The notes under the pieces were generated by a model, which was not told the origin of the DNA, ran no database searches, and saw only the letters and a program-made list of their open reading frames with translations. From Candidatus Omnitrophota bacterium (GTDB lineage: Bacteria; Omnitrophota; Omnitrophia; Omnitrophales; JACROU01), in assembly GCA_029261035.1 (NCBI GenBank), contig JAJDCD010000023.1, positions 186,001-250,000 of the forward strand: DNA of 64,000 bases, written 5' to 3'. The stretch's first letter is position 1; every line of letters starts with the position of its first letter. The translations under genes were made by a program, and so were the position numbers. Shown piece after piece: positions 1 through 64,000 of this stretch.

Positions 1-531
1 GGTTCCTGTTAATGTATCTCGAACCGTATTTCCCACATCGGTACTAACGTCATAGGCTGCTTTCACAGCACCTGAAGCCGCCGCTGAAGCCGCTTCTTCG
101 GCTGTTAATCCCATATCCTTAGCACCTTCAATCGCTCCTTGAACAGCACCCTTAGCAGCTGAGCCGATGTCCCCAGCAAGATCTGACGTATTCTTCACAA
201 TGCTGGCAGACGTCTCAAACAGCGTATCTAAGGCTTCTTTCCCCATTTCTTTTGAGCCTTTTAAGACCCCTATCACAATCCCCTTAGCAGCGGTTCCGAT
301 ATCTCCACCTACTTGGATAACCCCTTGCAGAGTCCCCCGAACCACTTTGGATATAGCGTCGATTGCAGATAGACCAAGCTCTCCGCAACTGCTCAGAGCA
401 TTGGAAACAGAGTGCGCTACGGTACTTACAACCGCATCAAAAATCTCGCCAACTCCTTTAATAGCGCCAACAACGCCTCCTTTAACTTCATTTATTAATT
501 TTTCTAAAAAACCCTCTTTTTTGTTTTCCAT
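1..531 (-). CDS. Gly/Ala-rich helical repeat protein, C-terminus beyond window
   Basis: The reading frame is open from an ATG at 531 to the window edge (177 codons), so only the N-terminal part is visible. It starts MENKKEGFLEKLINEVKGG and continues as small-residue-rich amphipathic helices with short imperfect repeats such as GDIGTAAKGIVIGV and GDIGSAAKGAVQGA, each followed by a K(E/D)MG turn. A clear ribosome binding site (AAGGGAG) lies 7 bases upstream of the ATG. There is no signal peptide and no strongly hydrophobic segment. I do not recognise a family. The pattern resembles the repetitive Gly/Ala helices of bacterial structural or LEA-like proteins, but that is only a composition argument. 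Confidence 0.75.
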   Translation of the reverse strand, partial: MENKKEGFLEKLINEVKGGVVGAIKGVGEIFDAVVSTVAHSVSNALSSCGELGLSAIDAISKVVRGTLQGVIQVGGDIGTAAKGIVIGVLKGSKEMGKEALDTLFETSASIVKNTSDLAGDIGSAAKGAVQGAIEGAKDMGLTAEEAASAAASGAVKAAYDVSTDVGNTVRDTLTGT

Positions 532-545
532 GATCGTTCTCCCTT

Positions 546-583
546 CCGATATTAATCGGTACCATCTCTACACATCAATTATA
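546..583 (-). promoter_or_regulatory. Putative promoter and operator of the left-edge gene
   Basis: On the minus strand a consensus TATAAT lies at 583-578, followed after about 20 bases by a perfect inverted repeat, CCGAT-ATTA-ATCGG (546-559), in the leader ahead of the ribosome binding site. No good -35 box is visible. The inverted repeat could be an operator or a leader hairpin. Confidence 0.4.
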
Positions 584-591
584 CCTGATTA

Positions 592-943
592 AACGTCTTA
601 TAACCTATAATCCAAGAATGCCCTCTAGAGAACTATTTCATTTTAATATTTCAAACCTACCTAATTCCACCTAATACACGAAGGTCTTTAATAAGTCATT
701 AAAAAAAGAAAAATATTTTTTAAAATTAAACCTATCTGGTCTATTTTTGGACCTTCAACACCCCTGACTTCCTCCTACGGGAAACTACCAACATGTATCT
801 AACTTCGATTGGTTGTCCATTTTTTTATCTTCCATACTCCATAAGGATTCTTGTCCATTTTGCCGATAGATATATATTAGGGTTTTTTTGTTTATTTAGA
901 AATAATTCGTTTGTAGGTTATCCTTATTACTAAGGGGTGGGAT
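592..943. other. Intergenic region between divergent genes
   Basis: About 350 bases without a supportable gene, between the left-edge protein and the diadenylate cyclase. A weak + strand promoter candidate is TTGTCC (851-856) and TATATT (873-878) with a 16-base spacer, about 65 bases before the ATG at 944. I see nothing else that can be named. Confidence 0.5.
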
Positions 944-2134
944 ATGGATTTTGTGGACTTTTTAGTATATTTAACAAGATTCAATATATTCGAAATTCTT
1001 GATGTTGTTTTTATGGCGTTGTTAATCTATTTAACACTCGTTTGGTTTAAGAAAACAAAAGCAGCTTTTGTTGTAATTGGTATTTTCTTTATTGGTGGCT
1101 TCTACCTCCTCGCCCGTGTATTCAATATGAATTTAATCACAACGGTCTTCCAAGGATTCTTCACAATTATCTTAATTGCCTCTGTTATTATTTTTCAGGA
1201 AGAAATCCGATATTTTTTTGAACGCGTTGCCGTATGGGGCCTCAAGTTAAAAATAAAGAAAAGAAAAGGATCTTTTACTACAAGGAAAGAGGTCGATGTC
1301 TTAATCAGAACTCTTTTTGATTTAGCAAAAGAAAAAATTGGCGCTCTTGTTGTCATTAGAGGAAAAGATATGATTATGCGGCATCTTGACGGCGGCATTG
1401 CTCTCAATGGGGATTTAAGTGAGCCTATACTTAAAAGTCTGTTTGATCCACACTCCATAGGTCATGATGGCGCTATTCTTGTAGAAAATAATAAAATTGT
1501 ACAATTTTCGGCTCATCTCCCCCTTTCCAAAGATTTGGAGAAGCTGGGGAAAGGTGGAACGCGACATGCTGCTGCTTTAGGCTTGGTCGAAAGATCCGAT
1601 GCAATGTGTTTGGTAGTATCCGAAGAAAGAGGCGTTGTTTCTTGCGCCCAACAAGGAGAGATCAATCCTGTTAACACTCCCGAAGAACTGCGCTCTATCG
1701 TCGATAAGTTTTTTTCTGAAATTTCCCCTACAAAAAAACTCTCTTGGGCAGATATTTTTAAAAGCAATTTCAAAGAAAAAATCCTCGCTGTCGTTCTTGC
1801 TCTTTTGTTATGGTTTGTTTTAGATTATGGTTCTACCACTATTTACAAAACATACACTGCTCCAATCAAGTTAAATAATCTCTCGAAAGAATTAGTCATA
1901 AATGAGTTAAGTCCAGACAAGGTAACAGCAACTTTTTTTGGGCAACGAAGAAATTTTTATTTGTTTCCAATTCAAAACATCCATGTTGCTGTGGATGCTT
2001 CTCGTTTTAATAGTGGAAAAAGAAAATTGCGACTTTATGGCCCTGAACTTAATTATCCCAAAGAACTCAACTTAAATCAGATGACCCCCAACGAAATTCA
2101 ACTTGAAATAGGGAAGAAAGAACCCACAAATTAA
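944..2134 (+). CDS. Membrane diadenylate cyclase (CdaA-like) fused to a YbbR domain
   Basis: This membrane enzyme should make the second messenger c-di-AMP from two ATP. Three hydrophobic segments fill roughly residues 15-85, followed by a DAC (DisA_N) domain with the DGA motif at 175-177 and GTRH at 205-208. A fourth membrane segment (about 279-296) leads into a single YbbR-like domain (about 305-390), the domain found in the separate regulator CdaR of Firmicutes, so this appears to be a CdaA-CdaR fusion. The usual RHR motif of DAC enzymes reads R207-H-A209 here, so one ATP-contacting arginine is replaced. The start is fixed by the AAGGGGTGG ribosome site just before ATG 944. It is followed 19 bases later by mgtE, which is plausible since c-di-AMP often regulates ion transport. 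Whether it is fully active is uncertain. Confidence 0.88.
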   Translation: MDFVDFLVYLTRFNIFEILDVVFMALLIYLTLVWFKKTKAAFVVIGIFFIGGFYLLARVFNMNLITTVFQGFFTIILIASVIIFQEEIRYFFERVAVWGLKLKIKKRKGSFTTRKEVDVLIRTLFDLAKEKIGALVVIRGKDMIMRHLDGGIALNGDLSEPILKSLFDPHSIGHDGAILVENNKIVQFSAHLPLSKDLEKLGKGGTRHAAALGLVERSDAMCLVVSEERGVVSCAQQGEINPVNTPEELRSIVDKFFSEISPTKKLSWADIFKSNFKEKILAVVLALLLWFVLDYGSTTIYKTYTAPIKLNNLSKELVINELSPDKVTATFFGQRRNFYLFPIQNIHVAVDASRFNSGKRKLRLYGPELNYPKELNLNQMTPNEIQLEIGKKEPTN

Positions 2135-2153
2135 ATAAAGGCAGGTGACTCCT

Positions 2154-3464
2154 ATGGCTAGTCAAAACACATTAATGCCGCTGGTACATAAATTATTTGA
2201 AGTAAATGCACTCGCGGCAGCAAACACCCTAGAAACGATGAAAGACGAAGAAGCTGTTGGCGTTTTAAAAAAAGTTTCTCCTAAGCTTATTTCTAAAACA
2301 TTGGTTCATCTTCCAGAAAACTTTTCTGCTCGTTTATTGATCCAACTTCCCGCTGAAACATTTAGTGAGATTTTAAAAAAACTGGAACCTCAACAACGAA
2401 CAACTTTATTTCGAACGATTCCTGAAGAAAGGAAGGAAGCTTTTTTAAAACTTCTTGATGAAAAAGAAAAAAAAGAAATTCAAGAGTTGTTAACATATCC
2501 GGATGACAGTATTGGAAAAATTATGAGCACTGACTTTATTGCTTTTAATCAAGATTTGCAAATCGGTGATTCCATCCAAAAAATTAGACGCTTAGCCAGC
2601 AAAGGTTTCCCGGCATCTTATATCTATGTTGTAGATTCAGAACAGCATTTAGTGGGTGTTATAAATATGAGAGATTTAATGTTGGCCTCCTCTAGCAGTC
2701 ACCTAAAAGAAATTATGAAAAAAGACATCTTTTCTTTAGAAGGCTTTTTGGAAAAAGAAAAAGCAGCTCTTCAATTGGCTCAAAGAAAGTATTTTGCTTG
2801 CCCTGTCGTTGACTCTGAAAAAAGACTTCTAGGTGTTATAAAAGCAGAACAACTTCTCGGAGGGATTCAAGAAGCTGCATCAGAAGACATTCAAAGAATG
2901 TTTGGTGCCGGCGGTGACGAAAGGGTAACTTCTACAATATGGTTTGCTCTTAGAAAAAGACTGCCTTGGTTGCATGTTAATTTGGTAACCGCCTTTATGG
3001 CCGCTTCGGTTGTCGCGTTATTCGAAGATATCATTGCAAAAATTACCGTACTTGCCGTATTTCTTCCGGTCGTAGCGGGACAAGGTGGAAACGCAGGAGC
3101 TCAGTCTTTAGCCATTGTTATGCGCGGCTTGGTCATGCGAGAAATTCCAAAAGGAAGTGCCAAAAAATTAATTATTAAAGAAGCTGTTGTGGGCGCTTTT
3201 AATGGTGTAATTATTGGTATTGTTACAGGTCTTATCGCCTGGGTGTGGTATAAAAACTATTATTTAGGGGTAGTTATTGGCCTAGGAATGTTGGTGAACT
3301 TAGTTATCGCTGGATTAGCCGGAACAACAATTCCTCTGATCATGAAAAAGGTGGGCTTAGACCCAGCTCAATGCTCAAATATTATTTTGACCACAGTCAC
3401 GGATGTTATGGGCTTTTTTGCTTTCTTAGGATTTGCTGTACTATTCCAAAAGCACTTAATTTAA
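2154..3464 (+). CDS. mgtE: Magnesium transporter MgtE
   Basis: MgtE forms a dimeric inner-membrane Mg2+ channel gated by its cytosolic domains. The protein (436 aa) shows the helical MgtE_N superhelix (about 20-125), a pair of CBS domains (about 130-250), a linking helix, and five membrane helices (about 275-436). The signature GQGGNAGAQS at the start of the pore region and the pore acidic residue in TTVTDVMGFF are present. I prefer ATG 2154 over the in-frame GTG at 2145 because AAAGGCAGGTG sits at the correct distance from 2154 and the GTG lies inside that ribosome site. It probably forms an operon with the diadenylate cyclase upstream. Confidence 0.95.
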   Translation: MASQNTLMPLVHKLFEVNALAAANTLETMKDEEAVGVLKKVSPKLISKTLVHLPENFSARLLIQLPAETFSEILKKLEPQQRTTLFRTIPEERKEAFLKLLDEKEKKEIQELLTYPDDSIGKIMSTDFIAFNQDLQIGDSIQKIRRLASKGFPASYIYVVDSEQHLVGVINMRDLMLASSSSHLKEIMKKDIFSLEGFLEKEKAALQLAQRKYFACPVVDSEKRLLGVIKAEQLLGGIQEAASEDIQRMFGAGGDERVTSTIWFALRKRLPWLHVNLVTAFMAASVVALFEDIIAKITVLAVFLPVVAGQGGNAGAQSLAIVMRGLVMREIPKGSAKKLIIKEAVVGAFNGVIIGIVTGLIAWVWYKNYYLGVVIGLGMLVNLVIAGLAGTTIPLIMKKVGLDPAQCSNIILTTVTDVMGFFAFLGFAVLFQKHLI

Positions 3465-3513
3465 AAAGCACTAGCGGATTATGTTAGACTGAACAATAAA
3501 TTAAAAGGAAGTT

Positions 3514-3936
3514 ATGGATAGACAAACGCTCGTCCTTGGATGGAATGAATATATTGACTTACCGGAATGGGGAATTCGTGGGATCAAAGCCAAAATTGAT
3601 ACTGGTGCTCGCTCAAGCTCTTTACATGTCGAAGATATAAAAAAATTACCTTCGAATAGGATCAGCTTTAACGTTGTTTTAAATAAAAAAACAAAAAGAA
3701 AGAAAAAAGTCATAGCTCACATTCACCGAAGGTCGAAAGTGAAATCAAGTTTAGGCTCTCATAATTCTCGAATCTTTGTTGTTACCAAAATAAAAGTGGG
3801 GCCTATCGAAAGAAAAGTAGAATTAAATCTAGTTGATCGAGGAGATCTTATTTTTAGAATGCTTCTCGGAAGAAGTGCTTTAAGCCACCATTTTATAATC
3901 GACGTAAGTCACACTTGTTTATTGGGGAAAAAATAA
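3514..3936 (+). CDS. Retropepsin-like protein of the 'ATP-dependent zinc protease' family (COG4067)
   Basis: A 140-residue soluble protein of the Zn_protease/COG4067 family, historically called ATP-dependent zinc protease although its motifs are those of retropepsin-like aspartic proteases. The active-site-like D-T-G-A sits at about residues 30-33 (KIDTGARSSSLH) and the C-terminal RMLLGRSAL matches the family's ILGR-type segment. Genes of this family commonly sit beside rimK, as here: its stop overlaps the rimK start by one base (TAATG). The ribosome site is AAGGAAG. Role inferred from context: processing or regulation linked to RimK-dependent amino-acid ligation. Confidence 0.88.
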   Translation: MDRQTLVLGWNEYIDLPEWGIRGIKAKIDTGARSSSLHVEDIKKLPSNRISFNVVLNKKTKRKKKVIAHIHRRSKVKSSLGSHNSRIFVVTKIKVGPIERKVELNLVDRGDLIFRMLLGRSALSHHFIIDVSHTCLLGKK

Positions 3937-5120
3937 TGAAAATAGCTATTCTTTCACGCGGCGCTGACCTCTACAGCACAAAACGATTAAAAGAAGAAGC
4001 AAAGAAAAGAGACCATAACGTCAAAATTCTTAACACGCTTAAGTTTGCCATTCATGTCGAACAAGGTAAGCCAAATTTAAGTTATAAAAATAAATCTTTG
4101 TCTTCGTATGATGCCGTTATACCCCGCATTGGAGCTTCGATTACTTTTTTTGGAACGGCTGTCGTCCGCCAATTCGAACAAATGGGAGTGTTTTGCTTAA
4201 ATTCATCAAAAGCAATCGTTAATTCTCGAGATAAGCTGCATGCTATTCAGTTACTCAGTCGTCATAAAATTGGCTTTCCTCTCACCTGCTTCGTTCGCGA
4301 TAATGATGCCATTATTTCCGGCATTGAATCAGTTGGACACGGCGACCCTGTTGTTATTAAGCTACTTGAAGGAACTCAAGGGATTGGCGTAATTTTAGCT
4401 GATACAAAGAAAGTGGCAGAAGCCATTGTAGAAACACTTCAAAGCGCAAAGCAAAATGTATTAATTCAGCAATTTGTTAAAGAAAGCAGAGGAACAGATA
4501 TTAGAGCTTTTGTGGTAGGTGGAAGAGTTGTTGCAGCAATGAGAAGAAAAGCCTCTGGCGATGAATTTAGAAGTAATGTTCATCGCGGCGGAAACATTGA
4601 AGCTGTAACCTTAACTCCAGAATATGAAGAAGCCGCCCTTTACGCTGCTCAAATCATCGGACTTAATGTTGCGGGTGTGGATATGCTCGAAGGAAAAAAT
4701 GGACCTATGATTATGGAAGTAAATTCCTCTCCAGGTTTAGAGGGCATCGAAACAGCAACAAAGGCCAATGTAGCAGGTGCCATCATAGAATATATGGAGC
4801 AACAAGTTTTATTCCCAGAAATAGATATTCGACAAAGACTCACGCTTAAAAGTGGGTATGGAGTTGCAGAGCTGCCCATACATCCACAGTCTGAGTTACA
4901 AAACAAAACAGTCAAAACCTCTGGACTAAGAGAAAGAGATGTTTTGGTGCTTAGTATTACAAGAGAAAGCATTACGATCCCAAATCCAAAAGGAGAAAGA
5001 GAGATTCTTTCTGGAGATCTTCTATTGTGTTACGGAAAACTAGACACTTTAAGAAACCTTTATCCATTGATTGAAGCTAAGAAAAAAAGCAAAAAGAAAA
5101 AAGCAGGTAAGGATGAGTAA
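3936..5120 (+). CDS. rimK: RimK-family alpha-L-glutamate ligase (ATP-grasp) with C-terminal RCK_C-like extension
   Basis: RimK enzymes add glutamate to a protein or peptide C-terminus using ATP. The first ~300 residues match the family closely: MKIAILSRGADLYSTKRL start, AVIPRIGASITFFG, NSRDKLHAIQLL, the ATP-grasp loop EGTQGIGV, FRSNVHRGG, and the metal-binding MEVNSSPGLEGIE. About 90 extra C-terminal residues (about 305-375) have the pattern of a TrkA_C/RCK_C ligand-binding domain, including VLVLSITRES and ILSGDLLLCYG, and then a lysine-rich tail. I choose ATG 3936 (ribosome site TTGGGGAAA) rather than an upstream TTG because homology begins exactly there. It overlaps the next gene by 8 bases. 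The extension suggests allosteric control by a small ligand, which is an inference. Confidence 0.93.
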   Translation: MKIAILSRGADLYSTKRLKEEAKKRDHNVKILNTLKFAIHVEQGKPNLSYKNKSLSSYDAVIPRIGASITFFGTAVVRQFEQMGVFCLNSSKAIVNSRDKLHAIQLLSRHKIGFPLTCFVRDNDAIISGIESVGHGDPVVIKLLEGTQGIGVILADTKKVAEAIVETLQSAKQNVLIQQFVKESRGTDIRAFVVGGRVVAAMRRKASGDEFRSNVHRGGNIEAVTLTPEYEEAALYAAQIIGLNVAGVDMLEGKNGPMIMEVNSSPGLEGIETATKANVAGAIIEYMEQQVLFPEIDIRQRLTLKSGYGVAELPIHPQSELQNKTVKTSGLRERDVLVLSITRESITIPNPKGEREILSGDLLLCYGKLDTLRNLYPLIEAKKKSKKKKAGKDE

Positions 5121-6174
5121 AAAAAATTTAATTATCGGAGACCAAGCAATTGCTCCTGGAGAAACCAAAGACATTGCATTAAAAGTAAGTGAAACTTACG
5201 CCGGAACTGCTGTAAACTTACCTGTCCGAGTGATTCGCTCTAAAAAAAAGGGGCCTATCGTTTTTCTTACAGGAGCCGTACACGGCGATGAATTAAATGG
5301 AGCTGGAATCGTCCGGGAAATTATGTTTAATGCTCCCTCCCTAAACAATGGAACTTTAATTTGTATTCCCGTTGTAAATATTTTTGGGTTTGAAAATCAC
5401 ACGCGCTACCTTCCAGACAGAAGAGATTTAAATCGATGTTTTCCCGGCGATACAAGCGGAAGTTTAGCTTTTAGGCTTGCTCGCGTTCTTTATGATGAAA
5501 TTATTTCAAAAAGTGACTACGGAATCGATCTCCACACAGCCTCAGTTCACAAAACAAACTTTCCACATCTTCGAATTGACACTAAAGTTTCTGGTTTAAA
5601 AGAATTAGCTTTAGCTTTTGGTTGCGAGATTATTCTTAACAAAAAAGCACCTTTAAATTCTTTAAGAGGAATTGCCAGTCAAAATGGATGTCCGACATTG
5701 CTTTACGAAGCAGGTGAAGTTTATAAATTCGAGCCCGGCGCCATAAAATTAGGTGTTCGAGGAGTTCTGAATGTATTAAGTAAGCTAGATATGATTACTC
5801 TAAAAAGAATAAAGCCAGCCTATCAAACGATTGTCAAAAAAACAACATGGCTTCGTTCAGAAGTTGGAGGGCTTATTCATTTCCATGTTCATCCAGGAGA
5901 TATTATAAAAAAAGGAAGTAAAGTTGCTTCTTGTGAACGATTGTTTTCCCGGGAGACAGATACAATCATCTCTCCATACGATGGTATCATTTTAGGATTA
6001 ACTACCTTACCAGCAGCAAAACCAGGAGAGCCTATCTGTCACCTTGCTGTTCCTCAAAAACCTATTTCAGAAATTAAGACTGAAACAGAGGCTCAACCAA
6101 AGACTTTACACCGTAAAATCCAAGATGACCTTTCGACCAATATCAACATAAGAAAGTCTAAAAAAAGGACTTAA
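5113..6174 (+). CDS. Succinylglutamate desuccinylase/aspartoacylase (AstE/AspA) family zinc hydrolase
   Basis: A 353-residue member of the M14-like AstE/AspA deacylases. Zinc ligands and catalytic residues are visible: GAVHGDELNG (H and E), the arginine/asparagine pair in RYLPDRRDLNRCFPG, GIDLHTAS (third ligand His), and the general-base glutamate in LLYEAGE. The C-terminal half is the usual beta domain (HPGDIIKKG). ATG 5113 is chosen because it follows AGGTAAGG and starts where similarity begins. It overlaps rimK by 8 bases, so the ligase, protease-like protein and deacylase should be co-translated. The trio is a known recurring neighbourhood. The natural substrate is not established by the sequence. 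Confidence 0.9.
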   Translation: MSKKNLIIGDQAIAPGETKDIALKVSETYAGTAVNLPVRVIRSKKKGPIVFLTGAVHGDELNGAGIVREIMFNAPSLNNGTLICIPVVNIFGFENHTRYLPDRRDLNRCFPGDTSGSLAFRLARVLYDEIISKSDYGIDLHTASVHKTNFPHLRIDTKVSGLKELALAFGCEIILNKKAPLNSLRGIASQNGCPTLLYEAGEVYKFEPGAIKLGVRGVLNVLSKLDMITLKRIKPAYQTIVKKTTWLRSEVGGLIHFHVHPGDIIKKGSKVASCERLFSRETDTIISPYDGIILGLTTLPAAKPGEPICHLAVPQKPISEIKTETEAQPKTLHRKIQDDLSTNINIRKSKKRT

Positions 6175-6398
6175 ACAACAACCGTATCCGCTAGATCGTT
6201 GTAATCCGGTTCTGGGATATCATCACTTTCGATAGGGCCTCCAGGAGCTTGACCCTCTGGCGTTTCATTCTCAAGACTTGGAGAATAAACGGTTAAATCC
6301 TCATCATTATCTCCGATAGACACCTAAGAAAAAGCTGCTGTTAAGTTCCCAAAAGAAAAAATAGAAACCAAAACAAAAAGCATTAAAAATAATCTCAT
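6171..6398 (-). pseudogene. Small exported acidic protein interrupted by an in-frame TAG
   Basis: The minus-strand frame from ATG 6398, with a strong AAGGAGG ribosome site 6 bases upstream, reads a 24-residue signal peptide (MRLFLMLFVLVSIFSFGN then LTAAFS). It then meets TAG at 6326-6324, yet continues for 50 more in-frame codons to TAA at 6171. The downstream part is compositionally coherent: acidic, proline-rich, ending NDLADTVVV, similar in style to the tail DEFVDIVL of the exported protein at 42640-43131. Either a recent nonsense mutation made a pseudogene or the amber codon is read through. TAG is an ordinary stop elsewhere in the window (for example cysH and the PLDc_N gene), so recoding would be local. 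Confidence 0.7.
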
Positions 6399-6502
6399 AA
6401 ATACCTCCTTATTTTAAACGGTCACGTTTAATAAAGTGGCGGACCCGCCCGCTTCTCGTGGCGGGCAAGACCTTGGTCTTTACTTTTCTTTATTTTCTAA
6501 TC

Positions 6503-6590
6503 TGGCGGAGGGAGTAGGATTCGAACCCACGAGAGCTTGCGCCCTAACGGTTTTCAAGACCGCCGCATTCGGCCACTCTGCCATCCCTCC
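6503..6590 (-). tRNA. tRNA-Ser(UGA)
   Basis: The minus strand folds as a class II tRNA. The acceptor is GGAGGGA pairing with TCCCTCC before GCCA. The anticodon stem GCGGT/ACCGT encloses the loop CTTGAAA with anticodon TGA, and there is a long variable arm and a GGTTCGAATCC T-arm. The CCA end is encoded. Confidence 0.95.
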
Positions 6591-6600
6591 GTATATTTTA

Positions 6601-6748
6601 TGGCGCGCCCGTGAGGATTCGACTACTGCAGTCAAGTCGTCGTGACTTTCCTTGCGTAGTCTCGCCTCAGATTACTGACGCTCACTATCCTGTTCGCTTT
6701 TCCTCCCGATGGGTCGGCGCAATCTTCGTATCGAATCCCAAAGGAAAG
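6601..6748 (-). repeat. Remnant of the tRNA-Arg 3' end making a 22-bp direct repeat
   Basis: The 22 bases at 6601-6622 are identical to the 3' end of the tRNA-Arg gene at 6749-6770 (acceptor, CCA and T-arm). The intervening 126 bases contain no gene. This is the pattern of a deleted or miniature insertion at the 3' end of a tRNA gene, with the duplicated end acting as an attachment-site-like repeat. Confidence 0.75.
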
Positions 6749-6825
6749 TGGCGCGCCCGTGAGGATTCGAACCTCAAACCTCCTGATCCGTAGTCAAGTG
6801 CTCTATCCAATTGAGCCACGGGCGC
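6749..6825 (-). tRNA. tRNA-Arg(ACG)
   Basis: The minus strand forms a 77-base class I tRNA with encoded CCA. The acceptor is GCGCCCG/CGGGCGC, the D-arm GCTC/GAGC, the anticodon stem CTTGA/TCAGG with loop CTACGGA (anticodon ACG), and the T-arm GAGGTTCGAATCCTC. Its 5' half and upstream region recur at 9300-9338 and 11207-11245, and its 3' end recurs at 6601-6622, so the gene has been a repeated integration or recombination target. Confidence 0.96.
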
Positions 6826-6877
6826 ATAAGGGCACATAATATACCAGATTTTATGAGATATCCCAAATGAGTTTTAT

Positions 6878-7713
6878 AAGGGACAGTCCCCTAGGGGGAC
6901 AGGTCATTTTAATTTTTCTTGTTCCCCTAATACAAACATGGGTGTTCCTATATAAGGTCCTTTTTCTATATTAAGTCCTTCGGTAAGGGTTATAGTCTCT
7001 TCATAGCAAGGGGCATCATAATCAGCAATTAATTCGTCTTTTTCTCCTAAAAAATAATGTTTACTTGAGCTATACTTCCAACCCTCTGGGCTTGATACCA
7101 TTCCAGCCTTAACAGGATTCATCTCAACATAGAGACCACATGCGTATAAGTATTTCTCATTTTCGATAAGTTGACTACCAAACCGCCCCCACCAAATAGG
7201 GCCTTTATGACTATATTTATTTTGAAACCACTCTGCATATTTTTGTTTGATCTCTTTTAACCCTGAAGAAAATTCTTCTAATTTGTTTGGAGACAGAATT
7301 AAATGAAAGTGTGTATTCATTAAGCAATAATGAAATATTCTATAGCATTTCTTTCTTTTAGTGTTTAGTAAGAGCGCTTTAAAAACTTCAAAATCTTGTT
7401 CATCTTTAAAAACATTTCTTTTCTCTAATGCTCTGGAATATACATGAGTGTAACAACCATCATATAAAAAAGACCCTCTACTTCTTCTAGGCATAAAAAT
7501 ACCCTCCTTTATCTGTTTAAATATTGGAGGGTAAATCGTGTCTACTTTCTGGAATTATTTCCTCGGCAATAAGCCCACTATCCTAGCGGGTTTTTCCGAT
7601 CTTTCCGCTCGTCAACCCACGTGTAATTAAACGTAAGAAGATTTCGCAACCCAATTTTCCTTACATTCTATCACATCCTGCTATCAACCTGTCCCCCTAG
7701 GGGACTGTCCCTT
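6878..7713. mobile_element. REP-associated transposase element with inverted-repeat ends
   Basis: A single transposase gene is flanked by inverted repeats: 27 matching bases at 6878-6904 and 7687-7713. Each is itself a near-palindrome around CCCCTAGGGG. The left copy overlaps the transposase stop codon. This is the arrangement of a REP-associated tyrosine transposase (RAYT) and its flanking REP sequences. No target-site duplication is evident. Confidence 0.8.
6904..7494 (-). CDS. REP-associated tyrosine transposase (Y1_Tnp/TnpA_REP family)
   Basis: A 196-residue single-strand DNA transposase of the HUH/Y1 group, which acts on REP hairpins. The HUH metal site is HFH in MNTHFHLIL (about residues 72-80) and the nucleophile region is YLYACGLYVEMNPVKAGMV (about 117-135). 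WWGRFGSQ before it is also typical of the family. The N-terminal MPRRSR is the common RAYT start, and the ribosome site AAAGGAGGG lies 6 bases before it. The flanking inverted repeats contain the palindromic REP-like sequence. It looks intact, so it may still mobilise its REPs in trans. Confidence 0.93.
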   Translation of the reverse strand: MPRRSRGSFLYDGCYTHVYSRALEKRNVFKDEQDFEVFKALLLNTKRKKCYRIFHYCLMNTHFHLILSPNKLEEFSSGLKEIKQKYAEWFQNKYSHKGPIWWGRFGSQLIENEKYLYACGLYVEMNPVKAGMVSSPEGWKYSSSKHYFLGEKDELIADYDAPCYEETITLTEGLNIEKGPYIGTPMFVLGEQEKLK

Positions 7714-7861
7714 GGTTTGAGATGGCAAGCGCTTTAGCCTGTTCGTGAACATTCTTAGACTTTACATTTCATTTCTCTATCAATATCAAGTAATATTACT
7801 GTGAGGCCCAGGTCAAAACACACCTGGCACTTGTGGTAACGGCACCTAATATTTTTACATA
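7495..7861. other. Gap after the transposase, with right inverted repeat and a terminator-like hairpin
   Basis: There is no gene in these 367 bases. At 7574-7595 the + strand has CCCACTA-TCC-TAGCGGG followed by five T, a hairpin with one mismatch that could terminate transcription. The right REP-like repeat is at 7687-7713. Another partial TGGCAC hairpin lies near 7819-7837. Confidence 0.45.
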
Positions 7862-8275
7862 TCACAAATCTTCTGGAATCATAGACTTCACACCTTCCTC
7901 TAATTGAAAATAATAATCTCCAAATTCTTTCACGTTATCTAGCCCCAGTTTTGCATATTCGTAATGAACATAATGAATAACAAATATTCTAAAATTCAAT
8001 TCCTTCTTCGCCTCTCCAGCCTGCTCTTTAGCCGTTTTCAAGACTTCTTTAATGTCATAATCCTCATACGAAGGTCTACACTTTGCTGCATTAAAATAAA
8101 GGTCTTCTTTTGACATATTGGGGTTATTTCTTTTAATCTCCCGATATGATCTAAGTTGTGCGCGAGCAAACTCCTTTCCATATTTTATTGGGTCACTTAG
8201 CTTTACAAGCCTAAGCACCCACCAAACAAGAAGGCTTACAACAACCAACAGAACTATCAGAATTGTTATGCTCAT
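7862..8275 (-). CDS. Hypothetical protein with an N-terminal membrane anchor
   Basis: A 137-residue protein with one hydrophobic segment (about residues 3-22) followed by a charged, mostly helical domain rich in Tyr and Lys. The ribosome site GGAGGAAG lies 8 bases upstream. I do not recognise the family. The stretch AAKCRPSYEDY has a weak counterpart (AAKCRKYFPFYYY) in the larger anchored protein at 9700-10524, so the two might be distant relatives. It sits within the first tRNA-Arg-bounded cassette, with two other small membrane proteins on the same strand. Confidence 0.7.
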   Translation of the reverse strand: MSITILIVLLVVVSLLVWWVLRLVKLSDPIKYGKEFARAQLRSYREIKRNNPNMSKEDLYFNAAKCRPSYEDYDIKEVLKTAKEQAGEAKKELNFRIFVIHYVHYEYAKLGLDNVKEFGDYYFQLEEGVKSMIPEDL

Positions 8276-8333
8276 CTTTCTCTTCCTCCATTAATTAGGA
8301 TTATAGAGTAATCCCTAACTATACCTCTTGTTT

Positions 8334-8591
8334 TCATTTCTTTTTATTTCCAACTAAAAAAAATATTAGCCCTGAAATTATAGTAATAACAAATATTTCA
8401 ATGATTAATCTATCCATATCTATATCTAGCATTCTACCGAGATCAGAATTATCAAAAAGATTTTTCCTTCCGTCATACCTAACAGCTTTTTCATTAATAA
8501 TTATCTCAGCAGGAAGATAAAATAAGCATAAACAGGTGGCTATCGTTGTATAAATAATCATAACTAATTTCTGAATTTTATTTATAATCAT
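8334..8591 (-). CDS. Hypothetical small two-pass membrane protein
   Basis: An 85-residue protein with hydrophobic segments at about 8-30 and 63-81, separated by a charged loop (NEKAVRYDGRKNLFDNSD), ending in GNKKK. The upstream AGAGAGAGA is only a weak ribosome site. No family is recognised. It lies between the anchored protein 7862-8275 and the four-pass protein 8634-8996, all on the minus strand. Confidence 0.6.
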   Translation of the reverse strand: MIINKIQKLVMIIYTTIATCLCLFYLPAEIIINEKAVRYDGRKNLFDNSDLGRMLDIDMDRLIIEIFVITIISGLIFFLVGNKKK

Positions 8592-8633
8592 TGTCTCTCT
8601 CTTATATTTTTCTACATTATCCTAACATATCCT

Positions 8634-8996
8634 CTAGTTAAAACTATGTGGCGTAATCAACCATAGAAAAAAAATATTAATGCATAGTAAAATTACTAAA
8701 CTTAAAAAAAAGGCTTTTTGCTTTGAGGATAGTTGAAATACTTGAAATAAAGCAAAATTAGTTATTAGATTCGATAAAATAACGACAAGCGGAGTAAGCC
8801 AAAGAAGATGTAATTTGTTCATGCCAGAATAATGAAAAGACCATCCAATAAGAACAAAAAAGACAATTGTGCTATTAACAGTTGCTAAACTTATACCTTT
8901 TCCTTGATTATAATATGTCCAACAGCCAAACGCCCAACCAATAGCAACAAAACATAACACACCAAAGACTATCCATTCAAAGATAGAAGTAATCAT
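8634..8996 (-). CDS. Four-pass membrane protein, copy A of a duplicated pair
   Basis: A 120-residue, very hydrophobic protein with four predicted membrane segments. It is almost identical to the protein at 10554-10916, differing at only about seven residues. The upstream noncoding DNA and the tRNA-Arg 5'-half remnant are duplicated with it. The ribosome site is AAAGGATA. No enzymatic motif is visible and the family is not recognised. Conservation of the reading frame in both copies suggests both are, or recently were, expressed. Confidence 0.75.
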   Translation of the reverse strand: MITSIFEWIVFGVLCFVAIGWAFGCWTYYNQGKGISLATVNSTIVFFVLIGWSFHYSGMNKLHLLWLTPLVVILSNLITNFALFQVFQLSSKQKAFFLSLVILLCINIFFLWLITPHSFN

Positions 8997-9299
8997 AAAA
9001 TTATATCCTTTAAGTTCTTATGTAAATTCTAACACACCTCTAAATCATCGGACTTTTATTCAAGTCTATTGATAAACATACATAATGCCGTAAAAAAATT
9101 CACGGCGCTGTGAGAGCATGTCTAGGACTCCCAACACCCCCGCCCCCACCCCCGAATCGGGGACACATTGGGGTCACTTTTAGGGTAAAACAATAGGAAG
9201 TATCATGAAACAAGATGAACTAAGAAGGAAACGTTAACTCTATGTGGTGTAATGAATTATGAATGATAGTAAGGGGTTACGAGAAATCTCTAAGACCGT
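8997..9299. other. Noncoding block duplicated at 10917-11206
   Basis: No gene is supportable here. The block contains a decayed version (9044-9073) of the hairpin that is perfect at 10964-10993. It also has a C-rich patch followed by GGGGACACATTGGGGTCAC, and a sequence ending AGTAAGGGGTTACG just before the tRNA remnant. All of these have counterparts in the second cassette. Confidence 0.6.
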
Positions 9300-9338
9300 T
9301 CCGTAGTCAAGTGCTCTATCCAGTTGAGCCACGGGCGC
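9300..9338 (-). repeat. 5'-half tRNA-Arg remnant, copy 2
   Basis: Thirty-nine bases match the tRNA-Arg(ACG) gene from its first base through the anticodon loop (CTACGGA), with a single A-to-G change on the + strand. About 30 bases of the tRNA upstream region (ATAATATACCAGATTT on the + strand) are also copied. Similarity stops inside the anticodon loop. The 3' half is absent. Confidence 0.9.
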
Positions 9339-9636
9339 ATAAGGGCACATAATATACCAGATTTTGTCTCTTTTCCCAATGGGTTTTGATTGGGAGTGTC
9401 TCTAAGGTGCCTGGCACCTTGGGTAATTCAGCTTCATAATCATAAATGTAGACTATAGAAGAATCAATAACACCATCCTTCTCGATAGAGTTAAAACTTC
9501 TAATCATATTTTCTTCTTTTACCCAATCTGGAATCGGAGATAAAGATAGTTTTTCATCAAATGAGAATGTACTTGTAAGTAAATCTTTATCTATATAATA
9601 ATCTGGAAGAGGAAGAACTGTATTCCACTTAGCCAT
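9316..9636 (-). CDS. Hypothetical protein, C-terminus replaced by repeat and tRNA-remnant sequence
   Basis: A 106-residue frame with an excellent ribosome site (GAAGGAG) before ATG 9636, so translation is likely. Residues 1 to about 72 look like a normal soluble protein rich in Asp, Ser and Tyr. From KVPGTLETL onward the codons come from the GGTGCC palindrome (9414-9430) and then from the tRNA-Arg upstream region and remnant, ending ARGSTG within the tRNA copy. The original 3' end was therefore probably lost at the recombination junction. No family is recognised. Confidence 0.6.
   Translation of the reverse strand: MAKWNTVLPLPDYYIDKDLLTSTFSFDEKLSLSPIPDWVKEENMIRSFNSIEKDGVIDSSIVYIYDYEAELPKVPGTLETLPIKTHWEKRQNLVYYVPLCARGSTG
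9414..9430. repeat. Palindromic GGTGCC/GGCACC repeat
   Basis: AAGGTGCC-T-GGCACCTT is a perfect 17-base palindrome. It belongs to the same dispersed hairpin family as 18428-18479, 42605-42632 and 53643-53691. Confidence 0.7.
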
Positions 9637-9699
9637 AATTACTCCTTCATCAACAAATAGCTATATTCCCATCGTTCTTGACCGCTGTGCAAGACCAAC

Positions 9700-10524
9700 T
9701 CATATATGGCCCTCTTTTATTTTTTGACGAATAAAAGCATTCATTGTAGTTACAGATTCAACCTCTGCTTTATTCAGGTTTGCTGCAGCCTGATTAATTC
9801 GGTACTTAAGGCAATAGGGCAATAGGGCATCTTCTCCTTGATGAGGGTCTTTTTCACGGGTTTCTGACTTGTAATAATAAAATGGGAAATACTTTCGGCA
9901 TTTCGCTGCAGCTTCCTTATCCGACAACCCGTCTTCATCCATATATTTTTTAAAAGCAGCCATCTTAAACACATTATCCTCTGCTTCAAACTTCGACACA
10001 TCTTGTACTGTAATACTAGAAAACCATTCAATGTCTTCCGGTTGGATGAGCTCTTCGTCCTCAGGATGAACTTTGGTATGCTTCGAACCAGCACAATCAA
10101 CTGGATACATTGTTTCCTTTATGTGCTCCAAAAGTAGTCTTAATAATTCTATATAATTATCCGAATTTGAGTTTTCTATCTTCTCTTCAACAACTGTAGT
10201 AATTTCAATGGAAGAAGGTCCGCTTCCAGCAGTCATAGCTTTAAAAAAAATTGATTCTATTTCTGATTCTATTTGATGTTGGAGAGCTTGAGTAGAGAGA
10301 TCAGGATACACCTTTTTTACTACATCCTCATACTCTTGTATAAACTTCTCTGCTGATTCTCGTTTTATCTTTTTAGGAACATATCCACGATTTTTAACAA
10401 ATAAAAGACTACTTATTGCCATGACAATCAAAAATCCAACAACAGCTCCCCCGAGCAATCCCCACAATCCCCAAAGAAACAAACCTATCACTGCAAATAT
10501 TCCAATTAAAACATATGGCACCAT
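9700..10524 (-). CDS. Hypothetical membrane-anchored protein
   Basis: A 274-residue protein with two adjacent glycine-rich membrane segments at the N-terminus (about residues 3-22 and 24-44). A long acidic, mostly helical cytoplasmic or periplasmic domain follows, with FIQEYEDVVKKVYPDLS near residue 62 and GLSDKEAAAKCRKYFPFYY near residue 200. The ribosome site AAGGAG lies 8 bases before ATG 10524. The family is not recognised. It is unique to the second cassette, directly upstream of the duplicated four-pass protein 10554-10916 in position but downstream in transcription order (29-base gap). Confidence 0.7.
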   Translation of the reverse strand: MVPYVLIGIFAVIGLFLWGLWGLLGGAVVGFLIVMAISSLLFVKNRGYVPKKIKRESAEKFIQEYEDVVKKVYPDLSTQALQHQIESEIESIFFKAMTAGSGPSSIEITTVVEEKIENSNSDNYIELLRLLLEHIKETMYPVDCAGSKHTKVHPEDEELIQPEDIEWFSSITVQDVSKFEAEDNVFKMAAFKKYMDEDGLSDKEAAAKCRKYFPFYYYKSETREKDPHQGEDALLPYCLKYRINQAAANLNKAEVESVTTMNAFIRQKIKEGHI

Positions 10525-10553
10525 TTCAATTCTCCTTCTAAAAAATATATCCT

Positions 10554-10916
10554 CTAGTTAAAACTACGTGGAGTAATTAACCAGAGTAAAAAACAATTAA
10601 TGCATAGCAAAATTAGTAAACTTAAAAAAAAGGCTTTTTGCTTTGAGGATAGTTGAAATACTTGAAATAAAACAAAATTAGTTATTAGATTTGATAAAAT
10701 AACGACAAGTGGAGTAAGCCAAAGAAGATGTAATTTGTTCATGCCAGAATAATGAAAAGACCATCCAATAAGAACAAAAAAAATAATTGTGCTATTAACA
10801 GTTGCTAAACTTATACCTTTTCCTTGGTTATAATATGTCCAACAGCCAAACACCCAACCAATAGCAACAAAACACAATACACCAAAGACTATCCATTCAA
10901 AGATAGAAGTGATCAT
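10554..10916 (-). CDS. Four-pass membrane protein, copy B of a duplicated pair
   Basis: The near-identical paralogue of the protein at 8634-8996 (120 aa, four membrane segments, same start and ribosome site). Differences are conservative, such as WAFG to WVFG near residue 22 and NIFFLW to NCFLLW near the C-terminus. A perfect 12-bp stem hairpin lies about 48 bases upstream of the start (10964-10993), while copy A has an eroded version. Function unknown. The next gene, 9700-10524, may be co-transcribed. Confidence 0.75.
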   Translation of the reverse strand: MITSIFEWIVFGVLCFVAIGWVFGCWTYYNQGKGISLATVNSTIIFFVLIGWSFHYSGMNKLHLLWLTPLVVILSNLITNFVLFQVFQLSSKQKAFFLSLLILLCINCFLLWLITPRSFN

Positions 10917-10963
10917 AAAATTATATCCTTTAAGTTCTTATGTAAATTCTAACACACTTCTAA

Positions 10964-10993
10964 ATCAACAGACTTTTATTCAAGTCTGTTGAT
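10964..10993. repeat. Perfect hairpin upstream of membrane protein copy B
   Basis: ATCAACAGACTT and AAGTCTGTTGAT form a perfect 12-bp stem around a 6-base loop (TTATTC). It lies in the leader of the four-pass membrane gene, so it could be an operator or an RNA leader element. The counterpart at 9044-9073 has two mismatches and a wobble. Confidence 0.6.
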
Positions 10994-11206
10994 AAACATA
11001 CAGAAATTCACGGCGTTGTGAAAGCATCTCTAGCACTCTCAACACCCCACACCCACACCCGAAACGGGGACACATTGGGGTCACTTTTAAGATAAAACAA
11101 GCCGTAACAGCATGTACTAAGCGGTAACAAGAAGCAAATTGTAAATTGTTATCAATAAAGGAGTTATCAATGATAGTAAGGGGTTACGAAGAATGCCCTA
11201 GACCGT

Positions 11207-11245
11207 TCCGTAGTCAAGTGCTCTATCCAATTGAGCCACGGGCGC
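11207..11245 (-). repeat. 5'-half tRNA-Arg remnant, copy 3
   Basis: Thirty-nine bases are identical to the tRNA-Arg(ACG) gene from base 1 through the anticodon loop, followed by the copied upstream region. The 3' flank (AACGGTC) matches copy 2 at 9300 rather than the intact gene, so copies 2 and 3 arose from the same junction. Confidence 0.9.
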
Positions 11246-11336
11246 ATAAGGTCCAATAATATACCAGATTTTCTCTCTTTGCCCAATGGGTTTTGTTGTG
11301 AGCGTCTCTAAGGTGCTAATGTTAAAGCATTTGTCT

Positions 11337-11456
11337 TTCCCGCGAAGGCGGGAATCTAGTAGACAGAAGAGTCTTTGTTTAAAGCGAATAGATTAAGCCT
11401 GGATCCCCCCCGCCCAACAAGCTGGCGGGCAGGCGCCAATACATTCGGGGATGACA
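11337..11456. repeat. Small GC-rich interspersed repeat (MITE-like)
   Basis: The element begins with the palindrome TTCCCGCGAAGGCGGGAA, contains a second hairpin (CCCGCC, 8 bases, GGCGGGC) and ends GGGGATGACA. It resembles the widespread TCCCGCGxxxGCGGGAATC class of short repeats known from several phyla (dRS3-like in Neisseria). A related CCCGCC/GGCGGGC hairpin is at 6447-6466. Confidence 0.6.
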
Positions 11457-11466
11457 ATGGAAGTAA

Positions 11467-14400
11467 TTAGGCAGCTCGGCTCAGCTGTCGACCATATTCG
11501 ACACGCTTCAATAGTCCATTCAACCACATTGAGGTGGCATTATTTGAATCTTCCGAAACTCCAGTCCAAAGAACTCCATCCTTCGTTAGAAGCAGTTTCT
11601 CGGTTAAGAGATCTTCCGGATAAACGATTCTGTCTGTTACCTGTTCAATAACTGAAAGAACAGCTTCTTGGGATCCTCGCTCATCATGGCGAATTCCAAC
11701 TTCAGGAATGTCTTCGGCAGAATTTAAGCTGTCTGTATTTTTTTCTCCTAAGCTAGATGCTGTCAGCATTTCAGAAAAAAGTTGTTGCCCTCTTTCTATC
11801 TTTCGCTGAACCGTTGTTAAGGGACGTGCTTGGAGAATCACCAAAGTACCAAAAGGGTCAAAAGCCCACTCAATATCCATTGGGTAGCCATACTCTTTGA
11901 GAATGGCACGCATCGCAATCCCAATAAGTTTGATTTGCCGATCATCCAAAACCCGTTTCTTTTGCTCTGCTTCGGGTGTTTTGATTTCCTTAATAAAAGC
12001 CATTGATTTCTCTTCTAAGTCGTAACTCTCCGTTGGAAAAAGCATCAGTTTTGATTCCTTTTTTCCCGTAACTACTTCTACTATCTCAAGGTCTCTGCTT
12101 AAATCTAAGGTGATAGAATCAGGATCCACCAACCCCTCCACAGCACTCATGCCCAATCCATAAACTGCTGCAATCTGCATTTGGGACAGGTTTCCATCTG
12201 GAATATTGACACTATGAGCAACCCCCGAAGAGATCGCATTCACCATGGGCTCCACCAGGATAGCCTCGGCCCCTGAAGCCCACACTTTTGGAATCGCCCG
12301 CACCCCTTGCTCGGGCCCATGAACCGTAGGCTCTGTATGGCCTTCCCCCGCTTTAGCTTTTTCCTCGGAATCTTCTTCAAGCCCTGAACTTCGATACATA
12401 TAAACTCCCAGAGTAATCAAAGCCTGCTTCACTTCTTTAGAGACTTCATCTGTCCCACGAACAAATTCACGAAGAATTTCGCTCCAGAGTTGAGGTAATG
12501 GTTTTTCGTTAATCCCATCAAAAAACGCAAAGATTTTTTGTTTATATGCGTCTGAGGTGTTCGGATCTTTTTTCAAAAGCCCTCTCATCCATTTCACTTG
12601 CCGTTCAAATACTTTTCGGTAAGCTACCAAATGAAGTTTCTGATCTTCAGCCGACAATTGGTTGCCTTGAGATTCTTGATAGACGCGAGCCGTGATAGCA
12701 AAACCAGGAAGCGTTTTGATTTGAGGATGATTCAATGCCTCAATTACTTCATGAAATTCCGCAGAGTGAGATGCTTTCCCTCCCACAGAATGCCGGGCTA
12801 GTCGCGGAATATCTGACTTATTCATAAATTTATTAGTAGAATCCCCTGTAGCGGTTACTAGCTTTTTCGCTTTGGCCCTTGCGTCCGCCAACCGCTGTGT
12901 CAGGTCCCGCTTCGTTACTGGAGCAACATCCTCCAGTTGAACCTGTAGCAAATCACCCCATTTTAAATACTGTTTGGCCTGACGGGCCGACATTTGATCT
13001 CGTTTTGAAGAGTCCGCCTCTAGATCTTCGAATGTTCGCGTTAACCACCGCCTTCTTTCTTCCGTAACCGTCCTCATTTTTTGGTAAAGCTTCTTAAGCA
13101 TTCCTTCATAATCTGTTTCGTCAAAGTAAATCTTTTTTTCTTTCAAAAGATCTCGAATTGTCTCAATTACTCCAACTTTTTCGCGAATAACCGTTAGCGA
13201 ATAATAGATCTGCTCCATTCTCCGATTCTGTTCGATCAGCTCCGAAAACTGGTTAATCAAATCAATTAATTGGAGGGACAGGTGATGCTCTACAGTGAGA
13301 AGGTAATTGATCACGGTTGTTTTTAATCCAGAATTTGCTAATGAAGCTTGAATGATCTCTGTTTTTTGATCATCACTCAAGTTTAAAGAAAGCAATGCTT
13401 CTTGGAGTGCAAACTTTATTTGGAGCGCATCGTTCAGATGTAACACCATGGTTAGAAAAGCAACATAACCTTCATTCCGGGACGAGACAGGCCCTTTTGA
13501 CAGCGCTCTTCGCAAAGCCATGCTCAGATTTAAGATTTTTTGAATCCCCTCATTCTCAGCCGGGGCCACAGACATTAAAACTCCACGATTAGCATCCACA
13601 GTAACAACATCTCCCTCGTTGATCGTCACAAGCAGCTCTTTACCAAAATCAACTTCCGAAAAATAAATACTATCCTCCTCGGTTTCCAATTGCTGAATAG
13701 GTCTTTGCTGCGGAGTTGCGGCTTTAAACTGGAGCCTCCCCGAGGATGTAACCGTTGCTGTCTTTAGAATAAGTCCAGGTATTTGATTTTCCTGCGCCTG
13801 CGTCGCTTGATGAGACATTAGTCCTCCCGTCGTTGTTATGACTGCTAGACTCGCTTTGATTAAAGGATCATGTTTAGGAGCCGCGCTGACACCGACAAAA
13901 ATACCCCCTTCATAATCCGAGGGCTTTCTTCTGTCATTCAAGGGAATAAGACGACCCGAGACAAACCCACTTGAGGTCGGCACACCTCGTACAGCGATGA
14001 GGCTCAGCTCTTCTCTGGGATGGAGAAAAGCTCTAAGCCGTTCTTTTAAATAGCTCAAGTCTATAGAAGGCCTTTCAACTGCTTCAATTATATAACCATT
14101 AAGAGAAAAAATTTCTGCCAGATCCTTTACTGTATGCACTTGAGAATTTGCTCTCACTTTTTTTCGAGTACGATCCAGGAACGGTTGAGCAGAAGGGTTG
14201 TCACCATAGACACCATAACCTAAACAAAAACGATGCGTAATTCGATCTTGAAAAACAACGAGCCGAAAATCATCATGAGGAAACTGATACAAAAACTCTA
14301 TGACATCGTACCCTCCAGCTTGGCCTATCAACCTTGATGCATAAGCATAGCTTTGAAGGTGCTCCGTCAACTGAGCAATGTTCCAGGCTTGATTCCAGAT

Positions 14401-17400
14401 ATCACTATCCTTTTTACCTTCCTCTATTAAAAAACGAAGGAAATAGGATACGAGTGAACCCTGTTCAGACTCCCTATCCAAACCCAAACGACGCCCCCGT
14501 TCCTCTTGCTCAGCTAGGTCATCCAGATAAACTTGTCCCCAAGGGTAATCAATTAGCGGATTTATAAAGCTGGCTCGAGCCTGTTCAGAATACTGAGCTA
14601 AGATTTTTTTCTCTCCATACCTTCGAACTACCTGTTCAGTAAACCGATCCTTATATGGCTCTCCTCCCCGATAGGGAAAACCCTGCTGTAAAGTTTCAAT
14701 ACTGGGATACTGCTCGAGCAACCGCCCTAAGTGATCTTCAATTCTTGCTCGTAACTCCTCCTCGGTTTCTTCTTCTTCCCCGTCAGCATTCAAAGATGTC
14801 TTTGTCTCATCACGTTCCTTCTTCATTCGTCTTTCCAATATCCTTCGAATTAAATCTTCATCCTCCTTTACAAATGGCTGTATAATTAGATTAAACTGAG
14901 GATGGACACTCAAGGCAGGATGAAGTGTTCCCATCCGTTCATAATGATCGGCCCAAGCATTCATTAAACGATCTAAATATTCTTCTCCATTCTCTTCCTT
15001 TAAAAAAAACTTGTAGTATTTCTCAAGCCACATATCCAATTCAACCGTATTTCCTAATACATGAAGAGCTCTCTTAAGAGCTTTCCGAATTTCATACTCT
15101 GAAAAGGCCCCATGGTCCTTGTCTAACAAGGCCTCAACATGATATTTTCCTCGACGAACTGTGTGAAACCCCAAACGAACAAGGATTCGCTGAATCAAAT
15201 CAACCCGTAGTGCACTCCCCTCCCATTCTTTTCCAGAATCAGTAAACTCAATAATAGCCCGGCCTCCCTGATCAATGGGGCCCGGCCTAAAACTGGCTCG
15301 AGCCTGATGGACCCGAAATGGAATGAACAAGGTCGCCTCTCTATCTCCAGCATAAATAATTGGCTCGTTTTGAGTATCAGGTCGATAAGTATTTACATTG
15401 TGATTAGTTCCAAACGCCTCAACCAAAAACTGGACTGCCATCGGCATTGGCGATAAGGACCGGTCCTGCCTTAAATCTACGTAGCGGGGTTGAAACTTAG
15501 CTGATTGAGGAGGATGATCTGAGTGGTGTGTCACAGATAAAATTTTTACCTTACCTAAGGATTGTCTTTCGTTCGGCTTAAAGTATCTCATTTGCTCCCG
15601 AATCCCTCTTTGATGAAATATATTCAAGACCTCCTCATAGGTCAATTGTTCCACCTCTTTATTATCCATATCAATCGCCCCCAACACACCATTCCATTCA
15701 TCTGAAGGTTTACGAATCAATTCATCTACAATTAAAGTCCTCACACCTACCATACGTTCGTTAGCTGTATTCGGTAAATGAAGCTGTCCTTTTTCTCTTC
15801 TCAAGCTCGGTGAAACATAAATAATGCCCATAGAATTTCTAACTGAATGAAGGGTTTTTGAAATAGCACATCGAGCTAAACAAGCCTCTATGAGACCCGT
15901 TTGCACACTCAAATCATTGATTGGATATCCTGAGTAATGAAAATCCATACTCATGTTTTGAAGACGGTAATGCGGGCCCTCTTCATCGGGTTTTATGTAT
16001 GGGCCTGCTAAATATACTGGATTCCCTTCTTCATCATCCCTTATAATTGTTGGTTCGAACTCATCTCGAAAAAGATCAAAATAATCTACAACAAATTTTT
16101 CAAGCAGCTCCGTCACTTCCTCAAACTCTTGAAACGTCTTTTTAGGACGATGAAGAATTTGGAGGATGGTGGTGTTTAACGCTTCCCACTCCTGATATTT
16201 TTTATGATGCTCTATTTGTTTTTTGGAAGCATATGCGGCTTCTAAATCATCCACAACCGATAAGTGGTAATGGCGATCCACAATGCGAAAGCGTTCGGGC
16301 ATCTGCTCCGTTAACACTTGTGCCACCTGAGGGCTCATATTGAATCGAACCGCTTGATTTCCATCTTCTAAATTTAGCTCCTGAATATCCGTCCGCCTTT
16401 TTAGGACATCGATTAACTTTTCCGGTGGCTCCGGATAACCCGGAACACCTGAAACAACCTCTACGACTTCACGGACACTTGCATCTACCGAATGAACCAC
16501 GTTGGAAAGGCCAAATTTTTTAATAAACATATCTAACCCGTCAAGTCCAAACAGATTATAATAATAGTACAACTTCTTTTGTTCTTTCTGGACTGTTTCT
16601 CTTAATTTACGGTCTGCCGCCGCGCTCAAACCTCTTAAATAAATATCAAAAATATTTTCAGTAGAAAATTCAAGAGCTCTGTCGCCTACCCCTAAACTAG
16701 CAGCTTGAGCAGAAGACAGAGCATAGGGAACCGGTGAAAGGTTTTGCCGCAACATCAAACTTCTATAACTTTGTCTTGAGTCTCCAGACAGAGAGGGGCG
16801 AACAATACAGTAATTCCATTTAGACTGATCAAAGGTTTCCTTAAAACCTTGCGAATGGAAACCTCCGGAAATCACAATGGCTCGTTTACCATCATTGATT
16901 TCATTTTTAATCGTTCTAACGAAAGCCGTTTCTCGCAAAACAGCCAACCTATAAAAGTTGAGAGCTTCCTCTATCATAGTAACAAGGAGAGAGTCTTCTG
17001 AACTTAAAACTCGAATTCTGAGCTGCATCTTTTGAATCTGAATATATTCTTCTCTGCTTAACTCAAGCCGAACCAGTTTCCTAAGCAAGTGAAACGCTTC
17101 TACTCGCTCGACAGCTTCCTTGTCTTCTGGCTTTTTTGCGAGTTGGATCGACATAGTTTGAATCCACTCCTGGATTTCATGGAACAAATCCGGGCCATTT
17201 AATTCGGACTGGTAAATTCTGTTTTTTATCCATTGGATAAATTGGGGATAATTCAAGAAGTGAAAACCGTCATCCTTCAAGACGTCATAGAGCTGCTCCA
17301 TCAAAAACCGAGGGTTCAGGGATGAGTCCTTTTCAGAAAGAACCTCCTCAATTTTTGTGATAAGGGTTTCTGCCCCCAACCCGGAATACTGAGTACGAAT

Positions 17401-18243
17401 TGCTGAAAGCTCTTTCTTAGCTTGCTCTAAGTTCATCGACCGCTCACTATCTTTAAGGCGAAGGAGACGAACCAGATTTGGAAATTGTTTCTGTTCTTTG
17501 AATTTTCTCAAATCCCACTTTAGAGCTTTTATTGAAAGTTGATCAAGGTCTCGAACCTTTCTGTAGGCCGAATTTTTTTCTTCGTTTTGGTGGAGGTCTA
17601 TGCGGAGCAAGCTAAGTAGGTGCTTGTTATTCAACCGAGTAAAATCTTTATCCAGCTGTCTCTTAATTCTTTCCAGAGAACGTTGAACGTCTTCCTGGTG
17701 AGACATAACCTTTTTGAGAGCCTCAAAATCATCCCGATAAGCCTGAGGGTCTTCGATTCCTAAAAATTTAATTCGATTTCCATATTCGGATAGATAGACA
17801 TCACTCGCCGTAAACGCACCGGATTGAGTCAACTGCTGATGAAGTTTTTGGTTTTCTTTCGGGTCTTTTGAAAAACTCAAATACTCCGCATCCAAAGTCC
17901 CCACAGCCCCCTCAACAAACACAGTGTCAATTTTGTACTGTTTTCGAAGGTGTTCTATGAGCAAAGCTATGTTCTTTTGTGCCTCAGGATTCGAATGAGC
18001 ATCTTGAATATGGATCAGTAACGGGGTTCGCGAGTCATTAACATGGGTAAACCATTGACTCTTAACAGATTTTCCATAGGCAGCAGGAATAGAAAGGCGA
18101 GAAAATGAGTCTTTAGAGCTCATGGAAGTAGGTGCTGTATAATACGGTCCAGCTGCATAGGCTGCAGACTGAAAAGAAAAACAAACAAAGAGTACCCAAG
18201 CAAGCAAAGAAATTAGCGGAGAAAACCTCCTATCGTTTTTCAT
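11467..18243 (-). CDS. Giant exported protein 1 with rearranged PEP-synthase domains
   Basis: A 2258-residue protein with a signal peptide (about 1-31, ending SAAYA|AG). Residues about 60-490 are an unrecognised domain with IHIQDAHSNPEA, VFVEGAVG and ISGGFHSQGF, perhaps TraB/ChaN-like. The first module break AASLG is at about 515. Around 985-1110, GGRAIIEFTDSGKEWEGSA and the GFHTVRRGKYHVEA and ELDMWL segments resemble a domain of PEP/pyruvate-binding dikinase-like proteins. About 1440-1560 is a PEP-utiliser phosphohistidine-type domain (GGLMSHQATQAQENQIPG). About 1815-2140 is the PPDK_N ATP-binding domain (SVGGKASHSAEF to LVILQARPLTT). The order PEP-utiliser then ATP-grasp is reversed relative to PpsA. 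A second break, ASSLG at about 2162, precedes a tail ending SRAA. Catalytic competence outside the cytoplasm is doubtful. Confidence 0.85.
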   Translation of the reverse strand: MKNDRRFSPLISLLAWVLFVCFSFQSAAYAAGPYYTAPTSMSSKDSFSRLSIPAAYGKSVKSQWFTHVNDSRTPLLIHIQDAHSNPEAQKNIALLIEHLRKQYKIDTVFVEGAVGTLDAEYLSFSKDPKENQKLHQQLTQSGAFTASDVYLSEYGNRIKFLGIEDPQAYRDDFEALKKVMSHQEDVQRSLERIKRQLDKDFTRLNNKHLLSLLRIDLHQNEEKNSAYRKVRDLDQLSIKALKWDLRKFKEQKQFPNLVRLLRLKDSERSMNLEQAKKELSAIRTQYSGLGAETLITKIEEVLSEKDSSLNPRFLMEQLYDVLKDDGFHFLNYPQFIQWIKNRIYQSELNGPDLFHEIQEWIQTMSIQLAKKPEDKEAVERVEAFHLLRKLVRLELSREEYIQIQKMQLRIRVLSSEDSLLVTMIEEALNFYRLAVLRETAFVRTIKNEINDGKRAIVISGGFHSQGFKETFDQSKWNYCIVRPSLSGDSRQSYRSLMLRQNLSPVPYALSSAQAASLGVGDRALEFSTENIFDIYLRGLSAAADRKLRETVQKEQKKLYYYYNLFGLDGLDMFIKKFGLSNVVHSVDASVREVVEVVSGVPGYPEPPEKLIDVLKRRTDIQELNLEDGNQAVRFNMSPQVAQVLTEQMPERFRIVDRHYHLSVVDDLEAAYASKKQIEHHKKYQEWEALNTTILQILHRPKKTFQEFEEVTELLEKFVVDYFDLFRDEFEPTIIRDDEEGNPVYLAGPYIKPDEEGPHYRLQNMSMDFHYSGYPINDLSVQTGLIEACLARCAISKTLHSVRNSMGIIYVSPSLRREKGQLHLPNTANERMVGVRTLIVDELIRKPSDEWNGVLGAIDMDNKEVEQLTYEEVLNIFHQRGIREQMRYFKPNERQSLGKVKILSVTHHSDHPPQSAKFQPRYVDLRQDRSLSPMPMAVQFLVEAFGTNHNVNTYRPDTQNEPIIYAGDREATLFIPFRVHQARASFRPGPIDQGGRAIIEFTDSGKEWEGSALRVDLIQRILVRLGFHTVRRGKYHVEALLDKDHGAFSEYEIRKALKRALHVLGNTVELDMWLEKYYKFFLKEENGEEYLDRLMNAWADHYERMGTLHPALSVHPQFNLIIQPFVKEDEDLIRRILERRMKKERDETKTSLNADGEEEETEEELRARIEDHLGRLLEQYPSIETLQQGFPYRGGEPYKDRFTEQVVRRYGEKKILAQYSEQARASFINPLIDYPWGQVYLDDLAEQEERGRRLGLDRESEQGSLVSYFLRFLIEEGKKDSDIWNQAWNIAQLTEHLQSYAYASRLIGQAGGYDVIEFLYQFPHDDFRLVVFQDRITHRFCLGYGVYGDNPSAQPFLDRTRKKVRANSQVHTVKDLAEIFSLNGYIIEAVERPSIDLSYLKERLRAFLHPREELSLIAVRGVPTSSGFVSGRLIPLNDRRKPSDYEGGIFVGVSAAPKHDPLIKASLAVITTTGGLMSHQATQAQENQIPGLILKTATVTSSGRLQFKAATPQQRPIQQLETEEDSIYFSEVDFGKELLVTINEGDVVTVDANRGVLMSVAPAENEGIQKILNLSMALRRALSKGPVSSRNEGYVAFLTMVLHLNDALQIKFALQEALLSLNLSDDQKTEIIQASLANSGLKTTVINYLLTVEHHLSLQLIDLINQFSELIEQNRRMEQIYYSLTVIREKVGVIETIRDLLKEKKIYFDETDYEGMLKKLYQKMRTVTEERRRWLTRTFEDLEADSSKRDQMSARQAKQYLKWGDLLQVQLEDVAPVTKRDLTQRLADARAKAKKLVTATGDSTNKFMNKSDIPRLARHSVGGKASHSAEFHEVIEALNHPQIKTLPGFAITARVYQESQGNQLSAEDQKLHLVAYRKVFERQVKWMRGLLKKDPNTSDAYKQKIFAFFDGINEKPLPQLWSEILREFVRGTDEVSKEVKQALITLGVYMYRSSGLEEDSEEKAKAGEGHTEPTVHGPEQGVRAIPKVWASGAEAILVEPMVNAISSGVAHSVNIPDGNLSQMQIAAVYGLGMSAVEGLVDPDSITLDLSRDLEIVEVVTGKKESKLMLFPTESYDLEEKSMAFIKEIKTPEAEQKKRVLDDRQIKLIGIAMRAILKEYGYPMDIEWAFDPFGTLVILQARPLTTVQRKIERGQQLFSEMLTASSLGEKNTDSLNSAEDIPEVGIRHDERGSQEAVLSVIEQVTDRIVYPEDLLTEKLLLTKDGVLWTGVSEDSNNATSMWLNGLLKRVEYGRQLSRAA

Positions 18244-18259
18244 AAATATAGATCAACAT
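18230..18259 (-). CDS. Nine-codon upstream ORF overlapping the giant 1 start
   Basis: The only good ribosome site near the giant 1 start (AGGAAGG) is spaced for the ATG at 18259. That ATG opens MLIYIYEKR and stops at a TAG inside codons 4-5 of the giant. The giant's own ATG (18243) lies within this mini-ORF. The layout suggests translational coupling or a leader peptide. It could also be chance. Confidence 0.35.
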   Translation of the reverse strand: MLIYIYEKR

Positions 18260-18427
18260 AACCTTCCTAATTTCACGATTTTTACTAACCACAGCATTTT
18301 TTATATAAGAGTTGAATTTATCATAGGCTCCCTAAAATTTCCAGAGATTAACTGACAAATTTCCCGAGTTAAAATGACACTATTTTTTAATCGATTTATT
18401 TTCAATGGGTTATGAATGATAGTCCCT

Positions 18428-18479
18428 CAAAGTGCCAGGCCATTTGCTACATTTTTGTAGTGAATGGCCTGGCACTTTG
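18428..18479. repeat. Long GTGCCAGGC hairpin between giants 1 and 2
   Basis: Arms of 23 bases (CAAAGTGCCAGGCC... and ...GGCCTGGCACTTTG) pair completely, with two central G-T wobbles and a 6-base loop. It lies 14 bases after the stop of giant 2 in the transcription direction. No T-run follows on the minus strand, so a REP-type repeat is more likely than a classical terminator, though it could still stabilise or end the transcript. Confidence 0.75.
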
Positions 18480-18492
18480 GAGCATTATGGGG

Positions 18493-21400
18493 TTAGGCGG
18501 CTCGGGCTATAGCTAGATCTGCTTCGTGAGTTTGAACTAAGGCTAACAGAGCTTCCCCGACTGCGGAGAAGAATCCATCTATTTTTCTTAACCCATATTT
18601 GGTTAGGAAAGCCAGTGGGTTTTCGGATTGAGTGTAGAGCAACGCTACTCCTAAGAGGCCGTTCTCTTCATTTGGATATCTAAACTTGTTGTCTCCCACT
18701 AATGTGAAGTCCTCTGATGGATCTATGATTCTCGATAGATGGATATTGTGTTGGGCTTTGCGGATTCCTTTTGCTGCTTCCTTTTCACTTTGTGGTGTGA
18801 AATAAATATTTGGAAGATTAAGTAATGGGTGTTTATCGTATGAAGGGGCATTAGTCACCACTACTCTTAACTGCTTTGGATTTCTTGCTGCTAATTTGAA
18901 GATTTCATCCAATTGAGCTAGCGAAAAGTTTTCAATATCTTTTCCATCGATAAATACGTTTAAGGATTTTTTTAGGTAATCTAGGATAGCAACGTCTTTG
19001 GGTTGTTTTTTAGAACCTAAACTAAATCCATAGAAATCAACATTAATCTCATCATCACTTCCTACCTCTTCATCATCTCTTTCTAACTCTTTTTCAAAAG
19101 CATCCATCATTGCATAGGGATCATCATCAAAATTTTCATCAACCCTTCTATTCGCATGCATAGTTCGTTCGTGCTGGTCGTCTGATTGCAAAACAAGATT
19201 GACCGGAGACAACGTGAGACTCGTCAATGCAAAGTCTGCTTCATCCAATGGACTCAAATGGTGCGCTTGTCTGAGTTCTCTTAAGTCATAATCGAAATCC
19301 TCATATTCATCCGCTATCTGTTCTGCCGTTTCAATAAAACGATTACCCACAGGAACTGTGCGTTGACTCCCTTCAAAAGGCACAATTTCAGGAAAATCAG
19401 AAGCTAATGATTTATAATCCGAGCGCAACTTAAGAGGCCAAATCGTAACCGTGCCATCCGAGCTCATTGTTAATATATGACTTCCATCTCGACTAAAATC
19501 GGCAAAAACAAATTGTTTGGCTTCAAAATCTAAAGGCCCCACGAGAGGGACATTTTTCCTCAAATCATAAAGATAATAATTATCCTTGGTACGATCTCTC
19601 GCCAAACCAATTCGTTCAGTCCATGGGCCTTCTCTATCAAGCTGAAATGAAGCCCCATTAATATTGAATTTTGTAACATCTTCGTCCGGGTCCAACGAGT
19701 GAATTCTAAAATAGTTTATTTCGCCATCATGTGTATTTAAAATTAATTTGTTCCCTCTAGGACTTATAAAATAAGCTTCTCGTGGCCCCCTCCCCCTACT
19801 CTCATAGTAAATTCGAGCACCTTGATTAATGTGCCACACACTAATAACAGAACTATCTGGATAGTCATATTGAGACTGAATAGCAATTCTATTTCTATCT
19901 AAATCAAAAGCAAAAGAAACCAGGGGTTCTAATTGATCCTGGAAGGTGATCTTATTAGGCGGAGGAGCAGGAATAATATAACGTGTTATTTGACTCAGCT
20001 CGGGATCAAACTGAACCCGTTCCAACTGAGTTCTTGGATATTTCCGTTCGGCAACGGAACTCATATAAAAACTAGCAATGCGATCATTGACAGCGCTGAA
20101 TAATGCACTCACTCGAGGAAGAGAATTTTGGATTTCTTGAGACGTGTTCGCATCTAATTCACCTAGAAACTCATGAAGTTCTCTTCGTAATAACAAAGCT
20201 TCGCTCGGTGGAAGCTGTGTTCTGATTTCATCCAAATCTTGAGCTAAGGCATTTGCAATAGTACGGTATTCTTGCGCAATAACAATCCTTTCAATCTCAT
20301 AACTGACCTGCTCTGCTTTATCCGCATCACCCAAAGCAATCCATATCTCCAAAGCAGTTTGAAATGCTTCCAACGCATCGGATCGATAATTACTTCCTTG
20401 ATAAGAAATCCCTAAATCGGTGTAATAATCTGCCCACTCTCTCGACTCATGAGCAAGTCCACTACGCTTCAGTTCTCGTTCTCTTTTAAGCAAACTGTCT
20501 TCACTAGATTTCCCCAAACTCTTCCCCTCCACACCTGCTCGAAGCCATTCTTCTTCTTGAAGGCCTTCTTGTGGTGAGCTATCCTGAAATTGTCGTATCC
20601 ATGCCTCCTTCAATTTATCCAGCTGTGCTAGCGCTTCGTCTGGACCTATTTTCTCTGCCTTCCTCACAATATCTAACACTTCGTCCTTCCTAAATTCTCC
20701 CTCTATTTTCACCCATCCTAATTCTTCCACTTTCCTAAAACCTTCTCCTGTCTTTTCTTTCATCGTTTCTGCTATTTCAACTAAAAACTCCACGGACAGG
20801 ACTTCTTTTTTTACTGTTTCTGCCCTCACTGCTATAACCAACTTGCTTAGAGCTTCAAAGGCATGCGCAGAAGACTTTCCACTGCCTTGGGCGATTCTTT
20901 CGAAAAACTCCACGTCCAACAATTCCTCTTTCACCCTTCCCTCTCTTACTCCTCTTACCAAATGCCTTAGAGCTCCAAAGGCATGCGCAGAAGACTTTCC
21001 ACTGCCTTGGACGATTCTTTCGAAAAACTCCACGTCCAACAATTCCTCTTTCACCCTTCCCTCTCTCACTCCTCTGACGAAGTCAGTTAGAGCTTCAAAT
21101 GCCTTCCAAGAACTCTCTCCATTCGCTTCAACGATTCTTGTCAAAAACTCCACGGACAGGACTTCTTCTTTCAATTTTCCCACTCTTACTTCTGCTACCA
21201 AATATCTTAGGGTATAAAACACGTTCAAAGACTGATGTTCACTGGCTTGAACAATTCTTTTAAAGAGTTTATCTATTTCTTCTAATCGTATTTCTTTCGT
21301 GCTGCCTCCTATATAGGAGATCATTGCTTCTATTGCGTTTTCCTTCTCTTCCAATATCTTTACCAGCGTTGGGTATTTCCTTCCTAACTCTCTCCAATTT

Positions 21401-24400
21401 AGGTTTAATTCTAGAGACAACCCTGACTTTTCATACTCTTCTTTGGCTCCCAAACTACTGGCCATGACTTCATTATTGGAGGGTGGAAATTGGTAGGTGG
21501 GCTGACCTAAATATTGAGGGACTCTGAAGTTTGATTTTTTTATTAAACTAAAAGGGGTTGTTCGTTGAGCTAATTCATTTTGATGAATTTCAAAATTAAT
21601 ATTTCTTAGTAATCGTTTCAAAACATTTGAAAGAGGCCCCTCTTCTAAACCCCCATAAGGAAAATTCATAATAACGCCCCCTGGTCTTAAAATTCGATAA
21701 AGCTCCTTATACACGTCGTAAAGATAAAACATTCCACCCAACCAAGTACTTTCCATTTCAAATGGAATGGCATCAATTTCTAAACTTCCACGCGTATAAA
21801 CTAAATCAAAGGAATTATCTGGAACTGTTCTAAGATAATCCAAATAAGACTGTTCATGAAACTGAAAACGACCACTCTCTAACAATTGTTCTCTATCTTT
21901 TCTTGAAAGTTCTTTTTCAGGAAACGGTAACATTCCTAAAAAAATACTTTCACGAAACAACCCTACAGAAACAACATTTTGCACTTCCCACGCTATTAAT
22001 AATTCCTCCATAAAAAAACTAGCCCCGGGCCCTAAGGTAAGAATATCTAATTGCTTAAAAGCTTCATTATCTTTAACTTTTAATTTCCATAATAAACTTC
22101 GGAGCCGACTATAATCATCAAGGCTCATTGTTGTTACTTCACCAGCAATTTTATCTAATAAAATAATTTTTCTTAGTTGTAAAACTTGGTCCATCACATC
22201 CCGCTCAGCACCCAAACTCTTCCCCTCCACACCTGCTCTCAACCACTCATCATCTTCCTCCTGCGTTAGAGCTTCATCTTGAGACTCTCTTTCCCATTCC
22301 TCTTTCAACAGATATAATTGCATTAACACTTCGTCTCTACTTACTTCATGCTCTACTTTGCGGATAATAGATAAAATCTCTTCTATCCTAAGCCCCACTT
22401 CTTCTTTTGCTTCTCCTAACTCTGCTATTCTCATATAGGCTTCTCCTGCCATTGTTCCCATTGCTTCTGCTACCTCCGCCAAAAATTCAAATTCAAACAA
22501 CTTAGCATTCTCTCCTTGACGGCTAAATCTATCTGCTAAGTACCGCAAACCAAAAAGGGAAAATCCTGCTTTCAATCTATGTGTTTTTACAAAAATCTCA
22601 AATAGTTCTTCAACCTTTTTTATTTTTTCCTTTTCCTTTAAATTACCTGCATAGACCACGAATGTTTCTATCGCATTTATTTGTTCTCCTAGTATCTCTA
22701 CTAACTTTGGATAGTCTCCTTCTAATTCTTCCCAACTTAAATCCAATTGCTCTGGCAACTCTGATGCTTCGTACTTTTCCCTGGCCCCTAAACTCTTCGC
22801 ATCTACTTGTTCTCGCAGCCATTCTGGCTCCTCAACCTCTTCTGGTTGAGCTGTGTTTTTCTCAGCTTCTCTTTTCCATTCTGCATTCAATTGGTCCAGC
22901 TGTAGCAAGGCTTTTTCTACCCCTATATATTCAACTTTTCTGACAATTTCTAAAACCTCTTCTTTTCTAAATTCTTCTCCTGTTATGCCCAAAGAGATTA
23001 GCTTCCAAAAAGCTCTACGGCTCTCTGTTTTGAATTTTTCGGCTATTGCTATTATCATTTCTTTGTCTAAAAGTTCCTCTCTCGCAGGTTCTTCTGACAC
23101 ACTTTGCCATATGTCTCCTAAAATGACAAACACGTTGGAAGCCTCGCTTCCCACGGCTTCAGCAACTTTTGTTAACATCTCTAAATCTAAAACTTCCTTG
23201 TACATCCTTCCCTCGGATACCCCTTTTCCTATGTAGAGGAGTCCTCTTAATCCAAATATATCCTCGACATCTCCGTAGAGAGCCTCAGAATTTCTTCCTC
23301 TTGCCAGTATTTCAAACAATTCCTCAACTTCTTTTATTTGACTCTTAACCGCAAGGTTCTTGCTATAGGCAACAAACGCCTCCATGGCAAAGTTATCTTC
23401 AAACAATATCGCGAGTAACTTTGGATGTTCCCATTCAAACTCCTCCCAACTCATATTTAATTGCTTTAGCAAATCTGTTACTTCATAGAGGTCCTTTGTC
23501 CCCAAACTCTTTGCTTCTGCTCCTTCGGGTGTTGCAACTAAATAGTTTTGTTCTAAGCCGAGAATATCTTCTTGGACTTTATAGCCCGCTTGCTCTAGCA
23601 TTTCGGCAAGATCGGCGTCGGAAGGGGTAATCATAATACGAACATTGGGAGATGAAACTTGGCGAATTTGTTTGAGCACACGGAGCGTTCTTCGCTTCTC
23701 TTTTCGGATGTCTTGATCTTTCCCTAATATCCAAGGGACATATACAAAATCATAAGGTTCTCGTACGGCCAGATCACGCGAAATCTTTTCTATGTCTCCT
23801 TGGCGAAAGGTAATATTGCTTTTAAGTTCTGTAGGAAGCGTTCTGCTTTTAGCATTCTTGTCTGGGTCTGAATAATAAATTTCCATCGCTTCTTTAATTA
23901 ATTTCACCATATAGCCTGTGGTCGTAAGTGCTTTGGGCAACCTGCCTTTTGCGGAAAGTTTGGATGTTGAGTTTAAATCCGTATTAGCCATAAATGCTTC
24001 CCCAACAGAAAGCATGAGCAAATTGCTATCCACTTCTCTATGATGCCAAAATTTCTTGATTGCTTTAAGCCAAGCAATCGTGTTTGGATCTGCGTCATAA
24101 ACGGTAACAGATTTAGCTCCTTCCTCTGCTAAAATAAATCCATTAATGCTATAACCCGGGATTACGAGAACATTTTTTCCAGCTATTCCTAGATCCAATT
24201 TTTGTTCTATTTTTTCGTCGTTTTTGAAATCAGGATGTCTTGCTTGAAGCCGAGCATACAAATTGAGCTCGGAACTATAGGGTTGAATCTGCACATCACT
24301 TCCATCTGCCTTTTTAAGTCTTCCTAACGCTCCAACTTTTGCCTTGTTAATAATCTCTATCTCTTTGGAGGTTAAAGTAACAGGAGCTATTCTTCCTGTC

Positions 24401-24627
24401 GGCCGTCTTTTTGTTTCATCCTGCCTTCCTAAACTAGCCGCATCTGCATAAATTTGTTGCTTCGAAGCCCCCTTATCCTCTAACGCAGTTTCGTAGATCG
24501 ATTTGGGCCTTGCTGCATAGAGAGGTGTGGCATATTCAAAGATATTAAAAAGTGTGAAGAAAATAGACAGAAAAATAGCGACGTGTTTGTGAAATAATGA
24601 TCCTCGTGGCTTAGACTTGTTGTTCAT
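18493..24627 (-). CDS. Giant exported protein 2: methyltransferase-like, helical-repeat, TPR/WD40 modules and shared C-terminal domain
   Basis: 2044 residues. A signal peptide (about 1-38, ...TPLYA|ARPKS) leads to modules separated by S-L-G breaks at about 65, 372, 611, 802, 1056, 1368 and 1867. In order: a SAM-methyltransferase-like fold (NVLVIPGYSINGF, VTVYDADP); helical module (LSWEE...EIVRKVE...PEWLR); a second helical module; a second methyltransferase-like domain (LTLGPGASF, YRILRPGGVIM); a third helical module containing four 40-residue repeats; a TPR-like and WD40-like segment (TMSSDGTVTIW); and the 178-residue C-terminal domain shared with giant 3, ending AIARAA. ATG 24627 is preferred over 24687 because giants 2, 3 and 4 then have equal 19-residue lead-ins and similar ribosome-site spacing. 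Export is inferred from the signal peptide. Function is unknown. Confidence 0.87.
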   Translation of the reverse strand: MNNKSKPRGSLFHKHVAIFLSIFFTLFNIFEYATPLYAARPKSIYETALEDKGASKQQIYADAASLGRQDETKRRPTGRIAPVTLTSKEIEIINKAKVGALGRLKKADGSDVQIQPYSSELNLYARLQARHPDFKNDEKIEQKLDLGIAGKNVLVIPGYSINGFILAEEGAKSVTVYDADPNTIAWLKAIKKFWHHREVDSNLLMLSVGEAFMANTDLNSTSKLSAKGRLPKALTTTGYMVKLIKEAMEIYYSDPDKNAKSRTLPTELKSNITFRQGDIEKISRDLAVREPYDFVYVPWILGKDQDIRKEKRRTLRVLKQIRQVSSPNVRIMITPSDADLAEMLEQAGYKVQEDILGLEQNYLVATPEGAEAKSLGTKDLYEVTDLLKQLNMSWEEFEWEHPKLLAILFEDNFAMEAFVAYSKNLAVKSQIKEVEELFEILARGRNSEALYGDVEDIFGLRGLLYIGKGVSEGRMYKEVLDLEMLTKVAEAVGSEASNVFVILGDIWQSVSEEPAREELLDKEMIIAIAEKFKTESRRAFWKLISLGITGEEFRKEEVLEIVRKVEYIGVEKALLQLDQLNAEWKREAEKNTAQPEEVEEPEWLREQVDAKSLGAREKYEASELPEQLDLSWEELEGDYPKLVEILGEQINAIETFVVYAGNLKEKEKIKKVEELFEIFVKTHRLKAGFSLFGLRYLADRFSRQGENAKLFEFEFLAEVAEAMGTMAGEAYMRIAELGEAKEEVGLRIEEILSIIRKVEHEVSRDEVLMQLYLLKEEWERESQDEALTQEEDDEWLRAGVEGKSLGAERDVMDQVLQLRKIILLDKIAGEVTTMSLDDYSRLRSLLWKLKVKDNEAFKQLDILTLGPGASFFMEELLIAWEVQNVVSVGLFRESIFLGMLPFPEKELSRKDREQLLESGRFQFHEQSYLDYLRTVPDNSFDLVYTRGSLEIDAIPFEMESTWLGGMFYLYDVYKELYRILRPGGVIMNFPYGGLEEGPLSNVLKRLLRNINFEIHQNELAQRTTPFSLIKKSNFRVPQYLGQPTYQFPPSNNEVMASSLGAKEEYEKSGLSLELNLNWRELGRKYPTLVKILEEKENAIEAMISYIGGSTKEIRLEEIDKLFKRIVQASEHQSLNVFYTLRYLVAEVRVGKLKEEVLSVEFLTRIVEANGESSWKAFEALTDFVRGVREGRVKEELLDVEFFERIVQGSGKSSAHAFGALRHLVRGVREGRVKEELLDVEFFERIAQGSGKSSAHAFEALSKLVIAVRAETVKKEVLSVEFLVEIAETMKEKTGEGFRKVEELGWVKIEGEFRKDEVLDIVRKAEKIGPDEALAQLDKLKEAWIRQFQDSSPQEGLQEEEWLRAGVEGKSLGKSSEDSLLKRERELKRSGLAHESREWADYYTDLGISYQGSNYRSDALEAFQTALEIWIALGDADKAEQVSYEIERIVIAQEYRTIANALAQDLDEIRTQLPPSEALLLRRELHEFLGELDANTSQEIQNSLPRVSALFSAVNDRIASFYMSSVAERKYPRTQLERVQFDPELSQITRYIIPAPPPNKITFQDQLEPLVSFAFDLDRNRIAIQSQYDYPDSSVISVWHINQGARIYYESRGRGPREAYFISPRGNKLILNTHDGEINYFRIHSLDPDEDVTKFNINGASFQLDREGPWTERIGLARDRTKDNYYLYDLRKNVPLVGPLDFEAKQFVFADFSRDGSHILTMSSDGTVTIWPLKLRSDYKSLASDFPEIVPFEGSQRTVPVGNRFIETAEQIADEYEDFDYDLRELRQAHHLSPLDEADFALTSLTLSPVNLVLQSDDQHERTMHANRRVDENFDDDPYAMMDAFEKELERDDEEVGSDDEINVDFYGFSLGSKKQPKDVAILDYLKKSLNVFIDGKDIENFSLAQLDEIFKLAARNPKQLRVVVTNAPSYDKHPLLNLPNIYFTPQSEKEAAKGIRKAQHNIHLSRIIDPSEDFTLVGDNKFRYPNEENGLLGVALLYTQSENPLAFLTKYGLRKIDGFFSAVGEALLALVQTHEADLAIARAA
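20731..21210 (-). repeat. Tandem 120-bp (40-residue) repeats inside giant 2
   Basis: Four in-frame units of exactly 120 bases. The middle two (20851-20970 and 20971-21090) are nearly identical at the DNA level, differing at only about seven positions, while the outer two have diverged. Each encodes a helical pair of the pattern AFxxLxxLVxxVRxG, then ELLDVEFFERI. The near-identity indicates a recent duplication. Confidence 0.9.
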
Positions 24628-24662
24628 TGAGATACAATGCCCCTTAATTACTACAAAAAGAG

Positions 24663-24672
24663 TACCATATTT
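24663..24672 (-). promoter_or_regulatory. Promoter-like motif AAATATGGTA upstream of giant 2
   Basis: AAATATGGTA on the minus strand lies 35 bases before ATG 24627. The same motif occurs 38 bases before the GTG starts of giants 3 and 4. TATGGT could serve as a -10 box. The equal distances and equal ribosome-site spacing argue for shared regulation. Confidence 0.5.
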
Positions 24673-24833
24673 CAGACCTATATTCACAGTTCCAGAAAAG
24701 TCTCAGATTTATATCGTTTTTTAAATGAGAGGTAACTATTTGTTATTAAATTGGTTGGGTATTATGGTATGTAGAAATTAAGGATGTCTCTTAGTTTATT
24801 CTTTACCTAATTTATCTTATTTTCACTCCAAAC

Positions 24834-25733
24834 CTAGGGATGGTGACGCTCTGTTTCTGGGGCTCCAATATCGGACATGTCACGACTATCTACTCCTGGA
24901 ATTTCAAAGTCCCCTACAAATATTCCAGTGTCTGTACCGGTTTCTGTTAGCTGGGAAGTTTCTGTGTTATCTCCTGATTCCTCAAGATCTCCAAAACCAC
25001 CTTCTAAAATAGGTCTGCCATGACGTCCATACCTTCTCTGTATAATGAGCTCGCCATTTTCATCATATTCGTCAATGCGTTGAGTTCCATCCAGGTATCG
25101 CGTATGCACTGTCTTTGTTCCGTCCGTATTTGTGTGAGTTGTGGAGGTAGATCCATCGGGATGTTCTTCCCATTTCATTCTAGAGCCATCTCGAAACTCT
25201 GTCTCTGAAGAAATTGGATTTCCGTCCGCATCTTCTTTTAATATGGTCGTCTCTCCTGTATCGTTATGATAGGTTTCTACTGTTACTTCTCCTGTATCGG
25301 GATCCGTTGTAGTTATAGTTACATTCAAATCTGAGTCGCTTGTGTAATCATCTCCATTATCATAATGAATCCAAGTGTTGCTGTTTCCATCGGCATCTCT
25401 TTGTGTTCGCCTTGTTTGCCCTCGCTTCTCATCTCTTCTATAACTAAAAGAAGATCCATCCGCAAAGGTTGTTTCTCCAGAAATAATATTTCCATCTTCA
25501 TCTTCAACTATGGTTTGTGTTTCTCCCGTATCAGAATGTGTTGTCACTGTCGTTGTTTCTAAACCTACTTGAGAGTTTCCCGGCGTTGTCTCTTCGTTAA
25601 AGAGTTTTGTTGTTGTTGTGATGGTAGTTACATTTCCCGTATCAGGATCTGTAATCACTTCTGTTTCAGCAAAAACAACGGGCGTCCAAAAAAATAGGGT
25701 TACGATTAAAAGTAGGATAACTTGTTTTTTCAT
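24834..25733 (-). CDS. Exported Asp/Thr/Gly-rich repeat protein with FEIPGVDSRDMSDIG tail
   Basis: 299 residues with a signal peptide (about 1-22, ending VFA|ETE). The mature part is built of short beta-rich repeats around DPDTGxVT, DADGNxISxETxFxDGS and YDxxGELI, reminiscent of RHS/YD-type repeats but without a recognisable RHS core or toxin domain. The last ~30 residues (TDTGIF, then FEIPGVDSRDMSDIG, then PE and HHP) are almost identical to the end of the next protein (25751-26845). It is the last of three same-strand genes with short gaps (17 and 56 bases), probably one operon. Likely an extracellular or periplasmic structural protein. The function is not known. Confidence 0.8.
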   Translation of the reverse strand: MKKQVILLLIVTLFFWTPVVFAETEVITDPDTGNVTTITTTTKLFNEETTPGNSQVGLETTTVTTHSDTGETQTIVEDEDGNIISGETTFADGSSFSYRRDEKRGQTRRTQRDADGNSNTWIHYDNGDDYTSDSDLNVTITTTDPDTGEVTVETYHNDTGETTILKEDADGNPISSETEFRDGSRMKWEEHPDGSTSTTHTNTDGTKTVHTRYLDGTQRIDEYDENGELIIQRRYGRHGRPILEGGFGDLEESGDNTETSQLTETGTDTGIFVGDFEIPGVDSRDMSDIGAPETERHHP

Positions 25734-25750
25734 TATTTATGCTCTCTCTT

Positions 25751-26845
25751 TTAAGGATGATGATGTTCATCAATTTCTGGGGATCCAATATCGGACATAT
25801 CACGACTATCTACTCCAGGAATTTCAAACTCTCCTGTAAAGATCCCTGTGTCTGTACCTGTTTCAGCAATTTGGAAAATTCCGGTGCTATCTCCGGTTTC
25901 TGAAGTAAAGATCCCTGTGCTGTCTCCCGTTTCTGAGAAAATTCCAGTACTATCACCCGTTTCACGGGCTAAAGCTTTTGGTTTAGGTCTAGAGTTTTTA
26001 TGATAATGAACACCTGTAGCATTGCCATCTTTATCATAGTTAACCGATTTTACCGGATAACCATCTTCGAAAGATGTTCTAACTGAACCCCCATTACTTA
26101 AATGCATTTTAGAGTCTGTGGCGTGACCATCCTTGTCAAAGTCTGTCTCAACAAAAACGCTACCATCATCACGGTACCGTGTTATCGAATACTTTCCATC
26201 TTTTCCAAAACTCTTGGTTTGAATAATCGTCTTACCATCTTTACCCATCCAATCGATAGAGTTCGGCTCGCCTTTAGCGTCATAATCTGTTTTTGAAGTT
26301 ACTTTGCCACCCGCATAAGTTGTGCTTTCTTCTTTAATTCCTTTTTTGTCATACTTAATATCTTCTAATTTGTGCTTCCCTCCATCTTCAACTGTTGTGC
26401 TGGATGGCTTGCCATTTTTTCCAAAGTTGGTTTTGGTAACTTTATCTGCACCCATTCTCCAACTAACCCCTTTATCATCTTTCTGATAACCATATTCCTT
26501 TGTTTCTGAAGATGTAGGCTTTCCGTTTGTTCCAATTTGAGTTGTTGTCGTTGTATCCTTAACAGGAGCTCCGTCAACAAACACCTCACCATTATATTCT
26601 GTGGTACTTGTTCTAGTCTCTTTAGTTCCATCATCATTTTTCTTAACCCAATTAATCTTGCTTTCCGTTTTAGTAATATTGCCGCTATCATCTCGTGTTA
26701 TGGTCTCTGTTCCGCCGGTATATCGATAACCCTGTTCTTCTAATCCTGTTACCCGATGTGTAATAGGGTTTGTTGTGACTGTGTCCGCAAAAACTGAAGG
26801 TAAAGCACCAATCATAAGTATGAATAAAAAATGAATAATTTTCAT
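25751..26845 (-). CDS. Exported YD-type repeat protein with TGDSTGIF repeats and HHHP tail
   Basis: 364 residues with a signal peptide (about 1-20, SVFA|DTV). The body repeats units such as DGKxSITRYRDDGSVFVETD and YDKDGNATGVHYH, typical of RHS/YD-like beta repeats. Near the C-terminus are three tandem copies of TGDSTGIF plus a fourth variant TGTDTGIF, then the tail FEIPGVDSRDMSDIG, PE and HHHP shared with 24834-25733. The repeated Asp-Ser-Thr units may bind Ca2+, and the His-rich end may bind metal; both are guesses from composition. The ribosome site is AGAGGTG. The conserved tail looks like a sorting or anchoring signal for this small family. Confidence 0.8.
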   Translation of the reverse strand: MKIIHFLFILMIGALPSVFADTVTTNPITHRVTGLEEQGYRYTGGTETITRDDSGNITKTESKINWVKKNDDGTKETRTSTTEYNGEVFVDGAPVKDTTTTTQIGTNGKPTSSETKEYGYQKDDKGVSWRMGADKVTKTNFGKNGKPSSTTVEDGGKHKLEDIKYDKKGIKEESTTYAGGKVTSKTDYDAKGEPNSIDWMGKDGKTIIQTKSFGKDGKYSITRYRDDGSVFVETDFDKDGHATDSKMHLSNGGSVRTSFEDGYPVKSVNYDKDGNATGVHYHKNSRPKPKALARETGDSTGIFSETGDSTGIFTSETGDSTGIFQIAETGTDTGIFTGEFEIPGVDSRDMSDIGSPEIDEHHHP

Positions 26846-26901
26846 AACAACACCTCTTTTAATTAAATTTTTTCTTTTTCAAATTTCTATTAAAACTACT
26901 A

Positions 26902-27609
26902 CTACGATGGCGTCCAACTTCCAGTGCTTCCATCCGGATTCGTCCAAGTAGCAGATGTCTCTGTGCTTGTTGATGAAGAACTAGGTGTTTGAGAAACAAC
27001 ATTCCCATCTCCATCGCTCACTGTAACGGTTCCATCATGAGAAGTTGTTGTTAAGCCCGTACCAGAGTCTGTTGAGCTCGCAAAATCATCGCCGCTTTCA
27101 AAAAGATCTTCTACGTTAGGTGCTGTAGGAGCATTTGCGTCGCCTCCTCCACCTTGATTATTCGCATTTGGATTTGCAACAGGGTTGCCTCCATTTGGCA
27201 CAGCATTTCCTGCGTTACCTGCGTTTGTGTTTCCAGCGTCAGAGCTTCCCTCATTAGTAGGTGTGGAACCACTCGCGGTTCCGTTACTATCACCTTCCGC
27301 CTGAGGTGTTCCGCCCGACCCTTCACTGCCACCCTCTGGCATTGGAGGAAATAAAACGCCGGCTAACCCCGTACCAAAACCATTCCCATAGGTACCGTCA
27401 TAGTTATCATAATCTTCGGGTTCAATACTGTCATAATCATCATGATGAAAAGGAAGACGAGAACTGCTTGAGCGATCAACGCCTTCAAGACCTCTTTCAA
27501 CCGTGCCATCAGGGCCTCTAGCTTCAATATCTCGATTCGCTAAAGCATCTTGAGAAAACCCTAATACAAAAATCATAAGAATTAATACTAAAATATGTGT
27601 CATTTTCAT
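26902..27609 (-). CDS. Exported low-complexity Gly/Ser/Asn-rich protein
   Basis: 235 residues. The start at ATG 27609 (MKMTHILVLILM) is chosen over 27648 because AAGGAG lies 6 bases before it and a signal peptide (about 1-23, ending ALA|NRD) begins there. The mature protein has an acidic segment (HHDDYDSIEPEDYDNYDG), a long disordered region of G, S, N, A and P, and a C-terminal S/T-rich part with DGDGNVVSQTP. No catalytic domain is visible. It is the first gene of the three-gene exported set and lies downstream of giant 3. Probably a surface or matrix component, inferred from composition only. Confidence 0.75.
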   Translation of the reverse strand: MKMTHILVLILMIFVLGFSQDALANRDIEARGPDGTVERGLEGVDRSSSSRLPFHHDDYDSIEPEDYDNYDGTYGNGFGTGLAGVLFPPMPEGGSEGSGGTPQAEGDSNGTASGSTPTNEGSSDAGNTNAGNAGNAVPNGGNPVANPNANNQGGGGDANAPTAPNVEDLFESGDDFASSTDSGTGLTTTSHDGTVTVSDGDGNVVSQTPSSSSTSTETSATWTNPDGSTGSWTPS

Positions 27610-27753
27610 GTCATTCTCCTTTTTTAACCTTTTACCCTTAAAAGGCATCTATAACCGTCTACGGAAGGGTACTCTATTTTAGACGGATAAAAAAGAAAAA
27701 TACTCAAAAATTAGGTAAAACAAAGAGGTTAAGGAGGTGTTTCTACTAGAACC

Positions 27754-30700
27754 CTAAGCCGCCCGAGATAGGAGCAAATCAGCTTCGTGGGATTGGACTA
27801 GGGCTAACAGGGTTTCCTGTACTGAGGAAAAGAATCCTTCTACTTTCCTTAAATTATACTTCGTTAGAAAAGACAGTGGGTTCTCAGATTGGGTGTATAG
27901 CAAAGCGACACCTAAAAGACCGTTTTCATCATTCGCATATCTAAATTTGTTCTCTCCGACTAAAGCAAAATTCTCTGCTGGATCAATCATGCGAGATAGA
28001 TGTAGATTGTGCTTGGCTTTACGAATTGCTTCTCCCGCAGCAAGCTCCGCCTGTGGCGTGAAATATATATTTGGTAGATTCAGCAAGGGGTGTTTATCAT
28101 AGCCAGCGGCATTAACAACAATAACTCGCAACTGCTTTGGATTTCTGGCGGCTAGTTTAAATATTTCATCTAATTGTTCTCGTGAAAAATTATTAATATC
28201 AAGTGCGCCAATAAATATATTCACTCGCTGTGATAAGTTATCTAAAATTGCTACGACAGCACGCTGAGACTCTTCCTCTCCCAAACTATTTCCTTTTAAA
28301 TCTTTCCGTAGCCATTCCGGTTCTTGTCCATTTAATGGAGTTTCTGTTTCCTGAGAAGCTCTTTTCCATATCTCTGTCAACAGATCTAACTGTCTCAAAA
28401 CTTCATCGGGTCCTATAGTATCTACCTTTCTAACAATCTCTAAAACCTGATCCTTTCGAAAAACTCCCTTTGCAGCTACCTGCCCTAACTTTTCTATTCT
28501 TCGAAATGCATATCTAGCGTTTTCTTTCATTTGGTCTGCCACCTCGAATAATAAACCTTTATCCAAAACTCCGACATTTATTGTTCCTCTCTTCACATCC
28601 TCTATTACACCAGTTAACAAATCGAAAACATCATATTCAAATTTTTCGGTGGTAATGGCAATTCTTTCAAATAATTCTATGTCTAAAACATCTTTACTTA
28701 ACTTCCCTGTTTTTATAATTTCTCCTACAACTCTAAGAAAATCAAATGCGGTTTGAGTATACCCTTTTGCTGCTTTGGAAATTTCTTCTAAAAATTCCAA
28801 GCGCACAAATTCTTCATCAACCTTTAATTCTTTTACCCTTTCTATTAATTTTCTAAGTTGTTCGAAAGCACGTTGTTGGTATGGGGCAGAGGTTTTTGCA
28901 ATAAGCACATAGGATTCTATGGATATTAATTTAGGGCTTAACAATCCTTGCGACACACCTTCTTCCACTTCCCTAAGTAGCTCTATAGCACTAGCAGAGC
29001 CTGATTCGCTAGCTTTAACAATTGGTATTAAAAATGTAACATCAAGAAACAATCCCATTCCCACATTTTGCTCTGTGCTTTCCGCTAAATGCCTAAGCGC
29101 TCGAAAAACAAAATAAGCCGCATCTTTGGAGGCTTTTACAATCTCCGTTAACAGCTGAACACTCATCGTCACTTGTGTTATTCTTTCTTTATTACTCACT
29201 TCACTCAAAAGTTTCAGCTCATTAAAGCTTTTTGAAAAAGGTCTCTGTTTGACTTTGCTAACTCTTTTAAACAATTCTTCAACGCTATTTAAACTTTCAC
29301 CATTATTGATATACCTCTCAAAAAGATCCATTGCATTAAATGTGGTGTTTAATATTTGAACCAAATCAGAATGTTGCGTCTTCAATTTTTCCCAGCTCAT
29401 TCCTAACTTTTCAGATAAACCCGAGTTCTCATACCTTTGCTCAATCCCTAAGCTCTTTGCCACCACTTCAGGCCATCCAGCAAAAACATCTTCATCATTT
29501 AGATTCTGAGTTAAATCTTGAATTGAGATAGAGTCTGGGTCAAAATTTAAACGGTCTTTAAGGACTGCTTTTCCTTTTTTGGTCGATAAGAGCCAATCCA
29601 TTGCTCTATCAAGACTGCGTGCGCTATGGATCACGAGCCGTCCTAATTCATCATAGAGTTGTTCTGCTGTTATATTTCCCCCAGCTTCTATTATCAGGTG
29701 ATGCACCATCTCTTGTCTTACGTTTCGTATTGTGGATTCATGAACAAGAGGTAAAGTTTTTGTTCGATCAATGATAAGAGGCTCTCCAGATTCGGACACA
29801 GCATGAATTCCTCTGTATCTACCTTGAGTAACTCTCTCCATCATATCTCTACGATTCTTGACAGCATCTGCTTCGGCTCTATTAAAGAGCCGAAATAATT
29901 GATCGCTTTTTCCTTCCAAATAAGGTTTTGAGGGGTAACGAAAGCCTGTTTGGAAGAAAGCCGTCACAGGAACAAAAACACCTACGCGATATTTAAAAGG
30001 AGCTGCCCCTTGATAATCCCAATCTACTTCTCCAATCAAAAACTTAGAGGCTGTTGAGGAAATATCCTGAAAGACGTTTCTTCCAAACTCCTGAACCAGG
30101 CGTCTCAATTTGTCTTTTCCAAACCAATGGTAATCCCCTCGAGGAATGGTTGTGATCATTTTCCAACGGGAAGATTTCAATACATCAGAATCGATTCCTT
30201 GGAGATCTAGCTCCATATCCGCATCTGCTCTTTCCTGAAGAGGGATAGAATGAAGTAAAGCTTCGTCTACTTGTCCCGTCTCTTTATATTCTTCGATCAA
30301 ACGTGTTAACTTTTCATAAACTTCCGAACGGTTAGCTCTAAAGTCTTTTAGTTGGCTTTCCATTTGACGAGATTCTTGTACCTCTAAAACTTGGTAATCG
30401 TCTAAAGGTTTCTCAAACTCGATCTCCCAAGCGTTTTTTGCCAACTCTCGTAGTTCCATGCCATTCAAAGTCAGTAACCTTGCCAAAATCTGAGGGAGTT
30501 GCTCTGCCAGAAAGTCATTTTTCGTTCGTAATCTATCAACAAAGTTTTGCGAGTCCCCTTCGATGCTTAATCCCTGATAACGTTCCCCATTATCTTTAAA
30601 AGGATATTTCTTAAACATTTCTCGAATTAATGCAGAAACTATAACTTTTCCTGCTTCATAATAAGTCTCCTCTGGCTCATTCCTTTCTGCATGATTGGCG

Positions 30701-33700
30701 ATACCATACAAAGAAGCATAAGGGTAATCACCCCACGCTAGCTGAGCAAGATACGCTGAGGTCTCGTGTTGAATACGAGTGAAGTCCTCTTTTCGCTCCA
30801 AGTAATGTCTAAATTCATGACGTAAAGTTCCTTGTTCTAATCGGTGCACGATTCTTTTCAAAACACCAAGATAGGCAACAAATTCTGGGGTTAAGTCCGC
30901 AACTAGCCTCTGCTGCTCGTACTCGATTCCATCAAACCTAGACATAAACTCCTTAAAGGTTCTCCATAACTTAGTGTCTGTAATAAGAGGAATTTCAAAC
31001 ATGTCTCCATGGATGAACAAATCCCAATCTGGATTCCAATCTAAATCTCTTTTCAATCTTTCTCGGGTAAAACCTGCAAACCGTCCTCTCTGATGATCCT
31101 TCATTGCAGGATCTTTTACGCTCATCTTCTCAAGCAATCGAAATTCTTCTGGTGTAATACCCATTTCTTCTGCAATCCGTTTATAAATGGCGCCCTCTTT
31201 AGACTCCTCTTTTAACCCATGGATCAGCTCAGGAACCAAAGCTCTTCTCACATTACGCGTTAATTCATCTCTAAGTGCATGGGAAGTATCATCACGTGGC
31301 GTGAAATATCCCACAGAACCGTCTCTGCCGAAGGCTCGGAAACTAAGGCGAGTTTTAGAAAAAATATCTACTTTGTCTTTCACTTCTCCTTGAGCATCCA
31401 CAGCGGTAAATGTTTGAACAGCATCAATGCGGAAAAGAATGTAATTGATACGGGGGTGCTTCAAATTTCTGAAAAAATCAAAAGTAAAATACAACCCATT
31501 CTTATTTAAATAAGAATCATTTAATTCCTTTTGAATCAACATCAACCTTTCATCAAAAGCCTCAAACCATTCTTTCTTCTCAGCTTCATCTGCTTCCCTT
31601 GGAAATTTGTCTAATGTTTGTGTCAACTCCGTAATTTGAGAAAGCAAAGAAATAAAACCTTCTCCCAATTGCAACCCTCCAGCTACAAGCTTTGCTTGAC
31701 CCAATCTCGAAGATGTCTTTTCTAAAAAATAGGCAAAATGTGTTTCCATAAAACTTTTCAATTGAAGCTGCGCGTAATCCCCATCAAAAGGCTTCGCAAC
31801 TCCCAAACTGTTAGCATTGGATTGGCCATCAGGCCGTTTTATGTTAGGACGCTGAGCTCTTCTTGTGGGAGCTGAAGTTTCTGGCTGTGTTTCTGGCCAT
31901 GCATCTGGAAATTGAATGACTTTTTTTCCATCTGGATGCTCCAGCCTTGTTCCATTCATTAAGAACTGCATCACTCCTTTTCTAGCTTCTGGGGAAAATT
32001 TAACGGAAGAAAGAAGCCCTTTAAAAATCTGTTCTAACCGAACATCATCGTCTGTTTTCTGTTTATTTAAAATAAAAAGAAAGGCACTCTTTAAAACAAA
32101 AACTCCTCTTCTAACTTCACTAGAATAAAAAGGACCTTCTGTTTGTAAGCTCTTATCAAACTCAATGTGGATACTTCTATAATTTAATATTTGACTTACT
32201 TTATCTTGAAATTGTTTGAGCCTTAGATTTTGCTGAGGGACTAAACTAGCAATTAAATAAAGAGCATCTTTAAAGTTGTTTATAGCATTATTGATCTGAT
32301 AACTCTCAAAACCTTCGAATCCCTTAACTCCCACTGTGACATGAACCTTTTTAATCCGGGCTTTCATAACGGCTCTCTCTTCTTGTTCTCCCAAGCTTTG
32401 AGCATCAACACCTTCCTCATCATCTTTCTCAGCCTCTGTGGCTTCTTTTTCTTTTTGCAATCGTTGTAACTCTTCTAGTTCTTTTCGAATTACTTCAAAT
32501 GGAATAACGATTTCACGAATAGCCCCTCGTTCACTAGGTCTGTCATAAATCTTGGTGGAACCACCAAAGGCTTCTACAGTCTCGGATATCCCTGACACCC
32601 CATTTCCTTGTCCTCCGAAAAACTTATACTCTTCCCCTTCCTCAAAGGCCGCTTTCCAAGCTTTCCTTTTTATAGCTCTTTTATCTATGCTCGTCTCTCC
32701 AAGGCCATTATCGATCAGCTGAATAACAAATTCTCTTCGTTCTTTATCAACAAGAATCCGTGATTGAAGTTGGTGCGCTAAAATGCGTTCTCCAAAACTG
32801 AAGTCTTCATCTTCTAAAATTTTTTCTCCATAAACACCCATTAAATAAGAGTCTATTGCATTAGAAAAGGCTTCTCCTACCATCAGCTTTAAGTCAATAA
32901 TCAAGCGCTCTCCCTCTCCATCCCACATCGTGTCTTGGATCAGTCTATATTGATTTCCAATATAGGTTTCCTTTTCTGACTTTTCCTTCATCAAATAAAC
33001 AAAAAGTGTGCTTAATATGGATAGAGCAAAACGATCGGATTGTTCTTTCATCTCCGATGTTTCTTGTGTATTTTGAACCCAGTCTAAAACGGCAGCCTGC
33101 GGCATTGAAAAAACAGTATGAGAAATCTCTACGTCCTCTTCATTTCGATTCCATGCACGTCGACTCATTCGGGCTGCTTCTTCGACAGCTAATTGCCCAG
33201 CGAAATCTGTTAAGCTTCCATGAACACTGGAAAGCACCTTTCGAAATAAACCGCTGGTAGGGCTGGTTAACTCTTTCATAACTCCACGAGTAAAACCTTC
33301 CGTAACTCTTCCACCTCCAGCAATATGACTGTTTATCACATCATTAACTGCGTTTTGAAAACCTTCTCCAATCGCATTATCGGAACTGTCAAACCAACCA
33401 TCGTGATCTAAAGAAAAGCCCTCTGGCAATTCAAGGCGATCTAAGACCTTTGGACGACGCCCATCGGAACGCTCCAAAATTTCATAGGCAAACAAACCTG
33501 GAAATTTGCCTTCAGAAAAAGCCTGTTTAATTTCTTCCAAAGACATGTGATCATTCATTATTTGAGCAAAAGCAAAAGCTCCCCCTGAGCGAAGTTGAAG
33601 CAAAGGATCAAAACCACCCATAATAATTTTTTGCGCTAACTGGGCAGTGGGGTTTGCTGTTATGGCAAGGTGGGTAAGAACCCCTGTTGTCTTGAAGATA

Positions 33701-36108
33701 AAAGCTCTTCGGCTGAGAGCTGCCATTTTCGAAATAAGGTGAACAATGTCAGCATGCTGAAGCGCTTCGAGCATTAAGCGAGCCAGTGCTTTCTCTGCAC
33801 TTTCTTGTTTTAGCTTGTCCATCGAAGAGACTTGGATTAGAAGTTGTTGTTCTTCTTTTTTGTAATGTTGATTTACAAAATACCAAGCTTCCGGAATAGC
33901 ATTTGGTGTTTTCTTTAAATAAAATATAAGCCTCTCTACAATCGCATGAGGCTCTTTTTCCTGAAGTATCCGTTGGAGATCTTCCCTATGCCTAATCTCT
34001 AACGCTTGAGGTGCCCAATCAGGAAAGTAAGGGCCAAATCCCAGCCAATTCTTGACGCGGCTTGCTGTTTTCGAAAACAGGGACTTTTCTTTACTTCCTA
34101 AGCTATTTCCCTCAACACTATTGGTAAAAGCTTGTTCAAAAATAGGGGCCATTAAATCAGACTCGTATTTAAATCGAACTGCATGAAGGCCAAACACTTC
34201 GGCTTCTTCTACATTATCAGAATTATCATCAAGGAAAAGAATCTCTTCGGGTTGAATGTCTTTAAATCTTGGGTTTTGACGCAAGCGTTCAAGAACCAAA
34301 GGATAAATGTTGTTGCTTGCTTTTGAGGTCCCAAGATCTGTTGATAGAAAATGAAGATCTTCCTGAAACAGGTCTCCGTAATTTTCTCGTACAAGTCGTA
34401 AAAAGAAAGGCTCGTCCCCTGCAAGTCGGTCCGTTAGAAAACCGATTTCCTTCGAAATAGATTTTAAGTTTTCCAAAGCTTTCTTAATTTGGGCCGTTTT
34501 TTCAGGGTCTATTTCAGCTCGGTCAAAAAAGTAAAGCTCCCACCACTCTTCTAGTGTTAGCTCTGCTTTTTTCTCTGAGCGTTGGGTAATTTTCTGATTT
34601 ACTCTTTGAATATAAGCTTCCATATCCATAGTGCCATGAAGTAACTCGTAGTACACCGTACTCTTATCTCCATCATACGCAATATCTTCTCTTAATGCTT
34701 CAAGGTCCGTCTCATCTGGAACAGAAAAACCATAACGTTTTTTTAATTCTTCAATAATCAGCTCCCACCGTTGTGCACTAGAATATCTTTTGGGAAGCAA
34801 GACCCCATCAATGTCTAAAAGAAATACTCTTGGCTCAGGATAACTCTTTCCGAGGCTTGAGGCGGAAACAATGCCCATACCCGCTTCAATTAAAACAGGC
34901 TTTGGAAACTCTCCGTTTTTAGGCGCCAGCCACATAAGGTCTAAATCAAAGCTGCCATCTAGCCTTTCTGACCATGGAATTCCAACTTTTTTAATACGCT
35001 TAAATAAATACAAAAACTCTGCTTTTAGAGTCTCGTCCACATAATCTCTAAACTCGGATAAACGAGACTCTTTCAAATAGCCTGCATCGATTAAAGGCTG
35101 AAATAAACCAAGACCCTGTATTGTCGATGCAGCCTCGCGCCGTGCTCCAATGCCTACATTTGAAAAATAAGCGGAGCTACCAATGCGCGAAAACCATCTT
35201 CCTTTTAAAAAGTCAAAATATCCTGTCTTAAGGTTTCCTAGAAACTGATGTCTTGTTTCGAAAGCTTTTCCATTTATTTTAATTGCTGATATAGCTGATT
35301 CGATCATACCTGCATCATAGCGATCTGAGGAATCTGAGATTAGTTTCCATAAACGATAAAGAATATCTAAAACATCTACTTCTTTCGGATTTAATGTTAT
35401 TTGTACTGTAAATGTTTTTATGTCTTCAACGTATCCTTTTAAACCAAGTATTTTAAAATAATTTTCTATTGGCATGATTGTTGAAATATTATCAAAAGCC
35501 ATCGTTAAGACAATTTCTGTTGGGCTTACTTTTGTAAGATGAAATATGTCTCGACCTAAAGCATCTTGGTTCGGTTTATAAATATATTTTTTAGGAAAAG
35601 CACTGTTTTCTTCTAAAATTTTTGCCATTACTATTTTAAAATCTCTGACATCTTCCGGCTGAGCAAATGGTAGTATGACGGAGTGATTTCCAGAAAGAGA
35701 TCCTTTCGGATATTCTTTTTCTTGATATAATTTTGGTTCCTCCTTAAAAGCGACAAAAAAATCAGGTTGAGCGATCGGGCCTCCTCTTAACAAGTTTCTA
35801 GTTTCATACTTCCCACTAAAAATTGAGATGAGTTGACTGTAAGTGACATTCTCAGGTGACTCTAAAGAAGGAAAAGGCGTTTCAATATCCGTTGTTTCAT
35901 GAAGTGTTCTTTTTTGTCCTAAACTGGACGCTAAAGACACCTGCTGCTTTACAGGGTTCTTTAAGGCCACCTCAAAGAAAGATTTGGGCCTTGCTGCATA
36001 GACAGGCGTCGCATATTGAAGAATACTGAAAAGAAAAAAAATAATAGACACAGAAATAGCGGTAAATTTATAAAGTCGATGGGTTTTGGATGTTTGCTGA
36101 TGTTTCAC
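27754..36108 (-). CDS. Giant exported protein 3: HAD, GHKL-ATPase, HEFRH and helical-repeat modules with shared C-terminal domain
   Basis: 2784 residues from a GTG start at 36108. The signal peptide ends TPVYA|ARPKS at about residue 38. S-L-G breaks lie at about 60, 417, 668, 1237, 1433, 2218 and 2607. Modules: an unrecognised N-terminal domain; a HAD-like hydrolase (FLLDIDGVLL, GFLTDRLAGDE, ILFLDDNSDN); a large region ending in a GHKL ATPase (VGEAFSNAIDSY near 1076, IDNGLGE, GGQGNGVSGISE near 1170); a short beta/alpha domain; a long domain with RHEFRHYLE, an HExxH metalloprotease-like site at 1764-1768, followed by HETSAYLAQ; six 40-residue helical repeats ending in EIVRKVD and PEWLR; and the 178-residue terminal domain, almost collinear with that of giant 2, ending SRAA. 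Cytoplasmic-type folds in an exported protein are unexpected. Confidence 0.87.
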   Translation of the reverse strand: MKHQQTSKTHRLYKFTAISVSIIFFLFSILQYATPVYAARPKSFFEVALKNPVKQQVSLASSLGQKRTLHETTDIETPFPSLESPENVTYSQLISIFSGKYETRNLLRGGPIAQPDFFVAFKEEPKLYQEKEYPKGSLSGNHSVILPFAQPEDVRDFKIVMAKILEENSAFPKKYIYKPNQDALGRDIFHLTKVSPTEIVLTMAFDNISTIMPIENYFKILGLKGYVEDIKTFTVQITLNPKEVDVLDILYRLWKLISDSSDRYDAGMIESAISAIKINGKAFETRHQFLGNLKTGYFDFLKGRWFSRIGSSAYFSNVGIGARREAASTIQGLGLFQPLIDAGYLKESRLSEFRDYVDETLKAEFLYLFKRIKKVGIPWSERLDGSFDLDLMWLAPKNGEFPKPVLIEAGMGIVSASSLGKSYPEPRVFLLDIDGVLLPKRYSSAQRWELIIEELKKRYGFSVPDETDLEALREDIAYDGDKSTVYYELLHGTMDMEAYIQRVNQKITQRSEKKAELTLEEWWELYFFDRAEIDPEKTAQIKKALENLKSISKEIGFLTDRLAGDEPFFLRLVRENYGDLFQEDLHFLSTDLGTSKASNNIYPLVLERLRQNPRFKDIQPEEILFLDDNSDNVEEAEVFGLHAVRFKYESDLMAPIFEQAFTNSVEGNSLGSKEKSLFSKTASRVKNWLGFGPYFPDWAPQALEIRHREDLQRILQEKEPHAIVERLIFYLKKTPNAIPEAWYFVNQHYKKEEQQLLIQVSSMDKLKQESAEKALARLMLEALQHADIVHLISKMAALSRRAFIFKTTGVLTHLAITANPTAQLAQKIIMGGFDPLLQLRSGGAFAFAQIMNDHMSLEEIKQAFSEGKFPGLFAYEILERSDGRRPKVLDRLELPEGFSLDHDGWFDSSDNAIGEGFQNAVNDVINSHIAGGGRVTEGFTRGVMKELTSPTSGLFRKVLSSVHGSLTDFAGQLAVEEAARMSRRAWNRNEEDVEISHTVFSMPQAAVLDWVQNTQETSEMKEQSDRFALSILSTLFVYLMKEKSEKETYIGNQYRLIQDTMWDGEGERLIIDLKLMVGEAFSNAIDSYLMGVYGEKILEDEDFSFGERILAHQLQSRILVDKERREFVIQLIDNGLGETSIDKRAIKRKAWKAAFEEGEEYKFFGGQGNGVSGISETVEAFGGSTKIYDRPSERGAIREIVIPFEVIRKELEELQRLQKEKEATEAEKDDEEGVDAQSLGEQEERAVMKARIKKVHVTVGVKGFEGFESYQINNAINNFKDALYLIASLVPQQNLRLKQFQDKVSQILNYRSIHIEFDKSLQTEGPFYSSEVRRGVFVLKSAFLFILNKQKTDDDVRLEQIFKGLLSSVKFSPEARKGVMQFLMNGTRLEHPDGKKVIQFPDAWPETQPETSAPTRRAQRPNIKRPDGQSNANSLGVAKPFDGDYAQLQLKSFMETHFAYFLEKTSSRLGQAKLVAGGLQLGEGFISLLSQITELTQTLDKFPREADEAEKKEWFEAFDERLMLIQKELNDSYLNKNGLYFTFDFFRNLKHPRINYILFRIDAVQTFTAVDAQGEVKDKVDIFSKTRLSFRAFGRDGSVGYFTPRDDTSHALRDELTRNVRRALVPELIHGLKEESKEGAIYKRIAEEMGITPEEFRLLEKMSVKDPAMKDHQRGRFAGFTRERLKRDLDWNPDWDLFIHGDMFEIPLITDTKLWRTFKEFMSRFDGIEYEQQRLVADLTPEFVAYLGVLKRIVHRLEQGTLRHEFRHYLERKEDFTRIQHETSAYLAQLAWGDYPYASLYGIANHAERNEPEETYYEAGKVIVSALIREMFKKYPFKDNGERYQGLSIEGDSQNFVDRLRTKNDFLAEQLPQILARLLTLNGMELRELAKNAWEIEFEKPLDDYQVLEVQESRQMESQLKDFRANRSEVYEKLTRLIEEYKETGQVDEALLHSIPLQERADADMELDLQGIDSDVLKSSRWKMITTIPRGDYHWFGKDKLRRLVQEFGRNVFQDISSTASKFLIGEVDWDYQGAAPFKYRVGVFVPVTAFFQTGFRYPSKPYLEGKSDQLFRLFNRAEADAVKNRRDMMERVTQGRYRGIHAVSESGEPLIIDRTKTLPLVHESTIRNVRQEMVHHLIIEAGGNITAEQLYDELGRLVIHSARSLDRAMDWLLSTKKGKAVLKDRLNFDPDSISIQDLTQNLNDEDVFAGWPEVVAKSLGIEQRYENSGLSEKLGMSWEKLKTQHSDLVQILNTTFNAMDLFERYINNGESLNSVEELFKRVSKVKQRPFSKSFNELKLLSEVSNKERITQVTMSVQLLTEIVKASKDAAYFVFRALRHLAESTEQNVGMGLFLDVTFLIPIVKASESGSASAIELLREVEEGVSQGLLSPKLISIESYVLIAKTSAPYQQRAFEQLRKLIERVKELKVDEEFVRLEFLEEISKAAKGYTQTAFDFLRVVGEIIKTGKLSKDVLDIELFERIAITTEKFEYDVFDLLTGVIEDVKRGTINVGVLDKGLLFEVADQMKENARYAFRRIEKLGQVAAKGVFRKDQVLEIVRKVDTIGPDEVLRQLDLLTEIWKRASQETETPLNGQEPEWLRKDLKGNSLGEEESQRAVVAILDNLSQRVNIFIGALDINNFSREQLDEIFKLAARNPKQLRVIVVNAAGYDKHPLLNLPNIYFTPQAELAAGEAIRKAKHNLHLSRMIDPAENFALVGENKFRYANDENGLLGVALLYTQSENPLSFLTKYNLRKVEGFFSSVQETLLALVQSHEADLLLSRAA

Positions 36109-36146
36109 GGTACCTTATTTCTCCATTCATACAAAGAAATTAAGCT

Positions 36147-36169
36147 TACCATATATTTGCTGAATTACC
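36147..36169 (-). promoter_or_regulatory. Promoter/leader motif of giant 3
   Basis: On the minus strand GGTAATTCAGC is followed by AAATATATGGTA. The arrangement matches the giant 4 leader (GGTAATTTAAGC, then AAATATGGTA) and lies 38 bases before the GTG start in both cases. Confidence 0.55.
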
Positions 36170-36243
36170 ATTACCTGAACAGAATTTATACACTTCCTAA
36201 CTCTTTATTTTGTAAAGGGTTATGATTTTTTTAATAAGAAATG

Positions 36244-36660
36244 CTACTTGGAAGTCTTATCACTCTCTTCTTGCGCTGTTAAAACATGTTTTTTTATAAT
36301 CTGTAAGGACAAGAAAGATTCGTAAATCAATTGTAGGGAAGCAAAAACTAAGGTTGAAACACCTATAATGGTAAACCACTTTAGTACAAACCGGGCATTT
36401 TCTTCTGAAAGTAAACTAGCTAAGAGAGTAGCTAATGAAAAAAACCCTGTGCTTAGATAAAGGCCTACTAAAGCATTTCGAAAAAGTTCGGCGCGTTTTA
36501 GTTCTTTTTTTACTTGGGATCGTTTATTTATACATTCAGCAGATGAAAATTGTCGGATGAGTTGATTTACACGATAATATCGGTTCGAAGTCGAAAGAAT
36601 CAACAATCCTACAGCAGGTAAAAACGTGAGTGGCGCAAAAAAGCTTTCCATCTGTGTCAT
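36244..36660 (-). CDS. DUF2721-family membrane protein
   Basis: 138 residues matching the DUF2721 pattern: an N-terminal membrane helix leading into LPAVGLLILSTSNRYYRVNQLIR, a charged helical hairpin (about 40-65), and two further membrane segments (about 66-88 and 95-115). It has a good ribosome site (AAAGGAGAG) and follows the giant 4 stop by only 13 bases, so it is probably co-transcribed with it. The family has no established biochemical role. The pairing suggests it may serve export or anchoring of the giant, but that is speculation from position. Confidence 0.75.
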   Translation of the reverse strand: MTQMESFFAPLTFLPAVGLLILSTSNRYYRVNQLIRQFSSAECINKRSQVKKELKRAELFRNALVGLYLSTGFFSLATLLASLLSEENARFVLKWFTIIGVSTLVFASLQLIYESFLSLQIIKKHVLTAQEESDKTSK

Positions 36661-36673
36661 AACACTCTCCTTT

Positions 36674-39600
36674 TTAAGCCGCGATTGCGACTAAATATTG
36701 AGCTTGGTAGCTCAATACCATTTCTAATAATTGAGAACGCAAGTTTAGAACCAAGAAACCTTCTTCATCTCTTACAAAGCCATTGGTGCGGCCATCACTA
36801 TCTTGATACAAAAGAGCCATTCCTACAGTTCCTACTTCATCTCCATTATAACGCACAAAGTTAAACTTAGATTCACTTAACTGCTCTCTGGGGTCTATCC
36901 TCTTTGAGAGATGAATCATTTTGCCTTCGACGGTACGTTGTACTCTATTATAAACTTTTTCTTCATCTCCTGAATAAGCTTCTATATTTTTTGTTTTTCT
37001 AAATAAAGGTGCTAGATCACTGTTTGTATCATTATACACAAAGACTTTTACCTTATCTAAAAGAGCATAAAGAAACATCTCTTCTCTTTGTTTTTCCGTC
37101 AATAGTCTAAAGTCGTGTGCGTCTATAAGCACTGTGTGTTGTGAAGTGAGCGTATCCAGCTGTTCTTTTAGCCCTAAACTATTTCCTTCTGCTATCTTCC
37201 AGTTTTCTCCGATAGGTTGCTCACCAAAAAGCGTATGGCGCGTTGTTCTAGCTAGGTTGTGCAAGCCAGCTAAGGATGGAGTAGCCCCTTGAACTAAAAG
37301 CCAATGAAGCGGTTGTCCTAAAACTGTTCCTTCCAGAATGGCCTCCTGAATTAGAGAGCTGTTGTCTTGGATAACACGTAGAGCTCTGTCTTTTAAATTT
37401 TCGATAATTTCTTGAGAAATTAATCGTTCTGAAACAAGTATTTCTAGCGGGATAAAACCATCAATCCTTTCTTTCTGACTATCATCTTGTTCTGCCATAA
37501 CTTGAATAATTTCTACTTCTTCCCCTGAAAGACGAACGCGAAACAAAAGTCCCACATCCTCTTTCCCATAGATGGGGTGCCTATCCAAGTGTAAATGGAT
37601 CAAAATTTCGTTAGGGTTATTAGATTTAACAATATGTTGCTCCGGATGACTTACTACCATATCTAAAGCTGCTAAACGATACTCAAAAGACATCTCTACA
37701 TAAGACCAGTTCTGTCTTTTAAGTGCATTAAGTGTATTTGCTACCTTTTGTTTCAAATGATTCACTTTTTCTCCTAAAATAGTTTTCTTAATACCTAGAC
37801 TATTTCCCTGAGAAAAATCTAATAACTGAGGAGCTTTCTCTTTTGCTAATTCTACAAAAGGGGCTTTAATTTCATCTGAAATTCTATTGTTTTCTAGAAT
37901 GGCTTTTAATATATCTTCTGCTGAACTGCTAAAGTTATAGATAATCTCTAGGTTGCGACCTTTTCCACCCCCTACGGAATAAATCTGAACCCCAGGGCGC
38001 ACACCAGGCATGATTCGGAACACATCAAAACTCTCACCCGTTGTCTTAATATCTTCCATACTTAATGAAGTTGGGCGGGTTTGTTTTGGAGGCTTCTCTT
38101 TCTCAAGCTTCACTACTTTTATTGGAATTCGATGTATCTTCACACTTTTCTCTTTTGCGAGCGCTTCGAAAGCCTCTCGGATCTCACTTGGGAGGGTTCG
38201 GTCATTAATAAGTGCTAATAGAACTTCTTTTGGTTTTTTTGCCGATGGATACATAACTGTTATTTTATATTTTTTAGAAACTCTCGATTGCCTTACTGCA
38301 TCAATTTTAATTTTTGTGTCTACATTGGTTCCCATCATATTAAAAGCACCAAATTGCCTACCAACAGCTCTAATATCTTGGATTCTTAACTCTGAAACAA
38401 CTTGCTGTATCAACGGCGGCTGAGGCATCATGGCTTTTCTTCTCTTTGTTGCCTCTCTTATTCTTGCTCTTTGGATACGTCGTTGGTCGGCTTCAGTACC
38501 AATAGTCCTTTTAGGAAACCCTGAAGGAGTAACGTGAGATTCTTCTTCTTTTCCTAAGCTTCTAGCTACAACGCCCGGAACTTGATTCAATATTTCAGCA
38601 GCAATGGCAATGGAAGTATAAATTTTTGCTGTTGGTGCAATGGCTTCATTCATAAAAGCGACTGCCGCTTCGGCACCTTGAGTCATTTGCTTATAAATCC
38701 CTTTCTCATCATTAAGAACAGACACCATTTGTTGAGCTAAAGACCCTTCCTCTATGGCTTGTGCTGCTTGCGTTTTTACCAGAAGATCCTTTGCGCTTAG
38801 ATTGTAATACCAGTCATGTTTGCTTTCAAAATACAGAATAGGCACATGTTGATTTGCGGGTTCAACTATATTTCTATCTTGACCAACCAAAGCTAAGTCT
38901 GCTATCTGTGATAATTTTACCAGCTCTCCCTGAGTTCTTAAAATCACAATATCCAAGTCACGGAAGGGAACTTTATCTGCTTCCCAACTCTCATTCCTTC
39001 TTTGATCTAATAGAGTTCTCTTCTTAACTCTTAAACTGTGAAGGATCGGCGATCTCATTAACTCTCCTTCTCTGTGAAGTAAACCTAAAATAAGTATTGG
39101 TCGTTTTTCTTTATCCACTTCTCGATAAGCTTCATTGTAGGCTTTGACTATAAGTCCCGCTTCCTTTTCTGATGGAGAATAGGCAATAATTACTTTTCTT
39201 GCAGAGTTTAAAGAAGAAATATTTTTTGAGACACCCTCTTTTTTAGGTGAAAGATATTTATAAGGCATTAGCGGTAACAACTGGTCTCTAGATAAAGATA
39301 TATTTGAATTAAACGCCAAAGAAACTTCTGCTTTTGATGACCCCGCGTCATCTTCTATAGATAAAAATGGCATCTCTTCAATATCTGCTCTTTCATCAAC
39401 AGTAAAACTTACTTGTTCTGGACTTAAATTTAAAAGATCGACAACAGCTTTTGAAGCGTGGAAAAAAGCCATTCGAGCACGATAAGCAATAAATTTTAAT
39501 GTGATCTTTTTGTTACTCATAAGCGATGCGATATCTACGCTACCATCTACTTGAATATATGGGTCTAAAACACCCAAATCTCCTTTAGAGTTTCCTAACA

Positions 39601-42466
39601 GCATTAGAGCCATAAGTAAATTCATAGGATCTATTTTAAATGCTCTTCTTAAGGCGTTATGGCGTTCCTTCGTATTTGCTAAATAATTAAACCCTCTCAT
39701 TGCTGCCTCTAAATCAAACGTAGAGGTTAAAACTTCCTTAAGAAGAATGTCTCCATGAATAGAAAAAGCTTCTTGTACCGCCCCATTCCCAAAAACTGTT
39801 TTTTCACTTATTCGAGATAATGTTTCTATCATTTTTTCACTTTTAGCAGAATGCAGAATAGATCTCCACGAAGCAGAACTCATATTTTTTCTTAATAAAT
39901 TTCGAATATTTTCAACCCCTAAAAATTGGATTAAATCCTTTAAAGCATCTTTGTATTTAGTAAGAGCAAGGAAAGCTTGCCTGTAGTCATCGCGGTTCTT
40001 TTCATAAAATTCTTTCATTAAGTCTATGCCCAACGAGTCGGGTTGGATCAATTCATCAAAAAGTTTTTTCAGCAAAGCATCTTTCCTCATTGCAACAGAC
40101 ACATCTTCCTGCAGCATCCCCAAACTAGCAGCTGATGAAGGCTTTGAATTTTTAGTTACATCAAATAATATTTTGAAACGCAAACGATATTTGTTGGTAT
40201 CCCCATCTGGAAAAAGAATGCCTCTCTTATAATCTTCTACTAGAAAAGAACTTCTCCATACTTCATAAGAACCTCTTGCCTCAGAATTCAAAGATTCATA
40301 AAGCGCCGGTTGACCATAAGGATCATATAAAGCCATTTTCAACCATTCAGAATCTGACTCCAACGCTCCATAACGATCTCTAACAACCTTTTCTGCATTC
40401 GTCTTAAGCCATTTTAAGGCTAATGAATTTAGGATCTCTTCAGCAGGAATATAAGCAGAATAAATCCCTTCAGCGTCATCTAACCTCTTAATCATAGTTT
40501 GAGCTAGGGTAAAACCATTTGATTCCCTTATAAAACGAAATAAAATATTAGCTACTCCTGAGTCTCTTCCTTCTTGTTTTAATTGAAAATGAACCCAATG
40601 CTCTCCCTGAGCACCCAACACCAACGGACCAGAACCTTCTTGTCCTTGAATCAAAGATAAATTGAAATTTTCCTCTTTTCTTATACGACCTGATAAATTC
40701 CTTACCCTTCCTTCTAAATACTCAACTAGTTCTGATGTCTTTGGATTTGATTCTGGTGATATTCTCCAACGAAATAACCCTTCTTCTCCTTTGGAAATGT
40801 TTTCTCCAAAATATTTAATAGTGACCCTTTCTTCATCTTTTCTAACTTTTGTCCAAAGCCCTTTCACATTCCCGGAAATACCTTCTGCGAGTTTTTCACT
40901 GTTTAAATACCATCTTGTATTATTTTTTCTTGCTTCTAAAATTTTCTTTATTTGCTCCTTTTCTGGTTCTATAGCATCTTGTGCTAAATGGATGATCCAA
41001 TCGACGATATTCTGTGGAAGAACTTCAGTTAACGAAACAATAGCTCCATGAATTTCCATTAATGCTTTTGTTTCTCCTAAAGGCTCTGTTAATTCTATGC
41101 CTGTATCCGTTTCTTCTATTCTAAAGAACAGTCCATTTTCTCCCTTTCCTTCTTTTATCATATGGAGATGTAGCCAAAGGGAGCCATCCGGGCCAGGCCA
41201 TATATGCCCCTCTAAAGTAGTCTTTGGGTTATATTCCATCTCAAAGCCTGCTTTCACCGCTTCTGGGTTTTCATAAAAACCCTGCATATCTGAGACTACT
41301 TGCTCTTTAAGAAGACGTACAACATCTATATTCTTCTCTCCAAGACTGGCTCCAGTTATTTTTACTAGCTCTGAGATTGTTTGGAAAATCTCTGAAGAAA
41401 AAGGGTCTTCAAATCTTTTTTGTTCTTCTAACGTTAAATCTTCAAAAAAGGTTAGAATTTCTTCCCATGGAGAAAAAATAGCATAACTTATCTTTCTTGC
41501 AGTTTCTTCTTTCAAATAGTCTACCTCAAAATACCCTGTTCTTTCGTGAATATGCTCTGGCATATAAGATTCAATCTCTTCTCTCTTTTCCGCCAAATAA
41601 AAAGGAACATGCTCCTCTCTCAAAGAATGCCAGTATTTACGACTTTCCTCTTCGTTAAGAAAAGCCACTGTGGCAAATTCATAAGCAAGAGAACCTTCCC
41701 TTCTTAAACTTGCTTGATACCCAACCTCATACACCGTAGTGTCTTGAGTGCCCAACTGGTTAGATAATTGTTTTATGGAAACATCCTGAGGAGAATGATT
41801 AAAAATTTGTGGATCATGTTTAGAAAAACGAACATTTAAACCATTTTTTGATGGAACCACTTTAGAAATTAGGAAGTATTCTCCAGGACTCATTTCAGCA
41901 AAAACAAAAGTCTTCACAAGACCATAGGAAAAGCTTCCCTTTTGAACTTGAATATCTCGTACAAGCCCCTTTTCTTCATAAACCCCAACTCCAAGAGGTG
42001 TGAGTTTTTTTCTTTTCTGCTCTAAAACGTCCGGGTAAACAGAAACAAATTGTGTCTTTTTTCCTTTAGGCAAATAATTCCAAATAAGTTCTGCAATCTC
42101 TTTTGCTTTTAAAACCCCATTGTCCCGCACCAAATCTGTTAAGCGATATCCCTTTGCTAAGTAAGGATTCATAAGAAGCATTCGGTCAAAATTTTCATCA
42201 CTGTATCCTTCAATAGCACTTAAATAAACGAGAGCATGATTCATTTTTTTTTGGATATGCTCTATATCAAACTTTTCCTGCTCCCCTTTATCCCCTAAAG
42301 ACTTAGCCGTAGAGAAACTCGAAGCCTGTTCAAAAAACGATAAAGGCCTTGCTGCAAATACAGGCGTCACATAAACAAATGTATTTAAAAGTATGAAAGA
42401 AAGGGACACAAAAATAGCGATGGGTTTTCTTAATGAGTATAATTTTGGTTTAATTGGATTGCTCAC
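36674..42466 (-). CDS. Giant exported protein 4: KdtA-like and other modules with divergent shared C-terminal domain
   Basis: 1930 residues from GTG 42466. I prefer this to a TTG at 42490 because AGGAGA then sits at the same 12-base spacing seen for giants 2 and 3, and the lead-in to the signal peptide becomes 19 residues in all three. The signal peptide ends TPVFA|ARPLSFFE. S-L-G breaks are at about 55, 373, 780, 1302, 1555 and 1762. About 1085-1300 resembles the C-terminal GT-B half of KdtA/WaaA (IIAYSPSEKEAG, RTQGELVKLSQIADLALVG, IVEPANQHVPILYF) with the family's glycine-rich EP loop eroded. Two related domains (WLHLHMIKEGKGENGLFFRI near 430; LIHLHLDRHPIYGKEDVGL near 1610) share a pattern. 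The 169-residue terminal domain ends VAIAA. Confidence 0.85.
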   Translation of the reverse strand: MSNPIKPKLYSLRKPIAIFVSLSFILLNTFVYVTPVFAARPLSFFEQASSFSTAKSLGDKGEQEKFDIEHIQKKMNHALVYLSAIEGYSDENFDRMLLMNPYLAKGYRLTDLVRDNGVLKAKEIAELIWNYLPKGKKTQFVSVYPDVLEQKRKKLTPLGVGVYEEKGLVRDIQVQKGSFSYGLVKTFVFAEMSPGEYFLISKVVPSKNGLNVRFSKHDPQIFNHSPQDVSIKQLSNQLGTQDTTVYEVGYQASLRREGSLAYEFATVAFLNEEESRKYWHSLREEHVPFYLAEKREEIESYMPEHIHERTGYFEVDYLKEETARKISYAIFSPWEEILTFFEDLTLEEQKRFEDPFSSEIFQTISELVKITGASLGEKNIDVVRLLKEQVVSDMQGFYENPEAVKAGFEMEYNPKTTLEGHIWPGPDGSLWLHLHMIKEGKGENGLFFRIEETDTGIELTEPLGETKALMEIHGAIVSLTEVLPQNIVDWIIHLAQDAIEPEKEQIKKILEARKNNTRWYLNSEKLAEGISGNVKGLWTKVRKDEERVTIKYFGENISKGEEGLFRWRISPESNPKTSELVEYLEGRVRNLSGRIRKEENFNLSLIQGQEGSGPLVLGAQGEHWVHFQLKQEGRDSGVANILFRFIRESNGFTLAQTMIKRLDDAEGIYSAYIPAEEILNSLALKWLKTNAEKVVRDRYGALESDSEWLKMALYDPYGQPALYESLNSEARGSYEVWRSSFLVEDYKRGILFPDGDTNKYRLRFKILFDVTKNSKPSSAASLGMLQEDVSVAMRKDALLKKLFDELIQPDSLGIDLMKEFYEKNRDDYRQAFLALTKYKDALKDLIQFLGVENIRNLLRKNMSSASWRSILHSAKSEKMIETLSRISEKTVFGNGAVQEAFSIHGDILLKEVLTSTFDLEAAMRGFNYLANTKERHNALRRAFKIDPMNLLMALMLLGNSKGDLGVLDPYIQVDGSVDIASLMSNKKITLKFIAYRARMAFFHASKAVVDLLNLSPEQVSFTVDERADIEEMPFLSIEDDAGSSKAEVSLAFNSNISLSRDQLLPLMPYKYLSPKKEGVSKNISSLNSARKVIIAYSPSEKEAGLIVKAYNEAYREVDKEKRPILILGLLHREGELMRSPILHSLRVKKRTLLDQRRNESWEADKVPFRDLDIVILRTQGELVKLSQIADLALVGQDRNIVEPANQHVPILYFESKHDWYYNLSAKDLLVKTQAAQAIEEGSLAQQMVSVLNDEKGIYKQMTQGAEAAVAFMNEAIAPTAKIYTSIAIAAEILNQVPGVVARSLGKEEESHVTPSGFPKRTIGTEADQRRIQRARIREATKRRKAMMPQPPLIQQVVSELRIQDIRAVGRQFGAFNMMGTNVDTKIKIDAVRQSRVSKKYKITVMYPSAKKPKEVLLALINDRTLPSEIREAFEALAKEKSVKIHRIPIKVVKLEKEKPPKQTRPTSLSMEDIKTTGESFDVFRIMPGVRPGVQIYSVGGGKGRNLEIIYNFSSSAEDILKAILENNRISDEIKAPFVELAKEKAPQLLDFSQGNSLGIKKTILGEKVNHLKQKVANTLNALKRQNWSYVEMSFEYRLAALDMVVSHPEQHIVKSNNPNEILIHLHLDRHPIYGKEDVGLLFRVRLSGEEVEIIQVMAEQDDSQKERIDGFIPLEILVSERLISQEIIENLKDRALRVIQDNSSLIQEAILEGTVLGQPLHWLLVQGATPSLAGLHNLARTTRHTLFGEQPIGENWKIAEGNSLGLKEQLDTLTSQHTVLIDAHDFRLLTEKQREEMFLYALLDKVKVFVYNDTNSDLAPLFRKTKNIEAYSGDEEKVYNRVQRTVEGKMIHLSKRIDPREQLSESKFNFVRYNGDEVGTVGMALLYQDSDGRTNGFVRDEEGFLVLNLRSQLLEMVLSYQAQYLVAIAA

Positions 42467-42504
42467 TATACGGATAAATCTCCTAAACAAAATAAGGGGA
42501 ATCG

Positions 42505-42527
42505 TACCATATTTCGCTTAAATTACC
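42505..42527 (-). promoter_or_regulatory. Promoter/leader motif of giant 4
   Basis: GGTAATTTAAGC followed by GAAATATGGTA on the minus strand, 38 bases before GTG 42466. It closely matches the motif upstream of giant 3 and in part that of giant 2. Confidence 0.55.
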
Positions 42528-42604
42528 AGTATATAGGAATGTATTCTTTTTGTCATTTCTCTAACATGATACTCTAAAAGAAGTTAGTCGAAACATCCTT
42601 CTAA

Positions 42605-42632
42605 GGTGCCAAACATTACAGTGCTTGGCACC
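42605..42632. repeat. GGTGCCAA hairpin
   Basis: GGTGCCAAACA and TGCTTGGCACC form an 11-bp stem with one mismatch around a 6-base loop, just after the stop of the 163-residue exported protein. It belongs to the dispersed GTGCCA hairpin family of this window. Confidence 0.65.
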
Positions 42633-42639
42633 CAACAAA

Positions 42640-43131
42640 CTAAAGGACAATGTCAACAAACTCATCTCCTTGGGAAGTGTCCGGCATATCTGTCGGAAGA
42701 GGATTGTCATGGTCTATTCCAGATTCATCTACAGGTTTAATTTCAACTTCTGATTTTAAAGGCATTGGTTTTTTCATTAGTGCCGAATCAGCCTCTGCTT
42801 CTAGTTCTTTTACAAGACCTTCTACTGGTACATCGGTATAAATTAAACCTGCCTTAGGCGGTTCCATCGCCATTTTTTCGGCCATATACAGGTTTTCTTC
42901 GTAGTCATTCTTAACTGTAAAGTCGTCTACTCCACCCAAAGTTTCTGGTTTTGTTTCATCAAAACTACGCATTTTTTCCGAAACCTCTGCTTCTGTATTT
43001 ACAGCCGGTTGAACTGCATAGGCTTTTTTCGTATATGAGAAAACCAAACATAATATGGCCATCAATATAATAAATGGAAGTATCCACTGATGAAAATCTA
43101 CTGCTTTTTCTTTGGTTGAAAATTTTTTCAT
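42640..43131 (-). CDS. Small exported acidic protein
   Basis: 163 residues. A positively charged N-terminus and hydrophobic core (about 18-36) end in KKAYA|VQP, a typical signal peptidase I site. The mature part is acidic, proline-containing and probably disordered, ending PDTSQGDEFVDIVL. The charged aspartate plus hydrophobic end resembles the tail NDLADTVVV of the broken gene at 6171-6398. The ribosome site GGAGGG lies 7 bases upstream of ATG 43131. It precedes giant 4 on the same strand with a hairpin in between. The family is not recognised. Confidence 0.7.
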   Translation of the reverse strand: MKKFSTKEKAVDFHQWILPFIILMAILCLVFSYTKKAYAVQPAVNTEAEVSEKMRSFDETKPETLGGVDDFTVKNDYEENLYMAEKMAMEPPKAGLIYTDVPVEGLVKELEAEADSALMKKPMPLKSEVEIKPVDESGIDHDNPLPTDMPDTSQGDEFVDIVL

Positions 43132-43210
43132 GCTATCCCTCCGTATTTCTAATACGTTACCTCTTATTTAAGAGTACCCTATAAGAAGAGGCGCCGCCAC
43201 TTAGTTTTGT

Positions 43211-44632
43211 TTAATAGGTAATTTTGTGGATTTTTATGAAGTAGTCCATATCCGAGAAGGCATTTTTTCCGGAGACTAAAACGACAGAGTCTCCTTTTTT
43301 AAAGATATTTAAATCGAGTAAAACTTTATCTACTTGTTGCAAAAATTCTGTGCTTTTTTTAGAGTACTTTACTTTAATGGGTTTAACTCCTTTAAAAATA
43401 GATATTTTTCTCATCACAAAATCTGTAGGCACCAAAGCAATAATGGGAGCGTTTGGCGCAAATTTAGAAACCAAAGACGCTGTGCGGCCTGTTCTTGTTA
43501 GCACAATAACTGCTTTTGCTTTTAGACGGTTGACCGCATGTCTTGCCGCATTTGTGATTACATGGATAAAAGAATCCCCATCATCTTCTTTTGCGTTAGA
43601 ACGCTGTACGTTTTTTGTTTCAGAAAAATTTTCTACTTCGCGAATAATCTTACACATTGTTTTAAGTGTTTTGATAGGATACTCTCCAACTGCTGTTTCA
43701 CCCGAAAGCATCACTGCATCCGTTCCATCCAAAACAGAATTTGCAATATCAGAAGCTTCAGCTCGGGTAGGTGTCGCATTCGTAATCATAGATTCCAACA
43801 TATGTGTCGCCGTTATCACAGGCAGGCCCGCTTCGTTGGCTCTGCGAATGATTTCTTTCTGAATTAAAGGAACTTTCTCCACACCCATTTCAATCCCAAG
43901 GTCTCCTCGGGCAACCATAATGCCGTCCGTTACTTTAAGTATGGAATCTAGGCGATCAATCGCTTGAGGTTTTTCAATTTTTGCTATTACAGAGGTTTCT
44001 TTTTTTCTACGTTTTAATATTTTCTTTATTTCCAAAATATCTTTATCTGTTCGCACAAAGGAAAGCGCTAAATAGTGAGCATTACCCTCCAATGCTGTAA
44101 CGATATCTTTTCTATCTTTAGAAGAAAGGGCGGGTAAAGCATTTGGGGCCTTGGGTAAATTTATTCCTTTATTTTCTCCAAGATCTCCTCCGACAACAAC
44201 ACGGCATTGTATTTTTGTTTTACTAACAGAAATTATTTTTAATTGAAGAACCCCATTATCAATCAGAATAGGGTCCCCTTTTTTAACCATCTGATGAAAC
44301 TGTTTACAAGGAGTTGTTATTTCAGAAGCAGTCCCTAATCCACTTCCTACTTTAAGAGTAATGTTTTTTCCACGAATAAGTTTAACTTTATGTCCGTTTT
44401 CCAGTCTCCCCGTTCGAATTCTCGGGCCTTGAAGGTCCACAAGGACAGGAACAGTCTTGTTTAAATTGGCACACGTTTTTTGAATTCTTAAAATCCACGC
44501 TTTTAACTCTTCTGTATTGGTGTGAGAAGCGTTGATTCGAAATAAATCTGTTCCATTTCGGATCATTTGCTCTAACACTTCCGATTCTTGACATGCCGGG
44601 CCTACAGTAACAACAATCTTTGTTCTTCTCAT
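43211..44632 (-). CDS. pyk: Pyruvate kinase
   Basis: Converts phosphoenolpyruvate and ADP to pyruvate and ATP in glycolysis, in the cytoplasm. All hallmarks are present in 473 residues: KIVVTVGPA at the start, FRINASH, DLQGPRIRTG, the B domain (about 70-165), the active-site VIAKIEKPQAIDRLD with MVARGDLGIEM, the GLPVITATHMLESM helix, PTRAEASDIANSVLDGTDAVMLSGETAVGEYP, and a C-terminal regulatory domain. The ribosome site TAGGAGG lies 6 bases before ATG 44632. It sits 13 bases downstream of the cardiolipin synthase gene. Confidence 0.97.
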   Translation of the reverse strand: MRRTKIVVTVGPACQESEVLEQMIRNGTDLFRINASHTNTEELKAWILRIQKTCANLNKTVPVLVDLQGPRIRTGRLENGHKVKLIRGKNITLKVGSGLGTASEITTPCKQFHQMVKKGDPILIDNGVLQLKIISVSKTKIQCRVVVGGDLGENKGINLPKAPNALPALSSKDRKDIVTALEGNAHYLALSFVRTDKDILEIKKILKRRKKETSVIAKIEKPQAIDRLDSILKVTDGIMVARGDLGIEMGVEKVPLIQKEIIRRANEAGLPVITATHMLESMITNATPTRAEASDIANSVLDGTDAVMLSGETAVGEYPIKTLKTMCKIIREVENFSETKNVQRSNAKEDDGDSFIHVITNAARHAVNRLKAKAVIVLTRTGRTASLVSKFAPNAPIIALVPTDFVMRKISIFKGVKPIKVKYSKKSTEFLQQVDKVLLDLNIFKKGDSVVLVSGKNAFSDMDYFIKIHKITY

Positions 44633-44645
44633 TTAGCCTCCTAAA

Positions 44646-46040
44646 TTAAAGCAATGGTGCAAAAAGCCTCCCGACACCCTCTAAGATATCAATTAAGGGA
44701 GTAGATGGAGAAACTCCTCTTTCACATTTTTTTCGAATGCTTTCTAACCAATCGGAAAGTTCTTTCACTTCATCTCTATTATATATAAAAAGTGCTATTT
44801 CATAATTTAGCAGCAAACTACGTACATCCATATTTGCTGAGCCTGTAATAGCAAGCTCGTTATCTACGATGATAAGCTTTGCATGCAACATTCTCTCTGT
44901 ATACTTTAACACATCTGCCCCTGAATTCTGAAGTTGTCTCAAATAATCTCTTCGGACCAAGTCTGCTAAGGGGTGATTGGATTTTTTAGGGATAATAACC
45001 TTAACATCTACCCCCTGTTTTGCAGCGACACAAAGAGCTGTTAATAAAATTTCATTCGGAATGAAATAGGGCGTTACAATCCAAATGCGTTCTTTTGCTC
45101 TAAAAACAGACGCTAATATAGCTTCCAATAAAAAATCTCCAGCAACGTCCGGACCACTAGGCATAACTTGGAGAGAAGACAAATCTTGTTTCTTGAGGTT
45201 TTCTTTAACTTGTTCTTTTTCTTGTTGTAAGACATCTCCATTTGAAGCGAATTTCCAATCAGAATAAAAAATGTCATAGAAATCTGAAATTACAGGGCCT
45301 TCAACTAAGAAACTAAGGTCTATCCACCTCTGGAGGTCCGGCTTTTCTCCCATGTACTCCTTCGCTATATTCATCCCCCCTACAATGGCGATTTCATGAT
45401 CTACCAACACCATTTTTCGATGATTTCTTAAATTCGCCCTTCCTCTAAAAGGGAGTCGGAGCATGGGCATAAAATAAGCATAGCGGCCACCCGCTTCTTT
45501 TAAGACTTTTAAATGCTTCTTCTTTATATAAAAACAACCTAACGCATCCAAAAGCAAACAAACTTCAACACCTTCTTTTGCTTTCTTTGTTAAAAGCTCT
45601 AACACTTTGTCTGCTGTTTGATCCATTCCTAAAATGTAAGTTGTAATATAAATACTTTTCTTACTGTGCTCTATCAGTTCAATTAATTTTGCGTATGTAT
45701 CTTCTCCTGTTGATATCAGTTCTAAGTTGTTGTTTTCATGAACGGGAAAAATGAATGGAAAATGAAAACGCATATCTTCTTGCCCGACAAAACCTTCGGC
45801 TTTTGGAACTGCTTGAAAAAATCGATCTTTCTTAGCAATCATTTTTCTCATCTTTCGCCCACCAAACATAATATAAAGAGGAACCCCTAAGTAAGGGACA
45901 AGTAAGATAGACAACAGCCAAGCAAGAGTCGTAGAGGGAGATTTGTCAGAGCGCAAAAGATGAACTAAAAGAAAAAGTGCCAACAAAAAACCGAGCACTG
46001 TAAAAAAATGCGGTATGATTAAAACAATGTGTTGCAACAT
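44646..46040 (-). CDS. cls: Cardiolipin synthase (PLD superfamily)
   Basis: Inner-membrane enzyme joining phosphatidylglycerol molecules to cardiolipin. The 464-residue chain has two N-terminal membrane segments (about 5-25 and 35-58, the PLDc_N region) followed by two catalytic HKD motifs: NHRKMVLVDHEIAIVGGMN (about 205-225) and LHAKLIIVDNELAITGSAN (about 385-405). It is directly downstream (10-base gap) of an EEP-family gene, the same pairing as ybhP-clsB in E. coli, and 13 bases upstream of pyk. Confidence 0.95.
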   Translation of the reverse strand: MLQHIVLIIPHFFTVLGFLLALFLLVHLLRSDKSPSTTLAWLLSILLVPYLGVPLYIMFGGRKMRKMIAKKDRFFQAVPKAEGFVGQEDMRFHFPFIFPVHENNNLELISTGEDTYAKLIELIEHSKKSIYITTYILGMDQTADKVLELLTKKAKEGVEVCLLLDALGCFYIKKKHLKVLKEAGGRYAYFMPMLRLPFRGRANLRNHRKMVLVDHEIAIVGGMNIAKEYMGEKPDLQRWIDLSFLVEGPVISDFYDIFYSDWKFASNGDVLQQEKEQVKENLKKQDLSSLQVMPSGPDVAGDFLLEAILASVFRAKERIWIVTPYFIPNEILLTALCVAAKQGVDVKVIIPKKSNHPLADLVRRDYLRQLQNSGADVLKYTERMLHAKLIIVDNELAITGSANMDVRSLLLNYEIALFIYNRDEVKELSDWLESIRKKCERGVSPSTPLIDILEGVGRLFAPLL

Positions 46041-46050
46041 AACTCACCTA

Positions 46051-46806
46051 TTATAAGTTTAAAGTTATCTCTGTAAACAAGCCTAAATGATCTGAGAGCT
46101 TTTTCCAATGTTCGTCCCTGCAAACATCTGCTTGAGATACAGAAAACCCTCTGGTATAAATACGATCTAATTTTAATAAAGGAAACTTTGCTGGAAAAGT
46201 TCGAACCATCTTTCCTTCAAATACCCTAAAAACATCTTTTAAACCTATTGGCTCTGCTAAAATTTTAGGAGCGCTTAATCTCCAATCATTAAAATCTCCA
46301 GCAATAATGAGAGGCGCATTTTTTGGAATTTTTTCTTCAACATATTTTTTAATTGCCTTCATCTGCTTTCTTCGAGACATGGACCATAAACCTAAGTGAA
46401 CACAAATAGTATAGATAGATTGCCCTGTTTCTGGAATTTCTATTTCACACATCAAAAACCCTCTATCTTCAACGCGATTCGTGGATATATCTTGATGGTC
46501 CAAAGACTTAATAGGAAATTTAGAAAGAGTAGCATTTCCATGATGTCCTTTTGGGTACACCGCATTTTTCCCATAAGCATAATCAGACCAAATAGTATCT
46601 GCCAGAAACTCATAATGAGGTTCTTTGGGCCAATTTTCATGTTTCTCAGCTTTAGAGGTATGTTCCCCTACAACTTCTTGAAGAAAAACAATATCTGCCT
46701 TTGTATCCCGAATAGCTTCTCTTACTTGATGTAATACAAACCTCGTATTAAACCAAGAAAAGCCCTTATGAATATTGATTGTAACGATTCTAAGATTCAA
46801 ACCCAA
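46051..46806 (-). CDS. Endonuclease/exonuclease/phosphatase family protein (YbhP-like)
   Basis: 251 residues of the EEP (DNase I-like) metal-dependent phosphoesterase fold: LRIVTINIHKG (Asn), IVFLQEV (metal Glu), CVHLGLWS (His), IIAGDFNDWR (Asp/Asn), LDRIYTRGF, and the catalytic SDHLGLF. The start is a TTG at 46806, supported by AAAGGAG 7 bases upstream. No ATG fits. The neighbourhood with cardiolipin synthase matches the ybhP-clsB pair, suggesting a phospholipid headgroup substrate rather than DNA. This is inference. Confidence 0.9.
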   Translation of the reverse strand: MGLNLRIVTINIHKGFSWFNTRFVLHQVREAIRDTKADIVFLQEVVGEHTSKAEKHENWPKEPHYEFLADTIWSDYAYGKNAVYPKGHHGNATLSKFPIKSLDHQDISTNRVEDRGFLMCEIEIPETGQSIYTICVHLGLWSMSRRKQMKAIKKYVEEKIPKNAPLIIAGDFNDWRLSAPKILAEPIGLKDVFRVFEGKMVRTFPAKFPLLKLDRIYTRGFSVSQADVCRDEHWKKLSDHLGLFTEITLNL

Positions 46807-46882
46807 AATAGCGCTCCTTTAGCATGCAGTGTCTAATTCCTATATATCGGCAAAATAAGGGAAAAAGTTTGGTTCTTTTGTA

Positions 46883-46888
46883 TATAAT
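46883..46888 (+). promoter_or_regulatory. Putative -10 box for the MBOAT operon
   Basis: TTGTATATAATATC contains a consensus TATAAT about 37 bases before the ATG at 46925. A clear -35 box is not visible. It lies between divergent genes, so it is a reasonable promoter site. Confidence 0.4.
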
Positions 46889-46924
46889 ATCTCTGTTTTC
46901 AAGCTGAAGGAGCTCTCTATAATT

Positions 46925-48349
46925 ATGAATTTCAACTCGATATTTTTCTTTGTTTTTTTTATTTTTGTTACATTTTTTCATTTTCTTCTTCCTCATAAAT
47001 TTCGCTGGGTTATTCTCCTTATTGCGAGTTTTTTCTTCTATATGTGCTGGAAGCCTGTTTATGGGTTTCTTCTACTTTTTTCTATAGCTGTAGATTATTA
47101 TGCTGCCATTTTTATATCAAGTTCTCTTAATCAAAATTATAGAAAGTTTTGGCTTTATGTTAGCATCGCATCTAACTTAGGGATTCTTTGTTTTTTTAAA
47201 TATCTCACCTTTTTGAATCAATCATTAAACAGTTTCTTTTATGTTTTTAACTTTTCTTTGGACTTACCTCTAATGAAAATTCTTCTTCCAATAGGACTTT
47301 CCTTTTATGTTTTTCAATCTATGAGCTATGTTATTGATGTTTATAAAAATAAAATTACCCCAGAACATCACTTTGGTATCTTTGCCCTCTATGTTAGTTT
47401 TTTTCCTCAACTTGTGGCTGGACCGATTGAAAGAGCTAGAAATTTAATTCCTCAATTTTATAAAAAAAAAGAATGGTGCAATGAACAATTTATTAGTGGG
47501 TGCAAACGTATTATTTGGGGATTGTTCAAGAAAGTCGTTATTGCAGATCGCCTTGCTTTCTTTGTTGATGCCATCTATGCTAATCCAGGAGATCACGCAG
47601 GACTAACATTGATCTTAGCCTCTTATCTTTTTTTAATTCAAATTTATTGCGATTTTTCAGGCTACTGTGATATTGCGGTTGGGGCTGCTCGAATTTTAGG
47701 TTTTAAATTGTCGGAAAATTTCAACCTTCCTTACTTAGCACCCAACATTCAAGAGTTTTGGAGGCGTTGGCATATTACCCTTGGAACATGGGTACGAGAT
47801 TATGTTTTTATTCCATTAGGAGGTGCTAGTAAAAATTTGTATAAAAGAAATCTTAGTTTTTTATTCTCATTTTTTCTAATAGGGCTTTGGCATGGGGCAA
47901 GTTGGAACTTTGTGATTTGGGGCGTTATTCATGGTATTTATTTGATCGTTTCAAGACTAAAACGCTCACACTATAAAGCAACATCCCTTAAATATGAAAA
48001 ATGGAGCGATGCGCTATACTTTTTTCGTGTCCTTATTACTTTTCAACTAGCTACTTTTGCGGCTATATTTTTTAGAGCAAATTCTCTCACTGACGCATTT
48101 ATTATACTGAAAGATATACTATTAACTCCATTTTCAATAACGCAATTACCAACACCGAGTATTTTAATTTTAACTATAGGTTTTGTTTTAATAGAAATTT
48201 TTCAACAAAAAGCAAAGCGTCTCAACATTATTAAATATTATTTTCCTAAGGCTCCTTTATTTCGCTACGCTTCTTATGTGGCTACTTTTTTTATAATCAT
48301 TTTAATAGGAGTGGAGCAAAAAAATGCCTTCTATTATTTCCAGTTCTAA
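46925..48349 (+). CDS. MBOAT-family membrane O-acyltransferase (AlgI/DltB-like)
   Basis: 474 residues with about ten membrane segments. Members move acyl groups across the inner membrane onto extracellular polysaccharide or polymer. Signature stretches are PIGLSFYVFQSMSYVIDVY (about 115-135), QLVAGPIERA, QIYCDFSGYCDIAVGAA, the FWRRWHITLGTWVRDYVFIP region, and the catalytic histidine in GLWHGASWNFVIWG. It overlaps the SGNH-like gene downstream by 26 bases, the usual AlgI-AlgJ/X or DltB-DltD type partnership. The target polymer cannot be read from the sequence. Confidence 0.95.
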   Translation: MNFNSIFFFVFFIFVTFFHFLLPHKFRWVILLIASFFFYMCWKPVYGFLLLFSIAVDYYAAIFISSSLNQNYRKFWLYVSIASNLGILCFFKYLTFLNQSLNSFFYVFNFSLDLPLMKILLPIGLSFYVFQSMSYVIDVYKNKITPEHHFGIFALYVSFFPQLVAGPIERARNLIPQFYKKKEWCNEQFISGCKRIIWGLFKKVVIADRLAFFVDAIYANPGDHAGLTLILASYLFLIQIYCDFSGYCDIAVGAARILGFKLSENFNLPYLAPNIQEFWRRWHITLGTWVRDYVFIPLGGASKNLYKRNLSFLFSFFLIGLWHGASWNFVIWGVIHGIYLIVSRLKRSHYKATSLKYEKWSDALYFFRVLITFQLATFAAIFFRANSLTDAFIILKDILLTPFSITQLPTPSILILTIGFVLIEIFQQKAKRLNIIKYYFPKAPLFRYASYVATFFIIILIGVEQKNAFYYFQF

Positions 48350-49385
48350 AATAAATTTCACAAAACAAATTTCGATTTCATCTTGGAAAATTTTTTGCGC
48401 TATTTTCATTCTTCTTCTTTTAGACGTCAGTCTAGGATTTTTTGCAAAAGAAAAAATGAATTCTTTTGTAGAAGTTGAAAAATTTCAAGAGCTTAAAAAT
48501 AAAAACAATAGCTCTGACGTTGTTATTTTAGGCTCTTCTCATGCTAAAGAAAATTTTCACCCTAAAGTGTTTGAAGATAAGCTTTCTATGAGTTGTTTTA
48601 ATCATGGTTTTGGTGGGGCTAACATTATTAACACAGCCACTTTATATAAAACACACACAAAACACCTTCCACACCCCTCCTATTTAGTCATAGCTGTTGA
48701 CACTTACTCTCTTGCAAATTTAGGCAAAAACAACCTTGGAGTCTATGTTTATTTAGTTCCCTTTATGAATTTTAAAGAAAAATTCTCGTTTTTTCTCTCA
48801 AGAGACTACCCCATACTGGACTTATTAAAACTTCTCTCTGGAGCTTATTTATTTAGAGTTTTTGATCCTGAAGAAAAAGTTGATTCTATTTTTTCAAAAA
48901 ATTTCTCTTGGGAAAAGACGCGCCACTTTTTCAATACTTCCCCCTCGAAAAAATCAAAAGAGGAACCGAGCTACTATCGCGGCTTTGCCTCAAATGAAAA
49001 AACATCTCGAAATGCAAAAGATTTAAATCGATTAGACAGAAAATTTGAACGTTTTTTTTCTGTAAAAGTAAAGGCTCTTGACCAAAAAAAGAAACTGTAT
49101 CTAGAAAATTTGATCTCTTCTGCAAAAGAAAATGGCTCTAAGGTTATTCTGGTTTTAACGCCCGAACATAATGAGATGGTAAAAAGAGAAAAATTCAGAG
49201 ATTTCTTTATTGCAGCATTTGGAGATATTGCAAAAGCACATGATATTACTTTTTTAAATTACTCTACCCATCCAAGCTTTATTTATAACGCAGATCTATT
49301 TTACGATTATCATCATCTTTCTATTGAAGGTGCAAAGCTGTTTACATCCCTTTTTGCAGATGCCTTCAAAGCAGCATTAAACTAA
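48324..49385 (+). CDS. Membrane-anchored SGNH-like acyltransferase partner
   Basis: 353 residues with one N-terminal membrane segment (about 20-40) and an outward-facing SGNH-hydrolase-like domain. The block I motif is VVILGSSHAKENFHP (GSSH around residue 73), block II may be NHGFGGANI, and the terminal Asp/His pair is in FYDYHHLSIEGAK (about 330). Such proteins, like AlgJ/AlgX or DltD, take the acyl group delivered by the MBOAT protein and place it on the polymer. The 26-base overlap with the MBOAT gene supports one operon. Confidence 0.85.
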   Translation: MPSIISSSKINFTKQISISSWKIFCAIFILLLLDVSLGFFAKEKMNSFVEVEKFQELKNKNNSSDVVILGSSHAKENFHPKVFEDKLSMSCFNHGFGGANIINTATLYKTHTKHLPHPSYLVIAVDTYSLANLGKNNLGVYVYLVPFMNFKEKFSFFLSRDYPILDLLKLLSGAYLFRVFDPEEKVDSIFSKNFSWEKTRHFFNTSPSKKSKEEPSYYRGFASNEKTSRNAKDLNRLDRKFERFFSVKVKALDQKKKLYLENLISSAKENGSKVILVLTPEHNEMVKREKFRDFFIAAFGDIAKAHDITFLNYSTHPSFIYNADLFYDYHHLSIEGAKLFTSLFADAFKAALN

Positions 49386-49387
49386 TA

Positions 49388-50806
49388 TTACTCTAATCCC
49401 ACCTGGATTCTATAATTTAATATAACTTCCTTGCCCTTAGGAACAGCAACATCAAACTGAATCTGATTTGCATTTATTTTTTCATAAGGATGAGATGTTT
49501 TTAACACCTTCCAATTCCCATAAAGATTTTCTTCCAACGCTATTGTAACGTCTTTAGTGGATACATTTTTAAGAGCAACTTGCCATTCGGACTCATGAAG
49601 GGTTTTTGTTTTTTTCTTATAATCGATTTGTTTGCGGTTGCTTGTAATATCAAACGCATTTCCAATTTTCAATTCAACAGTTTCTTCTCTGGGAGTATGG
49701 TTAATTCTGTCTTCCCCTACAAATTGGAGGCTTTCATCATCATCTTTTTTGTAAACACGAACAATGCCTTTGGGTAGAGGTAATCCTAACTGATTTTTTT
49801 CTGTGTTTTCAAAAACTACAAATACTTGTACGGATTGATTCATCTCACCGGAGCCATAGGATCGTGAGTAATAACTTTGATTACCTTGAACCCGGTATTC
49901 TTTTTGGATTTTAATTCCTGAATTCTCAATAAAGTTAATCTGTTTTGTCTGGTTATCTTTGATTGTAGTCTTTCTTTTAAGATCGTAAATATGATAGTCA
50001 AAAAAGCTCTTTTCTTCAAATTGACGGTCACTACGTAAAGCCATCGCCTCCATAACATAAGCCCCTTTTGGAGTTGCTTGACTTACTCTGCTAACGTCTC
50101 CAGCAATAAGCTTAAGCTGAGCTTCTTTATACATTGTTCCACTGCGATTATCTATCGTGACCCAGCCAGATAAATCTGACGCGATATCTGCTTTATCCAA
50201 AATTAAAACATAATCTGCTTTCCAACTTATATTAGAAGTTAAATAGGTTACTTCTAATTCGTGCATAGATGAAGTTTTGTTTTTAAACAACCAAGTTAGG
50301 GTTGGTTTATCTATTAGATTTTCTGGTAATTGTGGAAGAATTTTTGTTCCAGGGTGCCCCAAATAAATTTCTTCGTTAATCCTATAAACTTGTCCATCAT
50401 TATTTGAAAGAAGGGTTGCTTCTACAACTTCTTTTCTATCTTGATATTCGTTCCACTGTAGTATTTTTAGGTTTTTTCCTACATATTTATCTAATATTTT
50501 ATTTTGATTCATTAAATCATATTCATAATTCTGTTCTAAAACAAAAAAGTCTTTTGGTTTATTTAAAGACTTAACACTCACAGTAACAGGATTAATAAAA
50601 GCAGCAACATCCATAAAACGAAGCTCTTCTTCTCCTTTAGGGAGTTGTATTTTTCTTGTGTCCTTAACAAGTCCCAAATTGTTGTTGTAAACAGTCAGCT
50701 GAACAGAGGTTTGATTTTCTATTGTGCTTTTTAAAGAATAAGCATTGCTACAATGCGTTAAAACAAAGGCAACCACAATAACATGTATCATCATTCGAAT
50801 TTTCAT
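49388..50806 (-). CDS. Exported DUF4139-domain protein
   Basis: 472 residues with a signal peptide (about 1-22; a Cys at THCSN suggests a possible lipoprotein). The mature protein starts with VQLTVYNNNLGLVKDTR, common to this family, and continues with a beta-rich DUF4139 domain (NISWKADYVLILDKADIASDLSGWVTIDNRSG around 195-225) to the C-terminus (VPKGKEVILNYRIQVG). The biochemical role of DUF4139 is not known. The gene is convergent with the SGNH gene, and a terminator-like hairpin separates it from the PLDc_N gene. Confidence 0.85.
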   Translation of the reverse strand: MKIRMMIHVIVVAFVLTHCSNAYSLKSTIENQTSVQLTVYNNNLGLVKDTRKIQLPKGEEELRFMDVAAFINPVTVSVKSLNKPKDFFVLEQNYEYDLMNQNKILDKYVGKNLKILQWNEYQDRKEVVEATLLSNNDGQVYRINEEIYLGHPGTKILPQLPENLIDKPTLTWLFKNKTSSMHELEVTYLTSNISWKADYVLILDKADIASDLSGWVTIDNRSGTMYKEAQLKLIAGDVSRVSQATPKGAYVMEAMALRSDRQFEEKSFFDYHIYDLKRKTTIKDNQTKQINFIENSGIKIQKEYRVQGNQSYYSRSYGSGEMNQSVQVFVVFENTEKNQLGLPLPKGIVRVYKKDDDESLQFVGEDRINHTPREETVELKIGNAFDITSNRKQIDYKKKTKTLHESEWQVALKNVSTKDVTIALEENLYGNWKVLKTSHPYEKINANQIQFDVAVPKGKEVILNYRIQVGLE

Positions 50807-50835
50807 AAAAGGAATCTCTCTTTGAGTAAGAAAAA

Positions 50836-50871
50836 GAAAAAAAGAGGGTGAGAAAATTAATGCTCACCCTC
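50836..50871 (-). terminator. Intrinsic terminator after the PLDc_N gene
   Basis: On the minus strand GAGGGTGAG and CTCACCCTC form a perfect 9-bp stem around a 10-base loop, followed by a run of T. The + strand also has a T-rich stretch, so it may act in both directions. It lies 29 bases after the PLDc_N stop and just upstream of the DUF4139 gene. Confidence 0.8.
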
Positions 50872-50899
50872 ATATTTTTTATTGGTAAAAAGCTTATTT

Positions 50900-51070
50900 C
50901 TAAGCTTTTTTTCTTCCAATGAGGTAATAAAGAACTAAACCAATAATAGGAAGAATTAGGATTAAGATAACCCAAAGAGCCTTCTTCCCTGTTGACATAG
51001 AGCTTTTAATTACGTCTAAAATAGCGATGATGTCTAAAACCAACAACACCAAACCTAAAATTGTTTGCAT
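50900..51070 (-). CDS. PLDc_N-type small membrane protein
   Basis: A 56-residue ORF with ribosome site AAAGGA before ATG 51070. It has two hydrophobic helices, MQTILGLVLLVLDIIAILDV and LWVILILILPIIGLVLYYLI, joined by a short polar loop and ended by GRKKA. This matches the PLDc_N (phospholipase D nuclease N-terminal) family: a first helix with conserved Asp, a central KKALW, P-x-x-G in the second helix, and a basic end. In cardiolipin synthases the same region anchors the enzyme. As a free protein its role is unknown. A terminator follows directly. Confidence 0.85.
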   Translation of the reverse strand: MQTILGLVLLVLDIIAILDVIKSSMSTGKKALWVILILILPIIGLVLYYLIGRKKA

Positions 51071-51327
51071 AACAGAATCCTTTCGTTATTGTTAATAATC
51101 CGTTTTACCTTTTTAACCTATATAAAAAGATGATTGCCACTTTCTTGTTTATCGGCAAAAGAGGAGAAAGGCTTTACTCTTTCGATAAACAACATCCTTT
51201 TTCTGCAACCGCTCCTTAGCCAACCCAGCTTGCTTCAGAGTTATATAAAACCTCCCCTATAATATGCTTTTTTCTGGCCCGTTGTCTTTACACCTATTTC
51301 ATTAGTTAAAATAGAGTGAATATTTAA

Positions 51328-52020
51328 TTAAAAATTATATTTATGCATTTGTATTTCTTTAAAAAATATTTTTTCTATTTTTTGCTTTGCATTTTGATCA
51401 AAAAATTCTTTGTAGTGTTTTTTATCTCTGATGTTTGCTTTGGCTGAATAACCCAATTCCCCTTTAAAAGGAATTCCTATTATTTCACATACCTTTGAGA
51501 AGTCTTCACTTAAGTTTTCATACTTACCTATGAAATCCACTATAGGCCTACTGCTTTTTGAGTTTTCTGTATACAAAAGGCTGTTTAAAGGAAATTGTCC
51601 TCTCTGAATATATTTTTCAAACGAAATATTCGTTCCTCTAAAATAATTCTGAAAAAAATAATCTGAGACAGTCTTGTCCCACGGGTTTCGTTCAAAACAA
51701 AATTTAAAATAAGTATCCCATATTTTTTTTGGCAAACGTTCTTTAACTAAACAAGCAGGAATGTGATTGTAAAATTTTTTCTTCTTACCTATAACACTCT
51801 TTATAAAATGTTTCGCTCCATAAACGCCTCCTAAAGCAAAATCTTTGAAAGGATTAAATAAACCTGTTTCGTTTCTGGGTCTATAATTCAAATCCTCTTT
51901 TGTTAAAGCCGTCAAAACATCTTGGTCTCCACAGAACTGCGCTAAAAACAACTGCATACTGGTTCCTGCTGTTTTGTTTGTTTTGATAAAAATAAATTTG
52001 TGTTTGTGGGATATAATCAT
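51328..52020 (-). CDS. Sulfotransferase-family protein
   Basis: 230 residues with the PAPS-binding motifs of the Sulfotransfer_2 type: the 5'-phosphosulfate loop IKTNKTAGTSMQLFL (about 12-26) and the 3'-phosphate motif FERNPWDKTVSDYFF (about 110-125). Such enzymes transfer sulfate from PAPS to carbohydrates or lipids. It has no signal peptide and no clear ribosome site before ATG 52020. PAPS could come from the APS kinase (CysC) encoded at 62814-63347. The acceptor is unknown. A surface glycan is plausible, since an MBOAT pair is nearby. Confidence 0.85.
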   Translation of the reverse strand: MIISHKHKFIFIKTNKTAGTSMQLFLAQFCGDQDVLTALTKEDLNYRPRNETGLFNPFKDFALGGVYGAKHFIKSVIGKKKKFYNHIPACLVKERLPKKIWDTYFKFCFERNPWDKTVSDYFFQNYFRGTNISFEKYIQRGQFPLNSLLYTENSKSSRPIVDFIGKYENLSEDFSKVCEIIGIPFKGELGYSAKANIRDKKHYKEFFDQNAKQKIEKIFFKEIQMHKYNF

Positions 52021-52115
52021 AAGGTTGAAGGGAATTCTAAATTTGTTATTACTATTTTAATTTCTGTAGTAGGGTCCAACCTCATTAATATTTTGTCAAA
52101 AAAGAATGATGCTGG

Positions 52116-52223
52116 CGCCCATGAACCATGCAAAGATATGGGCCTTTTGGCCCATTGCGAGGTTCAGGGCTGCCACGAACCTCATTACAGGCCGAAAGGC
52201 CTGTGGTTTATATGGTTCGTGGC
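52116..52223. repeat. Multi-hairpin element next to tRNA-Ser(GCU)
   Basis: Nested inverted repeats: outer GCCCATGAACCAT paired with ATGGTTCGTGGC, and inside it three hairpins: ATGGGCC-TTTT-GGCCCAT (52138-52155), GAGGTTC...GAACCTC (52159-52183), and ACAGGCC-GAAA-GGCCTGT (52187-52204). The outer arm runs into the tRNA 3' end. No T-run follows, so a REP-cluster or other structured repeat is more likely than a terminator. Confidence 0.65.
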
Positions 52224-52309
52224 GGAGAGGGAGGGATTCGAACCCTCGATGGTGTAAACACCATAGCGATTTAGCAAACCGCCGCACTCGGCCTCTATGC
52301 GACCTCTCC
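52220..52309 (-). tRNA. tRNA-Ser(GCU)
   Basis: A 90-base class II tRNA with acceptor GGAGAGG/CCTCTCC, anticodon stem GCGGT/ATCGC with loop TTGCTAA (anticodon GCT), variable arm ATGGTG-TTTA-CACCAT and encoded CCA. It lies 58 bases downstream of serS on the same strand, so the synthetase and one of its substrates may share a transcript. Confidence 0.95.
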
Positions 52310-52367
52310 TTAAAAACGTTTGGTATATTAACGACACTTTGAATTTCTGTCAAAGTTTAGTCTTTTG

Positions 52368-53624
52368 TTACTGCATATAAGGCTTTAATACTTTCGGAAT
52401 TTCGATGGTTCCATCTTCTTTTTGGTAATTTTCCAAAATAGCAATAACGGTTCTCGGAAGAGCGACTCCAGAGCCGTTAAGTGTGTGCACAAATTCAGGT
52501 TTTCCGGATTGGATGCTCCTGTATCTTAGATTCATTCTTCTCGCTTGAAAATCTTCGAAATTAGAACAGCTTGAAACTTCAAACCACATTTTAGAGCCTG
52601 GTGCCCAAACTTCAATATCGTAGCACTTCGCTGCAGCAAAACTTAAATCCCCAGAAGCAAGCTGAAGAACTCTATAAGGAAGCTCTAAAAGCTGTAATAC
52701 TTTCTCAGCATTTAGAAGTAAGCTTTCTAATTCATCATAAGAGTTTTCTGGCTTAACCATTTTAACGAGCTCAACTTTATCAAATTGATGAATGCGAGCC
52801 AGCCCTTTTGTATCTTTCCCATAAGACCCCGCTTCTCTTCTAAAACAAGGAGTGTATGCTACATATTTCTTCGCCAAGTCTTCTTCTTTTAAAATCTCTT
52901 CTCTGTGAGCGTTGGTTACAGGTACTTCCGCCGTAGGAATTAAGAAAAAATCTTCATCCCTAAGACGATACATATCTTCTTCTAATTTAGGAAGTTGTCC
53001 TGTCCCTGTCATACTAGCTCTATTAACCAGAAACGGCGGAGAGACCTCTTCATAGCCATGCTTTTTTGTGTGGAGGTCTAACATAAAGTTAATCAAAGCT
53101 CTTTCCAAGCGAGCGCCCATTCCTTTGTAAAAAAGGAATCCGCTTCCTGTTAATTTAGCTCCTATCGTTGGAGAAACCCATCCTAAAGACTCACACAGTT
53201 CTACATGTGTCTTTAAGTTTTTAGACACATATTTAGCTTCGGGGCTACCCCAATCTCTAATAAATTTATTCTTAGAAGGATCTCCTATGGGAGTTGACTC
53301 ATGCGGAATATTTGGAATTTGAAGGAGTAAATCATTAAGGCTATTCTGAACTTCTGAAATTTTTTGGTCTAATTCTTTTATTTTTTCTGAAATATCTTTA
53401 ACTTGATTTATGGCCTTTGAAGCGTCTTTTTGTTCCTTCTTAAGCGCTCCAATCTCTTCATTTGCCTTATTTCGTTCTGCTTTCAAAACCTCAACTTCTT
53501 GAATAATTTTTCTTCTAGCTTCATCTAAGGATAAAATGTGATCCAAAGACAAAGTAACAAGTTTTGCTTCTAATGCTTTTTCGACTTTTTCAGGATTTTC
53601 TCTAATCAATTTTAAATCTAACAT
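52368..53624 (-). CDS. serS: Seryl-tRNA synthetase
   Basis: Class II synthetase that charges tRNA-Ser. 418 residues with the N-terminal coiled-coil tRNA-binding arm (about 28-105: [22 protein letters not shown]...), motif 1 near [16 protein letters not shown], motif 2 [29 protein letters not shown] and motif 3 [17 protein letters not shown]. The full family length is present. It stands directly before tRNA-Ser(GCU). A GTGCCAGAC hairpin precedes it, at the end of gyrA. Confidence 0.97.
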
Positions 53625-53642
53625 AAACCCTCTGAGACAAAG

Positions 53643-53691
53643 GTGCCAGACTATGCAAAGGCTCTAACATTTCCTTAGCTTCGTCTGGCAC
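53643..53691. repeat. GTGCCAGAC hairpin between gyrA and serS
   Basis: GTGCCAGAC (53643-53651) pairs with GTCTGGCAC (53683-53691). The intervening 31 bases contain a partial inner stem (AAGG/CCTT). It is the same class as the other GTGCCA hairpins and sits just downstream of the gyrA stop. Confidence 0.7.
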
Positions 53692-53720
53692 TTAAGATTA
53701 TTCTAAAACTTTAAATGATA

Positions 53721-56249
53721 TTAAAGAAGATCAGGCTGATCTTCTTCTACAACTTCACGTGTAACAACACGGCAACAAGTCGCTAAGTCATGCCCGTCTT
53801 TTAACTTAATAACACGAACCCCTTGCGCATTTCGTCCGCTGGTTCTTATCTGGTTCACCGCGCTACGCACAATCTGTCCTTTTGTTGTTACCAAAACAAT
53901 TTCATCCTCTTCACAAACAGTCATTACTTTAACCACATGGCCATTCTTATCTGTTGCTTTAATATTAATAACACCTTTACCCCCACGGGTTTGGACACGG
54001 TAAGCACCATAACTACTCTTCTTACCATACCCCTTGCTGGTTACCGTTAACGCAGTTTGTTTATCTTGAACCACGTCCGAAGAAATAACATGGTCTCCTT
54101 TGCTTAAACGAATGCCACGAACACCAGAAGCTGTTCTTCCCATTTCCCGAACATTTTTTTCTTCAAATCGAATTGCTTTTCCTTGTTTCGTTGCAATAAA
54201 AATTTGATTCTTTCCATCCGTAATCATTGCAGCCATAAGCTCATCGTTGTTTTTTAATTTGATTGCTTGAATACCATTCGATCGAGGGCGAGAATAAGCT
54301 GTTAAACTCGTTTTCTTAATCAAACCTTCTTTGGTTACCTGAACCAGAAATTGATCTTCATCAAAGTTCTTTATCTGGAGCATGGTTGCTATTTCTTCCC
54401 CCTTTGAAAGATTAAGAACATTAACAACGGCTTTTCCTTTAGCAATACGAGAGGCTTGAGGAATTTGATAGGCTTTTTTCCAGTAACACCTTCCTCTGTT
54501 TGTGAAAAACAACATTGTTTCGTGAGTTGAGCATAAAAACATTTGCTCAATAAAATCATCATCGTCTCTAACCCCACCCCCTGTAACACCTTTACCACCT
54601 CTTCTTTGCGCGCGGTAACTTGAAACAGGAATTCTCTTGATGTAGCCCGCATGCGACATAGTAATCAAGACATCTTCTTCTTTGATTAAGTCTTCAATAT
54701 CTATGTCTTCTGCTGCTTTTACAATGTCTGTTTTTCTAGGGTTGCCATACTTTTTCTTAACTTCCAAAGACTCTTCTTTAATAATCGACAGCACTTTTGT
54801 CTTGGATTTTAGAATAGACTCAAGCTCTGCAATCTTTTTTAAGAGCTCTGCATACTCTTCATCAATTTTATGTCTTTCCAAGGCTGTTAATTTTTGAAGC
54901 TGAAGCTCTAAAATAGCTTTTGATTGGACTTCGGAAAGTTTAAATTGTTTCATTAATTGCTGCTTGGCTTCTTCAGGGCTTTTTGCTGCTCGAATTAATT
55001 TAATAATTTTATCTAGATTTGAAATAGCAATTTTCAAACCTTCTAAAATATGGGCTCTTTTCTCTGCTTTATTTAGCTCAAAACGCGTTCTTCTTTCAAT
55101 AACTTCAACTCGATGATCAACAAAGTGTTGAAGAATATCCTTTAAAGGAAGAATTTTAGGCTCACCCTTAACAAGAGCTAAATTAATAATACTGACCGTA
55201 TCTTGCATTTGCGTGTGTTTAAAAAGTTGATTTAAAATCAACTCATCATTCTCATCTTTTTTAAGCTCAACAACAACACGCATTCCATCTCTGTCGGATT
55301 CATCTCGAATATCGTAGATGCCTTCTATCTTTTTCGATTCAACCAGTTTCGCCATATTGCTAATTAAATTAGATTTGTTTACCTGGTATGGAATTTCATC
55401 AATGACAATAGCGTCTTTAGCTCGGCCCGAATTGGCTTTTTCAAAATGAGCCTTTGCTCTTAGCTGAACCTTTCCTCTTCCTGTAGCATACGCTTGTTTA
55501 ATTCCTTCCTTACCCATAATCATTCCGCCCGTTGGAAAATCTGGGCCTTTTACATGTTTCATTAAATCTTGGCTTGTACTGTTTGGTTCATCAATAAGAG
55601 CAATTAACCCATCCACAACTTCCTCGAGATTGTGAGGGGGAATACTGGTTGCCATCCCCACAGCGATGCCCGCAGACCCATTAACTAAAAGGTTTGGAAG
55701 TTTAGAAGGAAGCAACTTAGGCTCTTGTAAAGACTCATCAAAATTAGGTTGAAATTCTACCGTGTCTTTATCAATATCTCCCAACAACTCTTCTGTAATA
55801 GAAGCTAAGCGAGCTTCTGTATACCTCATAGCAGCTGCATTATCACCATCCACAGAACCAAAGTTTCCCTGCCCATCCACCAACGGATGTCGAAGAGAAA
55901 AGTCCTGAACCATACGAACCAACGTATCATAAACAGCCGTGTCACCATGAGGGTGGTACTTACCCAAAACTTCACCCACAATACGCGCAGATTTTTTATA
56001 AGGCTTATTGTGTGCTAGGCCCAACTCACTCATTGCATAAAGAATACGACGATGCACCGGCTTAAGACCATCCCTAACATCTGGCAAAGCACGACCCACA
56101 ATCACACTCATTGCGTAGTCGATATATGAGTTTTTCATTTCATCTTCGATAGCAATGGGATAAACTTTTTCTGAAAGCGCATACATACTTTGTGAAGGCT
56201 TTTTTATATTCTCTTCATTTTGTTCGTTTTCTTTATCTTTGTCCGACAT
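53721..56249 (-). CDS. gyrA: DNA gyrase subunit A
   Basis: 842 residues. The breakage-reunion domain contains [33 protein letters not shown] and the catalytic tyrosine in [11 protein letters not shown] (about 130). The coiled coil spans about 370-500. The C-terminal beta-pinwheel carries the gyrase-specific GyrA box QRRGGKG (about 565-571) and a related TRGGKG repeat, so this is GyrA rather than ParC. It lies 65 bases downstream of gyrB and should be co-transcribed. It introduces negative supercoils with GyrB. Confidence 0.98.
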
Positions 56250-56314
56250 CGTTATCTCCTAATTATTTAAACATCTTTTTCTTACTGAGATCTTGTATAA
56301 ATAAGGACTAGCGG

Positions 56315-58822
<2,508 letters not shown>

Positions 58823-58836
58823 TTACTTTTCAGAGA

Positions 58837-59157
58837 TTATCTTCCTACTTGAAATTGGATATCTACTATATTCTCTTTCCCCACTTCTTTTTGAAATGCG
58901 GTCAAAATTTCATTTTTATATCTTAAAATTAATTCATGAGCCCAAACAGGGTCATCTACTCGAACGTAAAGTTTTTTTCCAAACAGCTTTTTTGGAGATG
59001 CATGTTTTCTTACTTTTTCATCAACCAATTTATTCCATAGATCAAAAAGATATGCTTCTTGTTGTTTTTGCGGGTTTTCGAGGCTTTTTAAAACACCCTT
59101 AACAACCTGGTTTACCGGTGTAAACCCTATATTTTTACCTTTTGATTTACGGCGCAT
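58837..59157 (-). CDS. dciA: DciA (DUF721) helicase-loading protein
   Basis: 106 residues with the DUF721 pattern: NQVVKGVLKSLEN, W-x-x-L-V-D-E (LWNKLVDEKVRKHASP), LYVRVDDPVWAHELILR, KNEILTAF, then VDIQFQVGR. DciA is the widespread non-DnaC loader of the replicative helicase DnaB. It lies between dnaN and gyrB, a common location for this family near the origin. No obvious ribosome site precedes ATG 59157, so coupling to dnaN (17-base gap) is likely. Confidence 0.88.
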   Translation of the reverse strand: MRRKSKGKNIGFTPVNQVVKGVLKSLENPQKQQEAYLFDLWNKLVDEKVRKHASPKKLFGKKLYVRVDDPVWAHELILRYKNEILTAFQKEVGKENIVDIQFQVGR

Positions 59158-59174
59158 TTTATTTTTTTATTAAT

Positions 59175-60272
59175 TTAATTTAATTGCATTGGCATAATTA
59201 CATGGAGAAAATCTTTCTTCCCTTTCAACAAACCCGGTTTATCTGGGCCAGCAACAGAAAGTTGTATCTTTTCCACGTCTAAATTCTTCAACACATCTAG
59301 CAAATAAACAGGGTTAAAACCAACAGATAAATCATCCCCTTGTAAATCTGCTTCAATCTCTTCATGAGCCTCTCCTAAATTTGGAGACCTTGAGGATATA
59401 AGAATTTTATTTTTCAAAAGATCAATTTTAACCGATTGAGATTCTGGAGAAGTTAAAAGAGAAGCTCTTTTAACAGCTTGTAATAATTGTTCTCTATCAA
59501 CAGTTGAAATTGTATTTTCTTCTTTTGGGATAACCTGTTCATAGTTTGGAAAATGTCCTTCAATTAAACGAGAAATAATAAATGTATCTCCAAAATGAAA
59601 TAAAATTTGATTCTTAAAACATAAAATCTTAACAACTCCCTCATCCAATAAAATTTTACTCAACTCATATATAGTTTTTGCGGGAATAATAACATCAAGC
59701 TCAAAACTATCTCTAATATTTAAATCTTTTTGAGCATAAGCTAATCTTCTTCCATCTGTTGCAACTAATTTCATTTTATTCCCTTTAATACCCATCAAAA
59801 TTCCATTCAAAACATAACGCGTTTCATCATAAGAAATTGCGAAACTGGTCATTTGAATACTTTCTTTTAAAACAACTTGATCTAAACTAATCGCCTGATC
59901 TAAAGAAAAACTAGGAAGCTTTGGAAAATCATCTTTAGGAAGACCCATAATTTTAAAAACAGCTTTTCCAGACTTAATAGTGACGGAATTATTTTTAGCT
60001 ACAGAAATCTCAATATCCCCAGTAGGAAGCTCTCTTATGATGTCGTAAAGTTTTTTAGAAGGAACAGTAACAGCGCCTTCTTCAATAACATCCATTTCTG
60101 TTATGCTAGAAATAGCAACTTCCAAATCTGTTCCAACAAGACGGACTTTATCTTTACCGTCTGTTTCTATAAGAACATTAGAAAGAATAGGAAGCGTTGT
60201 TTTAACTCCAACAACACCGTTAACACTTGAAAGGCCTTTTAATAGAGTTTCTTTATTTGTTTTTATTTTCAT
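59175..60272 (-). CDS. dnaN: DNA polymerase III beta subunit (sliding clamp)
   Basis: 365 residues in three similar clamp domains (about 1-120, 125-245, 246-365). Typical stretches are LLKGLSSVNGVVGVKTTLPILSNVLI, LVATDGRRLA and the C-terminal FLHVIMPMQL. It tethers DNA polymerase to the template. It follows dnaA with a 230-base spacer rich in DnaA-box-like sites. Confidence 0.97.
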   Translation of the reverse strand: MKIKTNKETLLKGLSSVNGVVGVKTTLPILSNVLIETDGKDKVRLVGTDLEVAISSITEMDVIEEGAVTVPSKKLYDIIRELPTGDIEISVAKNNSVTIKSGKAVFKIMGLPKDDFPKLPSFSLDQAISLDQVVLKESIQMTSFAISYDETRYVLNGILMGIKGNKMKLVATDGRRLAYAQKDLNIRDSFELDVIIPAKTIYELSKILLDEGVVKILCFKNQILFHFGDTFIISRLIEGHFPNYEQVIPKEENTISTVDREQLLQAVKRASLLTSPESQSVKIDLLKNKILISSRSPNLGEAHEEIEADLQGDDLSVGFNPVYLLDVLKNLDVEKIQLSVAGPDKPGLLKGKKDFLHVIMPMQLN

Positions 60273-60301
60273 AACTTTATCCTCAATAACTATTATTTAT
60301 T

Positions 60302-60502
60302 AATTATTATTTTACATAAAAAAATAGTAGAAGCATTAGTAAGCGCTGTGGATTTGTGTATAACCCTCATAAATAGAGCTAACTAAATGTTTTACATCTT
60401 TTACAAACCTTGGATAACTTGTTCCACTTATCAACCTTATTAACGGATATTTTTTATAACTCAAAATATCCATTGAAGGGTGTGGATAAAAACAATAATT
60501 AT
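60302..60502. other. dnaA-dnaN spacer with DnaA-box-like sites (oriC candidate)
   Basis: The spacer contains TGTGGATAA (60481-60489, a perfect inverted DnaA box), TGTGTATAA (60355-60363), TTATCAACC (60428-60436) and further near matches such as TTGGATAACTT, in AT-rich DNA. These could form part of the replication origin or autoregulate dnaA. Confidence 0.6.
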
Positions 60503-61888
60503 CTACCCATTTTTAATCTTATTAACAAGATAATCTAAGGTTCTTTTTAACTCTTCTTTTTGTTTAGATTCTTCACTAATTTTAGTTATTCCATGAAGAA
60601 CAGTTGTATGATCTCTTCCTCCAAAATATTCCCCAATTTCAGGAAGAGAATGTTCTGTAAGTTGACGCACTAAAAACATAGCAACTTGGCGAGGATAAGC
60701 AATTGCTTTAGTTCTTCTTTTAATACGCATGTCATTTACAGAAATATTAAAATGTTCCGCAACAATTTTTTGAACCTTGTCGATATTTACCTTTTGTTCT
60801 TCTTCTATTAAAGAAGCTTTTAAAACTTCTTCCGACAATTTAATACTTAAAGGAGATTCTGTTAGAGAGCTGTAGGCCATTACACGAATTAAAGAGCCTT
60901 CAAGCTCTCGGATGTTAGACTTAATTTTACTTGCTATAAACTCAATAACGTCATCTGGAACAGAAACAGGGTTGTTCTCAAGTTTTTTTCTTAGAATAGC
61001 AATACGCGTTTCAAAGTCGGGGGGTTGTATATCTGTTACAAGACCCCACTCAAAACGAGAAACAAGACGCTCTTCTAACGAAGAAATATCTTTTGGAGGA
61101 CGGTCACTTGTAACAACAATTTGTTTATGAGCATCATACAGAGTGTTAAAAGTATGAAAAAACTCTTCTTGTGTTGCTTCTTTATTTGCTAGGAAATGAA
61201 TGTCATCAATTAAAAGCATATCTACATTTCTATATTTTTCTCTAAAACTTTGAGTACTTCTTTTTTGTATTGCATTAATGAGCTCGTTTGTAAATTTTTC
61301 ACTAGAAATAAAGGTAACATTTGCTTCAGGAGTTTTTTCCAGTGTTGCATATGCAATAGATTGAAGTAGATGTGTTTTTCCCAAACCAACAGGCCCATAA
61401 ATAAAAAGTGGATTATATGCTTTTGCCGGTGATTCACTTACAGCCATTGCAGCAGCATGGGCAAAACGATTTCCTGGCCCGACAACAAAATTATCAAAGT
61501 GGTAACGATTATTAAGGGTTAAGTTTTTGTGAAAGCTTTTTTGTTTAGGCAAAGAGTTTATAGATGTGCTGACAGAAGCTGTGGAAGATTCTGTTTTTGA
61601 AACAGTTGATTTTTTTGGGGCGACATGAAAGCAAATTTCTTTTCTTTCTCCGATGGCTTTCTCAACAGCGCTTATGATATCTTCCTCGTAGTGATCTTTA
61701 AGCCAGTCTCCATAGAACCTATCAGGCACTTCTAGATTTAACTTTTTGCCTTCCAACGCCAAAAATTGAATGGGAGAAATCCAAACACGAAGGGTTTGAT
61801 CACTTAAAGATTCTCCTAAAATATCGACCACAGCAGGCCAAAAATTATTTTGGGAAGTCTCTGTTTTAGGTTTTGTCGTCTCAGTCAT
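60503..61888 (-). CDS. dnaA: Chromosomal replication initiator DnaA
   Basis: 461 residues in four domains. Domain I is about 1-85. A Ser/Thr-rich linker (about 90-120) follows. The AAA+ domain (about 125-345) has Walker A FIYGPVGLGKTHLLQ, Walker B LLIDDIHFL and sensor motif TSDRPPKDI. The DNA-binding domain IV (about 370-461) has the signature GGRDHTTVLHGITKI. Binding to DnaA boxes on both flanks (60302-60502 and 61960-62035) is expected. The ribosome site is weak (AAAAGG). Confidence 0.98.
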   Translation of the reverse strand: MTETTKPKTETSQNNFWPAVVDILGESLSDQTLRVWISPIQFLALEGKKLNLEVPDRFYGDWLKDHYEEDIISAVEKAIGERKEICFHVAPKKSTVSKTESSTASVSTSINSLPKQKSFHKNLTLNNRYHFDNFVVGPGNRFAHAAAMAVSESPAKAYNPLFIYGPVGLGKTHLLQSIAYATLEKTPEANVTFISSEKFTNELINAIQKRSTQSFREKYRNVDMLLIDDIHFLANKEATQEEFFHTFNTLYDAHKQIVVTSDRPPKDISSLEERLVSRFEWGLVTDIQPPDFETRIAILRKKLENNPVSVPDDVIEFIASKIKSNIRELEGSLIRVMAYSSLTESPLSIKLSEEVLKASLIEEEQKVNIDKVQKIVAEHFNISVNDMRIKRRTKAIAYPRQVAMFLVRQLTEHSLPEIGEYFGGRDHTTVLHGITKISEESKQKEELKRTLDYLVNKIKNG

Positions 61889-61959
61889 TAGAGCCTTTTT
61901 TAATCCACAAGAAGGAAAAAGATGTTTTTAAAAAACAAAAAGCATATAAATCTATTTAA

Positions 61960-62035
61960 ATAAAGGAGTTATGGCTTATTTTTTGATTAATTAAAAAAGT
62001 TATCAACACATATTAACAAGTTATACACACCCGAT
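61960..62035. other. AT-rich DnaA-box cluster upstream of dnaA
   Basis: An AT-rich stretch with TTATCAACA (62000-62008) and TTATACACA (62021-62029), each one mismatch from TTATCCACA, plus a GGTGTGTATAAC context on the other strand. It sits about 110 bases upstream of dnaA, a usual origin or dnaA promoter position. Confidence 0.6.
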
Positions 62036-62090
62036 AAAGAAGCCTAATTGAATGGGAAATTATACCAAATTTAAGCAATATAAACCAGAG

Positions 62091-62109
62091 AAAAAAGGGT
62101 CTAACCCTT
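62091..62109 (-). terminator. Intrinsic terminator overlapping the cysH stop codon
   Basis: On the minus strand AAGGGT-TAG-ACCCTT is followed by a T-run. The cysH stop codon TAG is the hairpin loop. The stem is only 6 bp, but the position and T-run are convincing. Confidence 0.65.
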
Positions 62110-62817
62110 ATCTTCAGGATCTTTCTTTTTTTGCAGAAAAGTATGAATGCCACACTCTTTTTTTTGGCTTCCGGACCACCGTCCTGAACGCTCATGTTCC
62201 CCAGGAACAACAGCTCGAGTGCAGGGTGCACAACCAATAGAAACAAAGCCTTCATCAAAAAGGGGGTGATATGGAAGTTTATATTTTTTTAAGTATTCCC
62301 ACATATCTTTAGCATTCCAGTCGCGAAGAGGGTTTATTTTAATAATACCGCCTTCATACTCTTCAACATAATCTACCAAAGTGCGCGTATCGCTTTGTGA
62401 GCGACGAATCCCTGTGATCCAGCCTTTAACGCCCACAAGAGCTTTTTTTAAGGGAGCCACTTTGTTAAGGTAACAACATTTATCAGGATCTCGTTCATAA
62501 AGGTTCCCGTGGACCTGCTTAAACTCTTCTCTTGGCATTTCAGAGGTAAGCTCATCTATATTTAGGTTTAAACGTTTAACAAGGTCATTTTTAAAATTGA
62601 TCGTTTCTGGAAAGTGAAAACCTGTTTCTAAAAATAAAATACGAAGATCAGGTTTTATCTGAGAGGCCATATGAAGCAAGACGGCACTTGTAGACCCAAA
62701 AGATGTAGATAGAGCAACTTCTGGAGAAAAAGTATCTACAGCCCATTGCACAATTTCATGCGGAGGCTTTCCATCAAAATCTTTATTGAGCTGTTTTAAA
62801 TCTAAAGGTTTACTCAT
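62101..62817 (-). CDS. cysH: Assimilatory APS/PAPS reductase with [4Fe-4S] cysteines
   Basis: 238 residues of the CysH family, reducing activated sulfate to sulfite. Motifs: ALSTSFGSTSAVLLH (PP-loop), FLETGFHFPET, the cysteine pair in RDPDKCCYLNK, GWITGIRRSQSDTR, the second pair GCAPCTRAV, and the catalytic C-terminal cysteine in ECGIHT. The CC...CxxC set indicates an iron-sulfur enzyme, usually preferring APS. The ATG overlaps the cysC stop by 4 bases (ATGA), so the two are translationally coupled. Confidence 0.94.
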   Translation of the reverse strand: MSKPLDLKQLNKDFDGKPPHEIVQWAVDTFSPEVALSTSFGSTSAVLLHMASQIKPDLRILFLETGFHFPETINFKNDLVKRLNLNIDELTSEMPREEFKQVHGNLYERDPDKCCYLNKVAPLKKALVGVKGWITGIRRSQSDTRTLVDYVEEYEGGIIKINPLRDWNAKDMWEYLKKYKLPYHPLFDEGFVSIGCAPCTRAVVPGEHERSGRWSGSQKKECGIHTFLQKKKDPEDKG

Positions 62818-63347
62818 TGTTTATCTATGTATCCAAACTCTTCTAACTTAAGAACAATTTTTTGTGCCGACTCTTCTGGAGTTTCGTTTTCTGTTTCACA
62901 AATAACATCTGGGTTTTCTGGCTCTTCATAAGGGTCTGAAACTCCAGTAAAGTGTTGGATTTCACCCGATTGAGCTTTTTTATATAATCCCTTTGGATCT
63001 CTTTTGGCACAGGCCTCAACGGAGCATTTAGTGTAGACCTCAATGAAGTTCCCAATCAAAGAGCGGTTAGATTCGCGACTCTGTTTGTAGGGCGAAATAA
63101 CAGCGGCAATAACAATCACATTATGGCGTGTTAGTAGTTGGCAAACAAAACCCACACGTTTAATGTTAAGGTCACGATCTTCCTTAGAAAAGCTTAGTCC
63201 CTTACTTAGGTTGGTACGAACAACATCCCCATCAAGGATTTCAACTCTCTCACCTCTTTGACGCAAGGTTTTCTCTAAGATACGTGTGATTGTAGACTTT
63301 CCTGACCCGGAGAGCCCTGTAAACCAAACGGTTACCCCTTTAGACAT
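62814..63347 (-). CDS. cysC: Adenylylsulfate (APS) kinase
   Basis: 177 residues, phosphorylating APS to PAPS. Walker A GLSGSGKST is at about 11-19, with ILDGDVVRTNLSKGLSFSKEDRDLNIKRVGFV, ISPYKQSRE and DPKGLYKKAQSGEIQHFTGVSDPYE, all diagnostic. The ribosome site AGGAG precedes ATG 63347. It overlaps cysH. PAPS made here could also feed the sulfotransferase at 51328-52020. No sulfate adenylyltransferase is in the window. Confidence 0.96.
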   Translation of the reverse strand: MSKGVTVWFTGLSGSGKSTITRILEKTLRQRGERVEILDGDVVRTNLSKGLSFSKEDRDLNIKRVGFVCQLLTRHNVIVIAAVISPYKQSRESNRSLIGNFIEVYTKCSVEACAKRDPKGLYKKAQSGEIQHFTGVSDPYEEPENPDVICETENETPEESAQKIVLKLEEFGYIDKQ

Positions 63348-63475
63348 AACGAACTCCTATAAATAATGCATTTATTCTATAGTGTAAAGAACGAGTATAG
63401 CGAAGATGGATTCTTTTGTCTAGGCAATGGTAATGTTAAAAATAAAGGGACGATAGGGGTATGTAAAAAGGGTTA

Positions 63476-64000
63476 TTATGGTTTTAAAATTTCGGAGGCC
63501 GTCTTTTTCTTTTCGATGAACCCCACTACAATGATGGTCGCTTCATAAAGGATAAATAAAGGGACGGCTAACAAAACTTGGGATAGAGCGTCTGGTGAAG
63601 GTGTCATGATAGCAGCCATCACAAAAATGCCAAGAATCACAAATTTTCTTTGATGCCTTAACCAAGGAGCTGTTACGATTCCAAGTTGTGCTAAGGCAAT
63701 GATAACAATGGGTAAGTTAAAGGAGAGCCCAAAGCCAAGAAGCATAAAACAGACGAAAGAAGCATAGCGGCTGACAGAGAGTAAGGGTTGGAAGTATTGA
63801 GTTCCAAAACTAAGAAGAAAATTAAGCGCCGTAGGCAACACTAGAAAATAGCAGAAAGAAATGCCGATTAAAAAAAGACTGACAGAAACAGTAAACAAAG
63901 GAAAAATAGCTTTTTGTTCGTGCTTTAAAAGCCCGGGCTTAATAAACTGCCATAGGTGCCATAAAACAAACGGAATAGTTGCAATAACAGAGAATAACAG
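63476..64000 (-). CDS. tatC: Sec-independent protein translocase TatC, N-terminus beyond window
   Basis: Multi-spanning core of the twin-arginine translocase. 174 C-terminal residues are visible and the frame is open to the right edge. Diagnostic stretches are FSVIATIPFVLWHLWQFIKP and GLLKHEQKAIFPL at the edge, FSYFLVLPTALNFLL-like helix 3 (here FCYFLVLPTALNFLL), GLSFNLPIVIIALAQLGI, and RHQRKFVILGIFVMAAIMTPSPD. Length past helix 6 is normal. Confidence 0.95.
   Translation of the reverse strand: MLFSVIATIPFVLWHLWQFIKPGLLKHEQKAIFPLFTVSVSLFLIGISFCYFLVLPTALNFLLSFGTQYFQPLLSVSRYASFVCFMLLGFGLSFNLPIVIIALAQLGIVTAPWLRHQRKFVILGIFVMAAIMTPSPDALSQVLLAVPLFILYEATIIVVGFIEKKKTASEILKP

Follow-up and report, generated by a model that had tools for sequence, protein, structure and literature searches.

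Viral polyproteins are cut at lineage-specific cleavage sites, short words at the joints between modules whose spelling co-evolves with the protease. C-terminal sorting domains that are removed after export are familiar from type IX secretion, PEP-CTERM and similar systems. MARTX-type proteins are, according to parts of two reports (PMC2900308; PMC2780291), large and secreted and have modules that are released by site-specific cutting between them; their cysteine protease domain cuts after Leu (PMC2780291). Giant proteins of the Omnitrophota are on record as well (Seymour et al., 2023; PMC10066038): the sections of that study devoted to them describe very large, poorly conserved predicted proteins with few annotated domains, propose roles in adhesion or predation, count ORFs above 20 kb, and mention neither a shared architecture nor a linker word.

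The window analyzed here, 64,000 nucleotides of contig JAJDCD010000023.1, belongs to a Candidatus Omnitrophota genome of 2.70 Mb in 26 contigs, whose GyrA protein is 69% identical to that of Ca. Omnitrophota bacterium STB_166 and 49-55% identical to the other matches listed. It encodes four giants with genes of 5.8-8.4 kb, which lie below the 20 kb threshold, while homologous giants in the same genome and in its relatives exceed 36 kb (at least 12,013, 12,257 and 14,273 aa). In comparison with the published giants of the same phylum, as far as the sections cited above describe them, the proteins studied here, up to more than 12,000 aa in length, are united by a common N-terminal module, a C-terminal region, an ...AA end, and a short peptide word that is specific for each bacterial family.

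All four giants are encoded by intact ORFs on the minus strand, as are the words within them, and each begins with a signal peptide, assigned by eye and by a hydrophobicity window without a trained predictor. Giant 1 (11467..18243; 2258 aa) continues with an N-terminal module containing the residues DAH, EG and GGFH (aa ~50-510), a word AASLG at the end of this module (16690..16704), PEP-synthase-like pieces, a word ASSLG 15 aa past the PPDK_N domain (11746..11760), and the C-end ...LSRAA; it possesses just these two full words. The PEP-synthase parts of giant 1 are arranged in the reverse of their usual order, with the PEP-utiliser mobile domain (aa 1445-1554) ahead of the ATP-binding PPDK_N domain (aa 1819-2150). 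Giant 2 (18493..24687; 2064 aa) is built from an ARPKS tail, two methyltransferase-like modules, helical repeat modules and a C-terminal domain (18496..19020) with the C-end ...IARAA. Its seven words are AASLG shortly past the signal peptide (24427..24441), AKSLG (23500..23514), AKSLG (22786..22800), GKSLG (22210..22224), ASSLG (21448..21462), GKSLG (20512..20526), and GFSLG (19015..19029), which precedes the C-terminal domain.

Giant 3 (27754..36108; 2784 aa) possesses a HAD phosphatase module exactly flanked by two words, a GHKL-ATPase-like module (a sub-threshold match), a repeat module, and a C-terminal domain (27757..28284) with the C-end ...LSRAA. Here, the words are ASSLG shortly past the signal peptide (35917..35931), ASSLG 12 aa ahead of the HAD module (34849..34863), GNSLG 21 aa past it (34096..34110), AQSLG (32389..32403), ANSLG (31801..31815), AKSLG (29446..29460), and GNSLG preceding the C-terminal domain (28279..28293). 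Several unnamed modules, a Kdo-transferase-like module and a C-terminal domain (36677..37177) with the C-end ...VAIAA make up giant 4 (36674..42490; 1938 aa), whose words are AKSLG shortly past the signal peptide (42293..42307), GASLG (41339..41353), AASLG (40118..40132), ARSLG 22 aa past the Kdo-transferase-like stretch (38552..38566), GNSLG (37793..37807), and GNSLG ahead of the C-terminal domain (37172..37186). Directly past their signal peptides, giants 2-4 carry the sequence AARPKSFFExAL (e.g., window 42300-42360), which is similar to the tail of the N-terminal module found elsewhere (SRPHSFFEIAL in locus L038). Judged from this likeness, their N-ends look as though a deletion had removed the N-terminal module and joined the signal peptide to the tail. 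Between giants 2 and 3 (window 24834-26845) lie the genes of two small exported proteins with a common C-terminal tail (ETGTDTGIFxGxFEIPGVDSRDMSDIGxPE); one of them has three more ETGDSTGIF-like repeats, and neither has a clear family.

The tripeptide SLG occurs 25 times in giants 1-4 versus 3.8 times expected from composition, and it is the top enriched tripeptide with P ~6e-13, more than eight orders of magnitude ahead of the runner-up (2e-4); these Poisson figures assume independent residues, and some modules are repeats. In its fuller form, [AG][AKSNQR]SLG, the word was seen 21 times against 0.17 expected, and the three leftover SLG tripeptides (RQSLG, LISLG, PDSLG) look like background. 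The first-pass annotation of this DNA had reported about 22 copies, and we counted 22 when the word is written as [AG]xSLG; the single copy that it had placed close behind the signal peptides of giants 2, 3 and 4 is present at aa 83, 60 and 62, respectively. Its further statement that the linker is shared by unrelated modules applies to most copies, which stand ahead of unrelated modules, but not to four copies that reside in homologous repeat modules (giant 2, aa 392, 630 and 1076; giant 3, aa 2217) and are hence not all independent.

Across 41 giants of this genome, [AG]xSLG was found 175 times against 6.6 expected, and 170 sites yield the consensus [SVAIT]-x-[A 76%/G 24%]-[SAQKN]-S-L-G-[AKE]-[KQE] with acidic, hydrophilic flanks. 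To assess the distribution of the word among protein classes, 808 ORFs in 1.25 Mb of the genome (window included) were inspected; since the stretches read were partly picked for word matches, the densities are biased, and the contrast between protein classes is an internal one. Proteins of at least 900 aa that end in AA contained the word 125 times against 2.0 expected, and it was present in 31 of 31; in proteins shorter than 900 aa that do not end in AA, the count was at background (8 seen, 4.9 expected). The concentration in large exported proteins, which the first-pass annotation had named as the check to be made, is thus evident. Large proteins with a hydrophobic N-end that do not follow the common plan (e.g., C20:60003-69965) have no word, so length alone brings no words. 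The plan common to the word-bearing proteins consists of a signal peptide, the N-terminal module (in most of them), and a series of words and modules that closes with a final word, followed by the C-terminal region and the ...AA end. Two very large giants (at least 12,013 aa and 5,522 aa) possess one word each, close to the C-end. In the larger one (G000:C4:123960-159998; its N-end lies beyond the stretch read), the sole word is located 446 aa before the C-end.

Most of the recognised modules are enzymes or folds of a cytosolic type: PEP-synthase pieces, HAD phosphatase, methyltransferases, a Kdo-transferase-like stretch, macro domain, histidine phosphatase, ARMT1-like phosphatase, helix-turn-helix, LRR, and TPR. 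For many others there is no match at all, and no clear protease was seen among those recognised. One exported giant (L158:7759-17742) combines an ARMT1-like phosphatase, an AprA-type methyltransferase and helix-turn-helix domains, modules that are normally cytosolic.

The words are located between the modules. In BLAST alignments of the genome's own giants with those of relatives, own words were spanned 5 times versus 188 expected from shifted words, and the relatives' words 3 times versus 171. These cross-lineage counts are dominated by the N-terminal module; in the 29 alignments outside of it, own words were spanned 0 times (12.5 expected; 2/300 shifts as low) and relatives' words likewise 0 times (7.9 expected; 7/300 shifts as low). 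When the own giants were aligned with each other, 345 alignment ends fell within 10 aa of a word against 114 expected. The ends of cross-lineage alignments were no closer to words than to shifted words (27 vs. 40 within 10 aa), because distant alignments fade short of the joint. Words were absent from all 17 profile hits (5.2 expected to contain one), many of which end 12-39 aa from a word; the flanking words are 12 and 21 aa away from the HAD module of giant 3, and 18 and 16 aa away from a TPR block in another giant. Both the alignment spans and the profile hits therefore place the words between domains, as had been surmised when the motif was first noticed. The distance from one word to the next has a median of 390 aa and ranges from 11 to 2035 aa.

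Is it the peptide or the DNA beneath it that is kept? In the window, the Ser codon of the word is AGY in 21 of 22 copies, an observation that had raised the possibility of a DNA signal, i.e., a recombination site, an uptake sequence or the joint of a mobile element that merely happens to be translated. In agreement with such a signal, AGYTTRGG is enriched in the genome (GSNNNNAGYTTRGG, 205 matches vs. 26 for the reversed pattern). However, with one exception, the AGYTTRGGR matches in the window fall on the giants' coding strand, and the opposite strand has none; some other giants use TCN in their words. Moreover, there are nearly as many DNA spellings as copies: the 175 words of the genome have 163 DNA encodings (172 expected under free codon choice), and 33 identical RSELR words, the equivalent word of a relative (G021), have 32 (32.5 expected). 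For RSELR, this refutes the DNA signal. The nucleotide conservation in either orientation that characterizes uptake or recombination signals was not found, and we dismissed this candidate as negligible, together with the DNA-level recombination joint that the first-pass annotation had considered.

A second explanation regards the words as functionless scars, a short linker having been duplicated each time a module was inserted. Words within a protein do appear to be copies of each other in part: Ser is encoded by AGY in 134 of 166 words of multi-word giants (33% elsewhere), and its codon class is concordant within proteins (0.83 vs. 0.69; 0/5000 shuffles), hence some copies descend from others. 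These copies are, however, old enough for their third codon positions to have spread to near background, and yet forms that are one letter off, with S, L or G replaced, are not in excess (77/85, 53/52 and 87/104 seen/expected in the 41 giants). Old copies thus keep the peptide and not the DNA, which argues that selection acts on the peptide. Decayed copies being absent, we set the neutral scar aside as a very improbable explanation, a judgment strengthened by the fact that the spelling changes in concert at all joints between families while the positions are kept.

To follow the word through related bacteria, we surveyed the giants of 45 related genomes, which are MAGs with broken contigs. In the window's own family, all three genomes (the own one and two others, each of a different genus) are enriched in [AG]xSLG and devoid of RSExR. 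In the sister family f3, by contrast, 18 of 27 genomes show an enrichment of RSExR (P<1e-6), and SLG is not enriched; the remaining f3 genomes are thinly sampled or favor variants such as [KR]xELR. The families other than f1 and f3 contribute only one to four giants per genome. Family f4 uses R[SA]E[AV]R in G037, RxELR in G030 and G038, and LSDSR in G035, while RSExR is found in family f5 and GFGA in family f6. Giants with the same N-terminal module in families f7-f10 and other classes had no clear word in small samples. Nor did the 15 genomes outside the class (12 with giants, three with stand-alone proteins of ~550 aa), apart from a repeat-like TDxSGAAP in G229 and a weak GARL in G189. These dialects overlap little between families. 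Within f3, residue 4 of RSExR is genome-specific (L in 33 of 33 words of G021, mostly T in G020) and concordant within genomes (0.46 vs. 0.21; 0/2000 shuffles).

The joints at which the dialects occur are equivalent. From GGFH to the first word, the median distance is 112 aa in the own family and 100 aa in the RSExR family; from the last word to the C-end, the corresponding values are 236 and 214 aa. The same internal module is preceded by EAKSLG in the window's genome and by RRSEVR in G019. Each family thus spells its own word at equivalent joints of homologous proteins. Since the spelling is lineage-specific there, and since one-letter-off copies are not in excess, a sequence-specific reader of the word is supported. 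Spelling that drifts in concert across the joints of a genome and switches between families is expected if a trans-acting reader sets it. A DNA joint, a neutral linker or a modification of fixed chemistry would not be expected to yield such a pattern, and the dialects make recombination scars and residue-specific modification less favored than a co-evolving reader.

Two further explanations are to be judged by the dialects. Signals of the sortase type sit at C-ends. If the words were sites of covalent modification or ligation, such as O-glycosylation, sortase-like transpeptidation or cross-linking, one might point to the Ser in three of the four spellings and to the exposed linkers in which the sites lie. 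But AxSLG, RSExR, LSDSR and GFGA fill the same role, the GFGA core contains neither Ser nor Thr, no acceptor residue is common to all dialects, and the words occupy many internal joints, unlike sortase-type signals. Glycosylation or attachment at one residue, another proposal of the first-pass annotation, is consequently disfavored, and we give modification in general an outside chance. Pausing of the nascent chain, by which each module would be folded or exported before the next one is made, would account for words that act at the protein level, are short and stand between modules. In that case, the words would be read by the ribosome; yet sister families differ in their words and not, in any comparable way, in their ribosomes. 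Furthermore, the core is short and lacks a proline-rich or tryptophan arrest pattern. We regard pausing as scarcely credible.

The giants also share their ends. The own genome has seven copies of the C-terminal domain of giants 2-4 (alignment A1), which is also found at the C-ends of relatives' giants; in the order, 16 of 47 genomes have it, and 34 of 35 iterated matches lie at a C-end. In most giants, the last word precedes a C-terminal region of ~170-310 aa. The last residue is A in all 35 complete giants that bear words, and 31 of these end in AA, compared to nine of 728 ordinary ORFs. At the C-ends of the giants, e.g., in the window at 11467-11500, 18493-18530, 27754-27790 and 36674-36710, the A/AA follows an amphipathic helix [IVL]xxAA, and the same A/AA end recurs in many complete giants of relatives. 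The ...AA end is likely a C-terminal signal, one whose spelling, unlike that of the word, is constant between families. The C-terminal regions of the four window giants have no Pfam or NCBIfam match, including named sorting domains such as those of type IX, and a PDB sequence search with the A1 profile retrieved nothing.

The N-terminal module (alignment A2), with its invariant DAH, EG and GGFH residues, was detected throughout the class (49 of 49 genomes, with as many as ~50 matches in one genome) and, across the phylum, in 143 of 285 genomes. It corresponds to no family in Pfam or NCBIfam (window 16690-18153 and related loci). Matches to ChaN (PF04187) were weak and all below the family cut-off (E 0.04 in one A2 member; 3.5e-4 and 6.7e-4 in two relatives' genomes); going by these matches, the module may be a distant relative of the Tiki/ChaN proteins. 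A PDB sequence search with its profile gave nothing useful, and hhalign profile comparison with YbaP of E. coli was uninformative. AlphaFold2 models of the C-terminal domain (three sequences; pLDDT 49) and of the N-terminal module (single sequence; pLDDT 40) were too poor for a fold search. In family f21 (G086, G144, G222), the N-terminal module occurs as a stand-alone protein of ~550 aa, which is possibly its ancestral form.

We consider it practically certain that the word is restricted to these giants genome-wide, stands between their modules, is selected as a peptide and is spelled by family. The view of the first-pass annotation that the word is a signal therefore holds, for a real and selected one that is confined to modular exported giants and found at module boundaries. 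Proteases are the commonest readers of such sites. The flexible linkers of modular exported proteins would carry the word as a recognition site at the protein level, where a sequence-specific reader would act whose preference drifts by lineage and drags all copies along. Most likely, this reader would be a protease with a processing role, by which the exported giants would be split into their modules and the modules released from the C-terminal region; a single reader, its nature as a protease and cutting after export are the steps that we infer. That the word is a site-specific processing site of exported polyproteins, read by a co-evolving protease, has in our estimate a probability of about one half. 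The placing of the words between folded modules, after the signal peptide and before the shared C-terminal region is what a polyprotein would need. In the own family, the flanking sequence [S/V/A/I/T]-x-[A/G]-x-S-L-G would fit cleavage behind the small residue [A/G], a rule that is not transferable to RSExR. From the two very large giants, whose only word is near the C-end, it would seem that the primary step may be to split off the C-terminal region.

These same giants count against processing as well, since most of their length would stay uncut. So do the giants of the neighboring families f7-f10 and other classes, which have the N-terminal module but showed no clear word in small samples. 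In addition, RSExR, AxSLG, LSDSR and GFGA have so little in common that a single orthologous protease would need large shifts in specificity. The main rival to processing is docking to a non-catalytic reader: a chaperone, a translocon or secretion factor, or a surface anchor that would grip the giant at intervals. It likewise requires a sequence-specific, co-evolving reader and exposed linker sites, and the shared ends (signal peptide, C-terminal region, ...AA) suggest a dedicated route of export or to the surface. The number and spacing of the words are irregular, though, and in some giants the only word is near the C-end; we consider docking unlikely. With processing as the preferred reading, we tentatively propose, at less than even confidence, a polyprotein code across one Omnitrophota class: each family's word would be read by its co-evolving protease, and outside of the cell this protease would turn the dozens of exported giants of a genome into hundreds of modules, with many enzymes of cytosolic type among them.

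The giant proteins of the Omnitrophota are a standing puzzle, and the boundary word allows them to be divided into testable modules from sequence alone. The switch in spelling between sister families provides a natural experiment for finding the reader, since whatever reads AxSLG in one family should read RSExR in the next. Among open PMC papers, we found nothing relevant on such words or on an Omnitrophota polyprotein; as judged against this literature, and with reservation, the word pattern is categorically new. The N-terminal module, with its invariant DAH...EG...GGFH, has its nearest described likeness in the Tiki superfamily (ChaN, PF04187) by sub-threshold matches only. With C-terminal sorting domains, the giants have in common that one C-terminal domain is found on otherwise unrelated exported proteins, here nearly always after a word; in the giants, the region is longer, at ~170-310 aa, and terminates with an amphipathic helix and ...AA. 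Like MARTX-type proteins, the giants are large, modular and secreted and have sites between their modules, with cleavage as yet a proposal here. They differ from MARTX-type proteins in their export by signal peptide and in their lineage-dependent words, hundreds per genome; neither a cysteine protease domain acting in cis nor RTX repeats were found, the domain having been sought by Pfam in the four window giants and six more giants of the genome. If the reader is a protease, the products released by these uncultured, possibly host-dependent cells could be predicted from the words, and the giants would form a cellular polyprotein system of a kind known mainly from viruses. Short sites under protein-level selection at module joints, as polyproteins have them, are present, and if cleavage is the right reading, the giants would work like viral polyproteins, with strong selection on each site; unlike these, they are cellular and exported, and spread over tens of separate genes.
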